Source: Sphingopyxis sp. USTB-05 (GTDB lineage Bacteria > Pseudomonadota > Alphaproteobacteria > Sphingomonadales > Sphingomonadaceae). From it: a DNA stretch of 64,000 nt. The stretch's first letter is position 1, and each line of letters opens with the position of its first letter. The notes below the pieces were generated by a model that had not been told where the DNA came from, ran no database searches, and saw nothing but the letters and a program-made list of their open reading frames with translations. Position numbers and translations under genes: made by a program. Below, in pieces: positions 1 through 64,000 of this stretch. The stretch is taken from contig NZ_CP084712.1 of the NCBI RefSeq assembly GCF_023822045.1, forward strand, positions 4,213,001 through 4,277,000, read 5' to 3'.

Positions 1-2383
1 TCGTCGTCACGGTGATGTCCGACGGGATCGGTTCGGAGCGGCCGATCACGGTGCCCTTTGCCCATTTATAATAGCCCGCGACCGAGATCAGCGTGTCCTG
101 CGACGCGTAAATTTCAAGGCTGGCATCGAGGTTCCATGCGCGCAGAGGCTTGAGGTTCGGGTTGCCGGTGGTCGCGTTGAAGATAATGTTGTCGACGCCC
201 GTGGCCGAGGTCGTCGGGTTGAGGTTGACCCCGGCGCCGAAGCTTTCGATCCCCGACCGCGCGATCGCGCGATAGGCGGCGAGGCGCAGCTTGACCTGCT
301 GCGACAGGTCAAAGGCGATGTTCGCCGACGGCAGGAAATAATCGTAACCGCCCTTGGCCTTGTTCGTCTGGAGCTGGCCCGCCGGGTCGACCCCGATCGA
401 ATAGGTGTCGCCGACGGTGTCGATCACGATGCGATACGGCTGGCGGAAACCGATCGAGGTGATGTCGGTCTTGACCCAGCGCAGGCCGACGTTGCCACTG
501 AACGGCACGCTGCCGGCGTCGGACGCGAAATTCGCCATCGCATAGGCGGCATAGATGCGTTCGGTAACGTCGATGTCGCTCGGGTCGCGGCCGTCTGCCG
601 GATAGGGCAGCGCGTCATCCGAACCGGCAAAGGTACGGAACAGGCAGTCATTGTCGAACGTCGCCCATTTGGTGACGTTCGTGCCCATGCCCCTCATATA
701 GCTGGTCGTCGTGAACGGCACGCGGCACTGCTGGTTCGCCTGTGTGATCAGCGCGGTCACCTGGGCGGGCGTGCCGGGAATCGTGTTGAGGTCGTTGTTG
801 CGCGCATTGTCGTTCGTGCGCTGGTGATCCGACACGCGCCCGCCGAATTTGATCCCGGTGATGAAGCCGTCGAGTTCGCGGTCGATGTCGAGCCGCGCCG
901 CCCAGATTCGGTCCTTGCGGTCGGTGACGAAGCGGTTGCGCGCATAGACGGCGTTGTTTGCGGTCGCGAGGAACAGGCTCGGGTCGGTGATGTCGAAATT
1001 GTCGAACGCGACGACGGGAACGACATCGTCGCCCTCATAGGTCAGCGTATAGCCGACGCGGCGCGTCGATCGCATGCGCGTCTGCTTCTGCGTCTCGGTC
1101 CGGTGGCTGTTCGAATAGGAGGCGTCGAACGCGACGTTCCAGCGGTCGGGCGACCAGATCAGGCTCAAACCGCCGCCCAGATATTCCTCGACGCGGCGGC
1201 GCGTTTCGAGCTGGTTTTCGAGGTTCGAATTGCCGCGATAGCTCATCAGCGCGCCGGGCGAATAGCCGTTGCTGCCATTGCCGATGATCAGCGGCTGAAT
1301 CCCGCGCAGCCCCTCGGTGATGCCCAGGACATTGCGATCCTCCAGGCTGTTGCGCTTTGAATATTGGCCGTCGAGCGAAATCTCGAAATCGGGCGACGGG
1401 CGCCACTGGATCGCCCCGATCAGGCCGTCGCGCACTTCGGAGGTCGTCTGGGTGCGGAAACTGCGCGACGAATTGGCGAAATAGGCATCGCCTCGCGTCT
1501 CTCCGACCACGACGGCGGGCGTACCGGCGCTGCGCGGGCCGGTGGCGAAGGTGCAATTCTGGTTCGCGCCGGCGCCCGTCTGCACTGCGGTCGTGCCAGT
1601 CAACTGGAAGGGATTGTTCGCCGAGGTATTACAGAGCTGGAAGGTCGCGTTGGCGTTATAATAATCTTCGGGCGCGGTCGTGTCCTGCCGCTGATAACCG
1701 ATCGAGATGCCGATATCGCCTAACCCCGTCGTGAATTGGTCGGTGTAGGAAAAATTGGCGCGATAGCCGAGCCCGTCGTGCTGATAGACGTCGTTGTCCT
1801 GCGGCTGGAAATCGCCGCGCACTTCGAACTGGATGCGGCGCTTGCCATAATCGAGCGGCTTCATCGACTTGAGCTCGATGACTCCGCCGACGCCGCCTTC
1901 GAGGAAGTCGGCACGCTGGGTCTTATAGACGAGCACGCCGTTGACGAGTTCGGACGGGAATTGCTGAAAGGCAACCGAACGGTCGGGACCCGCGGTCGAC
2001 ACCTCGCGGCCGTTGAAGGTCGAGAAGCTCAAGGTCGGGCCAAGGCCGCGCACCGACAGTTCGTTGGCGTTGCCCTTGAAGCGGTCGGCTGAGACGCCCA
2101 CGATGCGTTCGAGCGTATCGCCCACCGAATTGTCCGGCGTCGCGCCGATCTCGTCGCTGACGAGGCCGTCGACGACGACGTCGGCGGCGCGCTTGAATTC
2201 GATCGAACTGCGCTGCGTTGCGCGCGTGCCCGTCACCAGAATCTCATCGCCGCCATCGACCGCTGCGGGCTGTTCGCTTGCGATTTTTTCGGGCGCTTCC
2301 TGCGCCTGCGCCGGCAGGGCGGCGAACAGCGCGGCTGAGGCCAGTAGAGCTGCGCGGGTCGGCAAGGCCGATGGTGACTTCAT
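1..2383 (-). CDS. TonB-dependent receptor, partial (C-terminus beyond window edge)
   Basis: This is an outer-membrane receptor for energised uptake, probably of uronate oligosaccharides given its neighbours. The frame is open from ATG at 2383 to base 1, giving about 794 residues with the end missing. Residues 1-28 are a signal peptide ending AQAQ. A plug domain follows, with DEILVTGTRATQRSS near residue 48 and a region around ERIVGVSADRF and LSVRGLGP. The rest is a beta-barrel with many aromatic-ended strands. A purine-rich ribosome site (GGAGAGGGA) sits just before the start. The upstream region holds paired GntR-type sites and a LacI-type operator, the same arrangement as the second receptor at 53993. 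The family is certain; the ligand is inferred from context. Confidence 0.93.
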   Translation of the reverse strand, partial: MKSPSALPTRAALLASAALFAALPAQAQEAPEKIASEQPAAVDGGDEILVTGTRATQRSSIEFKRAADVVVDGLVSDEIGATPDNSVGDTLERIVGVSADRFKGNANELSVRGLGPTLSFSTFNGREVSTAGPDRSVAFQQFPSELVNGVLVYKTQRADFLEGGVGGVIELKSMKPLDYGKRRIQFEVRGDFQPQDNDVYQHDGLGYRANFSYTDQFTTGLGDIGISIGYQRQDTTAPEDYYNANATFQLCNTSANNPFQLTGTTAVQTGAGANQNCTFATGPRSAGTPAVVVGETRGDAYFANSSRSFRTQTTSEVRDGLIGAIQWRPSPDFEISLDGQYSKRNSLEDRNVLGITEGLRGIQPLIIGNGSNGYSPGALMSYRGNSNLENQLETRRRVEEYLGGGLSLIWSPDRWNVAFDASYSNSHRTETQKQTRMRSTRRVGYTLTYEGDDVVPVVAFDNFDITDPSLFLATANNAVYARNRFVTDRKDRIWAARLDIDRELDGFITGIKFGGRVSDHQRTNDNARNNDLNTIPGTPAQVTALITQANQQCRVPFTTTSYMRGMGTNVTKWATFDNDCLFRTFAGSDDALPYPADGRDPSDIDVTERIYAAYAMANFASDAGSVPFSGNVGLRWVKTDITSIGFRQPYRIVIDTVGDTYSIGVDPAGQLQTNKAKGGYDYFLPSANIAFDLSQQVKLRLAAYRAIARSGIESFGAGVNLNPTTSATGVDNIIFNATTGNPNLKPLRAWNLDASLEIYASQDTLISVAGYYKWAKGTVIGRSEPIPSDITVTT

Positions 2384-2429
2384 TTCCCTCTCCTTTTTGG
2401 CGCCGCCCCTGTTGGCGGCCCTGACCCGG

Positions 2430-2445
2430 TTGATACCGGTGTCAA
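2430..2445 (-). promoter_or_regulatory. LacI-type operator (site A) of receptor 1
   Basis: The 16-bp near-palindrome reads TTGACACCGGTATCAA on the minus strand. It shares TGACACCGGT with sites at 6215, 53849 and 59528. It lies about 47 bp upstream of the receptor start, just after a TAAAAT box that could serve as a -10 element, so a bound repressor would cover the transcription start. The LacI protein at 58369-59424 is the likely ligand (inference). Confidence 0.75.
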
Positions 2446-2451
2446 TTTTAG

Positions 2452-2481
2452 ATGTAATACAACTTGCGAAATGTATTACAA
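2452..2481 (-). promoter_or_regulatory. Paired GntR/FCD-type sites upstream of receptor 1
   Basis: Two near-identical sites, ATGTAATACAA (2452-2462) and ATGTATTACAA (2471-2481), lie 19 bp apart and upstream of the LacI-type operator. Both contain the palindrome TGTAnTACA and fit all but the first base of the known GntR/FCD family form TnGTnnnACnA. The GntR gene at 8453 is the obvious candidate regulator (inference). Confidence 0.65.
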
Positions 2482-2524
2482 CTTTGAGAGGGTAAGTCAA
2501 TCGCCCGCGATGCAAAGCGGGAAT

Positions 2525-2548
2525 GGGCCGATCAGGTTGGATCGGCCC
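2525..2548 (-). terminator. Stem-loop after the GH3-GH105 operon
   Basis: A 9-bp perfect stem (GGGCCGATC / GATCGGCCC) with a 6-base loop lies just downstream of the GH105 stop. No strong T-run follows it, so it may slow or process the transcript rather than act as a classical intrinsic terminator. It separates the hydrolase operon from the receptor promoter in the same direction. Confidence 0.45.
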
Positions 2549-2556
2549 GTTTCATA

Positions 2557-3708
2557 TCAACGCTTTACGCGCCTTTTCGACAGGTCGTACATTGCAGTGC
2601 CGGCGAGCAGATAGGCGCCGCTGCCGTAAAATTGCGTTTCCTTCGCGGACACGCTGTCGGGGCGATCGCCGACCTGCTGGACCCAGCCGAGCATCCCGTC
2701 GGGTTGCACGGCGCGCTGCAATGCATCCCATCCGCGCACGGCCGAAGGCTCGTATGTCGTGCGGTCGAGCAGGCCGTTGTCGACGCCCCATGCAAAGGCA
2801 TAGGTGAAAAAGGCGGTGCCGCTCGATTCGGGCGGTGTGCCGGGGTCGTTGTCGAGCAGCGACGCGGGCCAATAGCCGTCGGCCTTTTGCAGCGTGACGA
2901 GTTTCGCCGCCATGTCCTTGAACAATTTTTCGTAATAGGGACGCTGCGGATCCTTCTTGTCCAGCACCTGCAGCACGCGGACGAGGCCTCCCATCACCCA
3001 GCCGTTGCCGCGACTCCAGAACAGCTTGCGTCCCTTGGCGTCGCGCATGTCGAAAAAGCGGCTGTCGCGGAAATAGAGCTGTTCCGACGGGTCGAAAAGA
3101 TAGTCGGTGGTGGCCTTCCATTCCTCGTGCACGAAATCGGCGTAACGTTTGTCGCCCGTCGCCTTGGCTAGGCGCAGCATCGTCGGCGGTGCCATGAACA
3201 GGGCATCGCACCAGCACCAGCGGTCGGTGCATTTCGACGTTCCCTTGCCCGGCGCGACCGGAATGAATTCGAGGCTGATCGTCGGGCGATTGGCGAGGAC
3301 ATGGTCGAAATAGGCGCGCATCGGGGCGATCGCCTTCTTGCCCTCGCCATTCTGCGCCGCCCACAGCCACGCCTGCCCGATCAACTGATCGTCGGCGTGA
3401 AAGGGCAGGTCGCCCATCTGCCATTTTTCGGCGCGGCCGAGGTCAAGGAGCGGCTTTGCATAAGCCTTGTCGCGGCTTGCGAGTTCGGTGAGTGCGATCC
3501 AGAAGGTAGCCTGTTGCCAGTCGCGTACTTCCTGCACGCTTTTGCGCGCGGCGGGCATCGTCGCCCAGTTGGTCCGGTTTGCGAGCTGCCAATCGGCGAC
3601 GCGGCGCGTCTGCGCCAGGATTGCGGCGGGCCGCGGCATCACAGGCTCGGCGGGCGCCATCGCGGCGGCGGGGGCGGTCATCATCAGGGCAAAGAGGCTC
3701 AGCGACAT
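2557..3708 (-). CDS. GH105/GH88-type unsaturated glucuronyl/galacturonyl hydrolase
   Basis: The 383-residue (alpha/alpha)6-barrel enzyme of the GH105/GH88 group would remove the 4,5-unsaturated uronic acid left at the non-reducing end of lyase products. An N-terminal signal segment (MSLSLFALMMTAPAAAMA) suggests export. Acidic residues typical of the family are seen at D106/D107 (HADDQLIGQAW) and D168 (CDALFMAPP), followed by WSRGNGWVMGG around 231-241, the usual substrate-cleft segment. Its ATG overlaps the end of the GH3 gene by 10 bp, so the two are probably translationally coupled. Its product would feed KduI. GH105 acting on rhamnogalacturonan, ulvan or glucuronan fragments cannot be told apart from sequence. 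Confidence 0.88.
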   Translation of the reverse strand: MSLSLFALMMTAPAAAMAPAEPVMPRPAAILAQTRRVADWQLANRTNWATMPAARKSVQEVRDWQQATFWIALTELASRDKAYAKPLLDLGRAEKWQMGDLPFHADDQLIGQAWLWAAQNGEGKKAIAPMRAYFDHVLANRPTISLEFIPVAPGKGTSKCTDRWCWCDALFMAPPTMLRLAKATGDKRYADFVHEEWKATTDYLFDPSEQLYFRDSRFFDMRDAKGRKLFWSRGNGWVMGGLVRVLQVLDKKDPQRPYYEKLFKDMAAKLVTLQKADGYWPASLLDNDPGTPPESSGTAFFTYAFAWGVDNGLLDRTTYEPSAVRGWDALQRAVQPDGMLGWVQQVGDRPDSVSAKETQFYGSGAYLLAGTAMYDLSKRRVKR

Positions 3709-6176
3709 GGCGTTTCCTTTACGGGCGTGAGGGCGATCGACGAGAGGGTGAGGCGCATCGGCGCGCTCGATGACAGCGCGAAGGGCGCTGTGACATGGTC
3801 GAGCCGCGCGCCGGACAGGCAGGAAAGCGGGATCGTCAGCGTCTGCCAGCCCTGGCCAGCGATCACGGCGAGGCGAGGGCTGATGTCGAGCCGCGCGGTG
3901 CAGCCGGGACCGCAGCGCAGTTCAAGCGTCGCGGGGGCGGTCGGCGCCTGATCGACCTTGAGGTCGATGGACAGCGCGATCGGCCCCACGCCCGACAGGT
4001 CGGCGGCGCGCGCGTTGGCGACGATCAATGTTCCGCGCGCCTTGCCCGACCAGTCGATCTCGCGCGCATCCTCCTGCGCGTCGCGGTCGACCGGGCGCAC
4101 CGCGATCGCGCCATTGTCCGCCGCGCCGCTGATCGCCTGCGGACTGTCGTTGGCGCCGTCGATTTGCAGCAGGCGTGTGCCGACCCCGCGTCCGCGCGCG
4201 AATATCGGCCCGGTGAGCGATTGTTCGACGATGATAGCGGGGTCTACGGAGAGCGCGGCGGCAGCGGCGCGGTCAGCGAGTTTCAGTCCGAAGCCGAAAG
4301 GATAAAGCGGCTTGTAATCCGGATCGCCGACGTTGAGCGGCGCACCCTTGGCGTCGGCGGGCCATGAGAAGGGGAGTTTTCCCTTGAAATCGGCCTTGCC
4401 GAACAGGACGTCGGCGACCCCGTCGCCTTCCGATCCCGGCAGCCATGCCGCGACAAAGGCGTCGGCTGCATTGATGTGGCGATTGACCCACAGCGGGCGG
4501 CCCGAGAGGAAGACGGCGACGACTGGAATACCGTCCGTTTTCAGTCGTTTCATGATGCCGAGATTATCGTGCGTGTCGTCGAAATAGAGGTCGGCGCGGT
4601 CGCCCTGAAATTCGGCATAGGGATCTTCGCCGAAGACGATGATCGCGGCGTCGGGCTTCGCCGTGTAGCGACCGTCGACCGCCAGCTCCGCGGTGCCGCC
4701 ACCGGCGATCATCGCTTCATGCACCCCGGCGAAGATCGAGGTCGCGCCGGGAAAATGTTCGGGACGCGTGCCGGTGCCCTGCCAGGTCAGCGTCCAGCCC
4801 CCTGACTGCTTGGCGACATTGTCGGCGCCGTCGCCCGCGACAAGGATGCGCGCGCTGGACTTGAGCGGGAGCACGCCATCATTCTTCAACAGGACCAGCG
4901 ATTCTTGAACGGCTTGCCGCGCGACCGCGCGGTGATCGGGCGCGCCGAGCAATTCGTAGCGGCCGGCATAGGGCCGCATCGACGGCTTGCCCGCTTCGAA
5001 CAGACCGGCGCGCAGCTTGACGCGCAATATGCGGCGCACTGCGTCGTCGAGCCGCGTCATCGACAGCTTTCCCGACCGCGCGGCGGCGAGCGTCGAGGCA
5101 TAAAGACCCTTCCAGCTTGCGGGCCCCATATACATGTCGAGCCCCGCCGCGATCGATGCGGGACAATCGGTGGGCGAGCAGCCCGGCACTTTCGCATGGC
5201 CGTCCCAGTCGCCGACGACGAGCCCGTCGAACCCCCAGCGCTGCTTGAGCACACGCGTCAGAAGGCTGGCGTTGCCGTGCATCTTGACGCCATTCCATCC
5301 CGAGAAGCTTGCCATCACGCTTTGGACATCGGCCCCCAGCGCGGCGACATAGGCGGGCGCATGAAGGCGGACCAGTTCCGCTTCGTCGATCCGGGCATCG
5401 CCGCGGTCGCGACCGTCCGCCGTGCCGCCGTCGGCAAGGAAATGCTTGGCGGTGGCGATGATATGCGGACCTCTCAGCCAGTCCTTGTCGCCGCGGCGTC
5501 CCTGAATGCCGTGGACGAGCGCGGCGGCGTAGCTCGTCGCGATCGCCGGGTCCTCGCCAAAGCTTTCATAGGTGCGCCCCCACCGGTCGTCGCGTGCGAC
5601 CGCGATCGTGGGCGCGAAAGTCCAGTCGAGCCCGGTGACGCGCATCTCGATCGCCGTTGCCTGCCCGATCTTCTCCATCAGTGCGGGATTTCGCGCCGCG
5701 CCGAGGCCAATATTGTGCGGAAACAGCGTCGCGCCGACGATATTGTTGTGACCATGGACAGCGTCCGACCCCCACATCACCGGGATGCGCGGCAGCGTGC
5801 CGTTCGGGCGCATCGATGCGTCATAATAGGCATCGGCGGCCGCGACCCATGCCGACGCGGGGCCGAATTCGTCGCCGCCGGGCGACGAACTGCCGCCGTT
5901 GAGAATCGATCCGAGGTGATATTGCGCGACATCGTCGGGGGTCGTGCTGCCGATATCGCCCTGAATGATCTGCCCAACCTTCTGTTCGAGCGACATTGCC
6001 GCGATCAACGCGTCGATTCGCGTCTCGATCGCCGGATCGGCGGTGCGTGCGGTTATCGCGGGCCATAGGTCAGGATGCGCCGTGCCCGCCGTGTCGGCGG
6101 CAGCGGATGCCGGAGCCGCGAACAACGCGGCAGCGGACAGGCTGGCCACGGCCAAGGCGCGCCAGGCGCTTCGCAT
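3699..6176 (-). CDS. Glycoside hydrolase family 3 (beta-glucosidase/exo-glycosidase)
   Basis: The 825-residue secreted or periplasmic GH3 enzyme releases terminal beta-linked sugars. The ATG at 6176 gives a clear signal peptide (MRSAWRALAVASLSAAALFAAPASA) and has a GGGAGAGGG ribosome site. An in-frame upstream start at 6230 would overlap the operator and is unlikely. The N-terminal TIM barrel carries IIATAKHFLADG and the nucleophile motif GLVVGDWDGH (Asp about 323). The C-terminal half has the alpha/beta sandwich and a further beta-rich region. It is first in an operon with GH105 and diverges from manD. The linkage specificity is unknown; beta-glucosidase, beta-xylosidase or beta-glucuronidase-like activity are all possible. 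Confidence 0.9.
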   Translation of the reverse strand: MRSAWRALAVASLSAAALFAAPASAAADTAGTAHPDLWPAITARTADPAIETRIDALIAAMSLEQKVGQIIQGDIGSTTPDDVAQYHLGSILNGGSSSPGGDEFGPASAWVAAADAYYDASMRPNGTLPRIPVMWGSDAVHGHNNIVGATLFPHNIGLGAARNPALMEKIGQATAIEMRVTGLDWTFAPTIAVARDDRWGRTYESFGEDPAIATSYAAALVHGIQGRRGDKDWLRGPHIIATAKHFLADGGTADGRDRGDARIDEAELVRLHAPAYVAALGADVQSVMASFSGWNGVKMHGNASLLTRVLKQRWGFDGLVVGDWDGHAKVPGCSPTDCPASIAAGLDMYMGPASWKGLYASTLAAARSGKLSMTRLDDAVRRILRVKLRAGLFEAGKPSMRPYAGRYELLGAPDHRAVARQAVQESLVLLKNDGVLPLKSSARILVAGDGADNVAKQSGGWTLTWQGTGTRPEHFPGATSIFAGVHEAMIAGGGTAELAVDGRYTAKPDAAIIVFGEDPYAEFQGDRADLYFDDTHDNLGIMKRLKTDGIPVVAVFLSGRPLWVNRHINAADAFVAAWLPGSEGDGVADVLFGKADFKGKLPFSWPADAKGAPLNVGDPDYKPLYPFGFGLKLADRAAAAALSVDPAIIVEQSLTGPIFARGRGVGTRLLQIDGANDSPQAISGAADNGAIAVRPVDRDAQEDAREIDWSGKARGTLIVANARAADLSGVGPIALSIDLKVDQAPTAPATLELRCGPGCTARLDISPRLAVIAGQGWQTLTIPLSCLSGARLDHVTAPFALSSSAPMRLTLSSIALTPVKETPCR

Positions 6177-6214
6177 CACTTCACCCTCTCCCTCGACCTG
6201 TCCGGCTTTTCGTC

Positions 6215-6230
6215 TTGACACCGGTGACAT
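6215..6230 (-). promoter_or_regulatory. LacI-type operator (site B) between GH3 and manD
   Basis: TTGACACCGGTGACAT lies between the divergent GH3 and manD genes, nearer GH3. It shares the TGACACCGGT core with the three other sites. It sits over the predicted GH3 transcription start, as expected for a repressor site. Confidence 0.75.
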
Positions 6231-6258
6231 ATGTCTTTCCTTTTGGATCGAGTGTCAA
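6229..6258 (-). promoter_or_regulatory. Probable sigma-70 promoter of GH3-GH105
   Basis: On the minus strand a perfect TTGACA -35 box (6258-6253) is followed after 18 bp by a weak ACATAT -10 (6234-6229). The predicted start falls inside the LacI-type operator at 6215-6230. Confidence 0.45.
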
Positions 6259-6263
6259 TAAGG

Positions 6264-6274
6264 TTGTCACACAA
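6264..6274. promoter_or_regulatory. GntR/FCD-type site between GH3 and manD
   Basis: TTGTCACACAA fits the GntR/FCD consensus TnGTnnnACnA completely. It lies 38 bp before the manD start and upstream of the GH3 promoter, so it could control both directions. Confidence 0.6.
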
Positions 6275-6302
6275 CTAGGCTATTTGGCGGTGAGGGGATA
6301 GA

Positions 6303-7514
6303 ATGCCGAAGATCGTGTCAGCCCGGGTGATTTTGACCTCGCCGGGCCGCAATTTCACGACGCTGAAGATCGAATGCGACGACGGGACGACCGGTGTCGG
6401 TGATGCGACGCTCAACGGCCGCGAGCTCGCGGTCGCGGCCTATCTGTCCGAACATGTCGTCCCCTGCCTCATTGGGCGCGACGCGCACCGGATCGAGGAT
6501 ATCTGGCAATATCTCTACAAGGGTGCCTATTGGCGGCGCGGGCCGGTGACGATGGCGTCGATCGCCGCGGTCGACATGGCGTTGTGGGATATCAAGGGCA
6601 AGGTCGCGGGCCTGCCGGTGTACCAGCTGCTCGGCGGCGCGGCGCGCGAGGGCTGCATGGTCTATGGCCATGCCAACGGAACGACGATCGAGGACACGAT
6701 CGAGGCGGCGCTCGACTATCAGCGCCAGGGTTACAAGGCGATCCGCCTGCAATGCGGCGTGCCCGGAATGGCGTCGACCTATGGCGTAAGCAACGATCGC
6801 TATTTTTACGAGCCCGCGGACAATGACCTGCCGACCGAAAATATCTGGTCGACGGCGAAATATATGCGCGTCGTCCCCGAACTCTTTGCGGCGGCGCGTG
6901 AGGCGCTGGGCTGGGACGTCCATCTGCTCCACGATGTCCATCACCGGCTGACCCCGATCGAAGCGGCACGGCTCGGCAAGGATCTTGAGCCGTACCGTCC
7001 TTTCTGGATCGAGGATGCCACGCCTGCCGAGGATCAGGACGCCTTTCGCCTGATCCGCCAGCATACGACGACGCCGCTCGCGGTGGGCGAGATTTTCTCG
7101 TCGATCTGGGATTGCAAAGCGCTGATCGAAAACCGGCTGATCGACTATATTCGTGCAACGGTGCTTCACGCGGGCGGGATCACGCATATGCGCCAGATCG
7201 CCTCGCTCGCCGACCTTTATCAGGTTCGCACCGGCTGCCACGGCGCGACCGATCTGTCGCCGGTGACAATGGCGGCAGCGCTGCATTTGGGGCTGTCGAT
7301 CCCCAATTTCGGCGTTCAGGAATATATGCGCCATACGACCGAAACCGATGCGGTCTTCCCGCACGCATATAGTTTCGCGGACGGCATGCTCCATCCCGGC
7401 GACGCGCCGGGGCTGGGGGTCGACATCGACGAGGCGCTCGCCGAAACCTTTCCCTACGCTCGCGCCTATTTGCCGGTGAACCGGCTCGAGGACGGCACGA
7501 TGTGGAGCTGGTGA
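6303..7514 (+). CDS. manD: D-mannonate dehydratase (enolase superfamily, ManD/RspA type)
   Basis: The 403-residue enzyme dehydrates D-mannonate to 2-keto-3-deoxy-D-gluconate in D-glucuronate catabolism. Residues matching those known in the Novosphingobium aromaticivorans enzyme are all present with an offset of one: R148 and Y160 for catalysis, D211, E237 and E263 for Mg2+, H213 and H313, and the C-terminal MWSW. This set marks the high-activity ManD class rather than the low-activity RspA paralogues, going by published family knowledge. It starts the rightward operon manD-DUF4861 (1-bp overlap), with gntR 33 bp further on. Its product is the substrate of KdgK, encoded 55 kb away. Glucuronate isomerase and fructuronate reductase are not in the window. 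Confidence 0.95.
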
Positions 7515-8419
7515 TGCGGCCGGCCTTGCTCGCGCTTGCCCTGCTGGTCATGCCGGCCGCGGCGCAGGAGCATACGCCGCTTCGCCCCGCCACAGCGCAG
7601 GAGCAGAAAGCGCGCGCGGCGGTTGTGGTCGCCGATTACCGCTTCGACGACCTGCTCTGGGAAAACGACCGGATCGCGCACCGCATTTATGGCCGCGCGC
7701 TTGAGCGGGCTGAGCCGCCCTCGTCATCGGGGATCGACGCATGGGGAAAGCGCGTCCGCTGGCCGTTCATGGACCGTCAGCTCCGCACGGGCGATCAGCA
7801 CGCCGACCATGGCGAGGGGATCGACTTCTATAATGTCGGCACTGGGCGCGGTATCGGTGGGCTCGGCATCTGGTACGACAACAAGCTTTGGACCTCGCGG
7901 AACTATGTGCGGCCGAATATCTTGCAATCGGGCCCCGAGGTCGCCGACTTTACCGTTGATTATGACCCCTGGCCCGTCGATACGCTGCGCAGCGTGAGCG
8001 AGACGCGGCGCTTCACTTTGCCCGCGGGGACGAATTTTACGCGGATGACCTCGACGATCGCGTCGAGCAGCGAGGCGGAGCTGATCGTCGGGATCGGTAT
8101 TTCGAAACGGCCTATCAATGGAAGCAAGCTGGGCACGATCAGAAAGGATAGCGCGAATGCACGCATGAGCTGGTGGGGCCCTGCCGAGGGCGACGGCGAT
8201 AGCGGAAAGGGCCGAATGGCGGCGGCGGTGATTGTCGACCCGGCCGTTTTTGTAGGCTTTGTCGAGGATGCCGACAATTATCTGGTCCTCGTTCGCGTGC
8301 AGCCGGGAAGGGCCTTTGTCTATTACAGCGGCGCGGCGTGGGATCGCGGGGGTGATTTTGCGAGCGAGGACGCGTGGAATAGCTATGTCGATACGCAGCG
8401 GCCCGATTTCCGGCCCTAG
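7514..8419 (+). CDS. Secreted DUF4861-family protein
   Basis: The 301-residue protein has a signal peptide ([19 protein letters not shown]). Its start codon overlaps the manD stop as TGATG; an in-frame GTG at 7502 is less likely. It resembles the DUF4861 family: DDLLWENDRIAHRIYG, then HADHGEGIDFYNVGTGRG and GGLGIWYDNKLW. DUF4861 proteins occur in polysaccharide-utilisation loci beside GH105 enzymes, but I know of no settled activity. Conserved His/Asp/Glu in the DHGEG segment could be catalytic or bind sugar. Coupling to manD argues for a role in uronic-acid polymer breakdown in the periplasm. I do not assign a reaction. Confidence 0.8.
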   Translation: MRPALLALALLVMPAAAQEHTPLRPATAQEQKARAAVVVADYRFDDLLWENDRIAHRIYGRALERAEPPSSSGIDAWGKRVRWPFMDRQLRTGDQHADHGEGIDFYNVGTGRGIGGLGIWYDNKLWTSRNYVRPNILQSGPEVADFTVDYDPWPVDTLRSVSETRRFTLPAGTNFTRMTSTIASSSEAELIVGIGISKRPINGSKLGTIRKDSANARMSWWGPAEGDGDSGKGRMAAAVIVDPAVFVGFVEDADNYLVLVRVQPGRAFVYYSGAAWDRGGDFASEDAWNSYVDTQRPDFRP

Positions 8420-8452
8420 CCAGTTCTGCGGCGCAATGATAACGCAGCATCC

Positions 8453-9160
8453 ATGGCGGTAACCAAGGCGGCGTCGCTGGCGGACGATCTGGTCCAGCGC
8501 TTCGAGGAACAGATCGAAACGGGCGAAATGCCCGTCGGATCGCGTTTCCCGACCGAAAAAGAAATCACAGAGACGTTCGGCGTCAGCCGCACCGTCGTGC
8601 GCGAAGCCTATTCACGCCTCGCGGCCCGCGGCCTGCTCGTGTCGCGGCGGGGGTCGGGCGCCTATGTTCCCGACGGTGCGCAATATCGCGCGTTTCAGGT
8701 CACCGCCGAGGAAATCGGCGAAATCGAAGATGTTTTGAAGCTGCTGGAAATGCGCATGGGGTTCGAGGCCGAAATGGCCGACCTTGCCGCGCGCCGCCGC
8801 ACCGATGCCGACCTGGCTGCGCTGCGCCGTGCACTCGACGCGATGGAAGAAAGCAGCGATGTCGACGCCTCGGTCGCTGCCGATGCGGCGTTTCATGCGG
8901 CGATCGCGAGCGCTACCGGCAATTCCTATTTCCTGCGCTTCACCCAGTTTCTCGGCGTGCGCCTCGTTCCGTCGCGGCGGCTCTATCTGCAGGGCGATGA
9001 TCCGGTTCAGCATCAACGCTATGCCCATACGATCAACCGGGACCATGAAGCGATCGTCGTCGCCATCGAGGCGGGCGACCCCGTCGCGGCACGTCGCGCA
9101 GCGCGCCGGCACATCGAAAAGTCGATCCTGCGTTATCGGACGCTCAAGGAAAGCCGTTAA
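8453..9160 (+). CDS. GntR-family regulator with FCD domain (UxuR/ExuR-like)
   Basis: The 235-residue transcription regulator has an N-terminal winged helix at about residues 8-75 (FPTEKEITETFGVSRTVVREAYSRLAARGL). An all-helical FCD effector domain follows, with the metal/ligand residues D144, H148, H198 and H220. FadR-group proteins of this type in uronate clusters respond to uronates such as fructuronate. Sites of the family form TnGTnnnACnA occur at receptor 1, GH3/manD and receptor 2, but not in front of this gene. It lies 33 bp after the DUF4861 gene and is probably cotranscribed with manD. The effector and the sign of control are inferred. Confidence 0.88.
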   Translation: MAVTKAASLADDLVQRFEEQIETGEMPVGSRFPTEKEITETFGVSRTVVREAYSRLAARGLLVSRRGSGAYVPDGAQYRAFQVTAEEIGEIEDVLKLLEMRMGFEAEMADLAARRRTDADLAALRRALDAMEESSDVDASVAADAAFHAAIASATGNSYFLRFTQFLGVRLVPSRRLYLQGDDPVQHQRYAHTINRDHEAIVVAIEAGDPVAARRAARRHIEKSILRYRTLKESR

Positions 9161-9258
9161 GTTAACTCGCCTGTGGCTGGCCGAAACGCGCGACACCGGT
9201 GGCCGGGAATGAGGCAGGCAGGAAATTAGGCGGCTAGTGACCTTGATTTCGACTCGTG

Positions 9259-9756
9259 ATGCTCTATTCCAACCCCGTGCAAGGCGACCCTGACAACTAC
9301 ATAAGCCTGCTGTCTGCCGCGCAGATCGAAACGTTGCGGCATGTTTACGAGCACAAAAATTCCAAGCAGATCGCCAGGCTGATGAACGTCTCGCCACACA
9401 CCGTCGATGAGCGGGTGCGGCGGGTGTTAAAGAAACTTAATGTTTCCAACAGAATAGAGGCTGCGCGTATCCTGGCGGTTAACGGTGTCTTCGACCATGT
9501 TACCCCTTATCAGCCTTTGACATATCAATTGATCGACCTTGGCGACGTTTCTCCGTCCGACGATGCGGATCCGGGGCGCAGTTCGTTTCGGCGATTTTTC
9601 GATATAGGTTCGCCATTTCCTACCGCGTCCCAGCCGGCCAACCGGCACGGGTTGATGGAAAGGATTATCTGGCCGATTTTGATCGCATTTGCGACAATCC
9701 TGGCCTTCTCCGCCCTCTATTCGATCCTTGTCGGGCTCGGTCGTGTTCTGACTTGA
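9259..9756 (+). CDS. LuxR-type HTH protein with C-terminal membrane anchor
   Basis: The roughly 165-residue protein has a GerE/LuxR helix-turn-helix near the N-terminus (LSAAQIETLRHVYEHKNSKQIA, then VSPHTVDERVRRVLKKLNVSNRIEAARIL). A single hydrophobic helix near the C-terminus (WPILIAFATILAFSALYSIL) follows. There is no receiver or autoinducer domain. An ATG directly follows a GTG (9256), and either could be the start. A DNA-binding domain tethered to the inner membrane suggests a sensor of membrane state or a protein that is released by proteolysis. It opens a cluster of four small genes, and I recognise no named homologue. Confidence 0.72.
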   Translation: MLYSNPVQGDPDNYISLLSAAQIETLRHVYEHKNSKQIARLMNVSPHTVDERVRRVLKKLNVSNRIEAARILAVNGVFDHVTPYQPLTYQLIDLGDVSPSDDADPGRSSFRRFFDIGSPFPTASQPANRHGLMERIIWPILIAFATILAFSALYSILVGLGRVLT

Positions 9757-9814
9757 TGCTCGAACGAATGCTGCGGGGGGGAACCGGTAGCATTCTTTTT
9801 CAAGGAAAAAGAAG

Positions 9815-10186
9815 ATGCTGAATCAACGAGTTTCTGCAGCGAAGAAGATCGCTTCCGACCTGCACCACGCCGAAGACGCTATCGACGAAGCGATGATCCG
9901 TATCGCCCAGCTTGCCGCGACGCTGCCCACGGCGCGCCGCGAAACCAACATGTCGGCGATCGTCGGGCAGGAAGCGATGGCAAAGGTCGCGCATGCACTG
10001 GCGGCCGCCGGTGAAGTCCGGCAGCTCTTGACCGACGCGCATCTGGCACTGACGGTGACCCAGAAGGAAGTCGGCCTGGGCACGCGCATGTTCGGTGCGG
10101 GCGTCAAGCCGGCTGCCAAGCTGGTCGATGAAGGCAGCAACGATCGCTCGGGCGACGGGGCCACTACGTTCGCGAAGGCCGGTTGA
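9815..10186 (+). CDS. Small helical hypothetical protein
   Basis: The 123-residue protein follows a good ribosome site (AAGGAAAAAGAAG). It is almost entirely predicted alpha-helix with heptad-like Ala/Leu spacing between residues 5 and 90 and a polar glycine-rich tail. There is no signal peptide, cysteine or enzyme motif. It sits between the membrane-anchored HTH gene and a small membrane protein in the same direction, which suggests a shared operon. The function is not recognised; a helical-bundle partner or adaptor is conceivable but unproven. Confidence 0.6.
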   Translation: MLNQRVSAAKKIASDLHHAEDAIDEAMIRIAQLAATLPTARRETNMSAIVGQEAMAKVAHALAAAGEVRQLLTDAHLALTVTQKEVGLGTRMFGAGVKPAAKLVDEGSNDRSGDGATTFAKAG

Positions 10187-10211
10187 TCCGCAAGAAAGGC
10201 TGACAGCCACA

Positions 10212-10625
10212 ATGTGGTCCGTCGCGATCTATTATGCTGTTCTGCTCATTACGGTGGCCGTCGCGATCCAACGCGGCGGGCCGCTCGAACGCTGGGCAGC
10301 TTATACAGCGTTGATCGCCTCGGTTCTCACCAGTGCCGTGACGCCTTTCCCCACCTGGAACGATATTGAACTGAATATCTTCATCATAGACGTGCTGGTT
10401 CTGCTGAGCTTCTGGTTCATCGCCATGAGGACTCACAGTTTCTGGCCTTACTGGATCACCGGATGGCAGCTGATCGCCATCTTCGGTCACATCCAGAAAT
10501 ATATGTTCTCGGAGATATTGGCGCGACCCTATTCGCTCCTCTCGGTCTATATATCGTACCCGATCCTGTTGCTCATCATCTATGCATCGGGATCTCACGG
10601 TCGGCGGAACGACGTCACGGTCTGA
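10212..10625 (+). CDS. Small four-helix integral membrane protein
   Basis: The 137-residue protein begins at ATG 10212 (MWSVAIYYAVLLITVAVA). The longer in-frame extension upstream overlaps the preceding gene and lacks membrane character. Four hydrophobic helices are visible: residues 2-18, about 28-45, about 53-75 and about 100-128. Several Trp and Tyr residues lie at the likely interface. It lies 25 bp after the helical protein gene, and its stop overlaps a possible start of the next gene (TGATG at 10623-10627). The function is unknown. Confidence 0.6.
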   Translation: MWSVAIYYAVLLITVAVAIQRGGPLERWAAYTALIASVLTSAVTPFPTWNDIELNIFIIDVLVLLSFWFIAMRTHSFWPYWITGWQLIAIFGHIQKYMFSEILARPYSLLSVYISYPILLLIIYASGSHGRRNDVTV

Positions 10626-10651
10626 TGTGGCTGCCCAAAGGGCATCTTCAC

Positions 10652-11146
10652 ATGCAGCAATTTTCGAACCAAGAAATTGCCGAACTGAAATCACGGGTCG
10701 ACCAGATCCATCAGCTGCTTGCAGGTCGCGGCGAGGAATCGCCGGCGGCCATGCGCGTCGTCGACGCTGCCGGAACGCCGCTCAAGGCGGGCCTGCTCGA
10801 CCAGTTGTCGTTCAGTATCCAGATTCGGCGCATCCGCCGTAGCCATTTCGGCACCACCGAAATGTCCGGTCCCGTCTGGGACATGATGCTCGACCTGATG
10901 CTGGCGGGCGCACACGGCCGCGTGCTCAGCGCCAGCGACCTTGCAACCGGTGCGGGCGTTCCGTTGTCGTCGGGCTTGCGCATGATCAGCGCGCTCGATC
11001 GGCTGGGGCTCGTACATCGCTCGATCGACGAGCGCGATCGGCGGCGTACCATCGTTCGGCTGACTGACATTGGGACCGAGCGGATGGCGAGCTATTTCGA
11101 GAAAATCGGCGCCGCCTGGCAGGATGGGCAGACGCTGGCGGCTTGA
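10652..11146 (+). CDS. Winged-helix (MarR-like) regulatory protein
   Basis: The roughly 164-residue protein starts at MQQFSNQEIAELKSRVDQIH; an alternative ATG at 10625 overlaps the preceding stop and would add nine residues. Residues 1-25 look like a short coiled coil. The C-terminal half carries a winged-helix pattern (RVLSASDLATGAGVPLSSGL, LDRLGLVHRSIDERDRRRTI, VRLTDIGTERM) that strongly resembles MarR-family DNA-binding domains. The usual MarR dimerisation helices are shortened. It closes the four-gene cluster and converges on fliA. Its target is unknown; the flagellar locus next door is a candidate only by position. Confidence 0.65.
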   Translation: MQQFSNQEIAELKSRVDQIHQLLAGRGEESPAAMRVVDAAGTPLKAGLLDQLSFSIQIRRIRRSHFGTTEMSGPVWDMMLDLMLAGAHGRVLSASDLATGAGVPLSSGLRMISALDRLGLVHRSIDERDRRRTIVRLTDIGTERMASYFEKIGAAWQDGQTLAA

Positions 11147-11158
11147 TCCCCCCTTGAT

Positions 11159-11195
11159 CGGGTGCGGGGCCGACTGGTCGCGCGCACCGCACCCG
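11159..11195. terminator. Possible terminator between convergent winged-helix gene and fliA
   Basis: A 9-bp perfect stem (CGGGTGCGG / CCGCACCCG) with a 19-base loop lies between two convergent genes. Neither side has a good T-run, so the assignment rests on position and symmetry. Confidence 0.4.
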
Positions 11196-11202
11196 GTCGC
11201 CC

Positions 11203-11949
11203 TTATTCGGTCATTTCCTTTATCATGCGGTCGACTTTGATCATCGCCTCGCGCTTGATCTGGCAGATCCGCGCGGCGCTGACGTCGAGCGTCAGTCCGA
11301 TCTCATGCAGGTTGAGTTCTTCGAAGAAATAGAGCTGGAGCACCATTTGCTCACGTTCGGAGAGTCGGCCGACACATTGGCGCAGCGCGCCCATCAGATC
11401 CTCCTGCTCGCACCGCTCGTCCGCGCTGTCATCCTCGTCGGCCGCCAGGAAGGCGCCGATGTCCGTGAGTTCGTCGAGCGAGGTCGAGCGGCCGTGCGTC
11501 GCATTGCGTTCGAGCGCAAAATAATCTTCCGCCGACATGTCGAACGCGACCGCCATTTCGGCAGGGGTCGGCGTCCGCATCAACTGCTGTTCGAGCGTGG
11601 CGCGCATTGCGTGGATGCGCTTTGCCGCGACCATCGCCGAACGGCCAACATCGGCCTCCCGGCGCAGTTGGTCGATCATCGCGCCGCGTATGCGGGTCGT
11701 TGCATAGGTAGCAAAGGCGAAACCGCGTTCCTCATAGTTGCGGCTGGCCTCGATCAGCGCGATCAGACCTGTCTGGATCAGGTCGTCGAGCTCGCTCGTC
11801 CGCGATACGCGCGAAAACACCTGCCAGGCGATCTTGCGGACCAGCGGCGAATATTCCTCGACCAGTGCCTCGACGCTTTCGCCATAGCCGCGCGCACGCG
11901 ACGTCCGGCCGGTGGCCCCGGCAAACTGCTCGGCGGGCTCAATTCTCAT
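11203..11949 (-). CDS. fliA: Flagellar sigma factor 28
   Basis: The 248-residue sigma factor directs RNA polymerase to late flagellar promoters. The start MRIEPAEQF at 11949 overlaps the flhA end by 11 bp; longer in-frame extensions run inside flhA. Region 2 (LVEEYSPLVRKIAWQVF, DDLIQTGLIALIEA, ATYATTRIRGAMIDQLR), region 3 and region 4 (LSEREQMVLQLYFFEELNLHEIG, then VSAARICQIKREAM) are all in order. Promoters matching sigma-28 spacing are found before fliC, fliD, flgM and motA. The anti-sigma partner FlgM is encoded 3.3 kb away. It should be made from the sigma-54 promoter at 14921. Confidence 0.95.
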   Translation of the reverse strand: MRIEPAEQFAGATGRTSRARGYGESVEALVEEYSPLVRKIAWQVFSRVSRTSELDDLIQTGLIALIEASRNYEERGFAFATYATTRIRGAMIDQLRREADVGRSAMVAAKRIHAMRATLEQQLMRTPTPAEMAVAFDMSAEDYFALERNATHGRSTSLDELTDIGAFLAADEDDSADERCEQEDLMGALRQCVGRLSEREQMVLQLYFFEELNLHEIGLTLDVSAARICQIKREAMIKVDRMIKEMTE

Positions 11950-14062
11950 GCGGTTGGTCCTCCATGTGGGCGTCGGGCCCGGACGCGAGGCGGGGCACTT
12001 CGGCGCCGATCGTCGCGACGATTTCGGTCTGCTTGGTCGCTGGAATCTCGAGGTAGGAGATGACGGCGACGTCGGGGAAAGTGGCGCGCACAAGGCGCGA
12101 AAGGGCGGAGCGGCAAATCGGCGAGGCGACGAGCGCGAAGCTGCGCGTCTGGAGCAGAAGCGGTTCGACCGCTTGTCCGACCTGTTCGATGATCGTCATC
12201 GCCATGCCATGTTCGAAGGGCCATTCGGCCGCGGGGTTGGCGCGCACCGCCTGGTTCAGCAGCACCTCCACCTCGGGGCTGAAGGTGACCACGGGAAGCG
12301 GCATCCGGCTCGGCACGATCGTCTGCACGATCAGCGCGCCGATGCGTTGGCGCACCGCTTCGATGAGGTCGATCTCGCTCAGTTGCTGGGGCGACAGCGC
12401 CACCATCGCCTCGGCGATCTTGCGGAAATCGCGCAGTGGCACCCGCTCGACGAGCAGCGATTTGCAGAGGCTCGCGACGCGCGGCAGCGAATAGCCTTGT
12501 GGGCTGAGATTCTGTGCGAGCTGCGGATAATGTGTCTTCAGATTTTCGATCAGCGCCTGCGCGTCGTCGATGCCGAACAGTTCGGCGGCCGAACCGACGA
12601 TGCTGTTGTTGAGGTGCGTAGCGACGACGGTCGCCGGATCGACAACGGTATAGCCCGCCGCGATCGCGTCATTCTGCATCGCTTTCGGAATCCACAGCGC
12701 GTCGAGGCCGAAGGTCGGATCCTTGCACGGACGCCCTGCAACCTTGGTGACAAGATCGCCTGAATCGAGCGCGAGCATTTCGTTCGGGAAGACCTCGTCC
12801 TCGCCCACGATCACACCAGCTACCGAGATGCGATAGACGTTGCCGGGCAGCGACAGGTCATCGGTGACCTTCACCGGCGGCACGACAAAGCCGAGTTCCT
12901 TCGACAACTGGCGGCGGATGCCAGTGATACGCGTCATCAGCGGCGAACCCTTGCGTTCGTCGACGAGGGTAACGAGCGCATAGCCGATCTCGAGCTGGCA
13001 CGCGCTCGCGTCGCTGACGTCGGCCCATTCGATATGCGACGGATCGGGTGCCGGGGCGACGGGTTCGGGCAGGTCGGCGACCGCTGCGGCGCTGCGGCGC
13101 AACTGCCAGCCGATGCCAAAGGAGAGCGCCGCGGCGGGCAGAATCAGCATCTGCGGCATCGAGGGGACCAGGCCGAGGATGAAGAGGATGCCGCCAACCG
13201 CCATCCACACCGTCGGCGAGGCGAACTGGCTGCTGATCTGACCGCTAAGGTCGAACGGCGAGGCGACCCGGGTGACGATCGCGGCGGCGGCGATCGAGAG
13301 GAGAAGCGCCGGGATCTGCGCGACGAGTGCGTCGCCGATCGCGAGCGTGACATAGTTGCTACCCGCGTCGGAAAAGCTGAGGCCGTGGCTGAAGATACCG
13401 AGGATCAGCCCGCCGACGATATTGACGAACAGGATCAGCAGGCCCGCGATCGCGTCGCCCTTCACGAATTTCGAGGCACCATCCATCGATCCGTAGAAAT
13501 CGGCTTCGGTCGCCACTTCGACGCGGCGCGCCTTCGCTTCTTCGGGGCTGAGCAGCCCGGCGTTGAGGTCGGCGTCGATCGCCATCTGCTTGCCCGGCAA
13601 GGCGTCGAGGGTGAAGCGCGCCGACACTTCGGACACGCGCCCCGCACCCTTGGTGATGACGACCATGTTGATGATCATCAGCACGAAAAAGACAAACAGG
13701 CCGACGACATAGTCGCCGCCGATCAGGACCTGCCCGAACGCCTCGATGACATGGCCGGCGGCGGCGGTGCCCTCGTGCCCGTGGACGAGCACGACGCGCG
13801 TCGAGGCGACGTTGAGCGCGAGGCGGAACAGCGTTGCGAGCAGCAGGACGGTCGGGAAGGACGAAAAGTCGAGCGGCTTGGCGGCCGACAAAGCGACCAT
13901 CAGGATCGCAAGGCTGATCATGATATTGGCGACGAAGCTGATGTCGAGGATCAGCGGCGAAACCGGGATCACCATCAAGCCGACGAGGATCAACATCCCA
14001 ACGGGGAGCGCGGCGGCGCCGGCCATGCGGCCCATGTTGCCGAGGCTGAAGTTGTCGGTCAT
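11939..14062 (-). CDS. flhA: Flagellar type III export gate protein FlhA
   Basis: The 707-residue protein has about eight N-terminal membrane helices (for example PVGMLILVGLMVIPVSPLILDI) forming the proton-driven part of the export gate. The conserved cytoplasmic FHIPEP-loop region includes RVSEVSARFTLDALPGKQMAIDADLNAG. A large C-terminal cytoplasmic domain docks chaperone-substrate complexes. The length is normal for the family. It sits in an operon between the transglycosylase gene (ATGA overlap) and fliA (11-bp overlap). Confidence 0.97.
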   Translation of the reverse strand: MTDNFSLGNMGRMAGAAALPVGMLILVGLMVIPVSPLILDISFVANIMISLAILMVALSAAKPLDFSSFPTVLLLATLFRLALNVASTRVVLVHGHEGTAAAGHVIEAFGQVLIGGDYVVGLFVFFVLMIINMVVITKGAGRVSEVSARFTLDALPGKQMAIDADLNAGLLSPEEAKARRVEVATEADFYGSMDGASKFVKGDAIAGLLILFVNIVGGLILGIFSHGLSFSDAGSNYVTLAIGDALVAQIPALLLSIAAAAIVTRVASPFDLSGQISSQFASPTVWMAVGGILFILGLVPSMPQMLILPAAALSFGIGWQLRRSAAAVADLPEPVAPAPDPSHIEWADVSDASACQLEIGYALVTLVDERKGSPLMTRITGIRRQLSKELGFVVPPVKVTDDLSLPGNVYRISVAGVIVGEDEVFPNEMLALDSGDLVTKVAGRPCKDPTFGLDALWIPKAMQNDAIAAGYTVVDPATVVATHLNNSIVGSAAELFGIDDAQALIENLKTHYPQLAQNLSPQGYSLPRVASLCKSLLVERVPLRDFRKIAEAMVALSPQQLSEIDLIEAVRQRIGALIVQTIVPSRMPLPVVTFSPEVEVLLNQAVRANPAAEWPFEHGMAMTIIEQVGQAVEPLLLQTRSFALVASPICRSALSRLVRATFPDVAVISYLEIPATKQTEIVATIGAEVPRLASGPDAHMEDQPHEN

Positions 14063-14886
14063 GCCGCGCCTCCCGAAAGCGACGCGAGCCGCCGATAGGC
14101 ATCGGCGGCAAAGCCCATCGAGAGCTTCTTGGGCATAGGCTGGATATCCATCATCTGCAGGGGCGGTCTTCCGCCGTTTGCGCCCGCGAGGCCCGCCGAA
14201 CTGCTCGCCTGCGCGTGCCAGCCCGATGGGGCGAAGGGCTTCATATTTTCGATCTTGCCGCCGTCTTCGAGTTTCACGCGAAAGCGCTCGCGGATCTCGG
14301 CAAGACTGCGCATGCTGCCGTCCGGGGCGTAAAAGACCGACCGGTTTGCGGCCGCCGCCTCGGGCATCATCGATGCGCCGGGCTGGTCGGGATTGGTTTC
14401 GAGTGCCGTCAGGAATTTGGCGGCGCCGCCGCTTCCTAGGAAATGCGCGAGATAGAGGTCGACCGGTTCGGCGGCGCGGCCGATGCGGCTTTCAAGATAG
14501 TCGCGATTGTCGCCGGTCAGCGCGGCGGCCATGCTTGACGATGCCGTCGGATCGTCGCGCAGGTCGAGGATTTGCTGGCGGAGCACCGGATCGGCAACGG
14601 TCAGCCGGCCCGACGCGTCGCGGCCGATGGCATCGGCGGCCCAGGCAAGCCCGTGGTTCGCGCCATGGCGGTCGAGCGTCGCGAGCCACGTTTGTTTGGT
14701 GAACTGATACAGGCCGCGCGCCGAAGAGGTCGGTGCCTTCGCGGTCGGATTATAGCCGCTCTCGACGCGCGCAACGTCGAACAGATAATCGAAATCGATC
14801 CCCGTGCGCGCCGACGCGCTCTGCACCGCATCCATGACGGGTGCGGCGATGCGCGTCGCTGCATTGGGATTGTTGATTGCGTTCAT
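14059..14886 (-). CDS. Flagellar-locus lytic transglycosylase (SLT domain)
   Basis: The 275-residue protein contains a soluble-lytic-transglycosylase fold. The catalytic Glu lies in FDYLFDVARVESGYNPTAKA, followed by SSARGLYQFTKQTWL and later YLAHFLGSGGAAKFL. It should cut peptidoglycan to let the rod through. FlgJ in this locus (21740) has only the rod-cap domain, so this protein probably supplies the missing muramidase activity. ATG 14886 is preceded by a sigma-54 promoter 35 bp upstream; an in-frame extension to 14928 would start upstream of the likely transcription start. No clear signal peptide is visible, so export may go through the flagellar apparatus. Confidence 0.88.
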   Translation of the reverse strand: MNAINNPNAATRIAAPVMDAVQSASARTGIDFDYLFDVARVESGYNPTAKAPTSSARGLYQFTKQTWLATLDRHGANHGLAWAADAIGRDASGRLTVADPVLRQQILDLRDDPTASSSMAAALTGDNRDYLESRIGRAAEPVDLYLAHFLGSGGAAKFLTALETNPDQPGASMMPEAAAANRSVFYAPDGSMRSLAEIRERFRVKLEDGGKIENMKPFAPSGWHAQASSSAGLAGANGGRPPLQMMDIQPMPKKLSMGFAADAYRRLASLSGGAA

Positions 14887-14920
14887 GGTTCTTGGTTCCG
14901 CTTGTTCGGCAGAACCAAAA

Positions 14921-14935
14921 GCAATCATCGTGCCA
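14921..14935 (-). promoter_or_regulatory. Sigma-54 promoter of transglycosylase-flhA-fliA
   Basis: The minus strand reads TGGCACGATGATTGC, with the GG and GC elements exactly 10 bases apart, matching the sigma-54 consensus TGGCACg-N4-TTGC. The gene starts 35 bp downstream. Confidence 0.85.
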
Positions 14936-14967
14936 TTTCGTCGAAACGGCAGTTAATTAACATATTA

Positions 14968-15276
14968 TCAGTAGCTTAAAGCCGCTCCGCGCGGACGGGT
15001 GCCGCGGATCTCGTGACTCTTGTCAATCCTCTGACGCGTCCAGTTCTTCAGGATGTTGACGCGCATCGCGGCGGCCTCAAGCTGATTGAGCGTCTGGCCC
15101 ATCAGTGCCCGCGCGCGATGTTCACTCCCCGCGGGAATCGTGACGCCGCGGAACAGGATTACCGCGGTCGCGAGCTCTTCGGTGGCGGCGATAATCGCTC
15201 CAGCATCGTGCCCGTCCAGTGCGCCGACCAGATCGTTGAGCCGCGATTGCAGGTCTTCCATCTGTGCCTGCATCAT
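14968..15276 (-). CDS. Probable FlgN-like export chaperone
   Basis: The 102-residue, mostly helical protein starts with MMQAQMEDLQSRLNDLVGAL and has charged helices through residue 85. It overlaps the end of flgM by 4 bp. That is where flgN normally lies, and the size and helical character fit this chaperone of the hook-associated proteins FlgK and FlgL. I see no decisive sequence motif, so the call rests on position, length and predicted structure. It would be cotranscribed with flgM. Confidence 0.55.
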   Translation of the reverse strand: MMQAQMEDLQSRLNDLVGALDGHDAGAIIAATEELATAVILFRGVTIPAGSEHRARALMGQTLNQLEAAAMRVNILKNWTRQRIDKSHEIRGTRPRGAALSY

Positions 15277-15572
15277 TCGCCCCCGCGGCCGTGGAAGTCT
15301 ATCATTGCACTCGCGATGATCGCAGGATGCACGCCATAGCTGCCGTTCGCGATCGCGGTACGCAGCGATGCGACGCGCGCGACGTCGACCGGCGGTGCCT
15401 GGTCGGCGAGGCTGCTCGCAAGGCGGGTCAAGCGTGCGGTTGGCAGATTGTCCTGCACCGGCTGGAGCTGCGCCGGCGCGCGCATCGCGGTCGTCGCTTC
15501 ACTGGCGACCCTGCGCAGCGGGCCGGCACGGCCGATGCCACCGACTGGTCCGATCTTGCTGTCACCCGACAT
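15273..15572 (-). CDS. flgM: Anti-sigma-28 factor FlgM
   Basis: The 99-residue protein holds FliA inactive until it is exported through the completed hook-basal body. The C-terminal sigma-binding segment is clear: VDVARVASLRTAIANGSYGV, then HPAIIASAMI. The start MSGDSKIG at 15572 has an excellent GGAGG site five bases upstream; an ATG at 15584 has none. A sigma-28 promoter lies at 15626-15652, so flgM is under FliA feedback control. The N-terminal 45 residues are low-complexity and probably disordered, as usual for FlgM. Confidence 0.9.
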   Translation of the reverse strand: MSGDSKIGPVGGIGRAGPLRRVASEATTAMRAPAQLQPVQDNLPTARLTRLASSLADQAPPVDVARVASLRTAIANGSYGVHPAIIASAMIDFHGRGGE

Positions 15573-15625
15573 AAAAGCCTCCATCCGATGCCGTCAGAAA
15601 AGTGACGACGCGGTTCACGAAGGCT

Positions 15626-15652
15626 TTAACGGATGGTGTACGCGGCGATTAA
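15626..15652 (-). promoter_or_regulatory. Sigma-28 promoter of flgM
   Basis: On the minus strand TTAA is followed by a 15-base spacer and TCCGTTAA. The spacing equals that before fliC, fliD and motA, and the -10 box differs from GCCGATAA at two positions. Confidence 0.65.
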
Positions 15653-15660
15653 GGCGACCC

Positions 15661-15716
15661 GTCGCAAAAAAACAAAAGAAAGGCCCGGCGCCGTCGGAAA
15701 GCCGACAGCCCGGGCC
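15661..15716 (-). terminator. Intrinsic terminator after flgA
   Basis: A long two-tier hairpin (GGCCCGG / CCGGGCC outside, GTCGG / CCGAC inside) is followed on the minus strand by a T-rich tail with a run of seven T. This ends the flgA transcript before the flgM promoter. Confidence 0.8.
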
Positions 15717-15742
15717 AGTGGGTGGGTAGTGAGAGTTGGGAA

Positions 15743-16264
15743 TCAGTCGTCGAGGCGCGCGCGGCCGGGGCCGGTGACGGTCGCGCTGAGCGTCGATTTG
15801 GCGTCGCTCCCTCGCAGTGCGATCGTCTCGCCGACGCGGCCGTCCTGCGTTGCAATCGCGGCATAGCTGATCGAATAGCTTTCGGTTTCGATCGTGACGC
15901 GGACGTTGTCGCCGCGACGAATGACGGGGGCGCTCGCCGCGGGGCGGGCGAAGCTGGCGGCGACCGGTGAGGCATTGGCGGGGCCGGTCATCGGGACGCG
16001 CAGGCGCCAACCGAGCGAGGCGCAGCGGACGGCGAGCGTGTGGGCGTCGACCGCGGTGACCGACGCCTGTTCGGGGCAGCGTGCGAGCTTGATGCGCCGG
16101 TCGACGGGGGTCGCGTTGCGGCCCATCGCGTTTGCGACCATGTCGGTCAGCACGTCGATCGTCTGCCAATCCTCATTGCCCTGCTGTGCATGCGCCGCGA
16201 TTGGGGCGGCGAGCGACAGGGCGGCAGCGCATGCGGCAAAGCGCGCGAGAATGTTACGGGACAA
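15743..16264 (-). CDS. flgA: Flagellar P-ring assembly chaperone FlgA
   Basis: The 173-residue periplasmic protein helps FlgI assemble the P ring. The proposed start is TTG at 16264, giving a signal peptide (SRNILARFAACAAALSLAAPIAAHAQ). It is supported by an AAAGGAG site seven bases upstream; no suitable in-frame ATG exists. The C-terminal SAF-like domain (PVIRRGDNVRVTIETESYSI, then GRVGETIALR) is typical. It diverges from flgB and has its own sigma-54 promoter at 16305. Confidence 0.88.
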   Translation of the reverse strand: MSRNILARFAACAAALSLAAPIAAHAQQGNEDWQTIDVLTDMVANAMGRNATPVDRRIKLARCPEQASVTAVDAHTLAVRCASLGWRLRVPMTGPANASPVAASFARPAASAPVIRRGDNVRVTIETESYSISYAAIATQDGRVGETIALRGSDAKSTLSATVTGPGRARLDD

Positions 16265-16304
16265 GGTCCATCTCCTTTGGTCCAAAATGGTCGCCCGATA
16301 ATCT

Positions 16305-16319
16305 GCAGGAAGCGTGCCA
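16305..16319 (-). promoter_or_regulatory. Sigma-54 promoter of flgA
   Basis: The minus strand reads TGGCACGCTTCCTGC, with GG and GC exactly 10 bases apart. It is 41 bp upstream of the TTG start and divergent from the flgB promoter. Confidence 0.8.
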
Positions 16320-16440
16320 GTCGCGCTTTGGTGCGTCGTTCCACGGCGTGTCGCGCTGCCTCGTCAGATTTTTGACGAGCTTTTAGCGCGGCAAGGACCT
16401 TTCGAAGTTAAATATCTGAAAAACATGAATTATTATCTTT

Positions 16441-16455
16441 TGGCACGGCCATTGC
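16441..16455 (+). promoter_or_regulatory. Sigma-54 promoter of the flgB-flgL operon
   Basis: TGGCACGGCCATTGC matches the sigma-54 consensus in both elements with exact GG-N10-GC spacing. The flgB start is 65 bp downstream. An A/T-rich stretch just upstream contrasts with the GC-rich surroundings. Confidence 0.88.
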
Positions 16456-16520
16456 ATTATACCTTGGTGTTTTTCCGCGCGTCCGTGCCCAGCGGCCCGA
16501 GCCCCGGCGAAAGGAATTTG

Positions 16521-16862
16521 ATGATGGCATCCGAGAAACTCTTTGGCCTGCATGCGACGGCGCTGCAGTTGCGCAGTCAGCGCATGATGATGCTCGCGTC
16601 GAACATCGCGAACTCCGCGACCCCTGGTTACAAGGCGCGCGACATCGATTTCGCCAAGGCGCTCGACCTCGCGCAGCAAGGTACCTCGACCGAGGGTGCG
16701 ATCAGCTATCGCGTCCCGGTGCAGGCGTCGCTCGATGGAAACACCGTCGAAATGGCGACTGAGCAAACCGCCTATGCCGAAAATGCGCTCGCCTATCGCT
16801 CCAGCCTGTCGTTCCTCAGCGGCCGCATCAACACGCTTTCGCGCGCGATCAAGGGCGAATGA
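16521..16862 (+). CDS. flgB: Proximal rod protein FlgB
   Basis: The 113-residue rod subunit has the conserved N-terminal pattern LHATALQLRSQRMMMLASNIANSATPGYKARDIDFAKAL in broken form, with the ANxxTPGYKARD signature, and a helical C-terminus (YRSSLSFLSGRINTLSRAIKGE). Two adjacent ATGs (16521, 16524) follow an AAAGGA site. It is first in the flgBCDEFGHIJKL operon, overlapping flgC by 4 bp. Confidence 0.95.
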   Translation: MMASEKLFGLHATALQLRSQRMMMLASNIANSATPGYKARDIDFAKALDLAQQGTSTEGAISYRVPVQASLDGNTVEMATEQTAYAENALAYRSSLSFLSGRINTLSRAIKGE

Positions 16863-17269
16863 CGATGAACGGCAATTTCTCCGTCTTCGACATCAGTGGT
16901 CGCGCGATGTCGGCGCAGCTCGTCCGGCTGAACACCACGGCGTCGAACCTCGCCAACGCGGGGACGGTCGCGGGCAGCGAGGCAGGTGCCTTCCGCTCGC
17001 TCAAGCCCGTCTTTCGTACCGTGATGGACGATCATGGCCGCGCGACGGTCCAGATCGACCAGGTCACGACCTCGAAAATGGCGCCGTCGAAGCGCCACGA
17101 TCCGTCTAACCCACTCGCCGATGCCGACGGCAACGTCTGGGAAGCCGCGGTCGATAGCGCCGCCGAACTGGTCGAGATGGTCGAGACCGCGCGCCAGTAT
17201 CAAAACAATGTCCAGGTCCTCGAAACCGCGAAGGGCCTGATCAACGAAACCCTCAGGATGGGACAGTAA
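16859..17269 (+). CDS. flgC: Proximal rod protein FlgC
   Basis: The 136-residue protein has the rod-family N-terminus (DISGRAMSAQLVRLNTTASN, then LANAGT) and the FlgC-type C-terminus (DSAAELVEMVETARQYQNNV, then LETAKGLINETLRMGQ). It overlaps flgB at ATGA; a second ATG at 16865 is possible. Its role is rod assembly between the MS ring and the distal rod. Confidence 0.95.
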   Translation: MTMNGNFSVFDISGRAMSAQLVRLNTTASNLANAGTVAGSEAGAFRSLKPVFRTVMDDHGRATVQIDQVTTSKMAPSKRHDPSNPLADADGNVWEAAVDSAAELVEMVETARQYQNNVQVLETAKGLINETLRMGQ

Positions 17270-17270
17270 A

Positions 17271-17570
17271 ATGAGCGTCAACAGCATCACCAACAACAAC
17301 CCCGTGATCCACCCCAAAGGCACCAGCCAGCAGATGGACCAGGGCGATTTTCTGCGCCTGATGACCGCGCAGCTTTCGCAGCAGGATCCGTTTAACCCGG
17401 TCGATAACCAGCAGATGGTCGCGCAGATGGCGCAATTTTCGAGCCTCGCCGGGATCAGCGAGACGAACACGGTGCTTTCGAAGATTTCGGAACAGCTCAC
17501 CGCGCAGACCCAGCTGCTCAAAGACATCAAGGCTGCTCAGCCTTCGACCCCCACCACGCAGGAAGGATAA
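17271..17570 (+). CDS. flgD: Short hook-cap protein FlgD (N-terminal part only)
   Basis: The 99-residue protein has the conserved FlgD core QMDQGDFLRLMTAQLSQQDP followed by FNPVDNQQMVAQMAQFSSLA and a short helical tail. Usual FlgD proteins are above 200 residues and carry a Tudor/FnIII-like domain pair after this core; here the gene stops instead. flgE follows after 4 bp and the frame is intact, so it is a natural short form, not an obvious frameshift. It would still scaffold hook growth if the N-terminal part is sufficient. Confidence 0.9.
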   Translation: MSVNSITNNNPVIHPKGTSQQMDQGDFLRLMTAQLSQQDPFNPVDNQQMVAQMAQFSSLAGISETNTVLSKISEQLTAQTQLLKDIKAAQPSTPTTQEG

Positions 17571-17574
17571 GTCC

Positions 17575-18402
17575 ATGTCATTCTATACTTCGCTTTCGGG
17601 CCTTAAGGGCGCGCAGACCGACATGTCGGTCATCTCGAACAATATCGCGAACGCCGGCTCGATCGGGTTCAAGCGCAGCAAGGCGCAGTTCGGCGATATC
17701 TTCGCCTCGTCGCCGACGCAGTCGACGAAGATGATCGCTGGCCAGGGCACGCGCCTCAACGGCATCACCCAGCAGTTCACGCAAGGGTCGTACGAAGCGA
17801 GCGAAAAGACGCTCGACCTCGCGATCGTCGGTGAAGGCATGTTCATCGTGAAGGGCGAGCCCCCGCGTGAAGCCATCACCTATACGCGCAACGGCTCGTT
17901 CGAACCGACCCCCGACCGCTATGTCATCGATTCGACGGGCGCGAAGCTGCAGCTTCTTCCGGTCGACGCGAACGGCAATGTCACCAACAATACGCTGGCC
18001 GGCGCCTTCGACATGCGCCTGCCCGCGGGGGCTCCGACGGACCCGACCTCGGGTCTCGTCAACGTCTCGATCGGCCTCGATGGTCTCGTCACCGCGACCT
18101 TTGCGAACGGGGAAGATCAGGTGCTCGGGAAGGTCGCGATGGCGACTTTCCCGACGATGTCGGGCCTACGCCCGACCGGCGACGCGCACTGGCAGTCGAC
18201 GGGCGAAAGCGGCCCGCCCACGATCGATGCCGCAACCAATGGCCCGATGGGTGCGATCCGCTCGGGCGCGCTCGAACGCTCGAACGTCGATATCACCGAG
18301 GAACTGGTGATGCTGATGTCGGCGCAACGCAACTTTCAGGCGAATGCCAAAGCGATCGAGGGCGCGTCGCAGCTGACCCAGACGATCATCGGCATGCGTT
18401 GA
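17575..18402 (+). CDS. flgE: Hook protein FlgE (short form)
   Basis: The 275-residue hook subunit has an N-terminus (SFYTSLSGLKGAQTDMSVIS, then NNIANAGSIGFKRSKAQFGD) and C-terminus (ERSNVDITEELVMLMSAQRN, then FQANAKAIEGASQLTQTIIG) typical of axial proteins. Most FlgE proteins are around 400 residues or more. The middle here is only large enough for one surface domain, so the outer domains are reduced. Position right after flgD and the KxAQFGD motif support FlgE over FlgF or FlgG, which follow separately. Confidence 0.9.
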   Translation: MSFYTSLSGLKGAQTDMSVISNNIANAGSIGFKRSKAQFGDIFASSPTQSTKMIAGQGTRLNGITQQFTQGSYEASEKTLDLAIVGEGMFIVKGEPPREAITYTRNGSFEPTPDRYVIDSTGAKLQLLPVDANGNVTNNTLAGAFDMRLPAGAPTDPTSGLVNVSIGLDGLVTATFANGEDQVLGKVAMATFPTMSGLRPTGDAHWQSTGESGPPTIDAATNGPMGAIRSGALERSNVDITEELVMLMSAQRNFQANAKAIEGASQLTQTIIGMR

Positions 18403-18437
18403 CGCATCGCTGACCGCCGCCTGCCGGGAGTAATCAG

Positions 18438-19181
18438 ATGGACCGCCTTATCTATACCAGCCTCGCCGCGATGCGGGGCAGCATGTCCCGGCAGACGGCG
18501 ATCGCCAACAATCTGGCGAACGCCCAGACGCCGGGTTTCCGCGCCGACATGGCGAGCGCGCAGGCGCTGTGGCTCGATGGCAGCGGGCTCGATGCGCGCG
18601 CCATGTCGTCCGAGGAAGTGCTCGGCGCCGATATGAAGGCCGGCACCGTCACCCAGACGGGCCGCGACCTCGATATCGCGATGCAAGGTGACGCGCTGCT
18701 CGTCGTGCAGGCCAAGAATGGCGAAGAGGCTTATACGCGCCGCGGCGATCTGCAGATCTCGCCAAGCGGGCTGCTCACCACCGGCGACGGCAGTCCCGTG
18801 CAAGGGACGCAGGGCCCGGTGACGATCCCGCCCGCCGACGCGATCAATATCGATCAGGAAGGCCGTGTATGGATCGTTCCGCAGGGCGGCGATCCCGAAA
18901 ACCCGCAGGAAGTCGACCGGCTCCGTCTCGCGACCCCGACTGGGTCGGATATCGCCAAGGGGCTCGATGGCCTGTTTCGCGTGAAGGGCGGCGGCATCCT
19001 GCCCGACGATCCCGAAGCGCGGTTACTGACCCGCTCGATCGAAGGATCGAACGTCACCGCCACCACCGCGCTCGTCGAGATGATCGAGGCGAGCCGCAGC
19101 TGGGACACCCAATTGAAGATGATCAGCGACGCGCGCGACATGGACAGCGCGACCGCCAATCTGATGCAGCTCCCCCGTTAA
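18438..19181 (+). CDS. flgF: Rod protein FlgF
   Basis: The 247-residue proximal/distal rod protein begins MDRLIYTSLAAMRGSMSRQT, with the axial motif ANNLANAQTPGFRADMASAQ. Its C-terminus has EGSNVTATTALVEMIEASRS followed by WDTQLKMISDARDMDSATAN. Its order in the operon, between flgE and flgG, matches other flagellar loci. The length is normal. Confidence 0.95.
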   Translation: MDRLIYTSLAAMRGSMSRQTAIANNLANAQTPGFRADMASAQALWLDGSGLDARAMSSEEVLGADMKAGTVTQTGRDLDIAMQGDALLVVQAKNGEEAYTRRGDLQISPSGLLTTGDGSPVQGTQGPVTIPPADAINIDQEGRVWIVPQGGDPENPQEVDRLRLATPTGSDIAKGLDGLFRVKGGGILPDDPEARLLTRSIEGSNVTATTALVEMIEASRSWDTQLKMISDARDMDSATANLMQLPR

Positions 19182-19193
19182 GGAGAATATGAA

Positions 19194-19979
19194 ATGAGTA
19201 TCGGTGCTTTGCACGTCGCGCGGACCGGTCTGGATGCCCAGGGCTTCCGGATGCAGGTGATCGCCAACAACCTCGCCAACGTGAACACCACGGGCTTCAA
19301 GCGCGACCGCGCAAGCTTCGAGACGTTGAGCTATCAGATGATGACCGCGCCGGGCGCGCCGTCGACGGCGGAAAACCGTTATGCCACCGGTCTCAATCTC
19401 GGTACCGGCGTTGCGCTCAATGGTACCGCGCGCATGGACACGCAGGGCACGTTCCAGACGACGGGCAACGGCCTCGACGTCGCGATCGACGGCGCCGGCT
19501 ATTTCCAGGTCGAAATGCCCGACGGACGAACCGGTTATACTCGCGCGGGCAATTTCGGCCGCGCCCCCGACGGCACGATCGTGACCTCGGATGGCAAGCC
19601 GCTGAGCCCCGCGATCCAGATTCCCGAAGATGCGAGCAATGTGACGATCGGGCTCGACGGCACCGTTTCGGCGACGGGCGCCGACGGCACCGCGCTTGAA
19701 CTCGGGCGGATCGAAATTGCGCGCTTCGCCAATCCGGCGGGGCTGCAGGCGATCGGCGGCAATATGCTCGTCGAAACGCAGGCCTCGGGCGCGCCGCTTG
19801 TCGGCGGCGCTGGTGAGGAAGGTCGTGGAACGCTGCGTGGCGGCATGCTCGAAGGATCGAACGTCAATGTCGTCGAGGAACTCGTCGACATGATCGAGAC
19901 GCAGCGCGCCTATGAGGTCAATTCGAAGATGATCTCGGCCACCGACGAGATGATGAAAAATGCCTCGCAGACTCTCTAA
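19194..19979 (+). CDS. flgG: Distal rod protein FlgG
   Basis: The 261-residue protein has the FlgG-type start SIGALHVARTGLDAQGFRMQ, the motif IANNLANVNTTGFKRDRASF and the characteristic LSYQMMTAPGAPSTAEN stretch. The C-terminus (EGSNVNVVEELVDMIETQRA, then YEVNSKMISATDEMMKNASQ) is nearly identical to FlgG consensus. A purine-rich AAGGAG lies before the start. Confidence 0.97.
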   Translation: MSIGALHVARTGLDAQGFRMQVIANNLANVNTTGFKRDRASFETLSYQMMTAPGAPSTAENRYATGLNLGTGVALNGTARMDTQGTFQTTGNGLDVAIDGAGYFQVEMPDGRTGYTRAGNFGRAPDGTIVTSDGKPLSPAIQIPEDASNVTIGLDGTVSATGADGTALELGRIEIARFANPAGLQAIGGNMLVETQASGAPLVGGAGEEGRGTLRGGMLEGSNVNVVEELVDMIETQRAYEVNSKMISATDEMMKNASQTL

Positions 19980-20619
19980 ACTGGTGATGCTGACCCTCGC
20001 GCTGGCGCCCATGACGGCGCTCGCGAAGGACAAGCTGCCGCCCGATGCCTTTTCGGTTTCGATGCCGGCACCGCCGGCATCGCCGCCGGCGAATGGCTCG
20101 ATCTTTCAGGGCAGCTATGTCGCGCTCACCTCGGGCGGCCGCGCAGGCGCCGTCGGCGATATCGTCACGATCCAGCTCGTCGAGCGCACGGCGGCAACGA
20201 AGAGCAATGCCGCCGGCACACAGCGCGACGGCAGCATCGGCCTGACCCCGCCGACCACTGGTCCGCTGTCGCTGTTCAGCCCCAGCGATATCGCGGCGGG
20301 CGGCGGTCAGCAGTTCAAGGGCAAGGGCGATGCGTCGCAGTCGAACGCGCTGTCGGGGGAAGTCAGCGTGACGATCGCCGCAGTCTATCCGAACGGGACG
20401 ATGTTCGTGCGCGGCGAAAAGCTGCTCACGCTCAATCGCGGCGACGAACGCGTCCAGATTTCGGGGATCATCCGCGCGATCGACATCAGCCCCGACAACC
20501 GCATCCTGTCGACGCGCGTAGCCGATGCCAAAATCCGTTACGTCGGCAAGGGCGAGATCGCCCGCGCAAGCCAGCAAGGCTGGTTGCAGCGCTTCTTCTC
20601 GATCATCAGCCCGTTCTAA
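19960..20619 (+). CDS. flgH: L-ring protein FlgH without lipobox cysteine
   Basis: The 219-residue outer-membrane ring protein has the conserved parts GSIFQGSYVALTSGGRAGAVGD in broken form, IVTIQLVERTAATKSN, ISGIIRAIDISPDNRILSTR and VADAKIRYVGKGEIARASQQ. The start overlaps the flgG end by 20 bp. FlgH is normally a lipoprotein with Cys after the signal peptide. This copy has MLTLALAPMTALAKDK with no cysteine in the signal region or anywhere in the protein. It is therefore predicted to be a plain secreted protein. Confidence 0.93.
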   Translation: MPRRLSKLVMLTLALAPMTALAKDKLPPDAFSVSMPAPPASPPANGSIFQGSYVALTSGGRAGAVGDIVTIQLVERTAATKSNAAGTQRDGSIGLTPPTTGPLSLFSPSDIAAGGGQQFKGKGDASQSNALSGEVSVTIAAVYPNGTMFVRGEKLLTLNRGDERVQISGIIRAIDISPDNRILSTRVADAKIRYVGKGEIARASQQGWLQRFFSIISPF

Positions 20620-20633
20620 CAGAGGAATTTGAA

Positions 20634-21743
20634 GTGACCCAGCGTCCGACCCTGTTCACCCTTTTTGCGCTCCTCGTCGCGAGTCTCGCCTTTGCGGCGC
20701 CCGCGCACGCTGAGCGCATAAAGGATATGGGCCAGTTCCAGGGCCTGCGCGCCAACCAGCTCACCGGCTACGGCATCGTCGTCGGCCTCGCGGGCACTGG
20801 TGACGACAGCCTCGATTATTCGACGCTGGGCATGAAGGGCGCGGTATCGCGCTTTGGCCTGACCTTGCCGCCGGGGGTCAATCCGGCGCTCAAAAATGCC
20901 GCGGCCGTGATGATCACCGCCGAACTGCCGCCCTTCGCCAAACCCGGTCAACGTCTTGACGTCACGGTGTCGGCGATCGGCAAGTCCAAAAGCCTGCGCG
21001 GCGGCACGCTCGTGCTCGCGCCGCTTTATGGCGCCGACGGCCAGATTTATGCGATGGTGCAGGGCAATCTCGTCATCGGCGGGCTCGGCGTCGATGCCGC
21101 CGACGGGTCGAAGCTGACGGTCAATGTGCCGTCGAGCGGCCGCATCGCGAGCGGTGCGACGGTCGAACGCGCGGTCGATACCGGCTTTGCGACTTCGAGC
21201 TATCTGACTTTCAACCTGCATCAGTTCGATGCCACCAATGCCAAGCGGGTGACCGATGCGATCAACGCCGCGCTACCCGGCTCGGCATCGATGATCGACG
21301 GTGCCAGCATCGCCATTCGCGCGGCGGGCAGCGGTGACGAGCGCATGCGGCTGATCTCGCAGATTGAGAACCTTGGCGTCCAGCGCGCCGAGCCTCCTGC
21401 AAAAGTAATTGTTAATGCGCGCACCGGAACGGTCGTTATCAATGGCGCGGTCCGCGTTGGCACCGCGGCGGTCACGCAGGGCAAGCTCACCGTCTCGATC
21501 AAGGAATCGCCGACGGTCGTGCAACCGGCTCCATTCAGCCGCGGTCAGACCGCAGTCGAACAGTCGAGCGATATCAGCGTCGAGCAGGACTATCGTCCGG
21601 TGATGCTGGTCAAGCCGACCGCTTCGCTTTCTGAACTCGTCGATGCGATCAATCGCATGGGCGTTCCTCCCGGCGACCTTGTCGCCATTCTCGAGGCGCT
21701 GAGCCAGGCCGGCGCACTCACTGCGGAACTGGTGATCATATGA
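20634..21743 (+). CDS. flgI: P-ring protein FlgI
   Basis: The 369-residue periplasmic ring protein starts at GTG 20634, preceded by AGAGGAA. The signal peptide ends AAPAHAERIKD. Conserved FlgI segments include RANQLTGYGIVVGLAGTGDD, NAAAVMITAELPPFAKPGQR and the C-terminal VDAINRMGVPPGDLVAILEA. The length is normal. Its assembly depends on FlgA, encoded divergently 5 kb upstream. Confidence 0.97.
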   Translation: MTQRPTLFTLFALLVASLAFAAPAHAERIKDMGQFQGLRANQLTGYGIVVGLAGTGDDSLDYSTLGMKGAVSRFGLTLPPGVNPALKNAAAVMITAELPPFAKPGQRLDVTVSAIGKSKSLRGGTLVLAPLYGADGQIYAMVQGNLVIGGLGVDAADGSKLTVNVPSSGRIASGATVERAVDTGFATSSYLTFNLHQFDATNAKRVTDAINAALPGSASMIDGASIAIRAAGSGDERMRLISQIENLGVQRAEPPAKVIVNARTGTVVINGAVRVGTAAVTQGKLTVSIKESPTVVQPAPFSRGQTAVEQSSDISVEQDYRPVMLVKPTASLSELVDAINRMGVPPGDLVAILEALSQAGALTAELVII

Positions 21744-22057
21744 CGAGCTCCATTTCTTCGATCGGTGCCACCCCGTCTCCCGCTGCCGCGGGCGGCGGCG
21801 ATGGCGGGCTGCGCAAGGCGGCCGAGGCTTTCGAAGCCGTGATCCTGCGCCAGTTGATGGCCTCGATGCGGCAGGCGAAGCTTGGCGACGACATTTTCGG
21901 ATCGAGCGCGACCGACAATTTTCGCGAAATGGCCGACGCGCGCACTGCCGACAGCCTGGCCGCGATGCGCCAGTTCGGGATCGCCGACATGGTCGAGCAG
22001 CAGTTTCGCGGCCAGCTTGCCGGTCTCGCTGGTCGTGCCGGGGGAGGCGTGCAATGA
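21740..22057 (+). CDS. flgJ: Rod-cap protein FlgJ, single-domain form
   Basis: The 105-residue protein matches only the N-terminal rod-binding half of FlgJ (LRKAAEAFEAVILRQLMASM, then DARTADSLAAMRQFGIADMV). The C-terminal muramidase of enterobacterial FlgJ is absent; the transglycosylase at 14059 probably replaces it. It overlaps flgI and flgK by ATGA at both ends, showing tight coupling. Confidence 0.92.
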   Translation: MTSSISSIGATPSPAAAGGGDGGLRKAAEAFEAVILRQLMASMRQAKLGDDIFGSSATDNFREMADARTADSLAAMRQFGIADMVEQQFRGQLAGLAGRAGGGVQ

Positions 22058-23379
22058 GCGACCTTCTCGGCATCGGCTATAGCGGGCTCAAGGCCTATTC
22101 GCGCGCGCTCTCGACGATCGGCGACAATATCGCCAACGCCCAGACGCCCGGATATGCGCGGCGGCGGCTTGAGATGATGGAGGCCGTCGGCGGCGGCAAC
22201 TCGATCTTCTATCGCGGCAACACCAATCCCGGCGGGGTCGACATCCGCGGTCTCGATCGTTCGGTCGACGGCTGGTTGATCGAAGATTCGCGCATCACTT
22301 CCGGCGATGCTGAACGTTCGGGGGTAAAGCTCTCCTGGCTCGACAAGGTCGAAGGCGCACTCAGCGACGAAACCAATGGAATCAAGACCGGGCTTACCAA
22401 GCTCTATACCACGGCCGACCAGCTGACCTCCGATCCAACGAACCGGACGCTGCGCGCGCAGTTCCTGCAGTCGGTCGACGATATCGCCTCGGGTTTCCGT
22501 ACCGCCGCGAACCAGCTCGACAAGATGGGCGAGGGGATTGAGGGGGCGGCTGCGAGCGGCGTCGACCAATTCAACGCAGACCTCAATGCGCTCGAACAGA
22601 TCAACGTCGGGCTGCGCAAGGCGCGGCCGGGTTCCACAAACGAGGCGAGCCTGCTCGACGAACGCGACCGGCTGCTCGACAAATTGTCGTCGCAGGCGGG
22701 CGTCAGTCCGACGTTCGACAATAATGGCGCGGTGACGTTGCGCGCGGCCGGATCGGGCGACCTGCTCGTTGGCGGCGGCGTGGTGAACCCGATCTCAGTC
22801 ACTGCGGCGCCCGACGGCCGCCTGTCGTACAGCGTAGGTGGTTCGCCGCTCGCGATCTCGACGGGCTCGCTCGCCGGTCTTGCGGAGGGCGCGAACCATG
22901 TTGCCGACCAGCGAGCATCGCTCGATACGATGGCGACGCAGTTCGCGAGCCAGCTCAACGCCGCGCATCAGGCGGGTACCGACGCCAATGGCAATCCGGG
23001 CCAGCCCCTGTTCACCGGCACCAGCGCGGCAACGCTGACCGCGACGGCGCTGGCTCCCGATCAGGTGGCAGCGGCCAACGCATCGGGCAGCAACGGCAAT
23101 ATGCTGGCGCTCGGTACGATGCGCGGCGCGAACGATCCCGAAGCGCGCTGGTCGGGACATCTCGCGACGCAGGCGCAGGCCGTTTCGTCGGCGCGCGCGC
23201 AGGGCGCCGCCGCAGCAACGCGCGCCGATGCGTCGGCGGCTGCGCGCGATGGCGTCAGCCAAGTCGATCTGGATACCGAAGCCGCCGAGTTGCTGCGGTT
23301 CCAGCAGGCCTATTCGGCCGCCGCGCGGACGATTCAGGTCGCGCGCGAAACGATGCAGACGCTCCTGAGCTCGCTGTAA
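22054..23379 (+). CDS. flgK: Hook-associated protein 1 FlgK
   Basis: The 441-residue hook-filament junction protein has the N-terminus GIGYSGLKAYSRALSTIGDN, then IANAQTPGYARRRLEM, and the C-terminus VDLDTEAAELLRFQQAYSAA, then ARTIQVARETMQTLLSSL. The central domains are smaller than in enterobacteria. Export probably uses the FlgN-like chaperone at 14968. It overlaps flgJ by 4 bp. Confidence 0.95.
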   Translation: MSDLLGIGYSGLKAYSRALSTIGDNIANAQTPGYARRRLEMMEAVGGGNSIFYRGNTNPGGVDIRGLDRSVDGWLIEDSRITSGDAERSGVKLSWLDKVEGALSDETNGIKTGLTKLYTTADQLTSDPTNRTLRAQFLQSVDDIASGFRTAANQLDKMGEGIEGAAASGVDQFNADLNALEQINVGLRKARPGSTNEASLLDERDRLLDKLSSQAGVSPTFDNNGAVTLRAAGSGDLLVGGGVVNPISVTAAPDGRLSYSVGGSPLAISTGSLAGLAEGANHVADQRASLDTMATQFASQLNAAHQAGTDANGNPGQPLFTGTSAATLTATALAPDQVAAANASGSNGNMLALGTMRGANDPEARWSGHLATQAQAVSSARAQGAAAATRADASAAARDGVSQVDLDTEAAELLRFQQAYSAAARTIQVARETMQTLLSSL

Positions 23380-23392
23380 GGAAGGCAGGATC

Positions 23393-24223
23393 ATGATCAA
23401 CGCCGTGGGCAATCGCATGACGCGCGAAATAGCGCGCCAACAAAAACTCGCCGATGCGCTTGAGCGGACGCAGATCCAGATTTCGGGCGGCAAGAAACTG
23501 CTTCGCATGTCCGACGATCCGGTTGCGGCGCGGCGCATCGCGACGATCGGCACGACCCAATCGAGCATGTCCGCATGGTCGTCGAACATCAATTCGGCGT
23601 CGGCGCTCGTGTCGCAGGCCGACGGCGTGATGAAGTCGGTGACCAATCTGATGACGCGCGCGCGCGAGCTGACGATTGCGGCGTCGAGCGATACGGCGAA
23701 CCCCGCTGACCGCGCGACGATCGCCGCCGAGCTTGGCACGATTGCCGACGAACTCGACGCACTCGCGGCGACGCGCGATTCCAATGGCGAACCCGTATTC
23801 GCGACGGGCACCGCCCGTGTGATGCGCTTCGATTCCGACGTGACCTTCGCGCCGGTTCCTTCGGCAGCGGATGTTTTCGTTATCGGCGGGAATAGCCTTT
23901 CCACCGGCATCCGCGATGCCGCCACGGCGGTGGCTGCTGGCGACAAGGCCGGGATGAGTGCCTCGATGGGCGCTCTTGCCACTGCCATCGGTCATGTCGC
24001 CGACAAACATGCCGAAATCGGCCTGGCGGGCGGGCGGCTCGATCGCATTGGCGACGGGCTCGCGGTGCGCGGGATCACGCTCAAGGACGAACGATCGGAT
24101 ATCGAGGACACCGACCTCGACGTCGCGATCGCGCAGCTCAATGCGCAGGATCTGACGCTGCAGGCGGCGCAGGCGGCCTTTGCAAAGATCAACCGCCAGA
24201 CCTTGTTCGATATTTTGAACTGA
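23393..24223 (+). CDS. flgL: Hook-associated protein 3 FlgL
   Basis: The 276-residue flagellin-like junction protein has the N-terminal pattern NAVGNRMTREIARQQKLADA, then LERTQIQISGGKKLLRMSDD, and the C-terminus DTDLDVAIAQLNAQDLTLQA, then AQAAFAKINRQTLFDILN. A ribosome site AAGGAAGG precedes the ATG. It is last in the flg operon; the motA promoter begins six bases after its stop. Confidence 0.95.
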   Translation: MINAVGNRMTREIARQQKLADALERTQIQISGGKKLLRMSDDPVAARRIATIGTTQSSMSAWSSNINSASALVSQADGVMKSVTNLMTRARELTIAASSDTANPADRATIAAELGTIADELDALAATRDSNGEPVFATGTARVMRFDSDVTFAPVPSAADVFVIGGNSLSTGIRDAATAVAAGDKAGMSASMGALATAIGHVADKHAEIGLAGGRLDRIGDGLAVRGITLKDERSDIEDTDLDVAIAQLNAQDLTLQAAQAAFAKINRQTLFDILN

Positions 24224-24229
24224 CGCCCC

Positions 24230-24256
24230 TCAACTTTGCGGCGTTGCTGCCGTTAA
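24230..24256 (+). promoter_or_regulatory. Sigma-28 promoter of motAB
   Basis: TCAA, a 15-base spacer and GCCGTTAA lie directly after the flgL stop and 68 bp before motA. The -10 differs from the consensus GCCGATAA at one base. Confidence 0.7.
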
Positions 24257-24323
24257 TCATCAAGACGCCCTGAATTTGCGGAGGCCGGCCTCGACAGCCG
24301 GTTCCTAATGGAGTTGCTCGCAC

Positions 24324-25187
24324 ATGTTTCCCGTTGTCGGCATTGTCGTACTGATCCTGCTGGTCTTCGGGGGCTTCGCGCTGACCGGGGGCAATCTGGG
24401 TCCCGTCATGCACGCGCTGCCCCACGAGATGCTGATCATCGGTGGCGCCGCGCTCGGGTCGCTGATCATCGGCAATTCCGGCGCTGACCTGAAGGCACTC
24501 GGCGGCGGGCTCGGCAAGGTTTTCAAGGGCCCGCAGTACAAGAAGCAGGATTATCTCGACTGCATCCTGCTCGTCTCCACCTTGATGAAGATGATGCGCA
24601 CCGAAGGGCCGGTCGCGGTCGAGCCGCATATCGAGGATCCGAAGAACTCGACGATCTTCCAGCAATATCCCAAGCTTCTGAAGGACGATACGCTGGTCCA
24701 CCTGATTTGCGATACGCTGCGCCTCGTCGTCGTATCGTCGGGCACGCTTGATCCGCACGCGGTCGAAGAGGTGATGGACAATGCGCTGAAGAGCCACAAC
24801 CATCATTCGATGAAACCTGCCGAGGGCCTGCAGAGCCTCGCCGACGCGCTGCCCGCACTGGGCATCGTCGCCGCGGTGCTCGGGGTCGTGAAGACGATGG
24901 GTTCGATTGACAAGCCGCCGGCGATCCTCGGCGGGATGATCGGTTCGGCGCTCGTCGGCACCTTCCTCGGCGTGCTTCTCGCCTATGGTCTCGTCGGCCC
25001 GTTCGCGACGCGAGCGAAGTCGGTGATCGAAAGCGACAACGCCATCTATCACACCGTCAAGCAGCTGATCATCGCGTCGCTCCACGGCCATCCGCAGCCG
25101 CTGGTGATCGAGGCTGCGCGCTCGGGTGTCGACCACAGCAACCAGCCCAGCTTTGCCGAAGTCTTTGACGGAATGCGGGGTCGCTGA
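24324..25187 (+). CDS. motA: Flagellar stator protein MotA
   Basis: The 287-residue protein has four membrane helices (residues about 2-22, about 33-52, then about 170-190 and about 205-225). The cytoplasmic loop includes the conserved SLADALPALGIVAAVLGVVK and the IGSALVGTFLGVLLAYGLVG helix. It forms the ion channel with MotB, which overlaps it by 1 bp. The sequence resembles proton-type MotA, but ion choice is not certain from inspection. Confidence 0.96.
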   Translation: MFPVVGIVVLILLVFGGFALTGGNLGPVMHALPHEMLIIGGAALGSLIIGNSGADLKALGGGLGKVFKGPQYKKQDYLDCILLVSTLMKMMRTEGPVAVEPHIEDPKNSTIFQQYPKLLKDDTLVHLICDTLRLVVVSSGTLDPHAVEEVMDNALKSHNHHSMKPAEGLQSLADALPALGIVAAVLGVVKTMGSIDKPPAILGGMIGSALVGTFLGVLLAYGLVGPFATRAKSVIESDNAIYHTVKQLIIASLHGHPQPLVIEAARSGVDHSNQPSFAEVFDGMRGR

Positions 25188-26050
25188 TGGCCGCGCGTCC
25201 CAACATGCCGCGGCCGATCATCGTCAAGAAGGTGATCCAGGAAGCGCACGGCGGCCACCACGGCGGCGCGTGGAAGGTCGCCTATGCCGACTTTGTCACC
25301 GCGATGATGGCCTTCTTCCTGTTGATGTGGCTGCTCGGCGCCACGAACGAAAAGCAGCGCAAGGCGCTTGCCGACTATTTCGCGCCGACGATCGTCCAGA
25401 GCAAGCAGGACACGGCTGGGTCGAACGGCCTGTTCGGCGGCGACTCGCTCGTCTCGGTCGACAAATATCCGCACGGTGCGGCGCAGACGGGGACGCGCGC
25501 GATGACAATTCCGCGCGACGCCGACGGCGGGCCGCGCGAAGCGTCGGGCCGCGAGCGTGCGAGCGACAAACAACGTTTCCAGCGCCTCGCGCAGACGCTG
25601 ATGCAGCAATTGCAGAGCAAGGGCGACCTCAAGCGTCTCGCGCCGAACCTCCGCTTTACCGAAACCCTCGAGGGGCTGCGTATCGATGTCATCGACGACG
25701 CCGATTTCTCGATGTTCGTGATCGGCACCAGCCAGTTGACCGCGGACGGCGCGCGGCTGTTCAGCGAAATCGCCAAGCCGGTCGCGGCCGTATCGAACCA
25801 GGTGATGATCCGCGGCCATACCGATGCCGCGCCCTGGTCAGCGAAGTCGGGCACGAACAACTGGCGCTTGTCGGTCGACCGCGCCGAGGTCACGCGTCAC
25901 TATCTCGAGTTCCGCGGCATCTCCTCAGGCCGCTTCTCGCGTATCGAAGGGGTCGCCGATCGGGAGCCCTATGTCCCCTCCGACCGATTCGATCCGCGCA
26001 ATCGCCGCATCTCGATCACGCTCGGCTGGCGATCCGCTGGAGACAATTAG
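25187..26050 (+). CDS. motB: Flagellar stator protein MotB
   Basis: The 287-residue protein has the plug/transmembrane part WKVAYADFVTAMMAFFLLMW with the ion-carrying Asp35. The C-terminal OmpA-like peptidoglycan-binding domain includes VMIRGHTDAAPWS and NNWRLSVDRAEVTRHYLEFR, then DRFDPRNRRISITL. A linker of about 100 polar residues separates the two. The initial IIVKKVIQEAHGGHHGGAWK is common in MotB of this type. Confidence 0.96.
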   Translation: MAARPNMPRPIIVKKVIQEAHGGHHGGAWKVAYADFVTAMMAFFLLMWLLGATNEKQRKALADYFAPTIVQSKQDTAGSNGLFGGDSLVSVDKYPHGAAQTGTRAMTIPRDADGGPREASGRERASDKQRFQRLAQTLMQQLQSKGDLKRLAPNLRFTETLEGLRIDVIDDADFSMFVIGTSQLTADGARLFSEIAKPVAAVSNQVMIRGHTDAAPWSAKSGTNNWRLSVDRAEVTRHYLEFRGISSGRFSRIEGVADREPYVPSDRFDPRNRRISITLGWRSAGDN

Positions 26051-26115
26051 TGCCAGTTTGGCAGTATATCGACGTTAGTTAACGCGATTGCGCGACAGAT
26101 GCTGCCAAACTGGCA
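26051..26115. repeat. Inverted pair of TGCCA-n3-TGGCA elements after motB
   Basis: TGCCAGTTTGGCAG (26051-26064) and CTGCCAAACTGGCA (26102-26115) are exact inverted copies, 14 bp each. Each is also palindromic by itself (TGCCA-n3-TGGCA). Their centres lie about 51 bp apart. They could pair as the stem of a motAB terminator or act as paired operators upstream of the sigma-54 activator gene. Confidence 0.75.
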
Positions 26116-26230
26116 ATATCGCTTTGTTATGAATGACTTAGCTAACGGCCGATAAGCTTTTGTTTACCAGTTTCGTCAATTCCTGAATCCATCGAAGGGG
26201 CACCGAGCGGGCGGTGCGGTGGAGACCAGA

Positions 26231-27304
26231 ATGACTGTGGGGCATAACAATAATCCGGCGCTCGAAGCGCTGATCATCGGCACGAGCGCGGCGGCTTGCC
26301 GGCTGCGCGAGATGATCCGCCGCGTGGCGCGTTCAAACGCCTCGGTGATGCTCTGCGGCCCGTCGGGCTCCGGCAAAGAACTCGTCGCCCGTGCGATCCA
26401 CGACGAAGGCGCTCGTTCGGGCAAAGCCTTTTCCGCGATCAATTGCGGCGCGATCCCCGGCGAACTCATCGAATCCGAATTGTTCGGGCATGAAAAGGGC
26501 AGCTTTACCGGCGCCCATGCCCGCCGCATCGGCCATTTCGAAGCGAGCGAGGGCGGTACGCTCTTCCTCGACGAAATCGGGGACATGCGTTTCGACATGC
26601 AGGTGAAACTGCTCCGCGTGCTTGAAGACCGGACGATCGTCCGCGTTGGCAGCAGCGAGGTTAAGGCCGTCGACGTCCGCGTCATCTCGGCCACCCATCA
26701 GGATCTCGGCGCTGCGATCGCCGATGGCAAATTCCGCGAAGACCTGTTCTTCCGGCTCGGCGTGGTTGTGCTGCAGGTCCCCAGCCTTGCCAGCCGCGCC
26801 GAGGATATTCCGGCGCTCATCCGTCACTTCCAGCGCAACATGACGGCGGAGACCAAGTGCCGCTATGACGATGCCGCTATGGCGCTGCTGATGCAGCACG
26901 CTTGGCCGGGCAACGTCCGCGAACTGCGTAACTTCGTGGAACGCGCCAGTGTTCTCCATGGCGGCGAGACGCTCGGTCTCGAAGATGTCGTCATCCTTCT
27001 GAACCCCACCGCAGCGCTTGCGCCGCGGCAGGCTGTCCCCAGCAGCCCTGCCGCGGTGCAGGCCAGCGCGGAAGACTTTGCCGCCGCGCCCTTCGCTTCG
27101 GCCGCGCCGCAGACGAAGACGCCGGCGCCGGGGCGCCCGATCGACCTCAAGCGTGAGATCGAGACAATCGAACTCGAACAGATCCACGTCGCGCTCGACC
27201 TTGCCGATGGCATCATTTCGGAAGCTGCGCGTCTCCTGACGCTGAAGCGCACGACGCTTATCGAAAAGATGCGCAAATATGGGGTTCACCAGCAGGCTGC
27301 CTGA
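26231..27304 (+). CDS. Sigma-54-dependent activator of flagellar genes (FlbD/FleQ-like)
   Basis: The 357-residue enhancer-binding protein has an AAA+ domain with Walker A GPSGSGKE (43-50), the sigma-54-contacting loop GSFTGA (90-95) and Walker B LFLDEIGD (111-118). It also has a sensor region, HAWPGNVRELRNF, and a C-terminal Fis-type HTH (ISEAARLLTLKRTTLIEKMR). There is no N-terminal receiver domain, only about 20 residues before the AAA+ core, so it is not controlled by phosphorylation in the usual way. ATG 26231 follows GGAG. Being the only such protein here, it should drive the four sigma-54 flagellar promoters. Confidence 0.9.
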   Translation: MTVGHNNNPALEALIIGTSAAACRLREMIRRVARSNASVMLCGPSGSGKELVARAIHDEGARSGKAFSAINCGAIPGELIESELFGHEKGSFTGAHARRIGHFEASEGGTLFLDEIGDMRFDMQVKLLRVLEDRTIVRVGSSEVKAVDVRVISATHQDLGAAIADGKFREDLFFRLGVVVLQVPSLASRAEDIPALIRHFQRNMTAETKCRYDDAAMALLMQHAWPGNVRELRNFVERASVLHGGETLGLEDVVILLNPTAALAPRQAVPSSPAAVQASAEDFAAAPFASAAPQTKTPAPGRPIDLKREIETIELEQIHVALDLADGIISEAARLLTLKRTTLIEKMRKYGVHQQAA

Positions 27305-27432
27305 CCGGCCTTGCGATACGAGTTTCAGCACCCGCTGGAAAAGGGAGCTCTGGTCCGCTCCCGCACCACCCGGCCGCCCGTCCCCACCTTGGGCGGCCGG
27401 GTAACCAGCGGGCTCGCAAGCCCACAAACGGC

Positions 27433-27470
27433 AACGGCCCGCTCTTTCATTAGAAAGGGCGGGCCGTTTT
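27433..27470. terminator. Terminator between the sigma-54 activator and fliS
   Basis: The outer 10-bp stem AACGGCCCGC / GCGGGCCGTT encloses a CTTTC / GAAAG pair and is followed by TTTT. It lies between two convergent genes and may serve both, although the plus-strand tail is stronger. Confidence 0.8.
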
Positions 27471-27493
27471 GCCGTCGGCTGATCGGGTCGGTG

Positions 27494-27883
27494 TCAGCGG
27501 AGCTGGCGCCAAGCGGCACTGATCGTCAGAATTCCTTCGAGCAGCTCGGCCAGCCCCTCGGCGCTGTTCGCCGCCACGGCATCATCAAGCTTGCGTCGCA
27601 TGCTGCGATAGACGCGCGATAGAGCCGTCGCGACATCGCCGCCTTTGTCACGGTCGAGATTGACGTCGAGGCCGATCAGGATTGCACGGGCGCGATGCGC
27701 CGGCTCGGTCGCCGAAATACGCTGCCCCTGGCGTACCATCGCCCCGAGCACGCCGACGGCGGTCTCCAACTCGTCATAGAGCATGGTGACGAGTTCGACG
27801 GGGTCGGCGGCCGCGGCGCGACTTTCGTTCTGCAATCGGCGGTAAAGCCCGGTCGCCCGGACGGTTGAGGCTGTAGCGGTCAC
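27494..27883 (-). CDS. fliS: Flagellin chaperone FliS
   Basis: The 129-residue helical protein has family features RRLQNESRAAAADPVELVTM, LYDELETAVGVL and the later VYRSMRRKLDDAVAANSAEG region. It binds flagellin to prevent polymerisation in the cytoplasm. The start is GTG 27883, with AAAGG eight bases upstream. It follows fliD by 11 bp and shares its sigma-28 promoter. Confidence 0.9.
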   Translation of the reverse strand: MTATASTVRATGLYRRLQNESRAAAADPVELVTMLYDELETAVGVLGAMVRQGQRISATEPAHRARAILIGLDVNLDRDKGGDVATALSRVYRSMRRKLDDAVAANSAEGLAELLEGILTISAAWRQLR

Positions 27884-27894
27884 GTCGGAGGCCT

Positions 27895-29265
27895 TTAGTC
27901 GTTACCCTGGTTCGACCAGAGCTTGATCTGTTGTTCGAGATAGGATTGCGTGGCCTTGAATGCCGCAAGCTTGGCTTCGAGCGTGCCATATTGCTTCTCG
28001 AGCCTTTTTTTGTACGCGGACTCGCGTTCCTCGATCTTTTCGAGCTGGTCGGCGAGATTTTCCTTCTTGGCATCGAGCGATTTCGACACGCGGTCAATCG
28101 CGCCGTTGGTTCCGACTGCCTTGTCCCGGATCGCATCGAGCGCAAAGGCGATGCCCGGATCGGTGGTTTCGGTGTGCGTTGCATCGCGGCGCGGATTGAA
28201 CAGCGCCTCGACCGCCCCCGCGTCGCTGGCGAGCACCTTGTCGAGCTTGGCGTTGTCGACGGAGAGCAGGCCCTCTTTCGTCGTCGAAATGCCGATATCC
28301 GACAGTTTGTTAATCGTGCCGTGGCTTGACAGCACCTTATTGACGAGGCTGCCGAGTTCGCGTTCGAGTTCGCGGAGCGAAGACCCGGCGCCCGAGATAT
28401 TCGAGGCTGCGACCAAGCTTTTCTTGAGCTGGTTATAGACCGAGACGAAATCGCCGACGGTCTGCTTGATCATGTCGAGCGGCCGGCTCGCGCCGATGTC
28501 GACGCCCTGTCCGGGGGCTGCCTTTTTCAGCGTCAGCGACATGCCCGGAACGACATCGTCGATGATATTGCTCGCGCGGCTGAATGCCACTCCGTCGATC
28601 GTGAATTCAGCGTTCGCCGCAGTCTGGCCGACGGTCATGCCGCCGCTGGTCGAGAAGGCGGCGAGTCCCGGATCGGCACCCGCGTCGGCGGTAAGCGTAA
28701 AGGCGCCGACGTCGCCCGTCGGGCCTTTCAGGATCAGGCGCTGGCCGCCTTCGTCGGCGATGATCGACGCCGTGACGCCGGCTCCGCTCGCGTTGATAGC
28801 ATTGGCCAGCCCGTCGAGGCTGTTGTTCGTCGCGTCAATGGTGATCGTCTTGGCGACGCCTCCGACGGTCAGCGTCATCGTCCCCGCGCCGATCGCGGCA
28901 GTGCGGTCGGCGACGACGCCCGAATAATTGGTCTGCGCACGCGCGAGCTGGTTCACCACGACGGTCGCGGCAAAGCTGTCGGCGGAAAGGCCGGCGCGAC
29001 TGGTGGCGCTGAGCACGCTTTCGTCAGAAACCGTCGGCGTGCTGCGGAGCGTGCCGTCGCTGACCATCTGGCCCAGCGAATTGGCAAACCCGTCGAGGTC
29101 CGACCGCGCCTGCGCAAGCGCGCTGATGCGCGTTTGATTCGCCTGCGTCAGTTCGGTCATGCGCTTAATCTTGGGATCGCGCGACGCATTCGACAGGTCG
29201 GTGACAAGCTGTTTGACGTCGAGGCCGGACCCGAAGCCCAGGCTGTTGGCAATTGAACTGACCAT
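27895..29265 (-). CDS. fliD: Filament cap protein FliD (HAP2)
   Basis: The 456-residue capping protein has the N-terminal coiled coil SSIANSLGFGSGLDVKQLVT, a FliD N domain, and a C-terminal domain ending in long helices (VSKSLDAKKENLADQLEKIE, then ERESAYKKRLEKQYGTLEAK). The start MVSSIANSLG at 29265 is chosen because the sigma-28 -10 box lies at 29287-29294; an in-frame GTG at 29283 would be too close. The length is typical. Confidence 0.95.
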   Translation of the reverse strand: MVSSIANSLGFGSGLDVKQLVTDLSNASRDPKIKRMTELTQANQTRISALAQARSDLDGFANSLGQMVSDGTLRSTPTVSDESVLSATSRAGLSADSFAATVVVNQLARAQTNYSGVVADRTAAIGAGTMTLTVGGVAKTITIDATNNSLDGLANAINASGAGVTASIIADEGGQRLILKGPTGDVGAFTLTADAGADPGLAAFSTSGGMTVGQTAANAEFTIDGVAFSRASNIIDDVVPGMSLTLKKAAPGQGVDIGASRPLDMIKQTVGDFVSVYNQLKKSLVAASNISGAGSSLRELERELGSLVNKVLSSHGTINKLSDIGISTTKEGLLSVDNAKLDKVLASDAGAVEALFNPRRDATHTETTDPGIAFALDAIRDKAVGTNGAIDRVSKSLDAKKENLADQLEKIEERESAYKKRLEKQYGTLEAKLAAFKATQSYLEQQIKLWSNQGND

Positions 29266-29286
29266 GGCAAATATCCTTCGCACTCC

Positions 29287-29313
29287 TTAACGGCGGTGCG
29301 CGGGGAAGATTAA
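29287..29313 (-). promoter_or_regulatory. Sigma-28 promoter of fliD-fliS
   Basis: On the minus strand TTAA (overlapping the flhB stop codon), 15 bases and GCCGTTAA occur in order. The -10 box differs from GCCGATAA at one position. Confidence 0.75.
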
Positions 29314-30449
29314 GCCTGTCGGCGACCCTCGGGATCGAAACGATGCGACGGCGGGATATCGACCGCGGGCTGCGTGAGCCCTTCGGCGGCGGCGCGCTCA
29401 AGCTGGAACACGAAGGCGAGCACGGTCGCAACCGCGACGAAGAGTTCCTCGGGAATCACGCGGCCAGCGCGTGCGGTAAAATAGATAGCACGCGTGAGCT
29501 GGGGATATTCGAGCATCGGGACGCCGGCGGTTCTTGCGAGCTCGCGGATCGACAGCGCGACATCCCCGCGCCCGCGTGCGACGACGACCGGGGCCGCGTC
29601 GTCCCCTGGGCGATAGCGCAGCGCGACAGAGAAATGCGTCGGGTTGGTCAGGACGACGGTCGCCTCCGACACCGCCTTGCGCGCCGACCCGCTCAAAATC
29701 TCATGCGCCCGCTGGCGCTGTGCCTGCTTGAGTTCGGGCGCGCCATCGGACTGGCGCATCTCCTCCTTGATCTCCTGCTTGCTCATCATCAGCCGCTTGT
29801 TGCGCTGGAACCATTGCACCGGCACGTCGATCAGCGCGATGACAACAAGGCCGCCCGCGAGGGTCAGCATCGCATGGCCGATCGCCTTTCCAGCGAGGCC
29901 GATCGCGGCCATCAGGTCGGCCTGCGCCATCGACATGATCGCGGGCAGGCTGTTCTGGACCAACCAGTAACCGATCGTACCGAGCAGGAGCACTTTCGCC
30001 AGCGCCTTGCCGAGCTCGGTCGCGCCCTGCATCCCGAACATGCGTTTTAGGCCGCTCATCGGGTTCATCCGGTTGCCCTTGAAACCCAGGGCTTTGCCGC
30101 GCCAACCCATCGAGCCGAGCATCGCCGGACCCGCGACCGCGGCGCCCAGCGCGAGCGCGAACAGGCTTGCCAGCGGCAGCAATATCTCGACTCCGTTGCG
30201 CATCAGCGCTTCGCCGGGAGCGAAGTCGGCGACGTCGGCGGCTGTCAGCGTCAGCCCGCGACGGACGAGGTCGCTCGCCGACTGGACGAACCAGCCGCCG
30301 GCGGCGACGATCCAACCCGCGGCGGCGAGCATCATCAGCGCGGTCGCCAGCTCGCGCGACATCAGCACATCGCCTTCGCGGGCCGAATCGGTGAGCTTCT
30401 TTGCCGTCGGCTGTTCGGTCTTCTGGTCCTTGTCGCTGCCTTCCGCCAT
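29310..30449 (-). CDS. flhB: Flagellar export switch protein FlhB
   Basis: The 379-residue membrane protein sets the switch from hook to filament export. Four hydrophobic helices lie between residues 35 and 215. The cytoplasmic domain carries the autocleavage motif NPTH at 269-272 (VVLTNPTHFSVALRYRPGD). It is the last gene of the long fliE operon, three bases after fliR. Confidence 0.96.
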   Translation of the reverse strand: MAEGSDKDQKTEQPTAKKLTDSAREGDVLMSRELATALMMLAAAGWIVAAGGWFVQSASDLVRRGLTLTAADVADFAPGEALMRNGVEILLPLASLFALALGAAVAGPAMLGSMGWRGKALGFKGNRMNPMSGLKRMFGMQGATELGKALAKVLLLGTIGYWLVQNSLPAIMSMAQADLMAAIGLAGKAIGHAMLTLAGGLVVIALIDVPVQWFQRNKRLMMSKQEIKEEMRQSDGAPELKQAQRQRAHEILSGSARKAVSEATVVLTNPTHFSVALRYRPGDDAAPVVVARGRGDVALSIRELARTAGVPMLEYPQLTRAIYFTARAGRVIPEELFVAVATVLAFVFQLERAAAEGLTQPAVDIPPSHRFDPEGRRQA

Positions 30450-30452
30450 CGA

Positions 30453-31232
30453 TCAGATCCCCGCCACCATTCGTGCGGCGTCGAGAGCGTCGGACAGGAT
30501 ATGCGCGACCGCCTCAGCCATCGCCGGCGTCGCTACCCCAAGAAGGACGATCCCCGCGAGCAATGTCGCGGGAATGCCGACCGCGAACAGGTTGAGTGCG
30601 GGTGCTGAGCGGCCGATCACGCCCATGATGATCTGGACCAGGATCAGCACGAATCCGACCGGCATGGCGATGGTCAGGCCCGCCGCGAACATCAGGCTGC
30701 CGAAGCGGATGACGCCGCCGATCGCGTCCCACGACGGGAAGGCATTGCCGGGGGGCAGCGCAGTATAGCTGCTCACCACGATGTCGATCAGCAAGAGATG
30801 GCCGTCGGCGGCGAGGAACAGCGCGGTCGCCATCATTGATAGGAACTGGCCGATCGCCGAACTTGACGCGCCGCTAAGCGGATCGACCATCGACGCGAAG
30901 CCAAGCCCCATCGCGTTGCTGATCACTTCGCCCGCGAGCAGCGCGGCGGCAAGACCCATCTGGAGTACGAAACCGATCGCCAGCCCGATCACGACCTCTC
31001 CGATGACGAAGAAGAAGCCCGGTACCGAGACGATACCCTCGGGCGGTAGCGCCATGCCCGATGCCGCAACCGCCGGCACGCCGACCGCGAGTGCGATCAC
31101 CAGCCGCAACTGCACCGGCACGCTCGTCGCGCCGAACACCGGTGCGGCGATGAACGCCGCGCCGGGACGAATCATCCCCAGCATCCACAGCTGAAGCATC
31201 GCCTCGATGTTCGGGATGTCGGCGGGATTCAT
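30453..31232 (-). CDS. fliR: Flagellar export gate protein FliR
   Basis: The 259-residue polytopic membrane protein of the export gate has about six hydrophobic segments, including FFFVIGEVVIGLAIGFVLQM and AGLTIAMPVGFVLILVQIIM. Family residues MIRPGAAFIAAPVFG lie near the N-terminus. It sits 7 bp after fliQ. Confidence 0.95.
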   Translation of the reverse strand: MNPADIPNIEAMLQLWMLGMIRPGAAFIAAPVFGATSVPVQLRLVIALAVGVPAVAASGMALPPEGIVSVPGFFFVIGEVVIGLAIGFVLQMGLAAALLAGEVISNAMGLGFASMVDPLSGASSSAIGQFLSMMATALFLAADGHLLLIDIVVSSYTALPPGNAFPSWDAIGGVIRFGSLMFAAGLTIAMPVGFVLILVQIIMGVIGRSAPALNLFAVGIPATLLAGIVLLGVATPAMAEAVAHILSDALDAARMVAGI

Positions 31233-31239
31233 CCCTGGA

Positions 31240-31509
31240 TTACTTCACCAGGCTGGGGATCTGCGCGAAGATTTCGCGGGTGAAATCGGTGAGCAGAACA
31301 AGGATGCTGCCGCCGAAAATAGCGAGGCAGATCGCCGCGACGATCAGCTTGGGTACAAAGGTCAGCGTCTGTTCGTTGATCGATGTCGCAGCCTGTACCA
31401 TGCCGAGCAGCACGCCGATGACGAGCACCGGCAGCAGCAGCGGCGCCGAGGCGAGCGCGAGAATCCACAGCGACTGCTGTGCCACCCCAATGAAATAGTC
31501 AGCCTCCAC
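31240..31509 (-). CDS. fliQ: Flagellar export gate protein FliQ
   Basis: The 89-residue protein has two membrane helices (LWILALASAPLLLPVLVIGV and LIVAAICLAIFGGSILVLLT) separated by the conserved loop QAATSINEQTLTFVPK. Size and order (fliP-fliQ-fliR) are standard. Confidence 0.96.
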   Translation of the reverse strand: MEADYFIGVAQQSLWILALASAPLLLPVLVIGVLLGMVQAATSINEQTLTFVPKLIVAAICLAIFGGSILVLLTDFTREIFAQIPSLVK

Positions 31510-31513
31510 GCCG

Positions 31514-32284
31514 CTAACTCACAAAAGAGGAAGCGAGCGATCCCATCGTCAGCGCCCAGCCGTCGACGAGAACGAAGAGCAGCAGCTTGAACGGCATCGA
31601 GATGATCGTCGGTGACAACATCATCATACCCAAGGACATCAGCGCCGAGGCGACGATCAGGTCGATGACGAGGAAGGGCAGGAAGATCAGGAAGCCGATC
31701 TGGAACGCGGTCTTGAGCTCGCTGGTAACGAACGCCGGCAGCAAGATCGAGAAAGGCACGTCCTTCGGGCTCGCATAGGTCGGCGCTTTCGCGATTTTGG
31801 CGAACATCATCAAGTCGGTCTTGCGCGTCTGCTTCATCATGAAACCGTGGAGCGCGGTGCCCGAGCGCGACACAGCCTCGCCGATGTCGATCTGTTCCTG
31901 GCCATAAGGCTCGATCGCGACGCGGTTCACTTCGCTGATCACGGGTTGCATCACGAATAGCGAGAGAAAGAGGCTGAGGCCCACCAGTACCTGATTCGGC
32001 GGCGTTTGCTGTAGCCCGAGCGCGTGGCGCAGAATCGACAGCACGATGATGATGCGTGTAAAGCTGGTCATCATGAGCAGCAGCGACGGCAGCACCGTCA
32101 ACAGGCTCATCAGGACTAGGATCTGGAGCGACAGGCTCAGCGGCCGACCGTCGCCGCCGATTTCGCTCACCGCGCGATTGAGGCCGTCCGCCGCCTGCGC
32201 CCAGGCAGCAGGCGCCGCACAAAGCAGCGCGGCGCCGCCCGCGAGTGCGGCGGCGCGCAGCCAGAAGCGGCGATCAGTCCGCAT
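31514..32284 (-). CDS. fliP: Flagellar export gate protein FliP
   Basis: The 256-residue protein has a cleavable signal peptide and four membrane helices. The conserved segments are MTSFTRIIIVLSILRHALGL, QTPPNQVLVGLSLFLSLFVM, and LPAFVTSELKTAFQIGFLIF, then MMLSPTIISMPFKLLLFVLV. It overlaps fliO by 11 bp. Confidence 0.97.
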   Translation of the reverse strand: MRTDRRFWLRAAALAGGAALLCAAPAAWAQAADGLNRAVSEIGGDGRPLSLSLQILVLMSLLTVLPSLLLMMTSFTRIIIVLSILRHALGLQQTPPNQVLVGLSLFLSLFVMQPVISEVNRVAIEPYGQEQIDIGEAVSRSGTALHGFMMKQTRKTDLMMFAKIAKAPTYASPKDVPFSILLPAFVTSELKTAFQIGFLIFLPFLVIDLIVASALMSLGMMMLSPTIISMPFKLLLFVLVDGWALTMGSLASSFVS

Positions 32285-32552
32285 GGAAATCGCCCTGGCT
32301 GTCGTCGGCGATGCGGGTAATCCCGTTACGCGAAACCGCGATCAACACGCGTTGTCCCGCGAATTCGACCACCGCGAGCTTCGATCCCGGGCCGAGCGGA
32401 AGCACGTCGATCATTTCGACTGCGCGCGTCTTTGTGGCGCCGCCGACGAGCGGTACGCCCATCTGGACGCGCTTCCACAGCCACAGGCTGCCCCACGCCA
32501 TGCCGCCGACGAGCGGCAGCAGGATGAGCAGGCGGAGGATATATTCGAACAT
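32274..32552 (-). CDS. fliO: Flagellar export assembly factor FliO
   Basis: The 92-residue protein has a single N-terminal membrane helix (FEYILRLLILLPLVGGMAWG) and a small cytoplasmic part (EMIDVLPLGPGSKLAVVEFA, then GQRVLIAVSRNGITRI). This pattern fits FliO, which helps FliP assemble. Its position between fliN and fliP confirms it, because the sequence itself is poorly conserved. Confidence 0.88.
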   Translation of the reverse strand: MFEYILRLLILLPLVGGMAWGSLWLWKRVQMGVPLVGGATKTRAVEMIDVLPLGPGSKLAVVEFAGQRVLIAVSRNGITRIADDSQGDFHAD

Positions 32553-32884
32553 CAGCCTCTCCGCTCGAAACCTTCGAGGCCGCGTGCGGGCGCGACGACT
32601 TCGGCAACCTGAATGCCATAGCGGCCGTCGACGCTGACGATCTCACCCTTCGCGATGAGGGTGCCGTTGGCGTAGATGTCGAGGAGGTCGGTCGCGGCGC
32701 GGTCGAGTTCGATCACGCTGCCCTCGTCGATCGCAAGCAGTTCGGAAAGCGTCATCGACGTCGATCCAACCTCGACCGACACGCGCAGCGAGACGCCGGC
32801 AAGCAGGTCGAAATTGGGCGCGGCAGCAATGCTCTTGTCGCGCCGGTCGGCGCGCGCCTTCGGGGCGTCGCTGATATCAGTCAT
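32552..32884 (-). CDS. fliN: Flagellar C-ring protein FliN
   Basis: The 110-residue SpoA-domain protein contains VSLRVSVEVGSTSMTLSELL, then AIDEGSVIELDRAATDLLDI, then YANGTLIAKGEIVSVDGRYG, which is almost the FliN consensus. It forms the base of the switch ring with FliM, which it overlaps by 8 bp. Confidence 0.96.
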   Translation of the reverse strand: MTDISDAPKARADRRDKSIAAAPNFDLLAGVSLRVSVEVGSTSMTLSELLAIDEGSVIELDRAATDLLDIYANGTLIAKGEIVSVDGRYGIQVAEVVAPARGLEGFERRG

Positions 32885-33815
32885 TGTCCGGTCCTTTTTC
32901 GATATGGTCTATCATGATCGCGGCATTGCCATTGGCTTCGCCGATGCTGCCGAGCGCGAAGCTGCGTCCGGCGACGGTCACCGGCACATGGCGCGGCATG
33001 GTAAGCGGGATGATGTCGCCGACCTCGAGCGCGAGCAACTTGACGAGGCTGATCTCTGGACGTGCGAGCACCGAGCGGACCGGCATGCGCACGTCGCGCA
33101 GCGCCTTGTCGAGCGCGCCCGCCCAAACAGGGTCGCCGCCGCCATTCGCCTGCATGTCGGGAAGCAGTTCGTCGCCTGCGATCCCCCGCAGCGCGGCGAC
33201 GGGATAGGCGCACATGATCGTCCGTCCCTCGAACGGCGCGCCGCGCAGCGTGAAGCGCTGGACGAACAATTCATCGTCGGCGCGTACTGCGGCGAGCTTT
33301 GCGGGGTCGGCGGTGACGCAATCAAGTTCGGGTTCGATCGCAAGCTTGCCGCGCCATGCGGCGGCAAGTTGCAAACCGATGTCACGGCCGAGACGTGCTG
33401 CGAAGCGATCCTCGGCGTCGGTCAGTTCCTCGCGCTCGGCGGCGAGCTGGCCGCGACCTCCGTAGAAGATGTCGACCAGCTGGAGCAGCAGCGAGCGCGA
33501 CCCTGCGAGCAGCACCGGGCCCTTGAGCGGCGGTGCATGATAGCGCCAGAAAATGGCGGGGGCCGCGGACGCGCTCCACTCGGCAAAGCTCATCTGTTCG
33601 GCGCCCGACCGTTCGACCTGGATCGCCGGCGCGCCGAGCGCGCGGACGAGATCGCGCAAGCTGCGCGCAAACTGGTTCGCCACGCTCTCAAGCGCGGGGA
33701 AGGCATAGCCGTCCGCTGCTCTGCGCAGCAGCAGCGACTCTTTGGTGTCCGCAGGTGCGGCCGCAGCTGCGGCCGGTGCCTTCACGGCTTTGACGGTTTT
33801 GGTGCTGGTGGTCAC
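32877..33815 (-). CDS. fliM: Flagellar switch protein FliM lacking the CheY-binding peptide
   Basis: The 312-residue C-ring protein starts at GTG 33815 in a GTGA overlap with fliL. The middle domain is recognisable by ILLQLVDIFYGGRG-type sequence (LLLQLVDIFYGGRGQLA) and the C-terminal SpoA domain by EISLVKLLALEVGDIIPLTM. The N-terminus (MTTSTKTVKAVKAPAAAAAA, then PADTKESLLL) has no EIDALL-type motif, the segment that binds phosphorylated CheY. The switch may respond differently to signals or not be CheY-controlled. Confidence 0.92.
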   Translation of the reverse strand: MTTSTKTVKAVKAPAAAAAAPADTKESLLLRRAADGYAFPALESVANQFARSLRDLVRALGAPAIQVERSGAEQMSFAEWSASAAPAIFWRYHAPPLKGPVLLAGSRSLLLQLVDIFYGGRGQLAAEREELTDAEDRFAARLGRDIGLQLAAAWRGKLAIEPELDCVTADPAKLAAVRADDELFVQRFTLRGAPFEGRTIMCAYPVAALRGIAGDELLPDMQANGGGDPVWAGALDKALRDVRMPVRSVLARPEISLVKLLALEVGDIIPLTMPRHVPVTVAGRSFALGSIGEANGNAAIMIDHIEKGPDND

Positions 33816-34420
33816 TGAATCACCAGGCTTGTGAAATAGACATTGTCGATACCCCCGAAACCTTCCTTTTCACGCAGCACATCGTTGATTGCGGCGGTCA
33901 ACTGACGTTGAAGCCGCTGTTTCCCCTGTGATGTGGAGAGCAGAGCCGGATCCTGTTCGGCGAGCACCATTAGCACGACCGAACGAATTGGCACGGCCTG
34001 CCGTTTGATATTATTGATAACCTTGCCGTCATAGAAGGTCGAAAGGCTGATACCGATCTGCAGGAAGCCTGAACCGTCGGCAAGGTTCGTCGTGAAGCTG
34101 TCGGTGATCGGATAATAGGTGATCTCATATTTCTTGGGATCGACCTTGAACTTGTCGTTCGGGACCGACACGGTGCCGACCTTCGGCGGCGCTTCCTTTT
34201 CCTCGCCTTCGGCACCGGCCGCTTCGGCCTCGCCTTCGCTGCGCACGACAAGCTTGGGAAAATGATCCTCAGGCTTCGCCTCATGTGCGGAGAGCGCGCC
34301 GAAATAGATGCCGGCACCCGCGCCCGCGCCGATCAGCGCGATGGCGGCGATGCCGATGAACAGCAGCTTCTTGAACTTGCCCTTTTTCTTGGGGGCGCCT
34401 TCGACATTATCCTTGGCCAT
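33812..34420 (-). CDS. fliL: Flagellar stator-associated protein FliL
   Basis: The 202-residue protein has one N-terminal membrane helix (KLLFIGIAAIALIGAGAGAG), an acidic periplasmic linker and a C-terminal stomatin-like FliL domain (GFLQIGISLSTFYDGKVINN, then DVLREKEGFGGIDNVYFTSL). It overlaps fliM by 4 bp. Its role is support of the MotAB stator. Confidence 0.93.
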   Translation of the reverse strand: MAKDNVEGAPKKKGKFKKLLFIGIAAIALIGAGAGAGIYFGALSAHEAKPEDHFPKLVVRSEGEAEAAGAEGEEKEAPPKVGTVSVPNDKFKVDPKKYEITYYPITDSFTTNLADGSGFLQIGISLSTFYDGKVINNIKRQAVPIRSVVLMVLAEQDPALLSTSQGKQRLQRQLTAAINDVLREKEGFGGIDNVYFTSLVIQ

Positions 34421-34437
34421 GGTGGGACCCTTTCTGA

Positions 34438-35580
34438 TCAGGCAAAGCGGCCGCGGCGGTCGGCGGCACGCTCTTCGTCACGCGGCTCGGCGCGTTCGGT
34501 GGCGGTTTCGATTAGGTGGGTGGTTGCGCGGCCATGGCCTTGGCTGTGGCTTTGCGACTGGCGTCCGGTCTCGCCGGGCGTGCAGGTTACTTCGGCGCCG
34601 GCGACGCGGACGCCTTGCTGGCGCAGTTCGTCGACGAGGCGGCCCTGCGCGACGGTGACGATCGTCGCGGTCGCTTCATGATGGGTGTCCATCTTCAACG
34701 ACACGCCTTCGTCGCCCATTTGCATCGCAACGTCGAGCCGGCCGAGATGCTTCGGCATCAGGCGAAAGCTGATGTCGCCGCTGTCCGATTTCGTCGCGGC
34801 GATGTCATGCGCGAGCTGGTCGATCCATGCGCCGTCGCTGTCCATGTCGAGCACCCGTTCGGCGATCACCGCGGGCGCCGCCGCTTGTGCGAGCGTTGCA
34901 GCCCCTTGTGCGGCGGGCTGGGCGAAGAGGATCGTCATCGACGGCGCTGCCTCGATAGGCTTGGCGATGGGTGCGTCGATGCCGGGGAGGACCGCCGCCG
35001 CTGCGGCATCGCGCGGGCGCGGGGCAACGGGAAGTGCAGGCGCGCCGGCGTCGGCCGGAGCTGCGGCGGCTTCTGCAGGTTTTGCGGGTTTCGTCGCAGC
35101 AGGGACGACGGCCGCCACGATCGCGGCCCAATTCGTGGCCGGCGCAGTCGCCACGGTTTCACCGGTTTCCAGGGTTTCGGGCGACGCGGCGTCCGCTTCG
35201 GGCTTCGCTGTTACCGGCTTGCCTGGTGCGGGCGCCGCGCCGGCGATGTTGCCGTTCAGCGCGATCAAAAGATTTGTGGCCAATGCCGCCGGATCGGCTT
35301 TGGCCGGTTCAGCCTTTATCACCGGGGTTTCGACGGCGACGTCGGCTTCGGCCGGGGTTTCGGCCTGCGGAGCAGGCGAATTGGCGCCCAGCGCGGGATC
35401 AATCTTGATCGCGACGGCGGTATGAGCGGCCGGGGCGACCGCGACCGGCGCTGCGGCGAGTAACTGGTCGAAACCGCCTTCGCCGCCTTCCACCGGAAGC
35501 TGGCCGATGTTGGCGAGGAAGGTCGCAAAGCCTGCGGGCATTGCGCCCTGCGGCGTGGGGAGAGAGGACGCGCTCATCAT
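34438..35580 (-). CDS. fliK: Hook-length control protein FliK
   Basis: The 380-residue protein has an Ala/Pro-rich, probably extended N-terminal region acting as the molecular ruler. A conserved C-terminal hook-length domain begins near SDGAWIDQLAHDIAATKSDS, followed by GDISFRLMPKHLGRLDVAMQ and VTVAQGRLVDELRQQGVRVA. The starting ATG overlaps the fliJ stop (ATGA); a second ATG is three bases inside. The hook ruler region is long even though FlgE is short. Confidence 0.9.
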   Translation of the reverse strand: MMSASSLPTPQGAMPAGFATFLANIGQLPVEGGEGGFDQLLAAAPVAVAPAAHTAVAIKIDPALGANSPAPQAETPAEADVAVETPVIKAEPAKADPAALATNLLIALNGNIAGAAPAPGKPVTAKPEADAASPETLETGETVATAPATNWAAIVAAVVPAATKPAKPAEAAAAPADAGAPALPVAPRPRDAAAAAVLPGIDAPIAKPIEAAPSMTILFAQPAAQGAATLAQAAAPAVIAERVLDMDSDGAWIDQLAHDIAATKSDSGDISFRLMPKHLGRLDVAMQMGDEGVSLKMDTHHEATATIVTVAQGRLVDELRQQGVRVAGAEVTCTPGETGRQSQSHSQGHGRATTHLIETATERAEPRDEERAADRRGRFA

Positions 35581-36023
35581 GCCGCGCCGCCTTCGATCAG
35601 ACGCAGGCGCATACCCGTGCGCGGACGGTGCGGGCGATTGGCGTCGTCGCGGCGTTCCTGTTCGGCTTCGGCCGACTTGCGGCTGCGTTCGTACAGGCGA
35701 ACCGCCGATTCTTCCTTCGCCATCGCGCTCTGCGCGAGCGCACCCGCCTGGTCGCGACGCTGGCTGGCATTGCTCAGCGGTGCGGTCAGGCTTTCCTGCG
35801 CGATATCGAGCCGCATTGCGAGCTCGCCCATCGTGTTGAGCGCGCGACCCGCGACCGCACCCTTCGCCATGGCGAGGTCGACGCGCAGCGTCTCAAGCCG
35901 CTTCGCCAGTTCGACCAGGCTTGCCAGTTCGCCATTGGCGCGCGCCAGATTGGCTTCCGCCATCTGATGTTCGACGGAGCGCACGCGGATGATACGTTTG
36001 CGGCGTGCGGTACGGGCGTTCAT
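35577..36023 (-). CDS. fliJ: Flagellar export protein FliJ
   Basis: The 148-residue, charged, coiled-coil protein runs through residues 10-125 (RSVEHQMAEANLARANGELA, then SLVELAKRLETLRVDLAMAK). This matches the FliJ stalk that links the FliI hexamer to FlhA. Its position after fliI (ATGA overlap) and length support the call despite weak sequence conservation. Confidence 0.85.
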   Translation of the reverse strand: MNARTARRKRIIRVRSVEHQMAEANLARANGELASLVELAKRLETLRVDLAMAKGAVAGRALNTMGELAMRLDIAQESLTAPLSNASQRRDQAGALAQSAMAKEESAVRLYERSRKSAEAEQERRDDANRPHRPRTGMRLRLIEGGAA

Positions 36024-37351
36024 GCGGAATATCCTTCAATCAGGGCTTGGCGGGAAATGTCGAAATCGACCTGCGCCTTGGCAGGCTGCGAAACATAGGC
36101 GAGCTGGTCGGCGTGGCGTGCGATCGCGGTGTCGAGCACGGGGTCGGCGCCGGCGACGTAGGCGCCCATCAACATCAGGTCGCGATTCTCTTCATAGGCG
36201 GACCAGAGCTGGCGGAAGCGCGCGGCGGCGGCGGCATGCTCGGGATCGACCGAATCGACCATCGTGCGCGATAGCGAACGGGCGACATCGATCGCGGGAT
36301 AGACGCCCTGTTCGGCGAGCTGGCGCGACAGGATGATATGGCCGTCGACGATCGCGCGTGCCGAGTCGACGACCGGGTCGTCGATATCGCCGCCGTCGGC
36401 GAGCACGGTGTAGAGCGCGGTGATCGAGCCGCCGGTCTCGCGGTCGATGCCGGCGCGTTCGCACAGCGACGGAATGAGCGCGAACACCGATGGCGGGTAG
36501 CCCTTCATCGTCGGCGGCTCACCCAGCGTCAGGCCGATCTCGCGCTGCGCATGGGCGACGCGGGTCAGGCTGTCGATCAACAGCAGCACCTTCTTGCCCT
36601 CAGCGCGGAAGGCTTCGGCGATCGCGGTCGCGCGCATCGCGGCGCGCAGGCGGAGCAAAGGCGGATGGTCGGCGGGAACCGCGACGACGACCGATTTTTT
36701 GCGGACTTCGGGGGGCAGCTTGGTTTCGACGAAATCGCTGACTTCGCGGCTGCGCTCGCCGATCAGCCCGACGACGATGACGTCGCATTCGGTCCCAGCA
36801 ATCATCTGGCCCATCAGCACGGACTTGCCGACGCCCGAACCCGCGATGATCGCGACGCGCTGGCCTTCGCCGACGGTGAGCAGGCCGTTGATCGCGCGCA
36901 CGCCCATGTTGAGCGCGCGGGTGACGCGGCCGCGGCGCAGCGGATTGACCTTGCGCCCGGCGAGCGGCCATTGGAATTGCGACTTGATCGCGGGGCGACC
37001 GTCGAGCGGGTTGCCCTGTGCATCCATGATGCGGCCGAGCAAGGTCTTGCCGACGGGCACCATGCTCGATGCGCCATGCGGTTCGACCGGCGCACCGGTC
37101 ACCAGCGGCTTGTTCATGTCAAAGGGAAGGACAAGGCTGCGGTGACCGCGAAAGCCGACGACCTCGCCATAGACATAGTCGTTGTCGGCCGACCGGATGC
37201 GGACATTGCTGCCGAGCGGCATCGGGAAACCCGACACTTCGAGCATGATGCCTTCGTGCGAGACGAGCGTCCCGACGCGGCGCGGGCTGGCGTGCGCCAA
37301 GTCGACGGGATCGAGCAATTGCTGTGCGGAGAGGGCGAGGCGGCGCGTCAC
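36020..37351 (-). CDS. fliI: Flagellar export ATPase FliI
   Basis: The 443-residue F1-beta-like ATPase has Walker A (IAGSGVGKSVLMGQMI) and Walker B (VLLLIDSLTRVAHAQREIGL). The segment EPPTMKGYPPSVFALIPSLC, typical for the family, is also present. The start is GTG 37351 in a GTGA overlap with fliH; longer in-frame extensions run within fliH and are rejected. The length matches other FliI proteins. Confidence 0.96.
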   Translation of the reverse strand: MTRRLALSAQQLLDPVDLAHASPRRVGTLVSHEGIMLEVSGFPMPLGSNVRIRSADNDYVYGEVVGFRGHRSLVLPFDMNKPLVTGAPVEPHGASSMVPVGKTLLGRIMDAQGNPLDGRPAIKSQFQWPLAGRKVNPLRRGRVTRALNMGVRAINGLLTVGEGQRVAIIAGSGVGKSVLMGQMIAGTECDVIVVGLIGERSREVSDFVETKLPPEVRKKSVVVAVPADHPPLLRLRAAMRATAIAEAFRAEGKKVLLLIDSLTRVAHAQREIGLTLGEPPTMKGYPPSVFALIPSLCERAGIDRETGGSITALYTVLADGGDIDDPVVDSARAIVDGHIILSRQLAEQGVYPAIDVARSLSRTMVDSVDPEHAAAAARFRQLWSAYEENRDLMLMGAYVAGADPVLDTAIARHADQLAYVSQPAKAQVDFDISRQALIEGYSA

Positions 37352-37947
37352 GCGGCTTCCCTTTCGCCAAGTGCCGAGCGCAGCTCTTCGAGATAAACCG
37401 CGCGGCCATGCTCGATCCAGCCGGTCGAGGTTTCGATCCGCACCGTACCGCGCATCATCGCGGTATCGCTTTCGATCGCCATTGCGAGCGGCGCATCGGC
37501 GAGCAGCGCGGCATCCTCGGGATGGACCCAGAGCGTGCGCGCCTTGTCGGCGTCGGCGATCATCGCGGCGGCCGTTTCGACCTGCGCTTGCAACCATTCG
37601 GTATCGATCGGCGCGGTCGCGACGATCTGGCGGACCAGCCGCTCGACGGTGGTGGCGATCAGTTGCGCCAGTTCCTCGCTCGGCTCGTCCTGCAGTGCCT
37701 CGGCGCCGGCGAGCAGCGCTAGGAGCTGGTGGCGTTCGGCGACAAAGGCCGCTTCGGCGAGGCGCTGGCCTTCGGCGAGGCCAAGCGCGAACGGGTCGTC
37801 GAGATCGGGCTCGTCGAAGCTTTCCTCGACAGGCTGCGGCGCATAGGCCGATGGTGCGAAGGAGATCGGGCGAAAGCCGTTACCGCGCGCCATCGCGTCG
37901 GTAAGGCTGACAGGCGCGAAGCCGGTCTCGGAAGTGCGATCAGACAT
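37348..37947 (-). CDS. fliH: Flagellar export ATPase regulator FliH
   Basis: The 199-residue protein has an acidic linker with GLAEGQRLAEAAFVAERHQL and a C-terminal part (GTVRIETSTGWIEHGRAVYL) like the E-type stalk of ATP synthases. It anchors FliI to the C ring. It overlaps fliG by 8 bp. Confidence 0.92.
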   Translation of the reverse strand: MSDRTSETGFAPVSLTDAMARGNGFRPISFAPSAYAPQPVEESFDEPDLDDPFALGLAEGQRLAEAAFVAERHQLLALLAGAEALQDEPSEELAQLIATTVERLVRQIVATAPIDTEWLQAQVETAAAMIADADKARTLWVHPEDAALLADAPLAMAIESDTAMMRGTVRIETSTGWIEHGRAVYLEELRSALGEREAA

Positions 37948-38971
37948 AGTCGTCGCCTCCGCCCGCGATCATGATTTCGCCGGCTGCGGCCATCTGGCGC
38001 ACGATCTGCATCACGCTCTTCTGCGCGTCGTCGACGTCGGCGCGCTTGACCATCGTCATTTCGGCCATCTCGTCGCGGATCGTTTCGGCGGCACGCTGCG
38101 ACATGGTGGCGAGGCACATGTCGACCATATCCTCGTCGGCGCCCTTGAGCGCGATCGCGAGCTGGGCGGCATCGACCGAGCGCAGCACGCTGCTGAGGCT
38201 CTTTTTGTCGAGGTCGCGCAGATTTTCGAAGATGAACATTTCCTCCTCGATCGTCTGGGCGAGGATGCGGTCGTGCTTCTTCAGCGAACGGAGCGTGCGT
38301 TCCGAGAGCTGCTTCGGCATCTTCTTCATGATCTTTGCGACGTCGCTCGGGCCGCCGATCGCCTGTTTGGCGACGCGCTGGCCGTCGACATTCGCGCTGG
38401 CGAGGACCGATTCCAGATCTTCGATCGCGGCGGCGGGGACCGAGGTGAGCATTGCGGCGCGCAGCACCAGGTCGGCCTGCAGCACTTCGTCGAGCGTTTC
38501 GATCGCACGCGCGGCGACATCGGGGACGAGCACCGAAAGGATCAGCGCGCCGACCTGCGGATGCTCGCTGGCGAGCAGGCCGCTGATCGCATCGACGTCC
38601 ATCCAGCGCAGCATTTCGAGCGACGCGGCGCTCCGCTGCGGTGCGACGGCGGCCAGGATATTGTCGGCGCGGACGTTGCCGACGGCTTCGTTGATCACGG
38701 TACGGATGCGCATGTCGGCGCCGATCGCGAGCGCGCTGACGTCGCGGCTGCGCGTTACGAAGCGGTCGAGCGCGAGCCCGATCTGCTGTTCGCTGGCATT
38801 GGCGGTGTCGAACATCGCCTTGGCAAGCTGGCGTACTTCATCGGGATCGAGCTGCTTCAGGATCGTTGCGGCTTCGCTTTCGTCGAGCAGCATCAGCAGG
38901 ATCGCGGCGGCGGCCGACCCTTCGATTGCGGCCGGTACGGGGGCGTTATCCAGTTCGGCGACGTCAGGCAC
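37940..38971 (-). CDS. fliG: Flagellar motor switch protein FliG
   Basis: The 343-residue rotor protein contains the conserved MFIFENLRDLDKKSLSSVLR, then SVDAAQLAIALKGADEDMVD, with charged residues for torque in the final domain (AAETIRDEMAEMTMVKRADV). The N-terminal AAAILLMLLDESEAATILKQ domain binds FliF. It overlaps fliF and fliH by 8 bp each. Confidence 0.97.
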   Translation of the reverse strand: MPDVAELDNAPVPAAIEGSAAAAILLMLLDESEAATILKQLDPDEVRQLAKAMFDTANASEQQIGLALDRFVTRSRDVSALAIGADMRIRTVINEAVGNVRADNILAAVAPQRSAASLEMLRWMDVDAISGLLASEHPQVGALILSVLVPDVAARAIETLDEVLQADLVLRAAMLTSVPAAAIEDLESVLASANVDGQRVAKQAIGGPSDVAKIMKKMPKQLSERTLRSLKKHDRILAQTIEEEMFIFENLRDLDKKSLSSVLRSVDAAQLAIALKGADEDMVDMCLATMSQRAAETIRDEMAEMTMVKRADVDDAQKSVMQIVRQMAAAGEIMIAGGGDDYV

Positions 38972-40619
38972 GGGCGCCCTCCTGCATCAGGTGGCGGACG
39001 ACGAGCGCGGCGCGCGCCGAGTCCTGGCGGACAAAGGCGCGGACCAAGTTCGCGCGCGCTTCATAGCTCGGCGCCTGCTCGATCATCTCGAGCGTGATTT
39101 CGCGCCCGGCGTGACCGCTGGCGAGCGCCGGGCGGTCGGTGGCGGCGAGCAGCGAGGCTTCGAGTTCCTGATTTTGCGCGATGCGCTTGGCGGCGCGCTC
39201 CTTGGCGGCGCGGATCATGGGACGGCCGATGAACAGGAAAGCGAGCAGTGCGGCGAGGATCGCGCCGACCTGCTTGACCAGCGGCAGGAACCAGCCCTGG
39301 TCGTAGAAAGCGGGCGACGTGTCCTCGACCAGTGCGAACGGGCGCTGGTTGATCGCAACCAGATCGCCGCGCGTTGCGTCATATCCGATCGCGCCCTTCA
39401 CCAGATTGTCGATCTTGGTGAGGTCCGCCTGCGTCAGCGCCTTTTTGCCCTGATTGAGCGCGACGGCGACCGAAACGCGGCGCAGCTTGCCCTGGGGCGA
39501 GTGTGTCACCGAAATCTCGCGGCCGACTTCATAGGCGCGCGCGGCATTTTCATTGCTCTCGGTTCCGGGCGCGGGCGCCGCGCCGGGGGGAACCGTCTGC
39601 GGGCCGGTCGCGGTGACCGTCGTGGCCTGCGGCGGCTGGTTCGACAGGGCGCCGGGGATGCCGACCGCAGGGGCGCTCGTGCCGCTGGTCGAACGGGTGA
39701 TTTGTTCGCTGGTCAGCGCGCGGTCATTCTCAGGAAAGCTTTCGCGCGTCGCCTGGCTTTCCGACATATCGACGTCGGCGTGGACCTCGACGGTATAATT
39801 GCCGGCACCGAGCATCGGGCCAAGCAGCGTGTCGAGCGCGCGGCGGAAGCGGTCTTCGACCTGAAGCTGGAGCTGGAACGCTTTCATGTCGCTACCCGAT
39901 GCGGTGTCGGAGAGCAGGGCGCCGCGCTGGTCGATCACGGAAACCTGATCGGCGTTCATGCCGGGGACCGACGAGGCGACGAGGAAACGGATCGCCTGAA
40001 CCTGGCCGTCGCTGAGTGAGCGGCCGTTCTGAAGCGTCAGCATGACCGACGCGGTGGCGGGCTTGTCTTCGCGGACGAATAGGCTGGGTTCGGCGGCGGC
40101 GACGTGGACGCGGGCGCTCTTGACCGCGTCGATCGTCTCGATCGTCCGCGACAGGTCGGCTTCGCGCGCCGAACGCAGCGCTTCGCCCTCGATCGCGCGG
40201 CTCGACCCCATGGGAAGCGCGGCGATCAGGCTGTCGCCGCTCGGCGCCGCCTTGGGCAACCCCTGTCCGGCGAGCGCGATGCGCGCCTGATGCAATTTGT
40301 CGGCATCGACGGTCAGCGCGCCGGTGGTGGGGTCGATGCTGTGCGCGATGCCCTGCGTCTGCAGCGCGTCGGCGACCGCGGCCTTGTCGGTGTCGTCGAG
40401 CCCGGCGAAAAGCTGCGCCTGCGGCGCGGCCTGCATCGTGAAATAAGCGAGCGCGGCGATGCCGATCGCCGAGGTCATCGCAATCGCGGGCAGCGCGCGC
40501 TGCACCGCGGGCTGGCGGAAGAAGCCGGTGAGCGGGGCGAGCCGGCCGCCGAGGACGGGGGCGGGGAGGCGGTTCGCGGAGCCGTCGTCGACGGGGGTAA
40601 GGATCTGGGTCTCGGCCAT
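38964..40619 (-). CDS. fliF: MS-ring protein FliF
   Basis: The 551-residue basal-body membrane ring protein has a first membrane helix near residue 50 (ALPAIAMTSAIGIAALAYFT) and a second near residue 460 (LPLVKQVGAILAALLAFLFI). Ring-building motifs include ALQTQGIAHSIDPTTGALTV and RVHVAAAEPSLFVREDKPAT, then ASVMLTLQNGRSLSDGQVQA. The C-terminus reaches FliG. The length is normal. Confidence 0.97.
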   Translation of the reverse strand: MAETQILTPVDDGSANRLPAPVLGGRLAPLTGFFRQPAVQRALPAIAMTSAIGIAALAYFTMQAAPQAQLFAGLDDTDKAAVADALQTQGIAHSIDPTTGALTVDADKLHQARIALAGQGLPKAAPSGDSLIAALPMGSSRAIEGEALRSAREADLSRTIETIDAVKSARVHVAAAEPSLFVREDKPATASVMLTLQNGRSLSDGQVQAIRFLVASSVPGMNADQVSVIDQRGALLSDTASGSDMKAFQLQLQVEDRFRRALDTLLGPMLGAGNYTVEVHADVDMSESQATRESFPENDRALTSEQITRSTSGTSAPAVGIPGALSNQPPQATTVTATGPQTVPPGAAPAPGTESNENAARAYEVGREISVTHSPQGKLRRVSVAVALNQGKKALTQADLTKIDNLVKGAIGYDATRGDLVAINQRPFALVEDTSPAFYDQGWFLPLVKQVGAILAALLAFLFIGRPMIRAAKERAAKRIAQNQELEASLLAATDRPALASGHAGREITLEMIEQAPSYEARANLVRAFVRQDSARAALVVRHLMQEGARA

Positions 40620-40622
40620 GGA

Positions 40623-40964
40623 TTATACCGGCATGTTCATGATGTCGCGATACGCGGACAGCAGCTTGTTGCGGACTTGCAGGGTGGTTTCGAAACCGAG
40701 CGAGGCTTTCTGCCGTTCGATCATCACGCTGACGATGTCGTGCGTGTCGCCGCGCTCATAGGCTTCGCTGATCTGGCTCGCCTTCGACTGCTGCGCGTTG
40801 ACCTGTTGCAGCGCATTGTTGATCGCGGCGCCGAAATCGGGGGCGCCTTCGGTGCTTGCGCCGCCGCCGATACCGCCACGCCCCGCGGCGCGCTGCAGCG
40901 CCTGGTTCTGATTGAGAATCGAACTGCGCATCTGCAGCAGCCGGCTCGGGTCAATCGTGCTCAT
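40623..40964 (-). CDS. fliE: Hook-basal body adaptor FliE
   Basis: The 113-residue export gate/rod adaptor has the C-terminal pattern DIVSVMIERQKASLGFETTL, then QVRNKLLSAYRDIMNMPV, typical of FliE. It is first in the operon fliE-F-G-H-I-J-K-L-M-N-O-P-Q-R-flhB (15 genes, gaps of at most 17 bases) and is driven by the sigma-54 promoter at 41019. Confidence 0.95.
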   Translation of the reverse strand: MSTIDPSRLLQMRSSILNQNQALQRAAGRGGIGGGASTEGAPDFGAAINNALQQVNAQQSKASQISEAYERGDTHDIVSVMIERQKASLGFETTLQVRNKLLSAYRDIMNMPV

Positions 40965-41018
40965 TGCTTCTTCATCCGTCCTGATGCGCGGCGGTCTGCC
41001 GCACGCACAAATAAGAAT

Positions 41019-41033
41019 GCAAAGCGCGTGCCA
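41019..41033 (-). promoter_or_regulatory. Sigma-54 promoter of the fliE-flhB operon
   Basis: The minus strand reads TGGCACGCGCTTTGC with exact GG-N10-GC spacing. The fliE start is 55 bp downstream. It is back-to-back with the sigma-28 promoter of fliC. Confidence 0.87.
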
Positions 41034-41118
41034 AAAATTTTAATGGCGTATTTTCAATAGATTGATCGAGGTGCAGCCAGTCCTTCGGTGGCCTTTGGCG
41101 TTTTTTTGACGCGGGCGC

Positions 41119-41145
41119 TTAATCGCCGGTGGGCGCCGCCGTTAC
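41119..41145 (+). promoter_or_regulatory. Sigma-28 promoter of fliC
   Basis: TTAA (41119-41122), a 15-base spacer and GCCGTTAC (41138-41145) match the layout at fliD, flgM and motA. The predicted leader is about 65 bases. Confidence 0.7.
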
Positions 41146-41214
41146 TGCTTTCGTGACCGCTCCTCGAGCCCTCACATCATGGGAATGGCCATCGAGGCCG
41201 GAAAGGAACAAGTA

Positions 41215-42042
41215 ATGACCGTCATCAACACCAATGTGAGCGCGCTTCGCGCCCAGAATAACTCGCGTGTTGCCAACCAGATGCAGTCGCAGGCGATGGA
41301 ACGCCTGTCGAGCGGCAAGCGCATCAACGCTGCCAAGGACGACGCTGCCGGTCTCGCCATCGCGACTCGTATGGAAGCCAACGCCCGCGGCCTGACGCAG
41401 GCGATCCGCAACGCCAACGACGGCATCTCGCTGGCGCAGACCGCCGACACCGCCGCCGGCAGCATTTCGGACATTCTGGTCCGTATGCGTGAACTGGCGC
41501 TTCAGGCCTCGACCGGCACGAACGGCACGACCGACCGCGCCGCCGTCCAGACCGAAGTCGCCGCGCTGATCTCGCAGATCGGTGACGTTGCATCGCGTAC
41601 CACCTTCAACGGCAACACGCTGATCAACGGCGGCGTCTCGACCACCGCTGGTTTCGACATCCAGACCGGCCTTAACGCCACGGAAGTCGTGAACATCCGC
41701 ATCGCCAACCTCAACGCTACGGGTCTCGGCGTGAACGCGCTCGACTTCTCGACCGCTGCCGGCGCGACCGGTGCGCTTGCGACGCTCGACACGGCGATCC
41801 AGACGGTTGCTACCGAACGTGCGAACCTTGGTGCGCAGCAGAACCGCCTGACCTCGGCTGTCGATAATTTGACGTCGAGTGTCACGAATATGTCGGAATC
41901 GAAGTCGCGCATCGAAGACGCCGATTTCTCGGTCGAATCGACGAACCTCGCGGCTGCCGGCATCCTGGCGCAGGCATCGACCGCGATGCTCGCCCAGGCG
42001 AACCAGAGCTCGCAGGGCGTGATGAACCTGCTCCGCGGCTAA
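41215..42042 (+). CDS. fliC: Flagellin FliC (short, D0-D1 type)
   Basis: The 275-residue filament subunit starts at MTVINTNVSALRAQNNSRVA (ATG 41215 after GGAAAGGAA); the in-frame upstream start at 41179 lacks flagellin character. Conserved helices include MERLSSGKRINAAKDDAAGL at the N-terminus and RIEDADFSVESTNLAAAGIL, then AQASTAMLAQANQSSQGVMN at the C-terminus. The middle is only large enough to link D1, so surface domains D2/D3 are absent. Codon use looks more biased (GTC, AAC, CTG) than in its neighbours, as expected for a highly expressed gene. FliS and FliD are the cognate partners. Confidence 0.96.
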   Translation: MTVINTNVSALRAQNNSRVANQMQSQAMERLSSGKRINAAKDDAAGLAIATRMEANARGLTQAIRNANDGISLAQTADTAAGSISDILVRMRELALQASTGTNGTTDRAAVQTEVAALISQIGDVASRTTFNGNTLINGGVSTTAGFDIQTGLNATEVVNIRIANLNATGLGVNALDFSTAAGATGALATLDTAIQTVATERANLGAQQNRLTSAVDNLTSSVTNMSESKSRIEDADFSVESTNLAAAGILAQASTAMLAQANQSSQGVMNLLRG

Positions 42043-42097
42043 ACTTCGCGAACAAATTTCAGGCTATATTTGGTTGGTCCCTTAGATAGCCTGATCC

Positions 42098-42130
42098 GAT
42101 GCCCCGGCCCCCACAGCCGGGGCATCATCT
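42098..42130 (+). terminator. Intrinsic terminator of fliC
   Basis: A perfect 11-bp stem GATGCCCCGGC / GCCGGGGCATC with a 7-base loop is followed by a T-rich ATCTTTTCTC tail. Confidence 0.88.
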
Positions 42131-42147
42131 TTTCTCGCGAAGGCGCG

Positions 42148-42222
42148 GCACCGGCCCGCTCCCCCACCCGGCCTCCCATAGAATACTATGTGGGGAGGCC
42201 GGGTGGGGGAGCGGGCCGGTGC
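42148..42222. repeat. Large perfect palindrome between fliC and dnaE2
   Basis: Two 30-base arms (42148-42177 and 42193-42222) are exact reverse complements. They are separated by 15 bases that themselves contain ATAG/CTAT. The sequence is composed almost only of G and C with CTCCCCCACC and GGTGGGGGAG blocks. It is not part of either terminator and would form a very stable cruciform or RNA hairpin; it may be a dispersed palindromic element. Confidence 0.9.
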
Positions 42223-42225
42223 TGC

Positions 42226-42243
42226 TTCCGGCGTCAGCCGGAA
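42226..42243 (-). terminator. Possible terminator stem of dnaE2
   Basis: A 7-bp stem TTCCGGC / GCCGGAA with a 4-base loop lies 8-26 bases after the dnaE2 stop. No T-run follows on the minus strand; the large palindrome comes next. Confidence 0.4.
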
Positions 42244-42251
42244 AACGCAGC

Positions 42252-45200
42252 TCAATGAAAATCACGCGACTTGGGCAGGATGCGGACGTCGCGCGGATGA
42301 CCATGTTTCGTCGCATAACCGCGCGGTAGCTGCGGATGCTTGACCTCGTCGGCACGGCAGACTTCGGGTTCGAAACGCCGGTCGCTCCCCAGCGTGTCGA
42401 GCATTTGGGTGCGATCGACGATCCGCGTCGCCATCAGGTGGATCACGCCTTCCTTGCTGCGCTGTACTTCGCCCTCGGCCAGCATCAGCCGCGACGCCAT
42501 GACGGCACGGCGATAGCGTTCGAAATGGCGCGCCCATAACAGGATGTTGACGATCCCGCCCTCATCCTCGAGCGTGATGAAGATCGCATTGCCCTTCCCC
42601 GGCCGCTGACGGATCAGCACGACGCCCGCGGTGCGGACGATCGACCCGTTCTTCGCGGCAGAGACCTGCGAAGCGCTCAATATGCCTTCGCGCTCGAAAT
42701 CGCGGCGCAGGAACGCCATCGGATGGCCTTTCAGCGACAGCCGCGTCGTCTGATAATCGGTGAGCACATGTTCGACCATCGGTGTCGGCGGCAACTGCGG
42801 ATCCTCCTCGGCGCCAAGCTCGTCGGTTTCGGCCGCGCCGAACAGCGGCAGCACGCCCTGCCGGACGCGGCGGGCATCCCAGAGTGCAGGACGGCGGTCG
42901 AGCCCCATCGACCGGCACGCATCCGCCTCGGCCAGCAGGCGCAGCGCGCGTGAGGGCAGGTTCGCGCGGCGCGCCAGCTCCTCGACCGAGGCGAAGGGCG
43001 TAGCGCGCGCATCGGCGATTGCTTTCGCCCATTCCTCACGAAACCCGTCGACCTGCCGAAAGCCGAGCCGCAGCGCGAGGCTGCCGTCGTCGCGCCGTTC
43101 GAGGCTGTTGTCCCAATGGCTGGCGTTGACGTCGACCTCGCGCACCTCGACCCCATGTTCGCGCGCATCGCGGACGAGCTGGGCCGGGGCATAGAAGCCC
43201 ATCGGCTGCGAATTAAGGATACCGCACGCGAAGACCGCGGGGTGATAATGCTTGATCCACGAGGAGACGTAGACAAGCCGCGCGAAGGATTGGGCGTGGC
43301 TTTCGGGAAAGCCGTAACTGCCGAAGCCTTCGATCTGCTTGAAACAGCGTTCGGCGAATTCTTTTTCGTAGCCGCGCGCAACCATCCCGCCGACCATTTT
43401 CTCACGGAAATTGTCGATCGTTCCGACGTTGCGAAAAGTTGCCATTGCTCGTCGCAGACCGTTGGCTTCCTCGGGCGTGAAGCCAGCCGCTGTGATCGCC
43501 AAGCTCATCGCCTGCTCCTGAAACAGCGGCACGCCAAAGGTGTGGCCCAGAACTTCGCGCAATTCATTGGGGTCATGGGGCGGAGCGGGGGAGGGATATT
43601 CGACCTCCTCCTCCTTATTTCGGCGGCGCAGATAGGGATGCACCATATCGCCCTCAATCGGCCCGGGACGAACGATCGCGACCTGCACAACCAGATCATA
43701 GAGCTTTCGGGGCCGCAGGCGCGGCAGCATGTTGATCTGCGCGCGGCTCTCGACCTGAAAGACCCCGATGCTGTCGCCCTTGCAAAGCATGTCGTAAACC
43801 GCCGGATCCTTGGAATCGATGTCGAGTTCCAGCGTGTGGTCGCCCAGCCCATGCTCGCGCATCAGATCGTAGCATTTGCGGATACAGGTCAGCATGCCGA
43901 GTGCCAGCACATCGACCTTCATCAGCCCAAGCGCGTCGATGTCGTCCTTGTCCCATTCGATGAAGGTGCGATCCTCCATCGCGGCATTATGGATCGGCAC
44001 CAGCTCGTCGAGCCGCCCTTCGGTGAGGACGAAGCCCCCGACATGCTGTGATAAATGCCGCGGTGCCTTTAGAAGTTCGCCGACGAAGCGGTGCAGCCGC
44101 TCGATTTCGCCGTTGTGGGGATTGAGTCCGGCTTCGGCGAGCCGCTCGACGGGTACCTCGTCGCCCCAACTGCCCCAACTCGTGTCCGCGAGCCGCGCCG
44201 TGACGTCCTCGCTGAATCCCAGCGCCTTGCCGACCTCGCGGATCGTACTGCGCGGACGATAATGGATGACGGTTGCAGCGATCGCCGCACGGTCGCGCGT
44301 ATAGCGGTCGTAGATATATTGGATCACCTCTTCGCGTCGCTCATGCTCGAAATCTACGTCGATGTCGGGGGGCTCGTCGCGCTCGGCCGATACGAAGCGC
44401 GAAAAGAGCAGCTTGTGTTCGTCCGGATCGACCGAGGTGACCCCAAGCAGAAAGCAGACGATCGAATTGGCCGCCGACCCACGGCCCTGGCACAGGATCG
44501 GCGGCTCCTGCGCCCGTGCGAAACGGACGAGATCGTAGACGGTCAGGAAATAATAGACATAGTTCCGTCGTCGGATCAGGCGGAGTTCGTTGCCGATCAT
44601 CTTGCGGATCTTCGGCTTCAGCGGTGCGCCATAGCGTTTTTCCGCCGCCGTCTTCACCAGATGGTGGAGATAGTTGAAGGGCTTCCAGCCTGGCGGCACC
44701 GGCTCGTGCGGATATTCGTAGCGCAGATCGTCGAGGCGAAAGCCGATACGGCCGAGCAGCTTCGCGCTCGCGTCGATTGCCCTGGGATGAAACGCGAAAA
44801 GTCGTCGCATTTCGGCCGGCGGCTTCAGATAGCGTTCGGCATTGGCGCGCAGCCGCTTGCCCGCCTTATGAATGGTGACGCCTTCGCGGATGCAGGTGAT
44901 GATATCATGGAGAGGGCGCTGTGCGGCGGTCGCATACAGCGCGTCGTTGGTCGCGAGCAGGGGGACGTTGGTTGCTGCCGACAGCCGCTGAAGTTCGGCC
45001 AATCGCCGCGCGTCGGCACCCGATTGCGGCATCGTCGCCGCCAGCCACACCGATTTCGGACGCGCGCGCTTGAGCGTGCGGAGCAGCGCCTCGTCACCAT
45101 CCATCGCGATCAACAGCAGATCGTCACAATGGCCAAGCAGATCTTCGAGGTGGAGGATGCAGTCGCCCTTTTCGGCTCGCAGGTTGCCGGTCGAAAGGAG

Positions 45201-45530
45201 CCGCGTCAGCCGGCCCCAGCCGTGTCGGCTGATCGGATAGGCGACGATGTCGGGCGTGCCGTCGGCGAAGACGAGCCTTGCGCCGACCACCAGCCGAAAG
45301 TCTTTCACCATCTCGGGCTGCTTCACCTGCACCTCTTTGAGGAATGCCCACGCCCTGACCACCCCCGCGACGCTGTTGCGGTCGGCGATGCCGATGCCGG
45401 TCATGCCGAGGGCGATTGCCTCTGCCACCATCTCGGCGGGGTGCGAGGCGCCGCGCAGGAAGCTGTAGTTGGTCGCCGCGATCAGTTCGGCGAAGCCGGT
45501 TTCGGGGCCGGGCTGGGGCGCCTCGCTCAT
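42252..45530 (-). CDS. dnaE2: Error-prone DNA polymerase III alpha subunit DnaE2
   Basis: The 1092-residue translesion polymerase of the ImuA-ImuB-DnaE2 mutasome has an N-terminal PHP domain (NYSFLRGASHPAEMVAEAIA, IADRNSVAGV). The polymerase core includes CQGRGSAANS (about 347-356) and the catalytic motif PPDIDVDFEH (about 387-396), followed by the helix-hairpin-helix and OB regions. It overlaps imuB by ATGA. It is induced with the operon from the LexA box at 47762. The length and PHP form identify DnaE2 rather than the replicative DnaE1. Confidence 0.97.
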   Translation of the reverse strand: MSEAPQPGPETGFAELIAATNYSFLRGASHPAEMVAEAIALGMTGIGIADRNSVAGVVRAWAFLKEVQVKQPEMVKDFRLVVGARLVFADGTPDIVAYPISRHGWGRLTRLLSTGNLRAEKGDCILHLEDLLGHCDDLLLIAMDGDEALLRTLKRARPKSVWLAATMPQSGADARRLAELQRLSAATNVPLLATNDALYATAAQRPLHDIITCIREGVTIHKAGKRLRANAERYLKPPAEMRRLFAFHPRAIDASAKLLGRIGFRLDDLRYEYPHEPVPPGWKPFNYLHHLVKTAAEKRYGAPLKPKIRKMIGNELRLIRRRNYVYYFLTVYDLVRFARAQEPPILCQGRGSAANSIVCFLLGVTSVDPDEHKLLFSRFVSAERDEPPDIDVDFEHERREEVIQYIYDRYTRDRAAIAATVIHYRPRSTIREVGKALGFSEDVTARLADTSWGSWGDEVPVERLAEAGLNPHNGEIERLHRFVGELLKAPRHLSQHVGGFVLTEGRLDELVPIHNAAMEDRTFIEWDKDDIDALGLMKVDVLALGMLTCIRKCYDLMREHGLGDHTLELDIDSKDPAVYDMLCKGDSIGVFQVESRAQINMLPRLRPRKLYDLVVQVAIVRPGPIEGDMVHPYLRRRNKEEEVEYPSPAPPHDPNELREVLGHTFGVPLFQEQAMSLAITAAGFTPEEANGLRRAMATFRNVGTIDNFREKMVGGMVARGYEKEFAERCFKQIEGFGSYGFPESHAQSFARLVYVSSWIKHYHPAVFACGILNSQPMGFYAPAQLVRDAREHGVEVREVDVNASHWDNSLERRDDGSLALRLGFRQVDGFREEWAKAIADARATPFASVEELARRANLPSRALRLLAEADACRSMGLDRRPALWDARRVRQGVLPLFGAAETDELGAEEDPQLPPTPMVEHVLTDYQTTRLSLKGHPMAFLRRDFEREGILSASQVSAAKNGSIVRTAGVVLIRQRPGKGNAIFITLEDEGGIVNILLWARHFERYRRAVMASRLMLAEGEVQRSKEGVIHLMATRIVDRTQMLDTLGSDRRFEPEVCRADEVKHPQLPRGYATKHGHPRDVRILPKSRDFH

Positions 45531-47065
45531 GCGAAGACCCCGTGGATATACCAGCGGGGGTCGGGCTTTTCATCGTAGAGACCGTGGCGGAAGAGCCAGA
45601 AGCGCCGGCCCTGCGCATCCTCGACCCGGTAATAGTCGCGCGTCAGTCCGCCATTGTCTCGGCGCCGCCACCATTCGGCGGCAATGCGTTCCGGCCCTTC
45701 GTAGCGGCGCACGGCATGAAAATCGCGGCGCCAACGGAAACGCTGCGGAGGGCCGTCAGGCACTTCGGCGATCACCTCGATCGGTTGCGGCGGATCGAAC
45801 AGGTGGAAAGGGCGCGTCGGCGGCTCGCCGGGCTCGGGCGTCTGCCAAGGTAGCAGCGACGGTGCGTCGACTGCGGGCAGCTCGAGCTGCGCCTGCTCGG
45901 GAATATGCGTGTCGACGGGGCGGAGGCGTCGCACACGACCGCGTCCAAGCCGCGTCGCGAGACGGTCGGCGAGCTCGTCGATCGCGGCCTCCTTTACCGC
46001 GCCGCCCTCGAGCCTCAGTTGGCTTGCGCCGAGCGCCTCGAGCCGCGGCACCGCAAGGCGGATCATGTCGAAGCCGAAGCCGGGGTCGAGCGGGTCGGCG
46101 AGGCTGTCCATACGCTCGGCGAACAGGCGCATGACGAGTCCGGTGTCGCGGGTCGGGTGGCCGGTTTCGATCGCGATGCTGCGCGCAAGGCCGTCGCTGC
46201 GAAAGAAGGTCGCCCTGAAATGGCGCCCGCCCTTGCCGCGCTCGGCGAGGTCTTCGATCGCTTCGGCAGCAAGTTCGGCAAGGATTTTGGTGGCGTGCGC
46301 GGTACTGCCAAGCGGCTCGGCAAAGCGGCGTTCGGTGATCACTGGCGGCGCTGCGACGCGCGGATCAAGCGGGCTCGGCGCGTCGCCCAATATCCGGCGC
46401 AGCGCCATCGCGGCGTCGGCGCCGAAGCGCGCGGCGAGGTTCGCCATCGGGCGGCTCGCAAGGTCGCCGATCGTCTTGAGCCCCGCGCGCACAAGCGCGG
46501 TTGTCGCCTCGGTCTCAAGTTCGAGCGCGGCAACCGGAAGACGGCGGATCGCTTGTCCTTCGTCGGGGGCGGGGCGTGCCTGATACCGCGCGAGCGCGCG
46601 TGCGGCGTCGGCGGTAGGGCCCAGTGCGTGGCGGAGTGTTACGCCAAGCCGCGTAAGGCGCATATCGAGGTCGGCGATCAGTCCCGCCTCGTCGCCGAAG
46701 AGATGCCCGGTGCCAGCAATGTCTAGGATCAGGCCGTCGGGGGCGTCGAGCGCGACAAGCGGAGAATAGCGTGCGCAGCCCTGTGCGAGTCGATCGAGCC
46801 ATTCATGGTCGAGTCCCGGATCGTGCGACACGACGGCGAGTTCGCCAACCTGCGCGCGCGCATCGGCAAGCGGCATGCCGGGGCGCAGTCCGACCGCAAG
46901 CGCCGCCGCGTCGACGCTCGCGATTCGCATCGCGCCGCGCTGCTTTTCGGCGAAGACGAGCGGTGCGTCAGGCGGCCGCGGCGCCGTGCGAAGCCATCGC
47001 TCGGCGGGCAGGAAGGGGAAGAAGAGCGCCAGATAGCGCCGTGTCCCCAAATCGGTTTTCGTCAT
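45527..47065 (-). CDS. imuB: ImuB, Y-family polymerase-like mutasome protein
   Basis: The 512-residue protein resembles Y-family polymerases (RYLALFFPFLPAERWLRTAP, RIASVDAAALAVGLRPGMPL). It is generally regarded as a catalytically inactive hub that links DnaE2 to the sliding clamp. The start MTKTDLGTRRYLALF at 47065 gives the usual N-terminus. It overlaps the imuA end by about 98 bp, more than usual; a longer in-frame extension to 47227 lacks homology. The C-terminus ends YHGVFA-like (DPRWYIHGVFA). Confidence 0.92.
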   Translation of the reverse strand: MTKTDLGTRRYLALFFPFLPAERWLRTAPRPPDAPLVFAEKQRGAMRIASVDAAALAVGLRPGMPLADARAQVGELAVVSHDPGLDHEWLDRLAQGCARYSPLVALDAPDGLILDIAGTGHLFGDEAGLIADLDMRLTRLGVTLRHALGPTADAARALARYQARPAPDEGQAIRRLPVAALELETEATTALVRAGLKTIGDLASRPMANLAARFGADAAMALRRILGDAPSPLDPRVAAPPVITERRFAEPLGSTAHATKILAELAAEAIEDLAERGKGGRHFRATFFRSDGLARSIAIETGHPTRDTGLVMRLFAERMDSLADPLDPGFGFDMIRLAVPRLEALGASQLRLEGGAVKEAAIDELADRLATRLGRGRVRRLRPVDTHIPEQAQLELPAVDAPSLLPWQTPEPGEPPTRPFHLFDPPQPIEVIAEVPDGPPQRFRWRRDFHAVRRYEGPERIAAEWWRRRDNGGLTRDYYRVEDAQGRRFWLFRHGLYDEKPDPRWYIHGVFA

Positions 47066-47759
47066 GGTTCCAGTCCAGTCGCCAGCGAGCGGGTGCAGAG
47101 CCGCCGCGCCAGCGCAGCAATTCGAGGTCGAAGGCGGGTGCGCCGGGGGCGTTTGCTTCGAGAGCATGTGATGCGGCCGCTGCGACGCTCCAGCGCGTCT
47201 CGGCGACACTCGGTGCCGGCACCGCATTGAGGCGGAGCATCAGTAAGGTCGTGCCAGCATCGCGTGCTCCGAGGGCGAGGCGGCGTCCCGCTGTCAGATC
47301 GAGCAAAGGGAATTTGCCCCAGCTTTCGACGATCACCGCCGCCGATCCCGCGCAGCGGATCGCATCGTTCGCGCAGGCGAGCAGCATTTTGGGATCGGCG
47401 GTCTCGACGAGCAAAAGCCGGTCGGGGTCGCCACCCAGCTCGGCGATGCCAGGGGCGTAGATATGGCCGGTACGCTTCCCGGCATCGGTGGTACGCAGCC
47501 AGATCAGCGGCGCTTTGCCCGGGGTGCGTAAGGCCATGAGCCCCGCAAAGGCAGCGGCGCTCGTCGCGTCGAGCGCATCGGCGGCGAAAAATTCATGGGT
47601 ACGTCCGACTGCAAGTCCGCCGCCGATCGCGGCGTCGAAGCGCGCGTGCCCGCTCTCCAGCCAGCCGTCGGTCCGGCGGCTTTCGAAACCGCCATCGGCG
47701 GCCAGCCGGGCGATGCGTTGGCGCAGCCCGGCGAGTATGGGGGACGACTCGCGCATCAT
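46968..47759 (-). CDS. imuA: ImuA, RecA-like SOS mutagenesis protein
   Basis: The 263-residue RecA-related protein lacks a strong Walker A; it retains an overall RecA-like order (GGGLAVGRTHEFFAADALDA, LIWLRTTDAGKRTGHIYAPG, RLLLVETADPKMLLACANDA). The C-terminal RWRLDWNHDENRFGDTALSG is characteristic of ImuA. It is first in the SOS operon. Two adjacent ATGs (47759, 47756) follow a CAGGAAC site that is part of the LexA box, so the repressor covers the ribosome-site DNA. Confidence 0.92.
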   Translation of the reverse strand: MMRESSPILAGLRQRIARLAADGGFESRRTDGWLESGHARFDAAIGGGLAVGRTHEFFAADALDATSAAAFAGLMALRTPGKAPLIWLRTTDAGKRTGHIYAPGIAELGGDPDRLLLVETADPKMLLACANDAIRCAGSAAVIVESWGKFPLLDLTAGRRLALGARDAGTTLLMLRLNAVPAPSVAETRWSVAAAASHALEANAPGAPAFDLELLRWRGGSAPARWRLDWNHDENRFGDTALSGALLPLPARRAMASHGAAAA

Positions 47760-47761
47760 TT

Positions 47762-47776
47762 GTTCCTGATATGTTC
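47762..47776 (-). promoter_or_regulatory. LexA box of imuA-imuB-dnaE2
   Basis: The plus strand reads GTTC-CTGATAT-GTTC, an exact GTTC-N7-GTTC direct repeat, the form used by alphaproteobacterial LexA. It is only 2 bp from the imuA start. Confidence 0.88.
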
Positions 47777-47838
47777 CATTAGCGCTTTTGGGATGGCGCT
47801 TGTCAAGAAGGGTCGGGAAATGGTGCAGCTAGAAAGGG

Positions 47839-49242
47839 TTAGCGAGCGACTGTCGCGATTCCCGCGCTGCTGTCGCCGCCCAGCGTACGGAACAGAGTGA
47901 TTCGCGTGCTAACGAGCAGCAATTGCGTTCCGATCTCGCTCCGCCGCGCCGAATAGAGGCTGCGCTGCGCATCGAGACTGGAGAGGAAGCTGTCGACGCC
48001 CCCCTTGTAGCGCGCATCGGTGAGCGTTGCCGTGTCGCTTGCGGCTTCGGTGTTCGCAGCGGCGGCGCGGACCCGCTCGGATATCGTGCCCTGCACCGCG
48101 AGTGCGTCGGCGACCTCGCGGAATGCGGTTTGGATAGCGCCTTCATAGCCCGCGAGCGCGGCATCGCGCTGCGCCTCGCTCACTGCGACCCCCGCGCGGC
48201 GGCCGCCGGCGTCGAAGATCGTCGCCGTCGCATCGCCGCCCGCCGACCAGTTGAACGACCCGCTGTCGAACAAACCGGAGAGCGCGTTGCTCGCAAAACC
48301 AAGCAAACCGGTGAGCGAGATCGACGGGAAGAGCCGCGCGCGCGCGACGCCGATGTCGGCATTGGCGGCGCGGAGGCCATATTCGGCTTCGATCACGTCG
48401 GGACGGCGGAGCAGAATCTCCGAACTGACTCCGGCGGGCAGCGACACGATCGACGGCGTTACTTCGGTGAGGCTCAGGGGGAGCAGGGCGCGGTCGATAT
48501 CGCCGCCGACGAGCAGGCGGATGAGATTCTCGTCCTGCGCGAGTGCGGTCCGTTGCTGCGCGATCGAATCCTCGGCGGTCGCGAGTATCTGTTCGGCCTG
48601 GCGCAGGTCGGTGCGCGGCGCGACGCCGCCGTCGAGTCGCGCCTTGGTCAGCCGCACGCTTTCGCGGGCATTCGCGGCAGTGTCTTCGGCGATTTTCAGC
48701 AGGTCGCGGTCGGCGCCATAGGTCGCCCAGGCGTCGGCGAGATTGGCGATCAGCGCGAGGCGTACGGTACGCGACGCCGCCTCTGTACCAAGTGCGCGAT
48801 TGCGGTCGGCCTCGGTCGCATTGGCGAGCTTGCCGAACAGGTCGAGTTCGAAGGCGGTAATGCCGCCGCGCAGCGAGAAATCGCCGCTGCCGTTCCCGGT
48901 TCCACTATCCGAATAGTCCGCGCCGGCATTGATCCCGAGTTCGGGGAATTGCCCCGACCGCGTGACGCGCACCTGCGCACGCGCCGCGGCGACATTGGCA
49001 TAGGCGACGCGCAGGTCGCGGTTGTTGGCTAGCGCCTGATCGGTCAGCGCCTGTAGCCGCGGATCGGTAAAGACGCTTTTGTACGAGAGGATCGGAAGCG
49101 CCGCCTCGCTCTGCAGCAGATAGGCGTCGCCGGCAGGCCAGCTTTGTGGGACAGGCAGGGCCGGCAGCACCGTCTTCGGCGCGAGCGAGCAGCCCGCGAG
49201 CGCGAGCGTAGTGGCGAGGAGGAAGGCACGGGTGCCAATCAT
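47839..49242 (-). CDS. RND efflux outer-membrane factor (NodT/OprM type)
   Basis: The 467-residue TolC-like lipoprotein has the lipobox LALAGC at residues 13-18 (signal MIGTRAFLLATTLALAGCSL). The body is two repeats of long helices and beta strands (LTDQALANNRDLRVAYANVA, then LRRPDVIEAEYGLRAANADI). It forms the exit channel of the tripartite pump. Its ATG overlaps the pump gene stop. It is the third gene of the efflux operon. Confidence 0.93.
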   Translation of the reverse strand: MIGTRAFLLATTLALAGCSLAPKTVLPALPVPQSWPAGDAYLLQSEAALPILSYKSVFTDPRLQALTDQALANNRDLRVAYANVAAARAQVRVTRSGQFPELGINAGADYSDSGTGNGSGDFSLRGGITAFELDLFGKLANATEADRNRALGTEAASRTVRLALIANLADAWATYGADRDLLKIAEDTAANARESVRLTKARLDGGVAPRTDLRQAEQILATAEDSIAQQRTALAQDENLIRLLVGGDIDRALLPLSLTEVTPSIVSLPAGVSSEILLRRPDVIEAEYGLRAANADIGVARARLFPSISLTGLLGFASNALSGLFDSGSFNWSAGGDATATIFDAGGRRAGVAVSEAQRDAALAGYEGAIQTAFREVADALAVQGTISERVRAAAANTEAASDTATLTDARYKGGVDSFLSSLDAQRSLYSARRSEIGTQLLLVSTRITLFRTLGGDSSAGIATVAR

Positions 49243-52200
49243 GCCGGCACCTCGGCCGAGCCTTCATCCTTATTCTTGCCGAACCGCGCACGCGCCGCCG
49301 CAAGCCCGTCGCGCACGCCACGGCGGACGAGGACGAAGAAGAGCGGAATGAAGAAGATTGCGAGGAAGGCGGCGGTGAGCATGCCGCCGATCACCGAGGT
49401 GCCGATCGCGACGCGGCTGTTCGCGCCGGCGCCGGTCGCGATGGCGAGCGGCAGCACGCCGAAGATGAAGGCAAAGCTCGTCATCAAAATCGGGCGCAGG
49501 CGGATACGCGCCGCGGCGATAGCGGCCTCGATCACGCGCTTGCCCTTGCGTTCTTCCTGTTCAGCGAACTCGATCATCAGGATCGCATTCTTTGCGGCGA
49601 GGCCCATTGTGGTGAGCAGCCCGATCTGAAGATAGACGTCGTTTTCGAGACCGCGCAGATTGACGGCAAAGATAGCGCCGATCAGACCGAGCGGAATGAC
49701 CAAGATCACCGCGAGCGGGATCGACCAGCTTTCGTAAAGCGCGGCGAGGCAGAGGAAGACGACGAGCAGCGACAGGCCATAGAGCAGGGGCGCCTGCCCC
49801 GAGGAGAGGCGCTCCTGATAGGAGGAGCCCGACCAGGCGACGCTGGTGCCGGGGATTTCGCCCGCCATCCGCTCCATCTCGTCCATCGCCTCGCCCGAGC
49901 TGGTGCCCGGCGAGGGCTGGCCCGAGATTTCAAAGGCGGGCACGCCCTGGAAGCGCGAGCTGCTGCTCGGCGTCGTCGACCAGCTCGTCTTGGCAAAGGC
50001 AGAGAAAGGCGACATTTCGCCGTCGGCCGAACGGACAAACCATTGGCCAAGATCTTCGGGACGCGCGCGATAGGGGGCGTCGCCCTGAACATAGACGCGC
50101 TTGACGCGGCCCTTGTCGATGAAGTCGTTGACATAGCGCCCGCCCCAAGCGGTGGAGAGGGTCGAGTTCACGTCGGCATTGTTGATGCCATAGGCGGTCA
50201 GCCGCTGTGTATCGACGTCGATCTTGAGCGTCGCTACGTCGGGCAAGTCTGACAGGCGCACCGAAGTCAGCTTGGGATTTTCATTCGCCATTGCGAGCAG
50301 CTTGTCGCGCGCTTCGGCAAATTCGGCGCGGCTCATCCCGCTGCGGTTCTGGAATTGCATCGTAAAGCCCGACGAATCTCCGAGGCCGCGGACCGCGCCG
50401 GGGACGAGCGCGAAGATCTGGGCATCGCGCAGGCCGCTCAGCGCCTTGCGCGCGCGCTCTGCAATCGCGTCGGCGGTGTTTTCCTTGCCCGGACGGTTGT
50501 CCCAATGGGTGAGGTTGACGAAGCCCTGGCCGGTATTCTGCCCCGCCGCGGCGCCGCCACCGCCGCCTGCGATCAGGAACAGCGCCTGCGTGTTCGCCTT
50601 TTCCGACGTCAGCATATATTTTTCGATCGCGTCGCGCACTTCGAGCGTCCGGCCCTGCGTCGCGCCCGCGGGTAGGCGGAACTGGACCTGCACGCGCCCC
50701 TGATCCTCATTGGGCAAAAAGCCGCTCGGCAGCCGCAGGAAGAGGAAGGCGAGCGCCACGAGCAGCACCGCATAGATGCCGAGGAACAGCCATTTGCGGT
50801 CGACGACCTTGGTGACGCTGCCGACATAACGTTCGACCGTGCGGTCGAAGCGTGTGTTGAAGCCATTTTTGGCGCGCTCGAAAAAGGCATGGACGCGCGG
50901 GAAGCGGCCGCCGTTTGCGGAGGCATCGCCGTGGCTCTTCGGCTTGAGCAGGGTAGAGGTAAGCGCAGGGCTCAGGATGAGTGCGACGAGCACCGACAAC
51001 GCCATTGCCGAGACGATAGTGACGGAGAATTGGCGATAGATGACGCCGGTCGACCCGCCGAAAAAGGCCATCGGCATAAACACCGCCGACAGCACGAGCG
51101 CGATCGCGATCAGCGCGACCTGCAGTTCCTTCATCGACTGGATCGTCGCGTCACGCGCCGACATGCCGGGATTTTCTTCCATCAACCGCTCGACATTCTC
51201 GACCACGACGATCGCGTCATCGACGAGCAGGCCGATCGCGAGCGTCAGCCCGAACAGCGTAAGCGTGTTGATGCTGAACCCCAGCATATAGAAGATCGCG
51301 AAGGTGCCGAGCAGCACGACGGGCACCGCGATCGCGGGGATCAGAACCGCGCGCCAACTCTGCAGAAAGACGAACATCACGAGGATGACGAGCAGGATCG
51401 CCTCGAACAGCGATTTCTGTACCTCGCTCACCGACAGCTTGATGAACTCGGTCGAATCATTGGCATAGCTGTAGGTGAGGCCGTCAGGGAAATCGGCGGC
51501 GAGTTCCTTCATGCGCGCCTTGACCCGGTCGGCGGTTTCGAGCGCATCGGACCCCGGCGAGAGCGAGATCGACATGCCCGCACCCGGATGTCCGTTAATG
51601 CGGCTGACGACGGCATAGCTTTCGGCGCCAATTTCGACGCGCGCGACATCCTTGATCCGTACCGTCGCGCCATCGGGCAGCGTCTTCAGCACGATATTCT
51701 CGAATTCCGGCACCGTCTGCATGCGCGATTGCGCGGTGACGGTCGCGTTGAGCATCTGCCCCTGCGGCGAGGGGAGGCCGCCGACGTCGCCCGCGGCGAC
51801 TTCGCTGTTCTGCGCCGTGATTGCCGAAATCACGTCGCTCGGCATCAACGACACGGCCGCGAGCCGCTGCGGATTGAGCCAGATGCGCATCGCGTGCGGC
51901 GCGCCAAAGATATTGACCTCGCCCACCCCTTCGACCCGCGACAGCGGGTCCTGGATATTCGACGCCATATAGTCGGAGACGTCCTGATTCACGCGCGTAT
52001 CGGTCGAATCATAGACGCCGACGAGCAGCAGCGTGTCCGAGTTCGACTTTGTAACGCGGAGGCCCTGCGCCTGCACCTGTTGCGGCAGGCGTGACAGCGC
52101 CGACTGGATCTTGTTCTGGACCTGCACTTGCGCGATGTCGGGGTCGGTACCCTTTTCGAAGATCGCGGTGATATTCGCCTGTCCGCGCGAGCTCGACTGC

Positions 52201-52439
52201 GAGCTGAAATAAAGAAGGCCGTCGATTCCCGTCAGCTGCTGTTCAAGCACCTGCGTCACGCTGTTCTCGATCGTCTCGGCCGACGCGCCCGGATAGCTGG
52301 CGCGAATATTGACCTGCGCCGGTGCGATGTCGGGATATTGCTCGATCGGCAGGGTGAATAGCGCGCCCACGCCGCCGAGCATGACGATGATCGCCAGCAC
52401 CCAGGCGAATATCGGCCGGTCGATGAAAAGGCGCGACAT
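49239..52439 (-). CDS. RND multidrug efflux transporter (AcrB/MexB, HAE1 type)
   Basis: The 1066-residue inner-membrane proton/drug antiporter starts SRLFIDRPIFAWVLAIIVML. Twelve membrane helices flank two large periplasmic loops. Proton-relay residues are present: Asp-Asp in LAIGLLVDDAIVVVENVERL and Lys in MGLAAKNAILMIEFAEQEER. The order MFP-RND-OMF is standard. The substrate range cannot be inferred. Confidence 0.96.
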   Translation of the reverse strand: MSRLFIDRPIFAWVLAIIVMLGGVGALFTLPIEQYPDIAPAQVNIRASYPGASAETIENSVTQVLEQQLTGIDGLLYFSSQSSSRGQANITAIFEKGTDPDIAQVQVQNKIQSALSRLPQQVQAQGLRVTKSNSDTLLLVGVYDSTDTRVNQDVSDYMASNIQDPLSRVEGVGEVNIFGAPHAMRIWLNPQRLAAVSLMPSDVISAITAQNSEVAAGDVGGLPSPQGQMLNATVTAQSRMQTVPEFENIVLKTLPDGATVRIKDVARVEIGAESYAVVSRINGHPGAGMSISLSPGSDALETADRVKARMKELAADFPDGLTYSYANDSTEFIKLSVSEVQKSLFEAILLVILVMFVFLQSWRAVLIPAIAVPVVLLGTFAIFYMLGFSINTLTLFGLTLAIGLLVDDAIVVVENVERLMEENPGMSARDATIQSMKELQVALIAIALVLSAVFMPMAFFGGSTGVIYRQFSVTIVSAMALSVLVALILSPALTSTLLKPKSHGDASANGGRFPRVHAFFERAKNGFNTRFDRTVERYVGSVTKVVDRKWLFLGIYAVLLVALAFLFLRLPSGFLPNEDQGRVQVQFRLPAGATQGRTLEVRDAIEKYMLTSEKANTQALFLIAGGGGGAAAGQNTGQGFVNLTHWDNRPGKENTADAIAERARKALSGLRDAQIFALVPGAVRGLGDSSGFTMQFQNRSGMSRAEFAEARDKLLAMANENPKLTSVRLSDLPDVATLKIDVDTQRLTAYGINNADVNSTLSTAWGGRYVNDFIDKGRVKRVYVQGDAPYRARPEDLGQWFVRSADGEMSPFSAFAKTSWSTTPSSSSRFQGVPAFEISGQPSPGTSSGEAMDEMERMAGEIPGTSVAWSGSSYQERLSSGQAPLLYGLSLLVVFLCLAALYESWSIPLAVILVIPLGLIGAIFAVNLRGLENDVYLQIGLLTTMGLAAKNAILMIEFAEQEERKGKRVIEAAIAAARIRLRPILMTSFAFIFGVLPLAIATGAGANSRVAIGTSVIGGMLTAAFLAIFFIPLFFVLVRRGVRDGLAAARARFGKNKDEGSAEVPA

Positions 52440-52445
52440 AAGAGG

Positions 52446-53627
52446 TTACTTGCCCTTTGCCTGGGCGTCGCCGCCCTTGGCCGGTGCGCCGACGCGCTGC
52501 GCGCTGTTCGCCGGGACCGGGCGGATCGGTGCACCCTGCCGCAGATTGCCGATGCCCTGCGTAATCACCCGCTCGCCGGGCTTCAGCCCGTCGGTAATGA
52601 CCCAGTTGGGGCCGGACGTGCGGTCGGCGACGATCTTGCGCCGGGCTGCCTTATTGTCCTTGCCGACCAGATAGACAAAGGCCGACCCGTCGAAATCGCG
52701 CTGCACCGCGGCCTGCGGCAGCAGGATTGCTTTCGGGTTCACCGCCTGATCGAACAGGGCGGTCACGAACATACCGGGCAGCAATATGCCCCGGGGGTTG
52801 GGGAAGCGCGCGCGCAGCGTGACCGTGCCCGTCGCCTCGTTCACCGTGACATCGGAAAACTGAACGGTGCCGGCAAAGGGATAGGCGCTGCCATCCTCCA
52901 TGCGCAGCCGGACCGAGGTGCTGCCCGCGGTCACTCCGCCGCTTTCGATCGCCTGCCGCAACGTCGTAAGCTCCGCGCTCGACTGCTGCATGTCGACATA
53001 CATCGGGTCGGTTTGCTGGATCACCGCGAGCGGGGTCGCCTGGCTGGCGCTCACGAGTCCGCCCGGCGTGACAAGGCTGCGCCCGATCCGGCCGCTGATC
53101 GGCGCGGTAATCGTCGCGAAGCGCAAGTTGATGCGCGCGGTTTCTAGTGCGGCGCCATTCTGGGCGATTGCGGCTCGCGCCATGCGCGCCTGTGCAAGCG
53201 CATCGGTATAATCCTGCTCGGCGACCGCTTGCATCTTTGCGAGCGGTTCGAGCCGCCGTGCGCGTTCCTCGGCGGCCTGCGCGCTGGCGCGCGCGCTCGC
53301 CAGATTGGCGGCGGCCTGATCGACGCCGGCCTGATAGAGGCTCGCGTCGATCTGATAAAGCGGCTGACCCGCGCGGACGAAGCCGCCTTCGGTGAACAGG
53401 CGGTGGCGGATCAGGCCGTTCACCTGCGGACGCACTTCGCTCGTCTCGAACGCGACGGTGCGCGCGCCGAGCGACGAGGTCACGGGCACCGGCTCGACCT
53501 TGACGGTAACATAGCCGACCTCGGGCGCGCCGCGGCCGCCCTTTTCTTCTTCCGCAGTGCAGGCGGCCAACGACAGCGCGATGGCGCACAGCGCTCCGAC
53601 GCGGAGCAGCGGCCTCTTGTCCAGCAT
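52446..53627 (-). CDS. RND periplasmic adaptor (membrane fusion protein)
   Basis: The roughly 393-residue lipoprotein has MLDKRPLLRVGALCAIALSL followed by the lipobox LAACT. Lipoyl, hairpin and beta-barrel domains follow (LIRHRLFTEGGFVRAGQPLY, LRFATITAPISGRIGRSLVT, GILLPGMFVTALFDQAVNPK). A TTG at 53636 is an alternative start with no better ribosome site. It is the first gene of the efflux operon, and no dedicated regulator gene lies beside it. Confidence 0.92.
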   Translation of the reverse strand: MLDKRPLLRVGALCAIALSLAACTAEEEKGGRGAPEVGYVTVKVEPVPVTSSLGARTVAFETSEVRPQVNGLIRHRLFTEGGFVRAGQPLYQIDASLYQAGVDQAAANLASARASAQAAEERARRLEPLAKMQAVAEQDYTDALAQARMARAAIAQNGAALETARINLRFATITAPISGRIGRSLVTPGGLVSASQATPLAVIQQTDPMYVDMQQSSAELTTLRQAIESGGVTAGSTSVRLRMEDGSAYPFAGTVQFSDVTVNEATGTVTLRARFPNPRGILLPGMFVTALFDQAVNPKAILLPQAAVQRDFDGSAFVYLVGKDNKAARRKIVADRTSGPNWVITDGLKPGERVITQGIGNLRQGAPIRPVPANSAQRVGAPAKGGDAQAKGK

Positions 53628-53777
53628 AAAGGTCAATCTCGTTTCGGGTCGCAGCGGAAAGGGAGGTTTTGCGCCTATTCAGCCCATTGCCCCCCTGCTG
53701 GCAAGTGCAATGGGCGCGATGAGACAATTTGCGACAATTTTTCCGTCAGTCAGGCCCGATCGGGACATGAGGCAAAG

Positions 53778-53808
53778 TTGTCATACTACCAGGGTAGTTG
53801 TCATACAA
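53778..53808 (+). promoter_or_regulatory. Paired GntR/FCD-type sites upstream of receptor 2
   Basis: TTGTCATACTA (53778-53788) and TTGTCATACAA (53798-53808) are 20 bp apart and both fit TnGTnnnACnA. Between them is CTACC-AG-GGTAG. The second ends 7 bp before the -35 box. Confidence 0.65.
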
Positions 53809-53815
53809 TTATCGC

Positions 53816-53845
53816 TTGACAGGGGCGTGGTAGTTCCCGCATCAT
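53816..53845 (+). promoter_or_regulatory. Probable sigma-70 promoter of receptor 2
   Basis: A perfect TTGACA (53816-53821) is followed after 18 bp by CATCAT (53840-53845, four of six matches). The start would fall within the LacI-type operator. Confidence 0.5.
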
Positions 53846-53848
53846 TCG

Positions 53849-53863
53849 TGACACCGGTTACCA
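53849..53863 (+). promoter_or_regulatory. LacI-type operator (site C) of receptor 2
   Basis: TGACACCGGTTACCA is identical over all 15 bases to site D at 59529-59543. It lies downstream of the promoter, over the expected transcription start. Confidence 0.78.
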
Positions 53864-53992
53864 GTTCCGGGCAACGAAATAGAAAAGGGGAGGGCGACCG
53901 ATCGCGCCGCGAAGCCGCGGTCGGCAGGCGCCACCTCCGTGGGAAATCATGGGCGAACGGGCATGGTCCGCCGCCGGCGTGGGAGGATGAAA

Positions 53993-56602
53993 ATGGCGAT
54001 TCAGGCAAGGCGGGGTATCCGGACATTGGCGAAATTGGCGGGCGGCGCATCGCTCGCGGTGCTGGCGATGTCGCCGGCACACGCACAGGATGCGGCGCCC
54101 CCGGCGGACGACGACGCGATCGTCGTCACCGGCATCCGTGCCTCGCTCGAACGCGCAGCCGATATCAAGCGCGAAGCCGAGCAGGTGATGGACGTCATCA
54201 CCGCCGAGGATGTCGGCAAGCTTCCTGACGCGAACGTCGCCGAAGCGCTGCAGCGCGTGACCGGCGTCCAGATCACCCGCGTCTTCGGCGAGGGTCAATC
54301 GGTCTCGGTGCGTGGTCTTCAGCAGGTCCGCGTCGAAGTCGACGGCCGCACGCTGCTCGGCTGGTCGGCCCGCCTGTCGCCGCCCGAGAACGACCAGCTC
54401 GGACGCTCGTCGGGCCTCGATTCGGTGCCATCCAGCCTGTTCGGCCGCCTCGAAGTCCGCAAGTCGCCGCTCGCGAGCAACGCCGAGGGTGGGCTGGGCG
54501 GCACCGTGAACCTCGTCACGCCGAAGCCGCTGTCGTTCAAGGAGCCGACGATCTCGGTCCGTGCGCAGGGCGTCTATTCGGAAAACAGCGACAAGTTCGA
54601 ACCCGCGATCACGGGTTTTGCGACGACCAAATTCGCCGACGACCGGATCGGCGTGATGATCGCGGGCGAATATCAGAAGCGCACGTCGAAGACACAGACG
54701 TTCGAGCGTAACAATTTCCTCAACCGCACCTACACCGGCACCGGTGGCGGCGTGGTCCCGACCCCGGTGCTGCTGCAATATGAGGAATTCACGGTCGACC
54801 GTTCGCGCCTCGGCCTCAACGGCGCGATTCAGTTCGAGGTGACGCCGGAATTCACGATTACCGCCGATGCGCTTTATTCGAAGCTCAAGACCGGTCGGCG
54901 GCAGGACTTTTTCGCTTTCCGCCTGCCCACCGGTGCCAACCCCGTCACCAACCGCATCGTCGAGGACGGCGTGGTCGTCGCGGGCAACGCCAATGGCACC
55001 GTCACCACCGCTGGGCAGATCCGCAACGAGCCGACCGAAAGCTTCCTCTATGGCCTCAACGGCAAATATGAGGGCGACAACGGGCTGACGATCGAAGCCG
55101 ACGGCTATTACAGCAAGGGTACGATCGACCAGACGATCCAGATCATCACCTTGCAGGGGACCGCGCTGGTTCCGGGCGCATTCGATTTCCGCGACACCAC
55201 CATCCCGTCGCTGACGCTGACCGGGCCGTTCAACCCGACCAGCTATGCGTCGTACAACCCGGCCACGAACGGGGTACGCAGCAATCGCCTTATCGGCCTG
55301 CTCGACGAATATACGGGGAAGCTCGACGTCAGCTACGAAACCGGCGGCGTCACGATTGCCGCGGGGGTCCGCTATACAGACCTCCATGCGCGCTCGAATG
55401 CCTTCCGCAGCCAAGTCACTCCGACCCGCGCCGAGATCGAGCCCTATCTGAAGCTCGTCGATGCGGGCGATTTCCTGTCGGATATTCCGGGAACCTTCCC
55501 GCGCAGCTTTCTGAGCACCGCGCCGACATTCGACTACGTGTTCAACCGTGCGCAGGCCGCCGAACCCAATCCGAATGCGAACGGCCGCTCGACCCTGCTG
55601 CCCAATCTCCAGCGCGATTATGATTTCAGCGAAAAGACGCTCGCCGGTTACCTGATGGTGTCGGGCGAGGGCGAGATTGCCGGGATCCCGTATAAGGCGA
55701 ACGCCGGCGTGCGCATCGCATCGACGCGGCTGTCGGTCGACAGCTATGTCAATGTCGGCACCGTCAGCACGCTGCGCACCGACAAGAATCGCTATACGAA
55801 CATACTGCCCAGCGCGAATATCGCGTTCAACGTCAGCGACGACTTCCTGATCCGCGTGTCGGGATCGCAGACGATGCAACGCGCGTCGATCGCCGACCTT
55901 GCACCCTCGACCTTCTTCAACGCGACCAACCTTTCGGTCACCGGGGGCAATGTGAATCTGGAGCCGCCGATCTCGACGCAGGCCGATATCAGCTTCGAAT
56001 ATTATACGGGCAAAAGTTCGCTGATCTCGGGCGCGGTCTTCTACAAGGACGTCAAAAATTTCATCGCGAGCTTTGTGACCACCGGCGTCGACACGACGCT
56101 CGACCCGCAGGGGCGTGAACTGACTTTCTCGCGCCCCGAAAATCTGTCGAGCGCGAAGATCAAGGGCTTCGAAATCGGCATCCAGCAGTTCCTCGACTTC
56201 CTGCCCTCGCCGCTCGACGGTTTCGGCGTGATCGCAAACTACACCTATTCGGATTCGGAGGACAGCGCGGGCTTCCCGCTCGTCGCGGTGTCGAAGAACA
56301 GCTACAACCTCGTCGGCCTGTATGAGAAGGGCCCCTTCTCGGCGCGCATCGCGTATAACTACCGCGACGAGGCGGTGTTCGAATTCTCCGAAGGCCGGCC
56401 GAGCTTCGTCGGCTCGCGCTCGCAGCTCGACGCGCAGGTCGGGGTCGACATCACGAAGAATATCGCGCTGTCGCTCCAGGCACAGAATCTGATGCCCAAG
56501 AAATCCGCGACGACCGAGTATAGCAATTTCAACACGACCGCGCTCAACAGCTATGCCCTGTCCGAGCGGCGTTTCTCCGTCGGCGTGCGCGCGAAGTTTT
56601 AA
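53993..56602 (+). CDS. TonB-dependent receptor (complete)
   Basis: The 869-residue outer-membrane receptor has an N-terminal signal (RTLAKLAGGASLAVLAMSPA, then HAQ). The plug carries AIVVTGIRASLERAADIKRE and DVGKLPDANVAEALQRVTGV, and a 22-strand-type barrel ends in a phenylalanine (VGVRAKF). ATG 53993 follows GGGAGG by six bases; an ATG at 53987 is an alternative. This is the sphingomonad/Caulobacter class of receptors used for plant-derived sugars. The beta-helix enzyme follows 83 bp later, suggesting they handle the same glycan. Confidence 0.95.
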   Translation: MAIQARRGIRTLAKLAGGASLAVLAMSPAHAQDAAPPADDDAIVVTGIRASLERAADIKREAEQVMDVITAEDVGKLPDANVAEALQRVTGVQITRVFGEGQSVSVRGLQQVRVEVDGRTLLGWSARLSPPENDQLGRSSGLDSVPSSLFGRLEVRKSPLASNAEGGLGGTVNLVTPKPLSFKEPTISVRAQGVYSENSDKFEPAITGFATTKFADDRIGVMIAGEYQKRTSKTQTFERNNFLNRTYTGTGGGVVPTPVLLQYEEFTVDRSRLGLNGAIQFEVTPEFTITADALYSKLKTGRRQDFFAFRLPTGANPVTNRIVEDGVVVAGNANGTVTTAGQIRNEPTESFLYGLNGKYEGDNGLTIEADGYYSKGTIDQTIQIITLQGTALVPGAFDFRDTTIPSLTLTGPFNPTSYASYNPATNGVRSNRLIGLLDEYTGKLDVSYETGGVTIAAGVRYTDLHARSNAFRSQVTPTRAEIEPYLKLVDAGDFLSDIPGTFPRSFLSTAPTFDYVFNRAQAAEPNPNANGRSTLLPNLQRDYDFSEKTLAGYLMVSGEGEIAGIPYKANAGVRIASTRLSVDSYVNVGTVSTLRTDKNRYTNILPSANIAFNVSDDFLIRVSGSQTMQRASIADLAPSTFFNATNLSVTGGNVNLEPPISTQADISFEYYTGKSSLISGAVFYKDVKNFIASFVTTGVDTTLDPQGRELTFSRPENLSSAKIKGFEIGIQQFLDFLPSPLDGFGVIANYTYSDSEDSAGFPLVAVSKNSYNLVGLYEKGPFSARIAYNYRDEAVFEFSEGRPSFVGSRSQLDAQVGVDITKNIALSLQAQNLMPKKSATTEYSNFNTTALNSYALSERRFSVGVRAKF

Positions 56603-56613
56603 AAGAGGTCCCC

Positions 56614-56658
56614 GGACCGGCGGCCCCGACCTTTTTTCGGGTCGTGCGCCGCCGGTCC
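56614..56658 (+). promoter_or_regulatory. Two-tier stem-loop between receptor 2 and beta-helix gene
   Basis: The outer 11-bp stem GGACCGGCGGC / GCCGCCGGTCC encloses an inner CCCGA / TCGGG stem with a CCTTTTT-rich loop. It ends 27 bp before the next gene. It could attenuate read-through or protect the receptor mRNA end so that the two genes are expressed at different levels. Confidence 0.65.
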
Positions 56659-56685
56659 ACCGGATCACAAGGAGTGTATCGGATT

Positions 56686-58365
56686 ATGGTTTCGGGTGAT
56701 CGGCGCGCGCGCCTTGTTTCGGTTCTGGCGCTCGGCGCGGCGCTCACTCTACCAGTTCAGGCGCAACCGGCGAAATTGCCCAAAATCCTGTCGGACCCTG
56801 CGACGGCGGCGGCAAACCCGCTGCCCGACTTCAGCTACGCCGGTTATGGCTTCGGGGTGGCGCCGATCCCCGCCGATGCGGGCACGATCATCGACGTGAC
56901 CGATCATGGCGCGATCCCCGACGATGGACTCGACGATAGCAAGGCGGTGCTGCGCGCGCTCGCCGCAGCAAATGCGGTGAAGGGCAAGGTGACGCTGCGT
57001 TTCCCGAAGGGGCGCATACAGATCACCGAAGTGTTGCGCATCACGCGCAGCGACATCACCCTGGACGGTGCGGGCAATGGCGCGGGCGGCAGCGAACTCT
57101 GGTTCCCGCGGCCGCTGAAGCTGATCGACAAAAGCCACGATTATGACGAGCTGCGCGAATATCTGGTGCGCGAGAAGAAGCAGCAGGTCGAGCCCGAGCA
57201 TAATATCGACTATCTGTTCACCGAATATACCTGGGCGGGCGGGATGATCTTTGTCGCGCCGGCGGGCGGCCGGCCGGTCTCTTATGACGGGACAAAGGAT
57301 GTCCGCGACCCGGTGCTCGCCAACGGTGTATCGGGCAAGCAATTCGCGCGAACGCTGACGGTAAACGATGCATCGAAGCTTAAGGTCGGCGATGTCGTGC
57401 AGCTACAATGGTTCTCGGTTGACGGACCCAAAAGCCAGATATTGAAATCGCTCTATGGCGATACCGACCTGCCGATCGGCTCGCATCATTGGACCTTCCC
57501 GAACCGGCCGGTGGTCGCGCAGGCGACGCGCGTCGCGGCGGTGCGCGGCAAGACGGTCACGCTCGGCGATCCATTGCTTCACGATGTCCGTGCGGACCAG
57601 CCCGCGGTCGTCGCCGACTGGACGCATCTTTCGAATGTCGGCATCCAGAATCTGCGGCTGCAATTCCCCGAGGCGCCAGCGTTCGGCCATCATCTCGAGC
57701 AGGGCTATAACGGCATCTATATGACCGGCGTGTTCGACGGCTGGGTCAAAAAGCTGACGATCGACCGCGCGGACAGCGGCATCCTGACCGACAATGCCGC
57801 GAGCCTGACGATCGCCGACATCACGACGACGGGCGACCGCCGCGCGCATTATTCGGTGCATGTCGGCGCCGTGCACAATGTGCTGGTCAAGGATCTGAAG
57901 GTCGAGAATCCGGTCGTTCACCCGGTGAGCATCAACACGCGTTCGACGCGTTCGGTCTTCCTGCGTTCGGTCGTCGACAAGGAGGCGATCATCGATCAGC
58001 ACAGCGGATCGAACCATCAGAATCTGTTCGACGCGATCGAGATGCATATCGATCCGAAGCAGGGCAAGGACGGCTGGCATTACCAGCTGTGGGTCGGCGG
58101 CGGCGCACCCTATTGGAAGCCGGGGCATGGGCTCTACAACACGCTGTGGAATGCAAAGCTGGTGGTGCCCGAAAGCGTGCCCGCCGATGCCACGGTTGCG
58201 ATCACGAGCGGCCTCGAAGGTCCGGGCGAGCGGATCGTCGGGCTGCATGCGAACCGCAATATCACGGTCAGCTATGATCCCGCGCCCTATATCGAGGGGA
58301 CGGGGCAGGCGGTCGATGCGGCGCCGTCGCTTTACGAATATCAGCTCGCGCGCCGGCGGCGCTGA
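56686..58365 (+). CDS. Secreted right-handed beta-helix protein (pectate-lyase-3-like), candidate polysaccharide lyase
   Basis: The 559-residue protein has a signal peptide (RARLVSVLALGAALTLPVQA, then QPAK). After it comes IIDVTDHGAIPDDGLDDSKA, the entry to the pectate-lyase-3/GH28-like parallel beta-helix fold. Repeating short beta turns follow (ITLDGAGNGAGGSELWF, LTIADITTTGDRRAHYSVHV, VLVKDLKVENPVVHPVSINT). An unusual charged insertion at about residues 145-175 (DELREYLVREKKQQVEPEHN) lies before YLFTEYTWAGGMIFVAP. I do not recognise a CAZy family. Context (receptor, GH105, kdu genes) suggests an endo-lyase supplying unsaturated uronates, which is inference. Confidence 0.75.
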   Translation: MVSGDRRARLVSVLALGAALTLPVQAQPAKLPKILSDPATAAANPLPDFSYAGYGFGVAPIPADAGTIIDVTDHGAIPDDGLDDSKAVLRALAAANAVKGKVTLRFPKGRIQITEVLRITRSDITLDGAGNGAGGSELWFPRPLKLIDKSHDYDELREYLVREKKQQVEPEHNIDYLFTEYTWAGGMIFVAPAGGRPVSYDGTKDVRDPVLANGVSGKQFARTLTVNDASKLKVGDVVQLQWFSVDGPKSQILKSLYGDTDLPIGSHHWTFPNRPVVAQATRVAAVRGKTVTLGDPLLHDVRADQPAVVADWTHLSNVGIQNLRLQFPEAPAFGHHLEQGYNGIYMTGVFDGWVKKLTIDRADSGILTDNAASLTIADITTTGDRRAHYSVHVGAVHNVLVKDLKVENPVVHPVSINTRSTRSVFLRSVVDKEAIIDQHSGSNHQNLFDAIEMHIDPKQGKDGWHYQLWVGGGAPYWKPGHGLYNTLWNAKLVVPESVPADATVAITSGLEGPGERIVGLHANRNITVSYDPAPYIEGTGQAVDAAPSLYEYQLARRRR

Positions 58366-58368
58366 GGA

Positions 58369-59424
58369 TTAGCGCCCCGGCGGCGGCGCGACCGACTGCC
58401 GCTCGACGAAGGTCGAGGCGAGGACGTTGCTCTCATCGTCGCCGCCCTTGGTGCCCGGACTGAGGAAGTCGGGGACGAGCGTCTGCGCGGCGCGGATGCC
58501 CATCTCGCGGATCGGCCAGCGCACCGTGCTGAGCGCGGGCCAGATATGCGTCGCCGTCGGACTGTCGTCGAAGCCGATAATGGACAATTCGCCGGGAACC
58601 TTGATTCCCTTTCCGTGCGCAACGCTCATCACGCCCGCCGCCATCTCGTCGTTCGAGCAGAAGACCGCGGTCGGCGGCGCGGGCAGCGAAAGCAACGCCT
58701 CACCGGCCTCGATCCCGGCGGTATAGCGGTAGTTGCCCGGCGCATAAAGTTCGGCGGGCAGGTCGAGCCCTGCCTCGGCCAGCGCCTCGCGGAAACCCTC
58801 TTCGCGCTCGGCCGCCGAACGGAAGCCGACGGGGCCGCGCACGAAACCGATCCGGCGATGGCCGAGAGCGACCAGCCCGCGCACCGCCTCGGCAACCACC
58901 TCGCGGTCGTTCGACGAGATACAATGCTTCGCATCGTCGATCCGCGCCGACCCGATGCGCACGTAACGCACGCCAAGATCCTCGCAGAGCGCGGCAAGAT
59001 CGTCATTCTCAGAAATCGGCGGCAGCAACATCGCGCCGATCGGGCGCTGTTTTTCCAGGAAAGTGCGGACATCGTCGAGCATCTTGTCCGACCCGCGATC
59101 GACCGGACGGACGAGCAGCGCAAGATCGCTGTCCTTGATCGCGTCGAGCACGCCGCGCTGAAAATTGAGCACGGTCTGCGCATTCGGATTGTCGTGCAGC
59201 AGCGCGATCAGGAAATTCCGGCGAAAGGCGAGCGCGCGTGCCTGCGGATTGGGGACGAAGCCAAGCTGCTCGATCGCCTTTTCGACAGCCGCGCGCGTCT
59301 TGTCGGTCAGGAATTCGGAGCGGTTGATCACCCGGCTCACGGTCTTTTTCGAAACCCCTGCAAGCGCTGCGACGTCGTTGATCGTCGGTTGCTTGCTCCC
59401 CGGCCCCTTATTCTGTGCCGCCAT
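58369..59424 (-). CDS. LacI-family repressor of the uronate regulon
   Basis: The 351-residue protein has an N-terminal LacI HTH and hinge helix (TINDVAALAGVSKKTVSRVI, then GFVPNPQARALAF). A periplasmic-binding-protein-like sensor domain follows (ALGHRRIGFVRGPVGFRSAA, PTAVFCSNDEMAAGVMSVAH, LSIIGFDDSP). The start MAAQNKGPGSKQPTIND at 59424 is preceded by AGGGG; longer in-frame extensions cross the operator and are rejected. It diverges from kduI, with site D between them, implying self-control. Sites with the same TGACACCGGT core at 2430, 6215 and 53849 define its probable regulon. Confidence 0.92.
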   Translation of the reverse strand: MAAQNKGPGSKQPTINDVAALAGVSKKTVSRVINRSEFLTDKTRAAVEKAIEQLGFVPNPQARALAFRRNFLIALLHDNPNAQTVLNFQRGVLDAIKDSDLALLVRPVDRGSDKMLDDVRTFLEKQRPIGAMLLPPISENDDLAALCEDLGVRYVRIGSARIDDAKHCISSNDREVVAEAVRGLVALGHRRIGFVRGPVGFRSAAEREEGFREALAEAGLDLPAELYAPGNYRYTAGIEAGEALLSLPAPPTAVFCSNDEMAAGVMSVAHGKGIKVPGELSIIGFDDSPTATHIWPALSTVRWPIREMGIRAAQTLVPDFLSPGTKGGDDESNVLASTFVERQSVAPPPGR

Positions 59425-59527
59425 ATTCTGTCTTTCCCCTGCAAGCCTCTGGCCCGGCTCGCGCTTTCCCTGCAGATGGGCGCTCGAAAGCGTAAAATCA
59501 ACCGCCCGGCGGGGGTGCCAACACCTC

Positions 59528-59543
59528 TTGACACCGGTTACCA
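59528..59543. promoter_or_regulatory. LacI-type operator (site D) between lacI and kduI
   Basis: TTGACACCGGTTACCA lies 52 bp before kduI and 104 bp before the lacI start. The first six bases could also be the kduI -35 box, so repression by occlusion is likely. Confidence 0.78.
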
Positions 59544-59594
59544 TCAAATCTAGCAAGGCAGCAAGCCAGAAATATCGAGCGAGGATGCGATCCC

Positions 59595-60437
59595 ATGTTT
59601 TCCAAGACCTATTACGCCACCCATCCCGTAATGATGGAAGAGGTGTCGAACGCCGAACTGCGCGATCGCTACCTGATCCAGAACCTGTTCCGTGAGGGCG
59701 AGTGCGTCCTCAACTATACCCACGCCGACCGTTTCGTGATCGGCGGCGTTGCCGTCGGCTCGGCGCCGGTCAAGCTGCCCGCGCAGAGCGAGCCGCCGTC
59801 GGCCGCGGGGCATCCGTTCCTCGAACGCCGCGAGCTCGCGATCGTCAACGTGTCATCGGTGGAAGGCACCGTCACCGTCGACGGCGAGAGCTTCACGCTC
59901 GGCAACAAGGACTGCCTCTATGTCACGATGGGTGCGAAGGACGTCGAATTCGCGGGTGCCGGCGCGCGCTATTATCTGGCGTCGTGCCCCGCGCACAAGG
60001 CGTTCACGACGCGCAAGCTGGGCATCGCCGACGCCAATGCGCTCGATCGCGGCAGCCTGGCAGAATCGAACGAGCGCACGATCTTCCAGCTCGTCATTCC
60101 GGGTGTCTGCGACAGCGCGCAACTCGTCATGGGGCTGACCGTGCTCAAGGAAGGAAGCGTCTGGAACACGATGCCGCCGCACATTCACGAGCGCCGCAGC
60201 GAGATCTATTTCTATTTCGAACTCGACAATGTCGACACCGACCGCGTGATGCATTTCATGGGCGAAGGCGAGGCGACGCGTCACATCGTGATGCAGAATG
60301 AGGAAGCGGTGATCAGCCCGCCCTGGTCGATCCACATGGGCGCGGGCACCAAGGCCTATGCCTTTATCTGGGCGATGGCGGGCGAGAATCAGGACTATAC
60401 CGACATGAACGTCCTCGACATCTGTCAGCTTTCGTAA
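59595..60437 (+). CDS. kduI: 4-deoxy-L-threo-5-hexosulose-uronate ketol-isomerase
   Basis: The 280-residue cupin isomerase converts 5-keto-4-deoxyuronate, formed from unsaturated uronates, to 2,5-diketo-3-deoxygluconate. Zinc ligands H196, H198, E203 and H247 are present ([18 protein letters not shown] and WSIHMGAG). The length equals the family norm. It starts the operon kduI-kduD-kdgK and overlaps kduD by 1 bp. GH105 supplies its substrate. Confidence 0.97.
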
Positions 60438-61192
60438 TGGCGGGCCTGTTCGATCTTTCGGGCAAGGTTGCGCTCGTCACCGGTGCCAACACGGGCATCG
60501 GGCAGGGGATCGCGCTTGCGCTTGCCGAAGCGGGAGCCGACATTGCTGCCGCCGGCCGTTCCCCCGCCGACGAGACCGTCGGCAAGGTGCGCGGGCTCGG
60601 CCGCAAGGGCGAGAATTTCGCCGCCGACCTGTCGAGCGTCGGCGCCGTGCAGCCGCTCGTCGATGCGGTGCTCGCCGAATTCGGACGCATCGACATCCTC
60701 GTCAACAATGCCGGCATCATCCGCCGGGCGGACGCGGTCGATTTCACCGAGGCCGACTGGGACGCGGTGATGGACACCAATTTGAAGACGCTCTTCTTCC
60801 TCTGTCAGAGCGTCGGCCGTCACATGATCGCGCGCGGTTCGGGCAAGATCATCAACATCGCCTCGATGCTCACCTTTCAGGGCGGCATTCGCGTGCCGAG
60901 CTATACCGCATCGAAATCGGGGGTCGGCGGGCTCACCAAGCTGCTCGCGAATGAGTGGGCGGCGAAGGGCGTGCAGGTCAACGCGATCGCGCCCGGCTAT
61001 ATCGCGACGAACAACACCGCCGCATTGCAGGGTGACGAGACGCGCAACCGCCAGATCATGGAGCGCATCCCGGCCGGCCGCTGGGGCGACCCCAGCGACA
61101 TCGGCGGCGCTGCGGTCTTCCTCGCGTCATCGGCGTCGGACTATGTGCAGGGCCATATCCTCGCCGTCGACGGCGGCTGGCTCGCGCGATAA
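60437..61192 (+). CDS. kduD: 2-keto-3-deoxy-D-gluconate (2-deoxy-D-gluconate) 3-dehydrogenase
   Basis: The 251-residue short-chain dehydrogenase reduces 2,5-diketo-3-deoxygluconate to 2-keto-3-deoxygluconate. The nucleotide motif VTGANTGIGQG (about 14-24), NNAG at 90-93 and the active-site set S143, Y156, K160 are all present. The C-terminal VQGHILAVDGGWLAR is standard. The order kduI-kduD is conserved in many bacteria. Confidence 0.95.
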   Translation: MAGLFDLSGKVALVTGANTGIGQGIALALAEAGADIAAAGRSPADETVGKVRGLGRKGENFAADLSSVGAVQPLVDAVLAEFGRIDILVNNAGIIRRADAVDFTEADWDAVMDTNLKTLFFLCQSVGRHMIARGSGKIINIASMLTFQGGIRVPSYTASKSGVGGLTKLLANEWAAKGVQVNAIAPGYIATNNTAALQGDETRNRQIMERIPAGRWGDPSDIGGAAVFLASSASDYVQGHILAVDGGWLAR

Positions 61193-61238
61193 CAATATAG
61201 GCCACCCTCCGGCACGGACGGGGTGAGCGGGGAGTGAG

Positions 61239-62252
61239 ATGACCGAAGGCCGCCTTGTCTTTTTCGGCGAACTGCTGATCCGCCTGACTGCGCCCGGCAA
61301 CGAATTGCTGATGCAATCGCCGTCGCTCGCGCTCCATGTCGGGGGCGCCGAGGCGAACGTTGCGATAGGTCTCGCCCATCTTGGCCACGATTGCGCGATG
61401 GTCAGCCGCGTCCCTGCGAATGCGCTGGGCCGCGGTGCCGTCGCCGCGGTGCGGGGTGCGGGCGTCGATTGTTCCGACGTCTCCGATGCGCCGGGACGAA
61501 TGGGGCTCTATTTCCTCAGCGTCGGGGCGGGGCTGCGCGCGTCGGAGATCGTCTATGACCGCGCCGGGTCGAGCTTTGCGGCGACGGGTGCCGAGGATTA
61601 TGATTTCGACCGGCTGCTTACGGGCGCGGGTCTGCTCCACCTGTCGGGGATCACCCCCGCGCTCGGGCCGCGCTCTGCCGAAGCCGCGCTCGCGGCGGCA
61701 CGTGCAGCGAAACGGCTCGGCGTGCCTGTCAGCTTCGACGGCAATTATCGTGCGATGCTGTGGGAGGCATGGGACAGCGATCCGCGCACGATCCTGTCGG
61801 AACTGATCGGCTCGGCGGACATATTGTTCGGCAATCACCGCGACCTGTCGCTTGTGCTGGGCAAGGCCTTCAGCGGTGAAGGCGAAGACCGGCGGCGCGA
61901 AGCCGCCGAGGCTGGTTTCTCAGCCTTCCCGGGCCTCAAACTGATCGCCTCGACCGCGCGCCATACGGCCACGGCCGACCATCACCGCATCGCGGCGCGC
62001 GTCGACCTGCGCGATGGTGGTTACCAGACCCCCGAGATCGACGTCACCGGCATCGTCGACCGCATCGGCGCGGGCGATGCCTTTGCTGCAGGCGTCCTCC
62101 ATGCGCATCTGTCGGGCAGCGATGCGCGTGCAATGGCTGAAAGCGGTCTCGCGCTGACCTGTCTCAAACATTCGCTGCCGGGCGACGCGAGCCGCTTTGG
62201 TCAGGCCGATATCGACGCCTTCCACGGCGGCGGGCTCGATGTCCGGCGCTGA
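61239..62252 (+). CDS. kdgK: 2-keto-3-deoxygluconate kinase (PfkB family)
   Basis: The 337-residue ribokinase-like sugar kinase phosphorylates KDG to KDPG. It has the N-terminal LVFFGELLIRLTAPGNELLM, the substrate loop LHVGGAEANVAIGLAHLGHD, FDGNYRAMLW, and the ATP/anion-hole motif DRIGAGDAFAAGVL near the C-terminus. It follows kduD by 46 bp with a GGGGAGTGAG site. It joins the ManD and Kdu branches; the KDPG aldolase is outside the window. Confidence 0.93.
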   Translation: MTEGRLVFFGELLIRLTAPGNELLMQSPSLALHVGGAEANVAIGLAHLGHDCAMVSRVPANALGRGAVAAVRGAGVDCSDVSDAPGRMGLYFLSVGAGLRASEIVYDRAGSSFAATGAEDYDFDRLLTGAGLLHLSGITPALGPRSAEAALAAARAAKRLGVPVSFDGNYRAMLWEAWDSDPRTILSELIGSADILFGNHRDLSLVLGKAFSGEGEDRRREAAEAGFSAFPGLKLIASTARHTATADHHRIAARVDLRDGGYQTPEIDVTGIVDRIGAGDAFAAGVLHAHLSGSDARAMAESGLALTCLKHSLPGDASRFGQADIDAFHGGGLDVRR

Positions 62253-63792
62253 ACGGGTCAGCCGCCGTACTTTGATCGGCGGCGGCCTTGCGCTTGGCGT
62301 CGCGACTGCCTTTCCGGCGAAGGCCCGCCACGATCGGGCTTCGATGATCGAGACACCCGATGGTCTGTATGCAAACGTCAATGGCGGCGGCGGGCTTCCC
62401 TATCGTTTCGCCGGCATCCGCTATGCGCGTGCTGCGCGCTTCGCGGCGCCGGTCGCCGTGCTCAGGGCCGAGCAATTCGGTCCGGACCCGCAAGCCCCGT
62501 TGCGGCCTGACGGGCGGAAGGGCCGGGATATGGTCTTCGGCCCGGCGTGCCCGCAGCAGGGCGACCGATATCATCCGCAATCCGAGGACTGCCTTTTTCT
62601 CAACGTCTGGACACCGTCGCTAGAGGGCGAGGGGCGTCGCCCGGTCATGGTCTATTTCCACGGCGGTGCCTATTCGACCGGCAGCGTCACCGACCCGGTC
62701 AACGACGGCGCAAGCCTCGCGGCGCGCGGCGATGTCGTCGTCGTCACCGTGAACCACCGCCTCAACGCGCTCGGCTATCTGTATCTCGCCGGGCTAGATC
62801 CGCGTTTCCCCGATAGCGGCAATGCCGGGCAACTCGACCTGATCGTCGCGCTCAAATGGGTGCAGCGAAATATCGCGGCGTTCGGCGGCGATCCGGGCAA
62901 TGTCACCGTTTTCGGCCAGTCGGGCGGCGGTGCGAAGATCGCAACGCTGATGGCGATGCCTGAAGCCAAGGGGCTTTTTCACAAGGCGATCACGATGAGC
63001 GGGCAACAGGTCACTGCCTCGGGCCCGCTCAACGCGACAAAGCGGGCGCAGGCGTTTCTGGCCAAGCTGGGCACGGGCTTCGATCCCGCGACCGCTCCGG
63101 TCGAGCAGCTCGTTGCCGCGCTGTCGGCGACCGACCCGATCCTTGGCGGCGGCGTCTATATGGGCCCGGTGCTCGACATGAAACATCTGACGCGCCACCC
63201 CTTCTGGCCCGACGCCGCGCCGCAGTCGCTCGGCATCCCGATGATGCTTGGCAACACGGTGATGGAAACGCGCGCCTTCTATGCGCCCGAAGGCAAACAA
63301 TTGTCGGGCCTGAGTTTCGGGAATCTCGCGGTGCGGATCGCGCCGGAGATGCGCATCGATATCGAACCATCGTGGGTGGTCGGCCAGTTTCGCAGCCGAT
63401 ATCCGCAGGCCGCGCCGCTCGAGCTGTTCCACCGCATCGTCACTGCCGCGCGCAGTTGGCGCGGGCAGGTCGAGGAGGCCGAAGCGCGCGCACGCGCGGG
63501 TCATCCGGGCTTCGTCTACCAGCTCGATTTCGAGGGCGCGAAACATGCCGACGATATCGCGCTCAGCTTCGGCACGATCCCCGATCCGACCCCCGCGCAG
63601 CAGGCGATGAGCGATCGCGTCATGGACGCTTTCGTCCGCTTTGCCCGCACGGGTGATCCGGGTTGGCCGGCCTATGATCTCGATAAACGGCGGACGATGA
63701 TCTTCGATACGTCGAGCCGCGTAGAGAATGATCCGAGAAAATGGGAGCGCGAGCTGTTCGCGCGCGTGCCCTATATCCAGCCGGGCAGCTAG
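62239..63792 (+). CDS. Tat-exported type-B carboxylesterase
   Basis: The 517-residue alpha/beta hydrolase has a twin-arginine signal (VSRRTLIGGGLALGVATAFP). The type-B signature EDCLFLNVW, an oxyanion segment VMVYFHGGAYSTGS, the nucleophile elbow VFGQSGGGAK and a His in GAKHADDIALSFG are seen. It overlaps kdgK by 14 bp, so it belongs to the kdu operon. It probably removes acetyl, methyl or feruloyl groups from the glycan before depolymerisation; which ester is not clear. The start at 62239 is weakly supported by ribosome-site sequence. Confidence 0.88.
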   Translation: MSGAERVSRRTLIGGGLALGVATAFPAKARHDRASMIETPDGLYANVNGGGGLPYRFAGIRYARAARFAAPVAVLRAEQFGPDPQAPLRPDGRKGRDMVFGPACPQQGDRYHPQSEDCLFLNVWTPSLEGEGRRPVMVYFHGGAYSTGSVTDPVNDGASLAARGDVVVVTVNHRLNALGYLYLAGLDPRFPDSGNAGQLDLIVALKWVQRNIAAFGGDPGNVTVFGQSGGGAKIATLMAMPEAKGLFHKAITMSGQQVTASGPLNATKRAQAFLAKLGTGFDPATAPVEQLVAALSATDPILGGGVYMGPVLDMKHLTRHPFWPDAAPQSLGIPMMLGNTVMETRAFYAPEGKQLSGLSFGNLAVRIAPEMRIDIEPSWVVGQFRSRYPQAAPLELFHRIVTAARSWRGQVEEAEARARAGHPGFVYQLDFEGAKHADDIALSFGTIPDPTPAQQAMSDRVMDAFVRFARTGDPGWPAYDLDKRRTMIFDTSSRVENDPRKWERELFARVPYIQPGS

Positions 63793-64000
63793 ACGATCCT
63801 GTGCCCGCCGAGCCAGTTCCACAGCAGCTCGGGCCAGATTGCAACGGGTAGTCCCGCCGTCTTCATCAGTCCGAAGCCATGTTCGCCGCGCTCGAAGAAA
63901 TGCGCTTCCACCGATGCTCCAACGGCGCGCGTCGCTTCCCGTAGCCGAACGCTGTTCTCGACCTTCACGACGCTGTCGTCCTCGGCGTGGAGCAGCCACA
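63789..64000 (-). CDS. Alpha/beta hydrolase (esterase), C-terminal part only
   Basis: This is an open frame entering from the right edge, with 70 residues visible and a TAG at 63789-63791 that overlaps the stop of the convergent carboxylesterase. It reads WLLHAEDDSVVKVENSVRLR, then EATRAVGASVEAHFFERGEH, then GFGLMKTAGLPVAIWPELLW. This fits the end of a BD-FAE/acetyl-esterase-type hydrolase, with the acid Asp in AEDDSVV and the catalytic His in GEHGFG. Placed beside a carboxylesterase in a polysaccharide locus, a deacetylase role is plausible. The N-terminal half is unseen. Confidence 0.75.
   Translation of the reverse strand, partial: WLLHAEDDSVVKVENSVRLREATRAVGASVEAHFFERGEHGFGLMKTAGLPVAIWPELLWNWLGGHRIV

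Follow-up and report, generated by a model that had tools for sequence, protein, structure and literature searches.

Organization of the locus

The stretch analysed here (the window) comprises 64,000 nt of the forward strand of Sphingopyxis sp. USTB-05 (NZ_CP084712.1, 4,213,001-4,277,000), and genes are located below by their positions within it. The left cluster begins on the minus strand with the gene for a TonB-dependent receptor (TBDR1, 2-2383, start chosen by eye), which runs off the window. It is accompanied on the same strand by a GH88 family gene of the unsaturated glucuronyl hydrolase type, identified by domain search (2557-3708), and by a GH3 glycoside hydrolase gene (3699-6179, start also chosen by eye). 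The plus strand carries manD, encoding D-mannonate dehydratase (6303-7514; NF043051 728.8 bits, cut-off 550), a gene for a DUF4861 protein that is BT_3233-like but below the cut-off (7502-8419) and, in the manD operon, gntR (8453-9160). The gntR product belongs to the FadR subfamily, having a GntR winged helix-turn-helix domain (PF00392, 66.7 bits) and an FCD domain (PF07729, 96.3 bits). Its best PDB sequence match is a pyruvate dehydrogenase complex repressor (9jpj).

In the right cluster, the plus strand encodes a second TonB-dependent receptor (TBDR2, 53987-56602, start chosen by eye among ATGs) and an exported protein (56644-58365) with weak pectate-lyase-like and DUF4955 matches, possibly a polysaccharide lyase. 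For this lyase-like protein there was no PDB sequence match at E ≤ 0.001, and the fold predicted from an alignment of 20 of the 120 homologues listed had a mean pLDDT of 42. On the minus strand lies lacI (58369-59424); its product has a LacI helix-turn-helix (PF00356, 65.6 bits) and a periplasmic-binding-like domain (PF13377, 124.7 bits). Divergent from it are kduI (5-dehydro-4-deoxy-D-glucuronate isomerase, 59595-60437), kduD (2-dehydro-3-deoxy-D-gluconate 5-dehydrogenase, 60437-61192) and a PfkB-family sugar kinase gene (61239-62252), likely for a KDG kinase although its scores are below NCBIfam cut-offs, all on the plus strand.

Predicted LacI operators in and beyond the window

An exact match search confirmed the starting observation of a preliminary description of this DNA, namely that four sites share a 10-mer. 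The sequence TGACACCGGT is present four times in the window, at 2435-2444 on the minus strand and at 6216, 53849 and 59529 on the plus strand, against 0.06 occurrences expected; none of 100 shuffles had four or more. The corresponding 16-mers are site A (2430-2445, minus strand, TTGATACCGGTGTCAA), some 46-61 nt before the start of the TonB-dependent receptor gene and kept at the receptor promoter in relatives; site B (6215-6230, TTGACACCGGTGACAT), between GH3 and manD; site C (53848-53863, plus strand, GTGACACCGGTTACCA), directly 3' of the -10 element; and site D (59528-59543, TTGACACCGGTTACCA), between the divergent lacI and kduI. Sites C and D are indeed identical over 15 bases. The four sites had all been called palindromic, but this describes A and B better than C and D: since 14 and 12 of 16 positions equal their own reverse complement in A and B, versus 8 and 10 in C and D, the former are good palindromes and the latter half-degenerate. 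Their assignment to promoter regions of uronate genes stands as far as placement in the uronate clusters is concerned, except that site A lies upstream of the TonB receptor starting at 2383, not of GH88.

The pattern TGACACCGGTNNC has seven exact matches in the 4.68 Mb chromosome, all within a single 70 kb stretch, and none in the reversed control. The shorter TGACACCGGT has 11, seven of them in the same stretch, against one in the control. Both counts are of exact matches. Two TGACACCGGT matches (1835316 and 3910928) were set aside because they fall within ORFs (404 and 374 aa, respectively), and two more (4559370 and 4585331) as weak, having TTGACCGGTGTCA with another right half (TGACACCGGTCAA); these two likewise overlap ORFs or coincide with their beginning. 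When up to three mismatches to the 16-mer were allowed, 32 matches were found versus 23 in the reversed control; sites D, C and E account for those with two mismatches or fewer, and the remainder, A, B and F included, is mostly noise. A common and scattered motif had been named as the outcome that would speak against a uronate regulon; genome-wide, all seven TGACACCGGTNNC sites lie in the uronate clusters, confined to the genes of one pathway. Three of the seven are to the right of the window, at chromosomal positions 4279594, 4279742 and 4285867. Sites E and F precede a pectate lyase/TonB-receptor pair, and G lies between uxaA and an MFS-uxaC-uxuB operon; therefore, the predicted regulon extends past 59543.

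The chromosome has eight LacI-domain genes, so the earlier mention of a single lacI adjoining site D is accurate only in the sense that no other such gene lies among the sites. Among the best 80 lacI relatives kept (97-56% identity; the lowest identity within the genus is 57%), 73 have the 10-mer no more than 300 nt upstream of lacI, just as site D lies at the promoter of lacI itself. Of the seven relatives without an exact upstream site, four carry the 10-mer a short way downstream of the gene. Across 245 operators, TGACACCGGTNNC is an even palindrome with a central CG and a degenerate right half, the first ten positions of this pattern being fixed by the search itself. According to the part of PMC4052901 cited here, an even palindrome with central CG is the rule for LacI-family operators, and a site at the regulator's own promoter is present for over three-fourths of local LacI regulators. 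In 60 same-genus genomes, TGACACCGGTNNC occurs on average 6.7 times (3-12) in the 49 with lacI and 1.4 times (0-3) in the 11 without, a comparison that, like the other presence/absence comparisons below, is confounded by uncorrected relatedness of the genomes and by genes under the sites varying together with the regulators. In one genome (G016), relatives of uxaA and uxaC-uxuB lie 1.8 Mb away from lacI and have a LacI site between them.

A second predicted operator of the GntR/FadR type

Operators of the GntR/FadR subfamily are typically of the form TNGTNNNACNA. A palindrome of this kind, GTTGTNNNACAAC, lies beside the LacI site at the receptor and GH3/manD promoters. Next to site A there is a 7/8 match (GTTGTATTACAT, 2452-2463, minus strand) and, 19 nt further, a second GntR-type site (GTTGTAATACAT, 2471-2482, minus strand); putative GntR operators at B and C are TTGTCACACAA (6264-6274) and TTGTCATACAA (53798-53808, plus strand). 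The conserved TTGTNNNACAA at B and C, a predicted site, fits the subfamily type.

All 28 genomes with gntR also have lacI. A GntR match of at least 7/8 neighbours site A in 21 of the 22 gntR-containing genomes having that site, and 8/8 matches are present at B in 23/23 and at C in 25/26 of those with a LacI site mapped at manD and receptor 2, respectively. Mapping of LacI sites in the form searched for gave none at manD in 5/28 genomes (G018, G025, G035, G043, G057) and none at receptor 2 in 2/28 (G005 and G025, which are without receptor 2). The arms of the GntR site are kept at B and C, the middle three bases being variable. By comparison, 8/8 matches were found at D in 0/25 and at E/F in 1/20 gntR-containing genomes (random windows, 1.4%), the sole one being TTGTCCAACAA at F in Sphingopyxis sp. 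USTB-05. Weaker E/F matches appear independent of gntR, since 9/20 genomes with gntR and 3/9 without it reach at least 7/8. At site G, matches of at least 7 occur in 12 of 28 genomes with gntR versus 1 of 18 without. Genome-wide, GTTGTNNNACAW has 11 matches (10 places, 4 in the cluster) versus 32 in the reversed control. No 8/8 GntR site was found at three outgroup loci that combine a LacI site with a relative of receptor 2 (one locus, L101, has a 7/8 match), nor did these outgroup genomes, which are MAGs of unstated completeness, yield a gntR match at E ≤ 1e-20. Conversely, gntR (63%) and a pair of GntR sites are present in each of two genomes from another genus, with no TGAYACCGGT within 34 kb. 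Of the seven promoters, three or four appear to carry, on top of the LacI site, a predicted GntR-type operator with its own regulator, a layer absent from the preliminary description.

The two operators frame the promoter in a fixed order, GntR site, -35, -10 and LacI site, in 45 promoters of 25 genomes; every one of these has a gap of 5-8 nt between the GntR site and the -35, where the search had allowed 2-11 nt. In Sphingopyxis sp. USTB-05, the GH3-direction promoter has its -35 (TTGACA, 6253-6258, minus strand) between the GntR and LacI sites, and a sigma-70-like promoter, TTGACA-18-CATCAT (53816-53845, plus strand), separates both operators at C. At the receptor 2 and GH3 promoters, the GntR site borders the -35, and the -10 is closely followed by the LacI site. 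The possibility that both operators keep an equal helical phasing was discarded, since B and C differ by about 6 bp in the spacing between operator centres and the GntR site is a variable 5-8 nt away from the -35.

The distance between lacI and gntR is 45-55 kb in 17 genomes, Sphingopyxis sp. USTB-05 included, and 16.6-33.9 kb in five; in two of these five (G031 and G044) the whole set forms one run. This points to one system in two arrangements. The proposal of one regulon in two clusters 44 kb apart is therefore supported, but it was incomplete, as the regulon runs past the window and the GntR-type layer had been missed.

Discussion

Our results make it probable that the four window sites are operators of a local LacI repressor of uronic-acid polymer use, with a GntR-type protein as a second lock. 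The existence of one LacI regulon, split in Sphingopyxis sp. USTB-05, is well supported by the genomic comparisons. Seven operators within 70 kb would belong to it, of which the window contains four and its immediate right flank three. On the left, the predicted targets are TonB receptor 1 and GH3-GH88/manD-gntR; on the right within the window, receptor 2 with the lyase-like gene and lacI/kduI-kduD-kinase, site D being expected to mediate autoregulation of lacI; beyond it, pectate lyase/receptor 3-GH43 (two sites) and uxaA/MFS-uxaC-uxuB. The targets of the GntR/FadR-type protein, through GTTGTNNNACAAC, would be the promoters of receptor 1, GH3/manD and receptor 2, with uxaA/MFS added in certain species. 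It is the position of the GntR site at the -35 and of the LacI site after the -10 that leads us to propose two locks. LacI may be the common lock, leaving upon the appearance of an intermediate common to all uronates, at a guess a KDG-like one. GntR may be the second lock, placed on a patchy glucuronate/alginate-type module and leaving upon a module-specific product. Binding of the sites by the two proteins and repression by both we infer from sequence; at B and C, GntR could instead be an activator. More tentatively, with slightly less than even odds, the conserved two-lock promoter, with LacI on the start site and a FadR-type repressor by the -35, would open receptors and hydrolases only when both the common intermediate and the module-specific product are present, and the module would have been gained or lost piecewise to the left and right of some 42 kb of unrelated sequence, keeping both operators at its pieces.

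Could the sites be read by another LacI-family protein of this genome? With eight LacI-domain genes present and paralogues of 37-42% identity common in the genus, the question is legitimate, but we regard such a reader as very improbable: the site precedes relatives of this particular lacI in 73 of 80 cases, and genomes having a 38-39% paralogue instead of lacI have few TGACACCGGTNNC (none in G040, two in G041, one in G014 and three in G017). A regulatory role of the LacI layer alone, with the GTTGTNNNACAAC matches being promoter-flanking sequence such as a UP-like element or the site of some other regulator, also seems unlikely. It would agree with the 5-8 nt distance from the -35 and with the lack of genome-wide enrichment of GTTGTNNNACAW over the reversed control. 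However, it does not readily account for 8/8 arms around variable middle bases at B and C, for the missing 8/8 match at the promoter of the receptor 2 relative in three outgroup genomes without a gntR match, or for GntR sites accompanying gntR, without LacI sites, in another genus.

The two-lock mechanism is compatible with a different history, in which the clusters began separately and an arriving glucuronate/alginate-type module took over resident lacI operators, so that the gap is not the split of an old locus. We consider this somewhat less likely than not. In 7 of 15 gntR-minus genomes with lacI and flhA on one contig, a distance of 40.8-43.7 kb separates these genes and acrA adjoins the lacI cluster (in the other eight the distance is outside 41-44 kb), gntR-minus genomes are scattered over the lacI tree, and in another genus two genomes carry gntR without a LacI site. 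Against it are the shorter lacI-gntR distances in five genomes, the single runs in G031 and G044, and the outgroup loci (L097, L101 and L102), where a LacI site already accompanies the relative of receptor 2. The change between contiguous and split order may have gone either way.

Judged by their description in PMC4052901, the LacI-family uronate regulators ExuR, KdgR, UxaR and UxuR likewise have local regulons, even palindromes with central CG, autoregulatory sites and uronate catabolic targets. Sphingopyxis differs in that its predicted targets include three TonB receptors, and the cited part of that paper names no Sphingomonad group. UxuR2 of Algoriphagus marincola HL-49 is said to control two separate galacturonate/glucuronate loci, much as proposed here, but in another phylum, with a TRAP transporter and, in the cited part, with no mention of a second operator (PMC5507952). 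In Thermotoga, two sugar regulators, XylR and KdgR, one of them for glucuronate, are also predicted on the same xylan loci; these belong to the ROK and IclR families, in contrast to LacI and GntR with their set promoter layout (PMC3750489). By description, AusR of Zobellia is a GntR-family repressor of alginate genes (PMC7874173, PMC8286568), and in the sphingomonad Sphingomonas sp. A1, AlgO is encoded within the cluster and regulates the import and degradation of alginate (PMC8778563); the cited parts of these papers mention a LacI partner for neither. Within the literature searched, to which RegPrecise, supplements and most subscription journals did not belong, we recognised no publication describing the Sphingopyxis LacI/GntR regulon.

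Overall, the analysis yields a list of operators, nearly complete and open to testing, for the use of uronic-acid polymers by Sphingopyxis and related genera, and ties three TonB receptors to uronates. Genomes with LacI only, LacI and GntR, or GntR only form a natural series for studying how a second regulator joins an existing regulon, and the split clusters offer a case for asking how a regulon persists with its genes apart.

The LacI operator and its predicted regulator

The four LacI sites listed in the preliminary description were all confirmed at their positions: A (2430-2445, before TonB-dependent receptor 1), B (6215-6230, GH3/manD), C (53848-53863, receptor 2) and D (59528-59543, lacI/kduI). 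The exact 10-mer TGACACCGGT occurs four times in the 64-kb window against 0.06 expected. On the single contig searched genome-wide (4,679,489 bp, containing the window as 4213001-4277000), it was found 11 times, against once in the reversed control, and seven of these matches fall within 4215435-4285876. When the conserved C of the right half is included (TGACACCGGTNNC), seven matches are found in the genome and none in the reversed control, and all seven are located in this same stretch. Therefore, the motif is not common and scattered away from uronate genes, and the proposal of one operator shared by both uronate clusters withstands the genome-wide scan. Across the 100 kb from 4196001 to 4296000, TGAYACCGGT and TGACACMGGT together mark seven places, A-G, and no other. 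Position 13 is C in 99% of 245 operators counted in relatives, the first ten positions being fixed by the search pattern itself.

The predicted reader of these sites is the product of lacI (58369-59424, minus strand). Among the best 80 of 222 lacI relatives, which were kept (97-56% identity), the closest named ones (97-83%) are nearly all from Sphingopyxis. The exact 10-mer lies within 300 nt upstream of lacI in 73 of these 80; in four of the other seven (L111, L115, L123 and L131) it is found 1.0-1.1 kb past the match start, just behind lacI. Within the genus, this lacI (at least 57% identity) is present in 49 of 60 genomes, USTB-05 included. These 49 carry 3-12 copies of TGACACCGGTNNC (mean 6.7) versus 0-3 (mean 1.4) in the 11 genomes without lacI, four of which are less than 90% complete (Mann-Whitney p = 2e-7, kinship ignored). 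In one genome, G016, relatives of uxaC, uxuB and uxaA (74, 57 and 54%) reside 1.8 Mb from lacI, and TTGACACCGGTTACC is found between uxaC-uxuB and uxaA.

Several further observations concern the same regulator and LacI-like sites. In three genomes without a gntR orthologue (gntR-minus; G028, G029 and G047), lacI is flagged with one in-frame stop and the LacI sites are retained. A gene resembling tonB on inspection by eye is preceded by the LacI-like 10-mer TGACACCGGTATC in seven relatives (L271-L277, from G015, G053, G005, G013, G032, G037 and G050) and by TGACACCGGTAAC in two more (L280 and L281, from G035 and G018). Unlike these nine, USTB-05 has no LacI-like 10-mer there. A site at this position might link expression of the receptors with that of their energy transducer. 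At genome position 4585331 (L287), a shorter-spaced palindrome, TTGACCGGTGTCAA, precedes a gene resembling, by eye, a universal stress protein.

Gene content of the regulon

The right-hand uronate cluster extends past the end of the window into L051 (4277001-4296000). There, sites E and F lie between the genes for a PelZ-like pectate lyase and a TonB receptor, the latter followed by GH43, and site G lies between uxaA (our label for a GD_AH-family, altronate/galactarate, dehydratase gene) and the operon encoding an FAH-like protein, an MFS transporter, UxaC and UxuB (our label for a fructuronate reductase-like protein). Left of the window, in L050, two Alginate_lyase-family (PF05426) genes, labelled PL5, adjoin receptor 1. 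Together, uxaC, uxuB, uxaA and manD constitute the galacturonate/glucuronate isomerase route, and kduI, kduD and the kinase the unsaturated-uronate route. The FAH-like protein (L051, 8907-9698) has no Pfam match and weakly resembles 2-oxo-hexenedioate decarboxylase; its gene is found in the lacI neighbourhood of most mapped relatives, outside the genus too. The exported protein encoded at 56644-58365 of the window belongs to a family mostly named hypothetical and has weak pectate-lyase-like and DUF4955 matches. It pairs with receptor 2 in all 26 genomes having a gntR orthologue (gntR+) and either of the two, and is possibly a new lyase.

A putative second, FadR-type operator

The gntR gene (8453-9160, plus strand), coding for GntR and FCD domains, belongs to the manD operon, which follows site B. 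Its orthologues (at least 75%) are present in 28 of 60 genus genomes, all of which have lacI; 11 further matches are paralogues of 44-46%. FadR-type palindromes, the predicted GntR sites, lie beside A (2452-2463 and 2471-2482, both 7/8), B (6264-6274, 8/8) and C (53798-53808, 8/8). The only two matches to TTGTNNNACAA within the window are those at B and C (expected number 0.16; two reached in 1 of 100 shuffles). Genome-wide, TTGTNATACAW was found three times (A, C and G) versus six in the reversed control, and the looser GTTGTNNNACAW has 11 matches at 10 places, four in the cluster, versus 32 in the reversed control. Thus, the pattern alone is unspecific, and the case rests on position and conservation.

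Conservation was assessed within 150 nt of LacI sites, B being mapped in 23 and C in 26 of the 28 gntR+ genomes. Where the LacI site is mapped, all 23 gntR+ genomes have an 8/8 GntR site at B, 25 of 26 have one at C, and 21 of 22 have a site of at least 7/8 at A. An 8/8 site within this distance was found at D in none of 25 gntR+ genomes and at E/F in one of 20 (USTB-05). Matches of at least 7/8 occur at E/F in 9 of 20 gntR+ and 3 of 9 gntR-minus genomes, and at G in 12 of 28 versus 1 of 18. Random windows of the same loci (n=4,260) reach 8/8 in 1.4% and at least 7/8 in 6.3% of cases.

Three outgroup loci (L097, L101 and L102) have a receptor 2 relative (55-59%) and a LacI site; their best GntR-site scores are 5, 7 and 6 of 8. 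No match to gntR at E <= 1e-20 was obtained in the genomes they come from, which are MAGs of unstated completeness. At E <= 1e-75, gntR was matched in 3 of 149 family genomes: USTB-05 and a pair from a single different genus (63%). Within 34 kb, each of this pair carries two 8/8 GntR sites. One closely precedes gntR and faces DUF4861, and the other immediately follows kduI; TGAYACCGGT does not occur in either 34-kb stretch. Each motif thus tracks its own regulator, although numbers outside the genus are small.

A search for a GntR site, TTGACA 2-11 nt on and then the LacI core revealed this order in 45 promoters of 25 genomes; receptor 2 accounts for 25 of these promoters and GH3/GH88 for 20. 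TTGACA follows the GntR site by 5-8 nt and precedes the LacI site by 22-26 nt. At C, a promoter scan placed TTGACA-18-CATCAT at 53816-53845, between the GntR and LacI sites; at B, the -10 was read by eye. LacI bound at the receptor 2 promoter is predicted to cover the transcription start, and GntR to abut the -35. The 3-nt variation in spacing to the -35 favours steric repression by GntR over activation, without settling the matter.

Split and contiguous arrangements

Measured between match starts, lacI and gntR are 45.4-55.0 kb apart in 17 genomes, USTB-05 included, and 16.6-33.9 kb apart in five (G025, G031, G044, G055 and G059); in six they are on separate contigs. The genes mapped in G031 and G044 form one run: uxuB, uxaC, MFS, FAH; lacI, uxaA, GH43, receptor 3; pelZ ... 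kinase, kduD, kduI; lyase-like, receptor 2; PL5, PL5, receptor 1, GH88, GH3; manD, DUF4861, gntR. G059 and G055 are without some genes of this run, and G025 is without most of the module. Among 15 gntR-minus genomes with lacI and flhA on one contig, seven (G003, G028, G029, G033, G045, G050 and G058) have flhA 40.8-43.7 kb from lacI and acrA beside the lacI cluster; the remaining eight range from 23.5 to 373 kb. The lacI-flhA spacing of the 17 split genomes is 41.9-50.0 kb, with 14 of them at 45-47 kb. Their typical excess of ~4.5 kb roughly matches the combined length of receptor 2 and the lyase-like gene, and G005, without this pair, has 41.9 kb. Mapping placed the pair in 26 of 28 gntR+ genomes (all but G005 and G025). 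Not one of the 21 gntR-minus genomes had it in the regions examined, including nine genomes with acrA seen beside the lacI cluster. Thus, module pieces 44 kb apart in USTB-05 are gained or lost together. On the lacI tree, with outgroup rows scored as a separate label, the gntR-minus label has to change 13 times, and well-supported branches force at least 10 of these changes.

Proposed mechanism and known systems

Most likely, LacI and GntR are both repressors released by pathway products, the effectors being a guess. LacI would be a common lock over all uronate genes, and GntR a second lock over the module, which includes receptors of its own, PL5-type lyases, GH88, GH3 and manD. Most LacI-family regulators bind DNA without ligand, according to an excerpt of PMC4052901. 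Excerpts of earlier work also put on record local LacI regulons of uronate genes, UxuR2 as a single LacI protein governing two uronate loci (PMC5507952), two regulators on a single sugar locus (PMC3750489) and AusR, a GntR repressor of alginate genes described in PMC7874173 and PMC8286568. The open-licence literature searched yielded no paper about the Sphingopyxis regulon described here. The conserved two-operator promoter is the most interesting part of the regulon.
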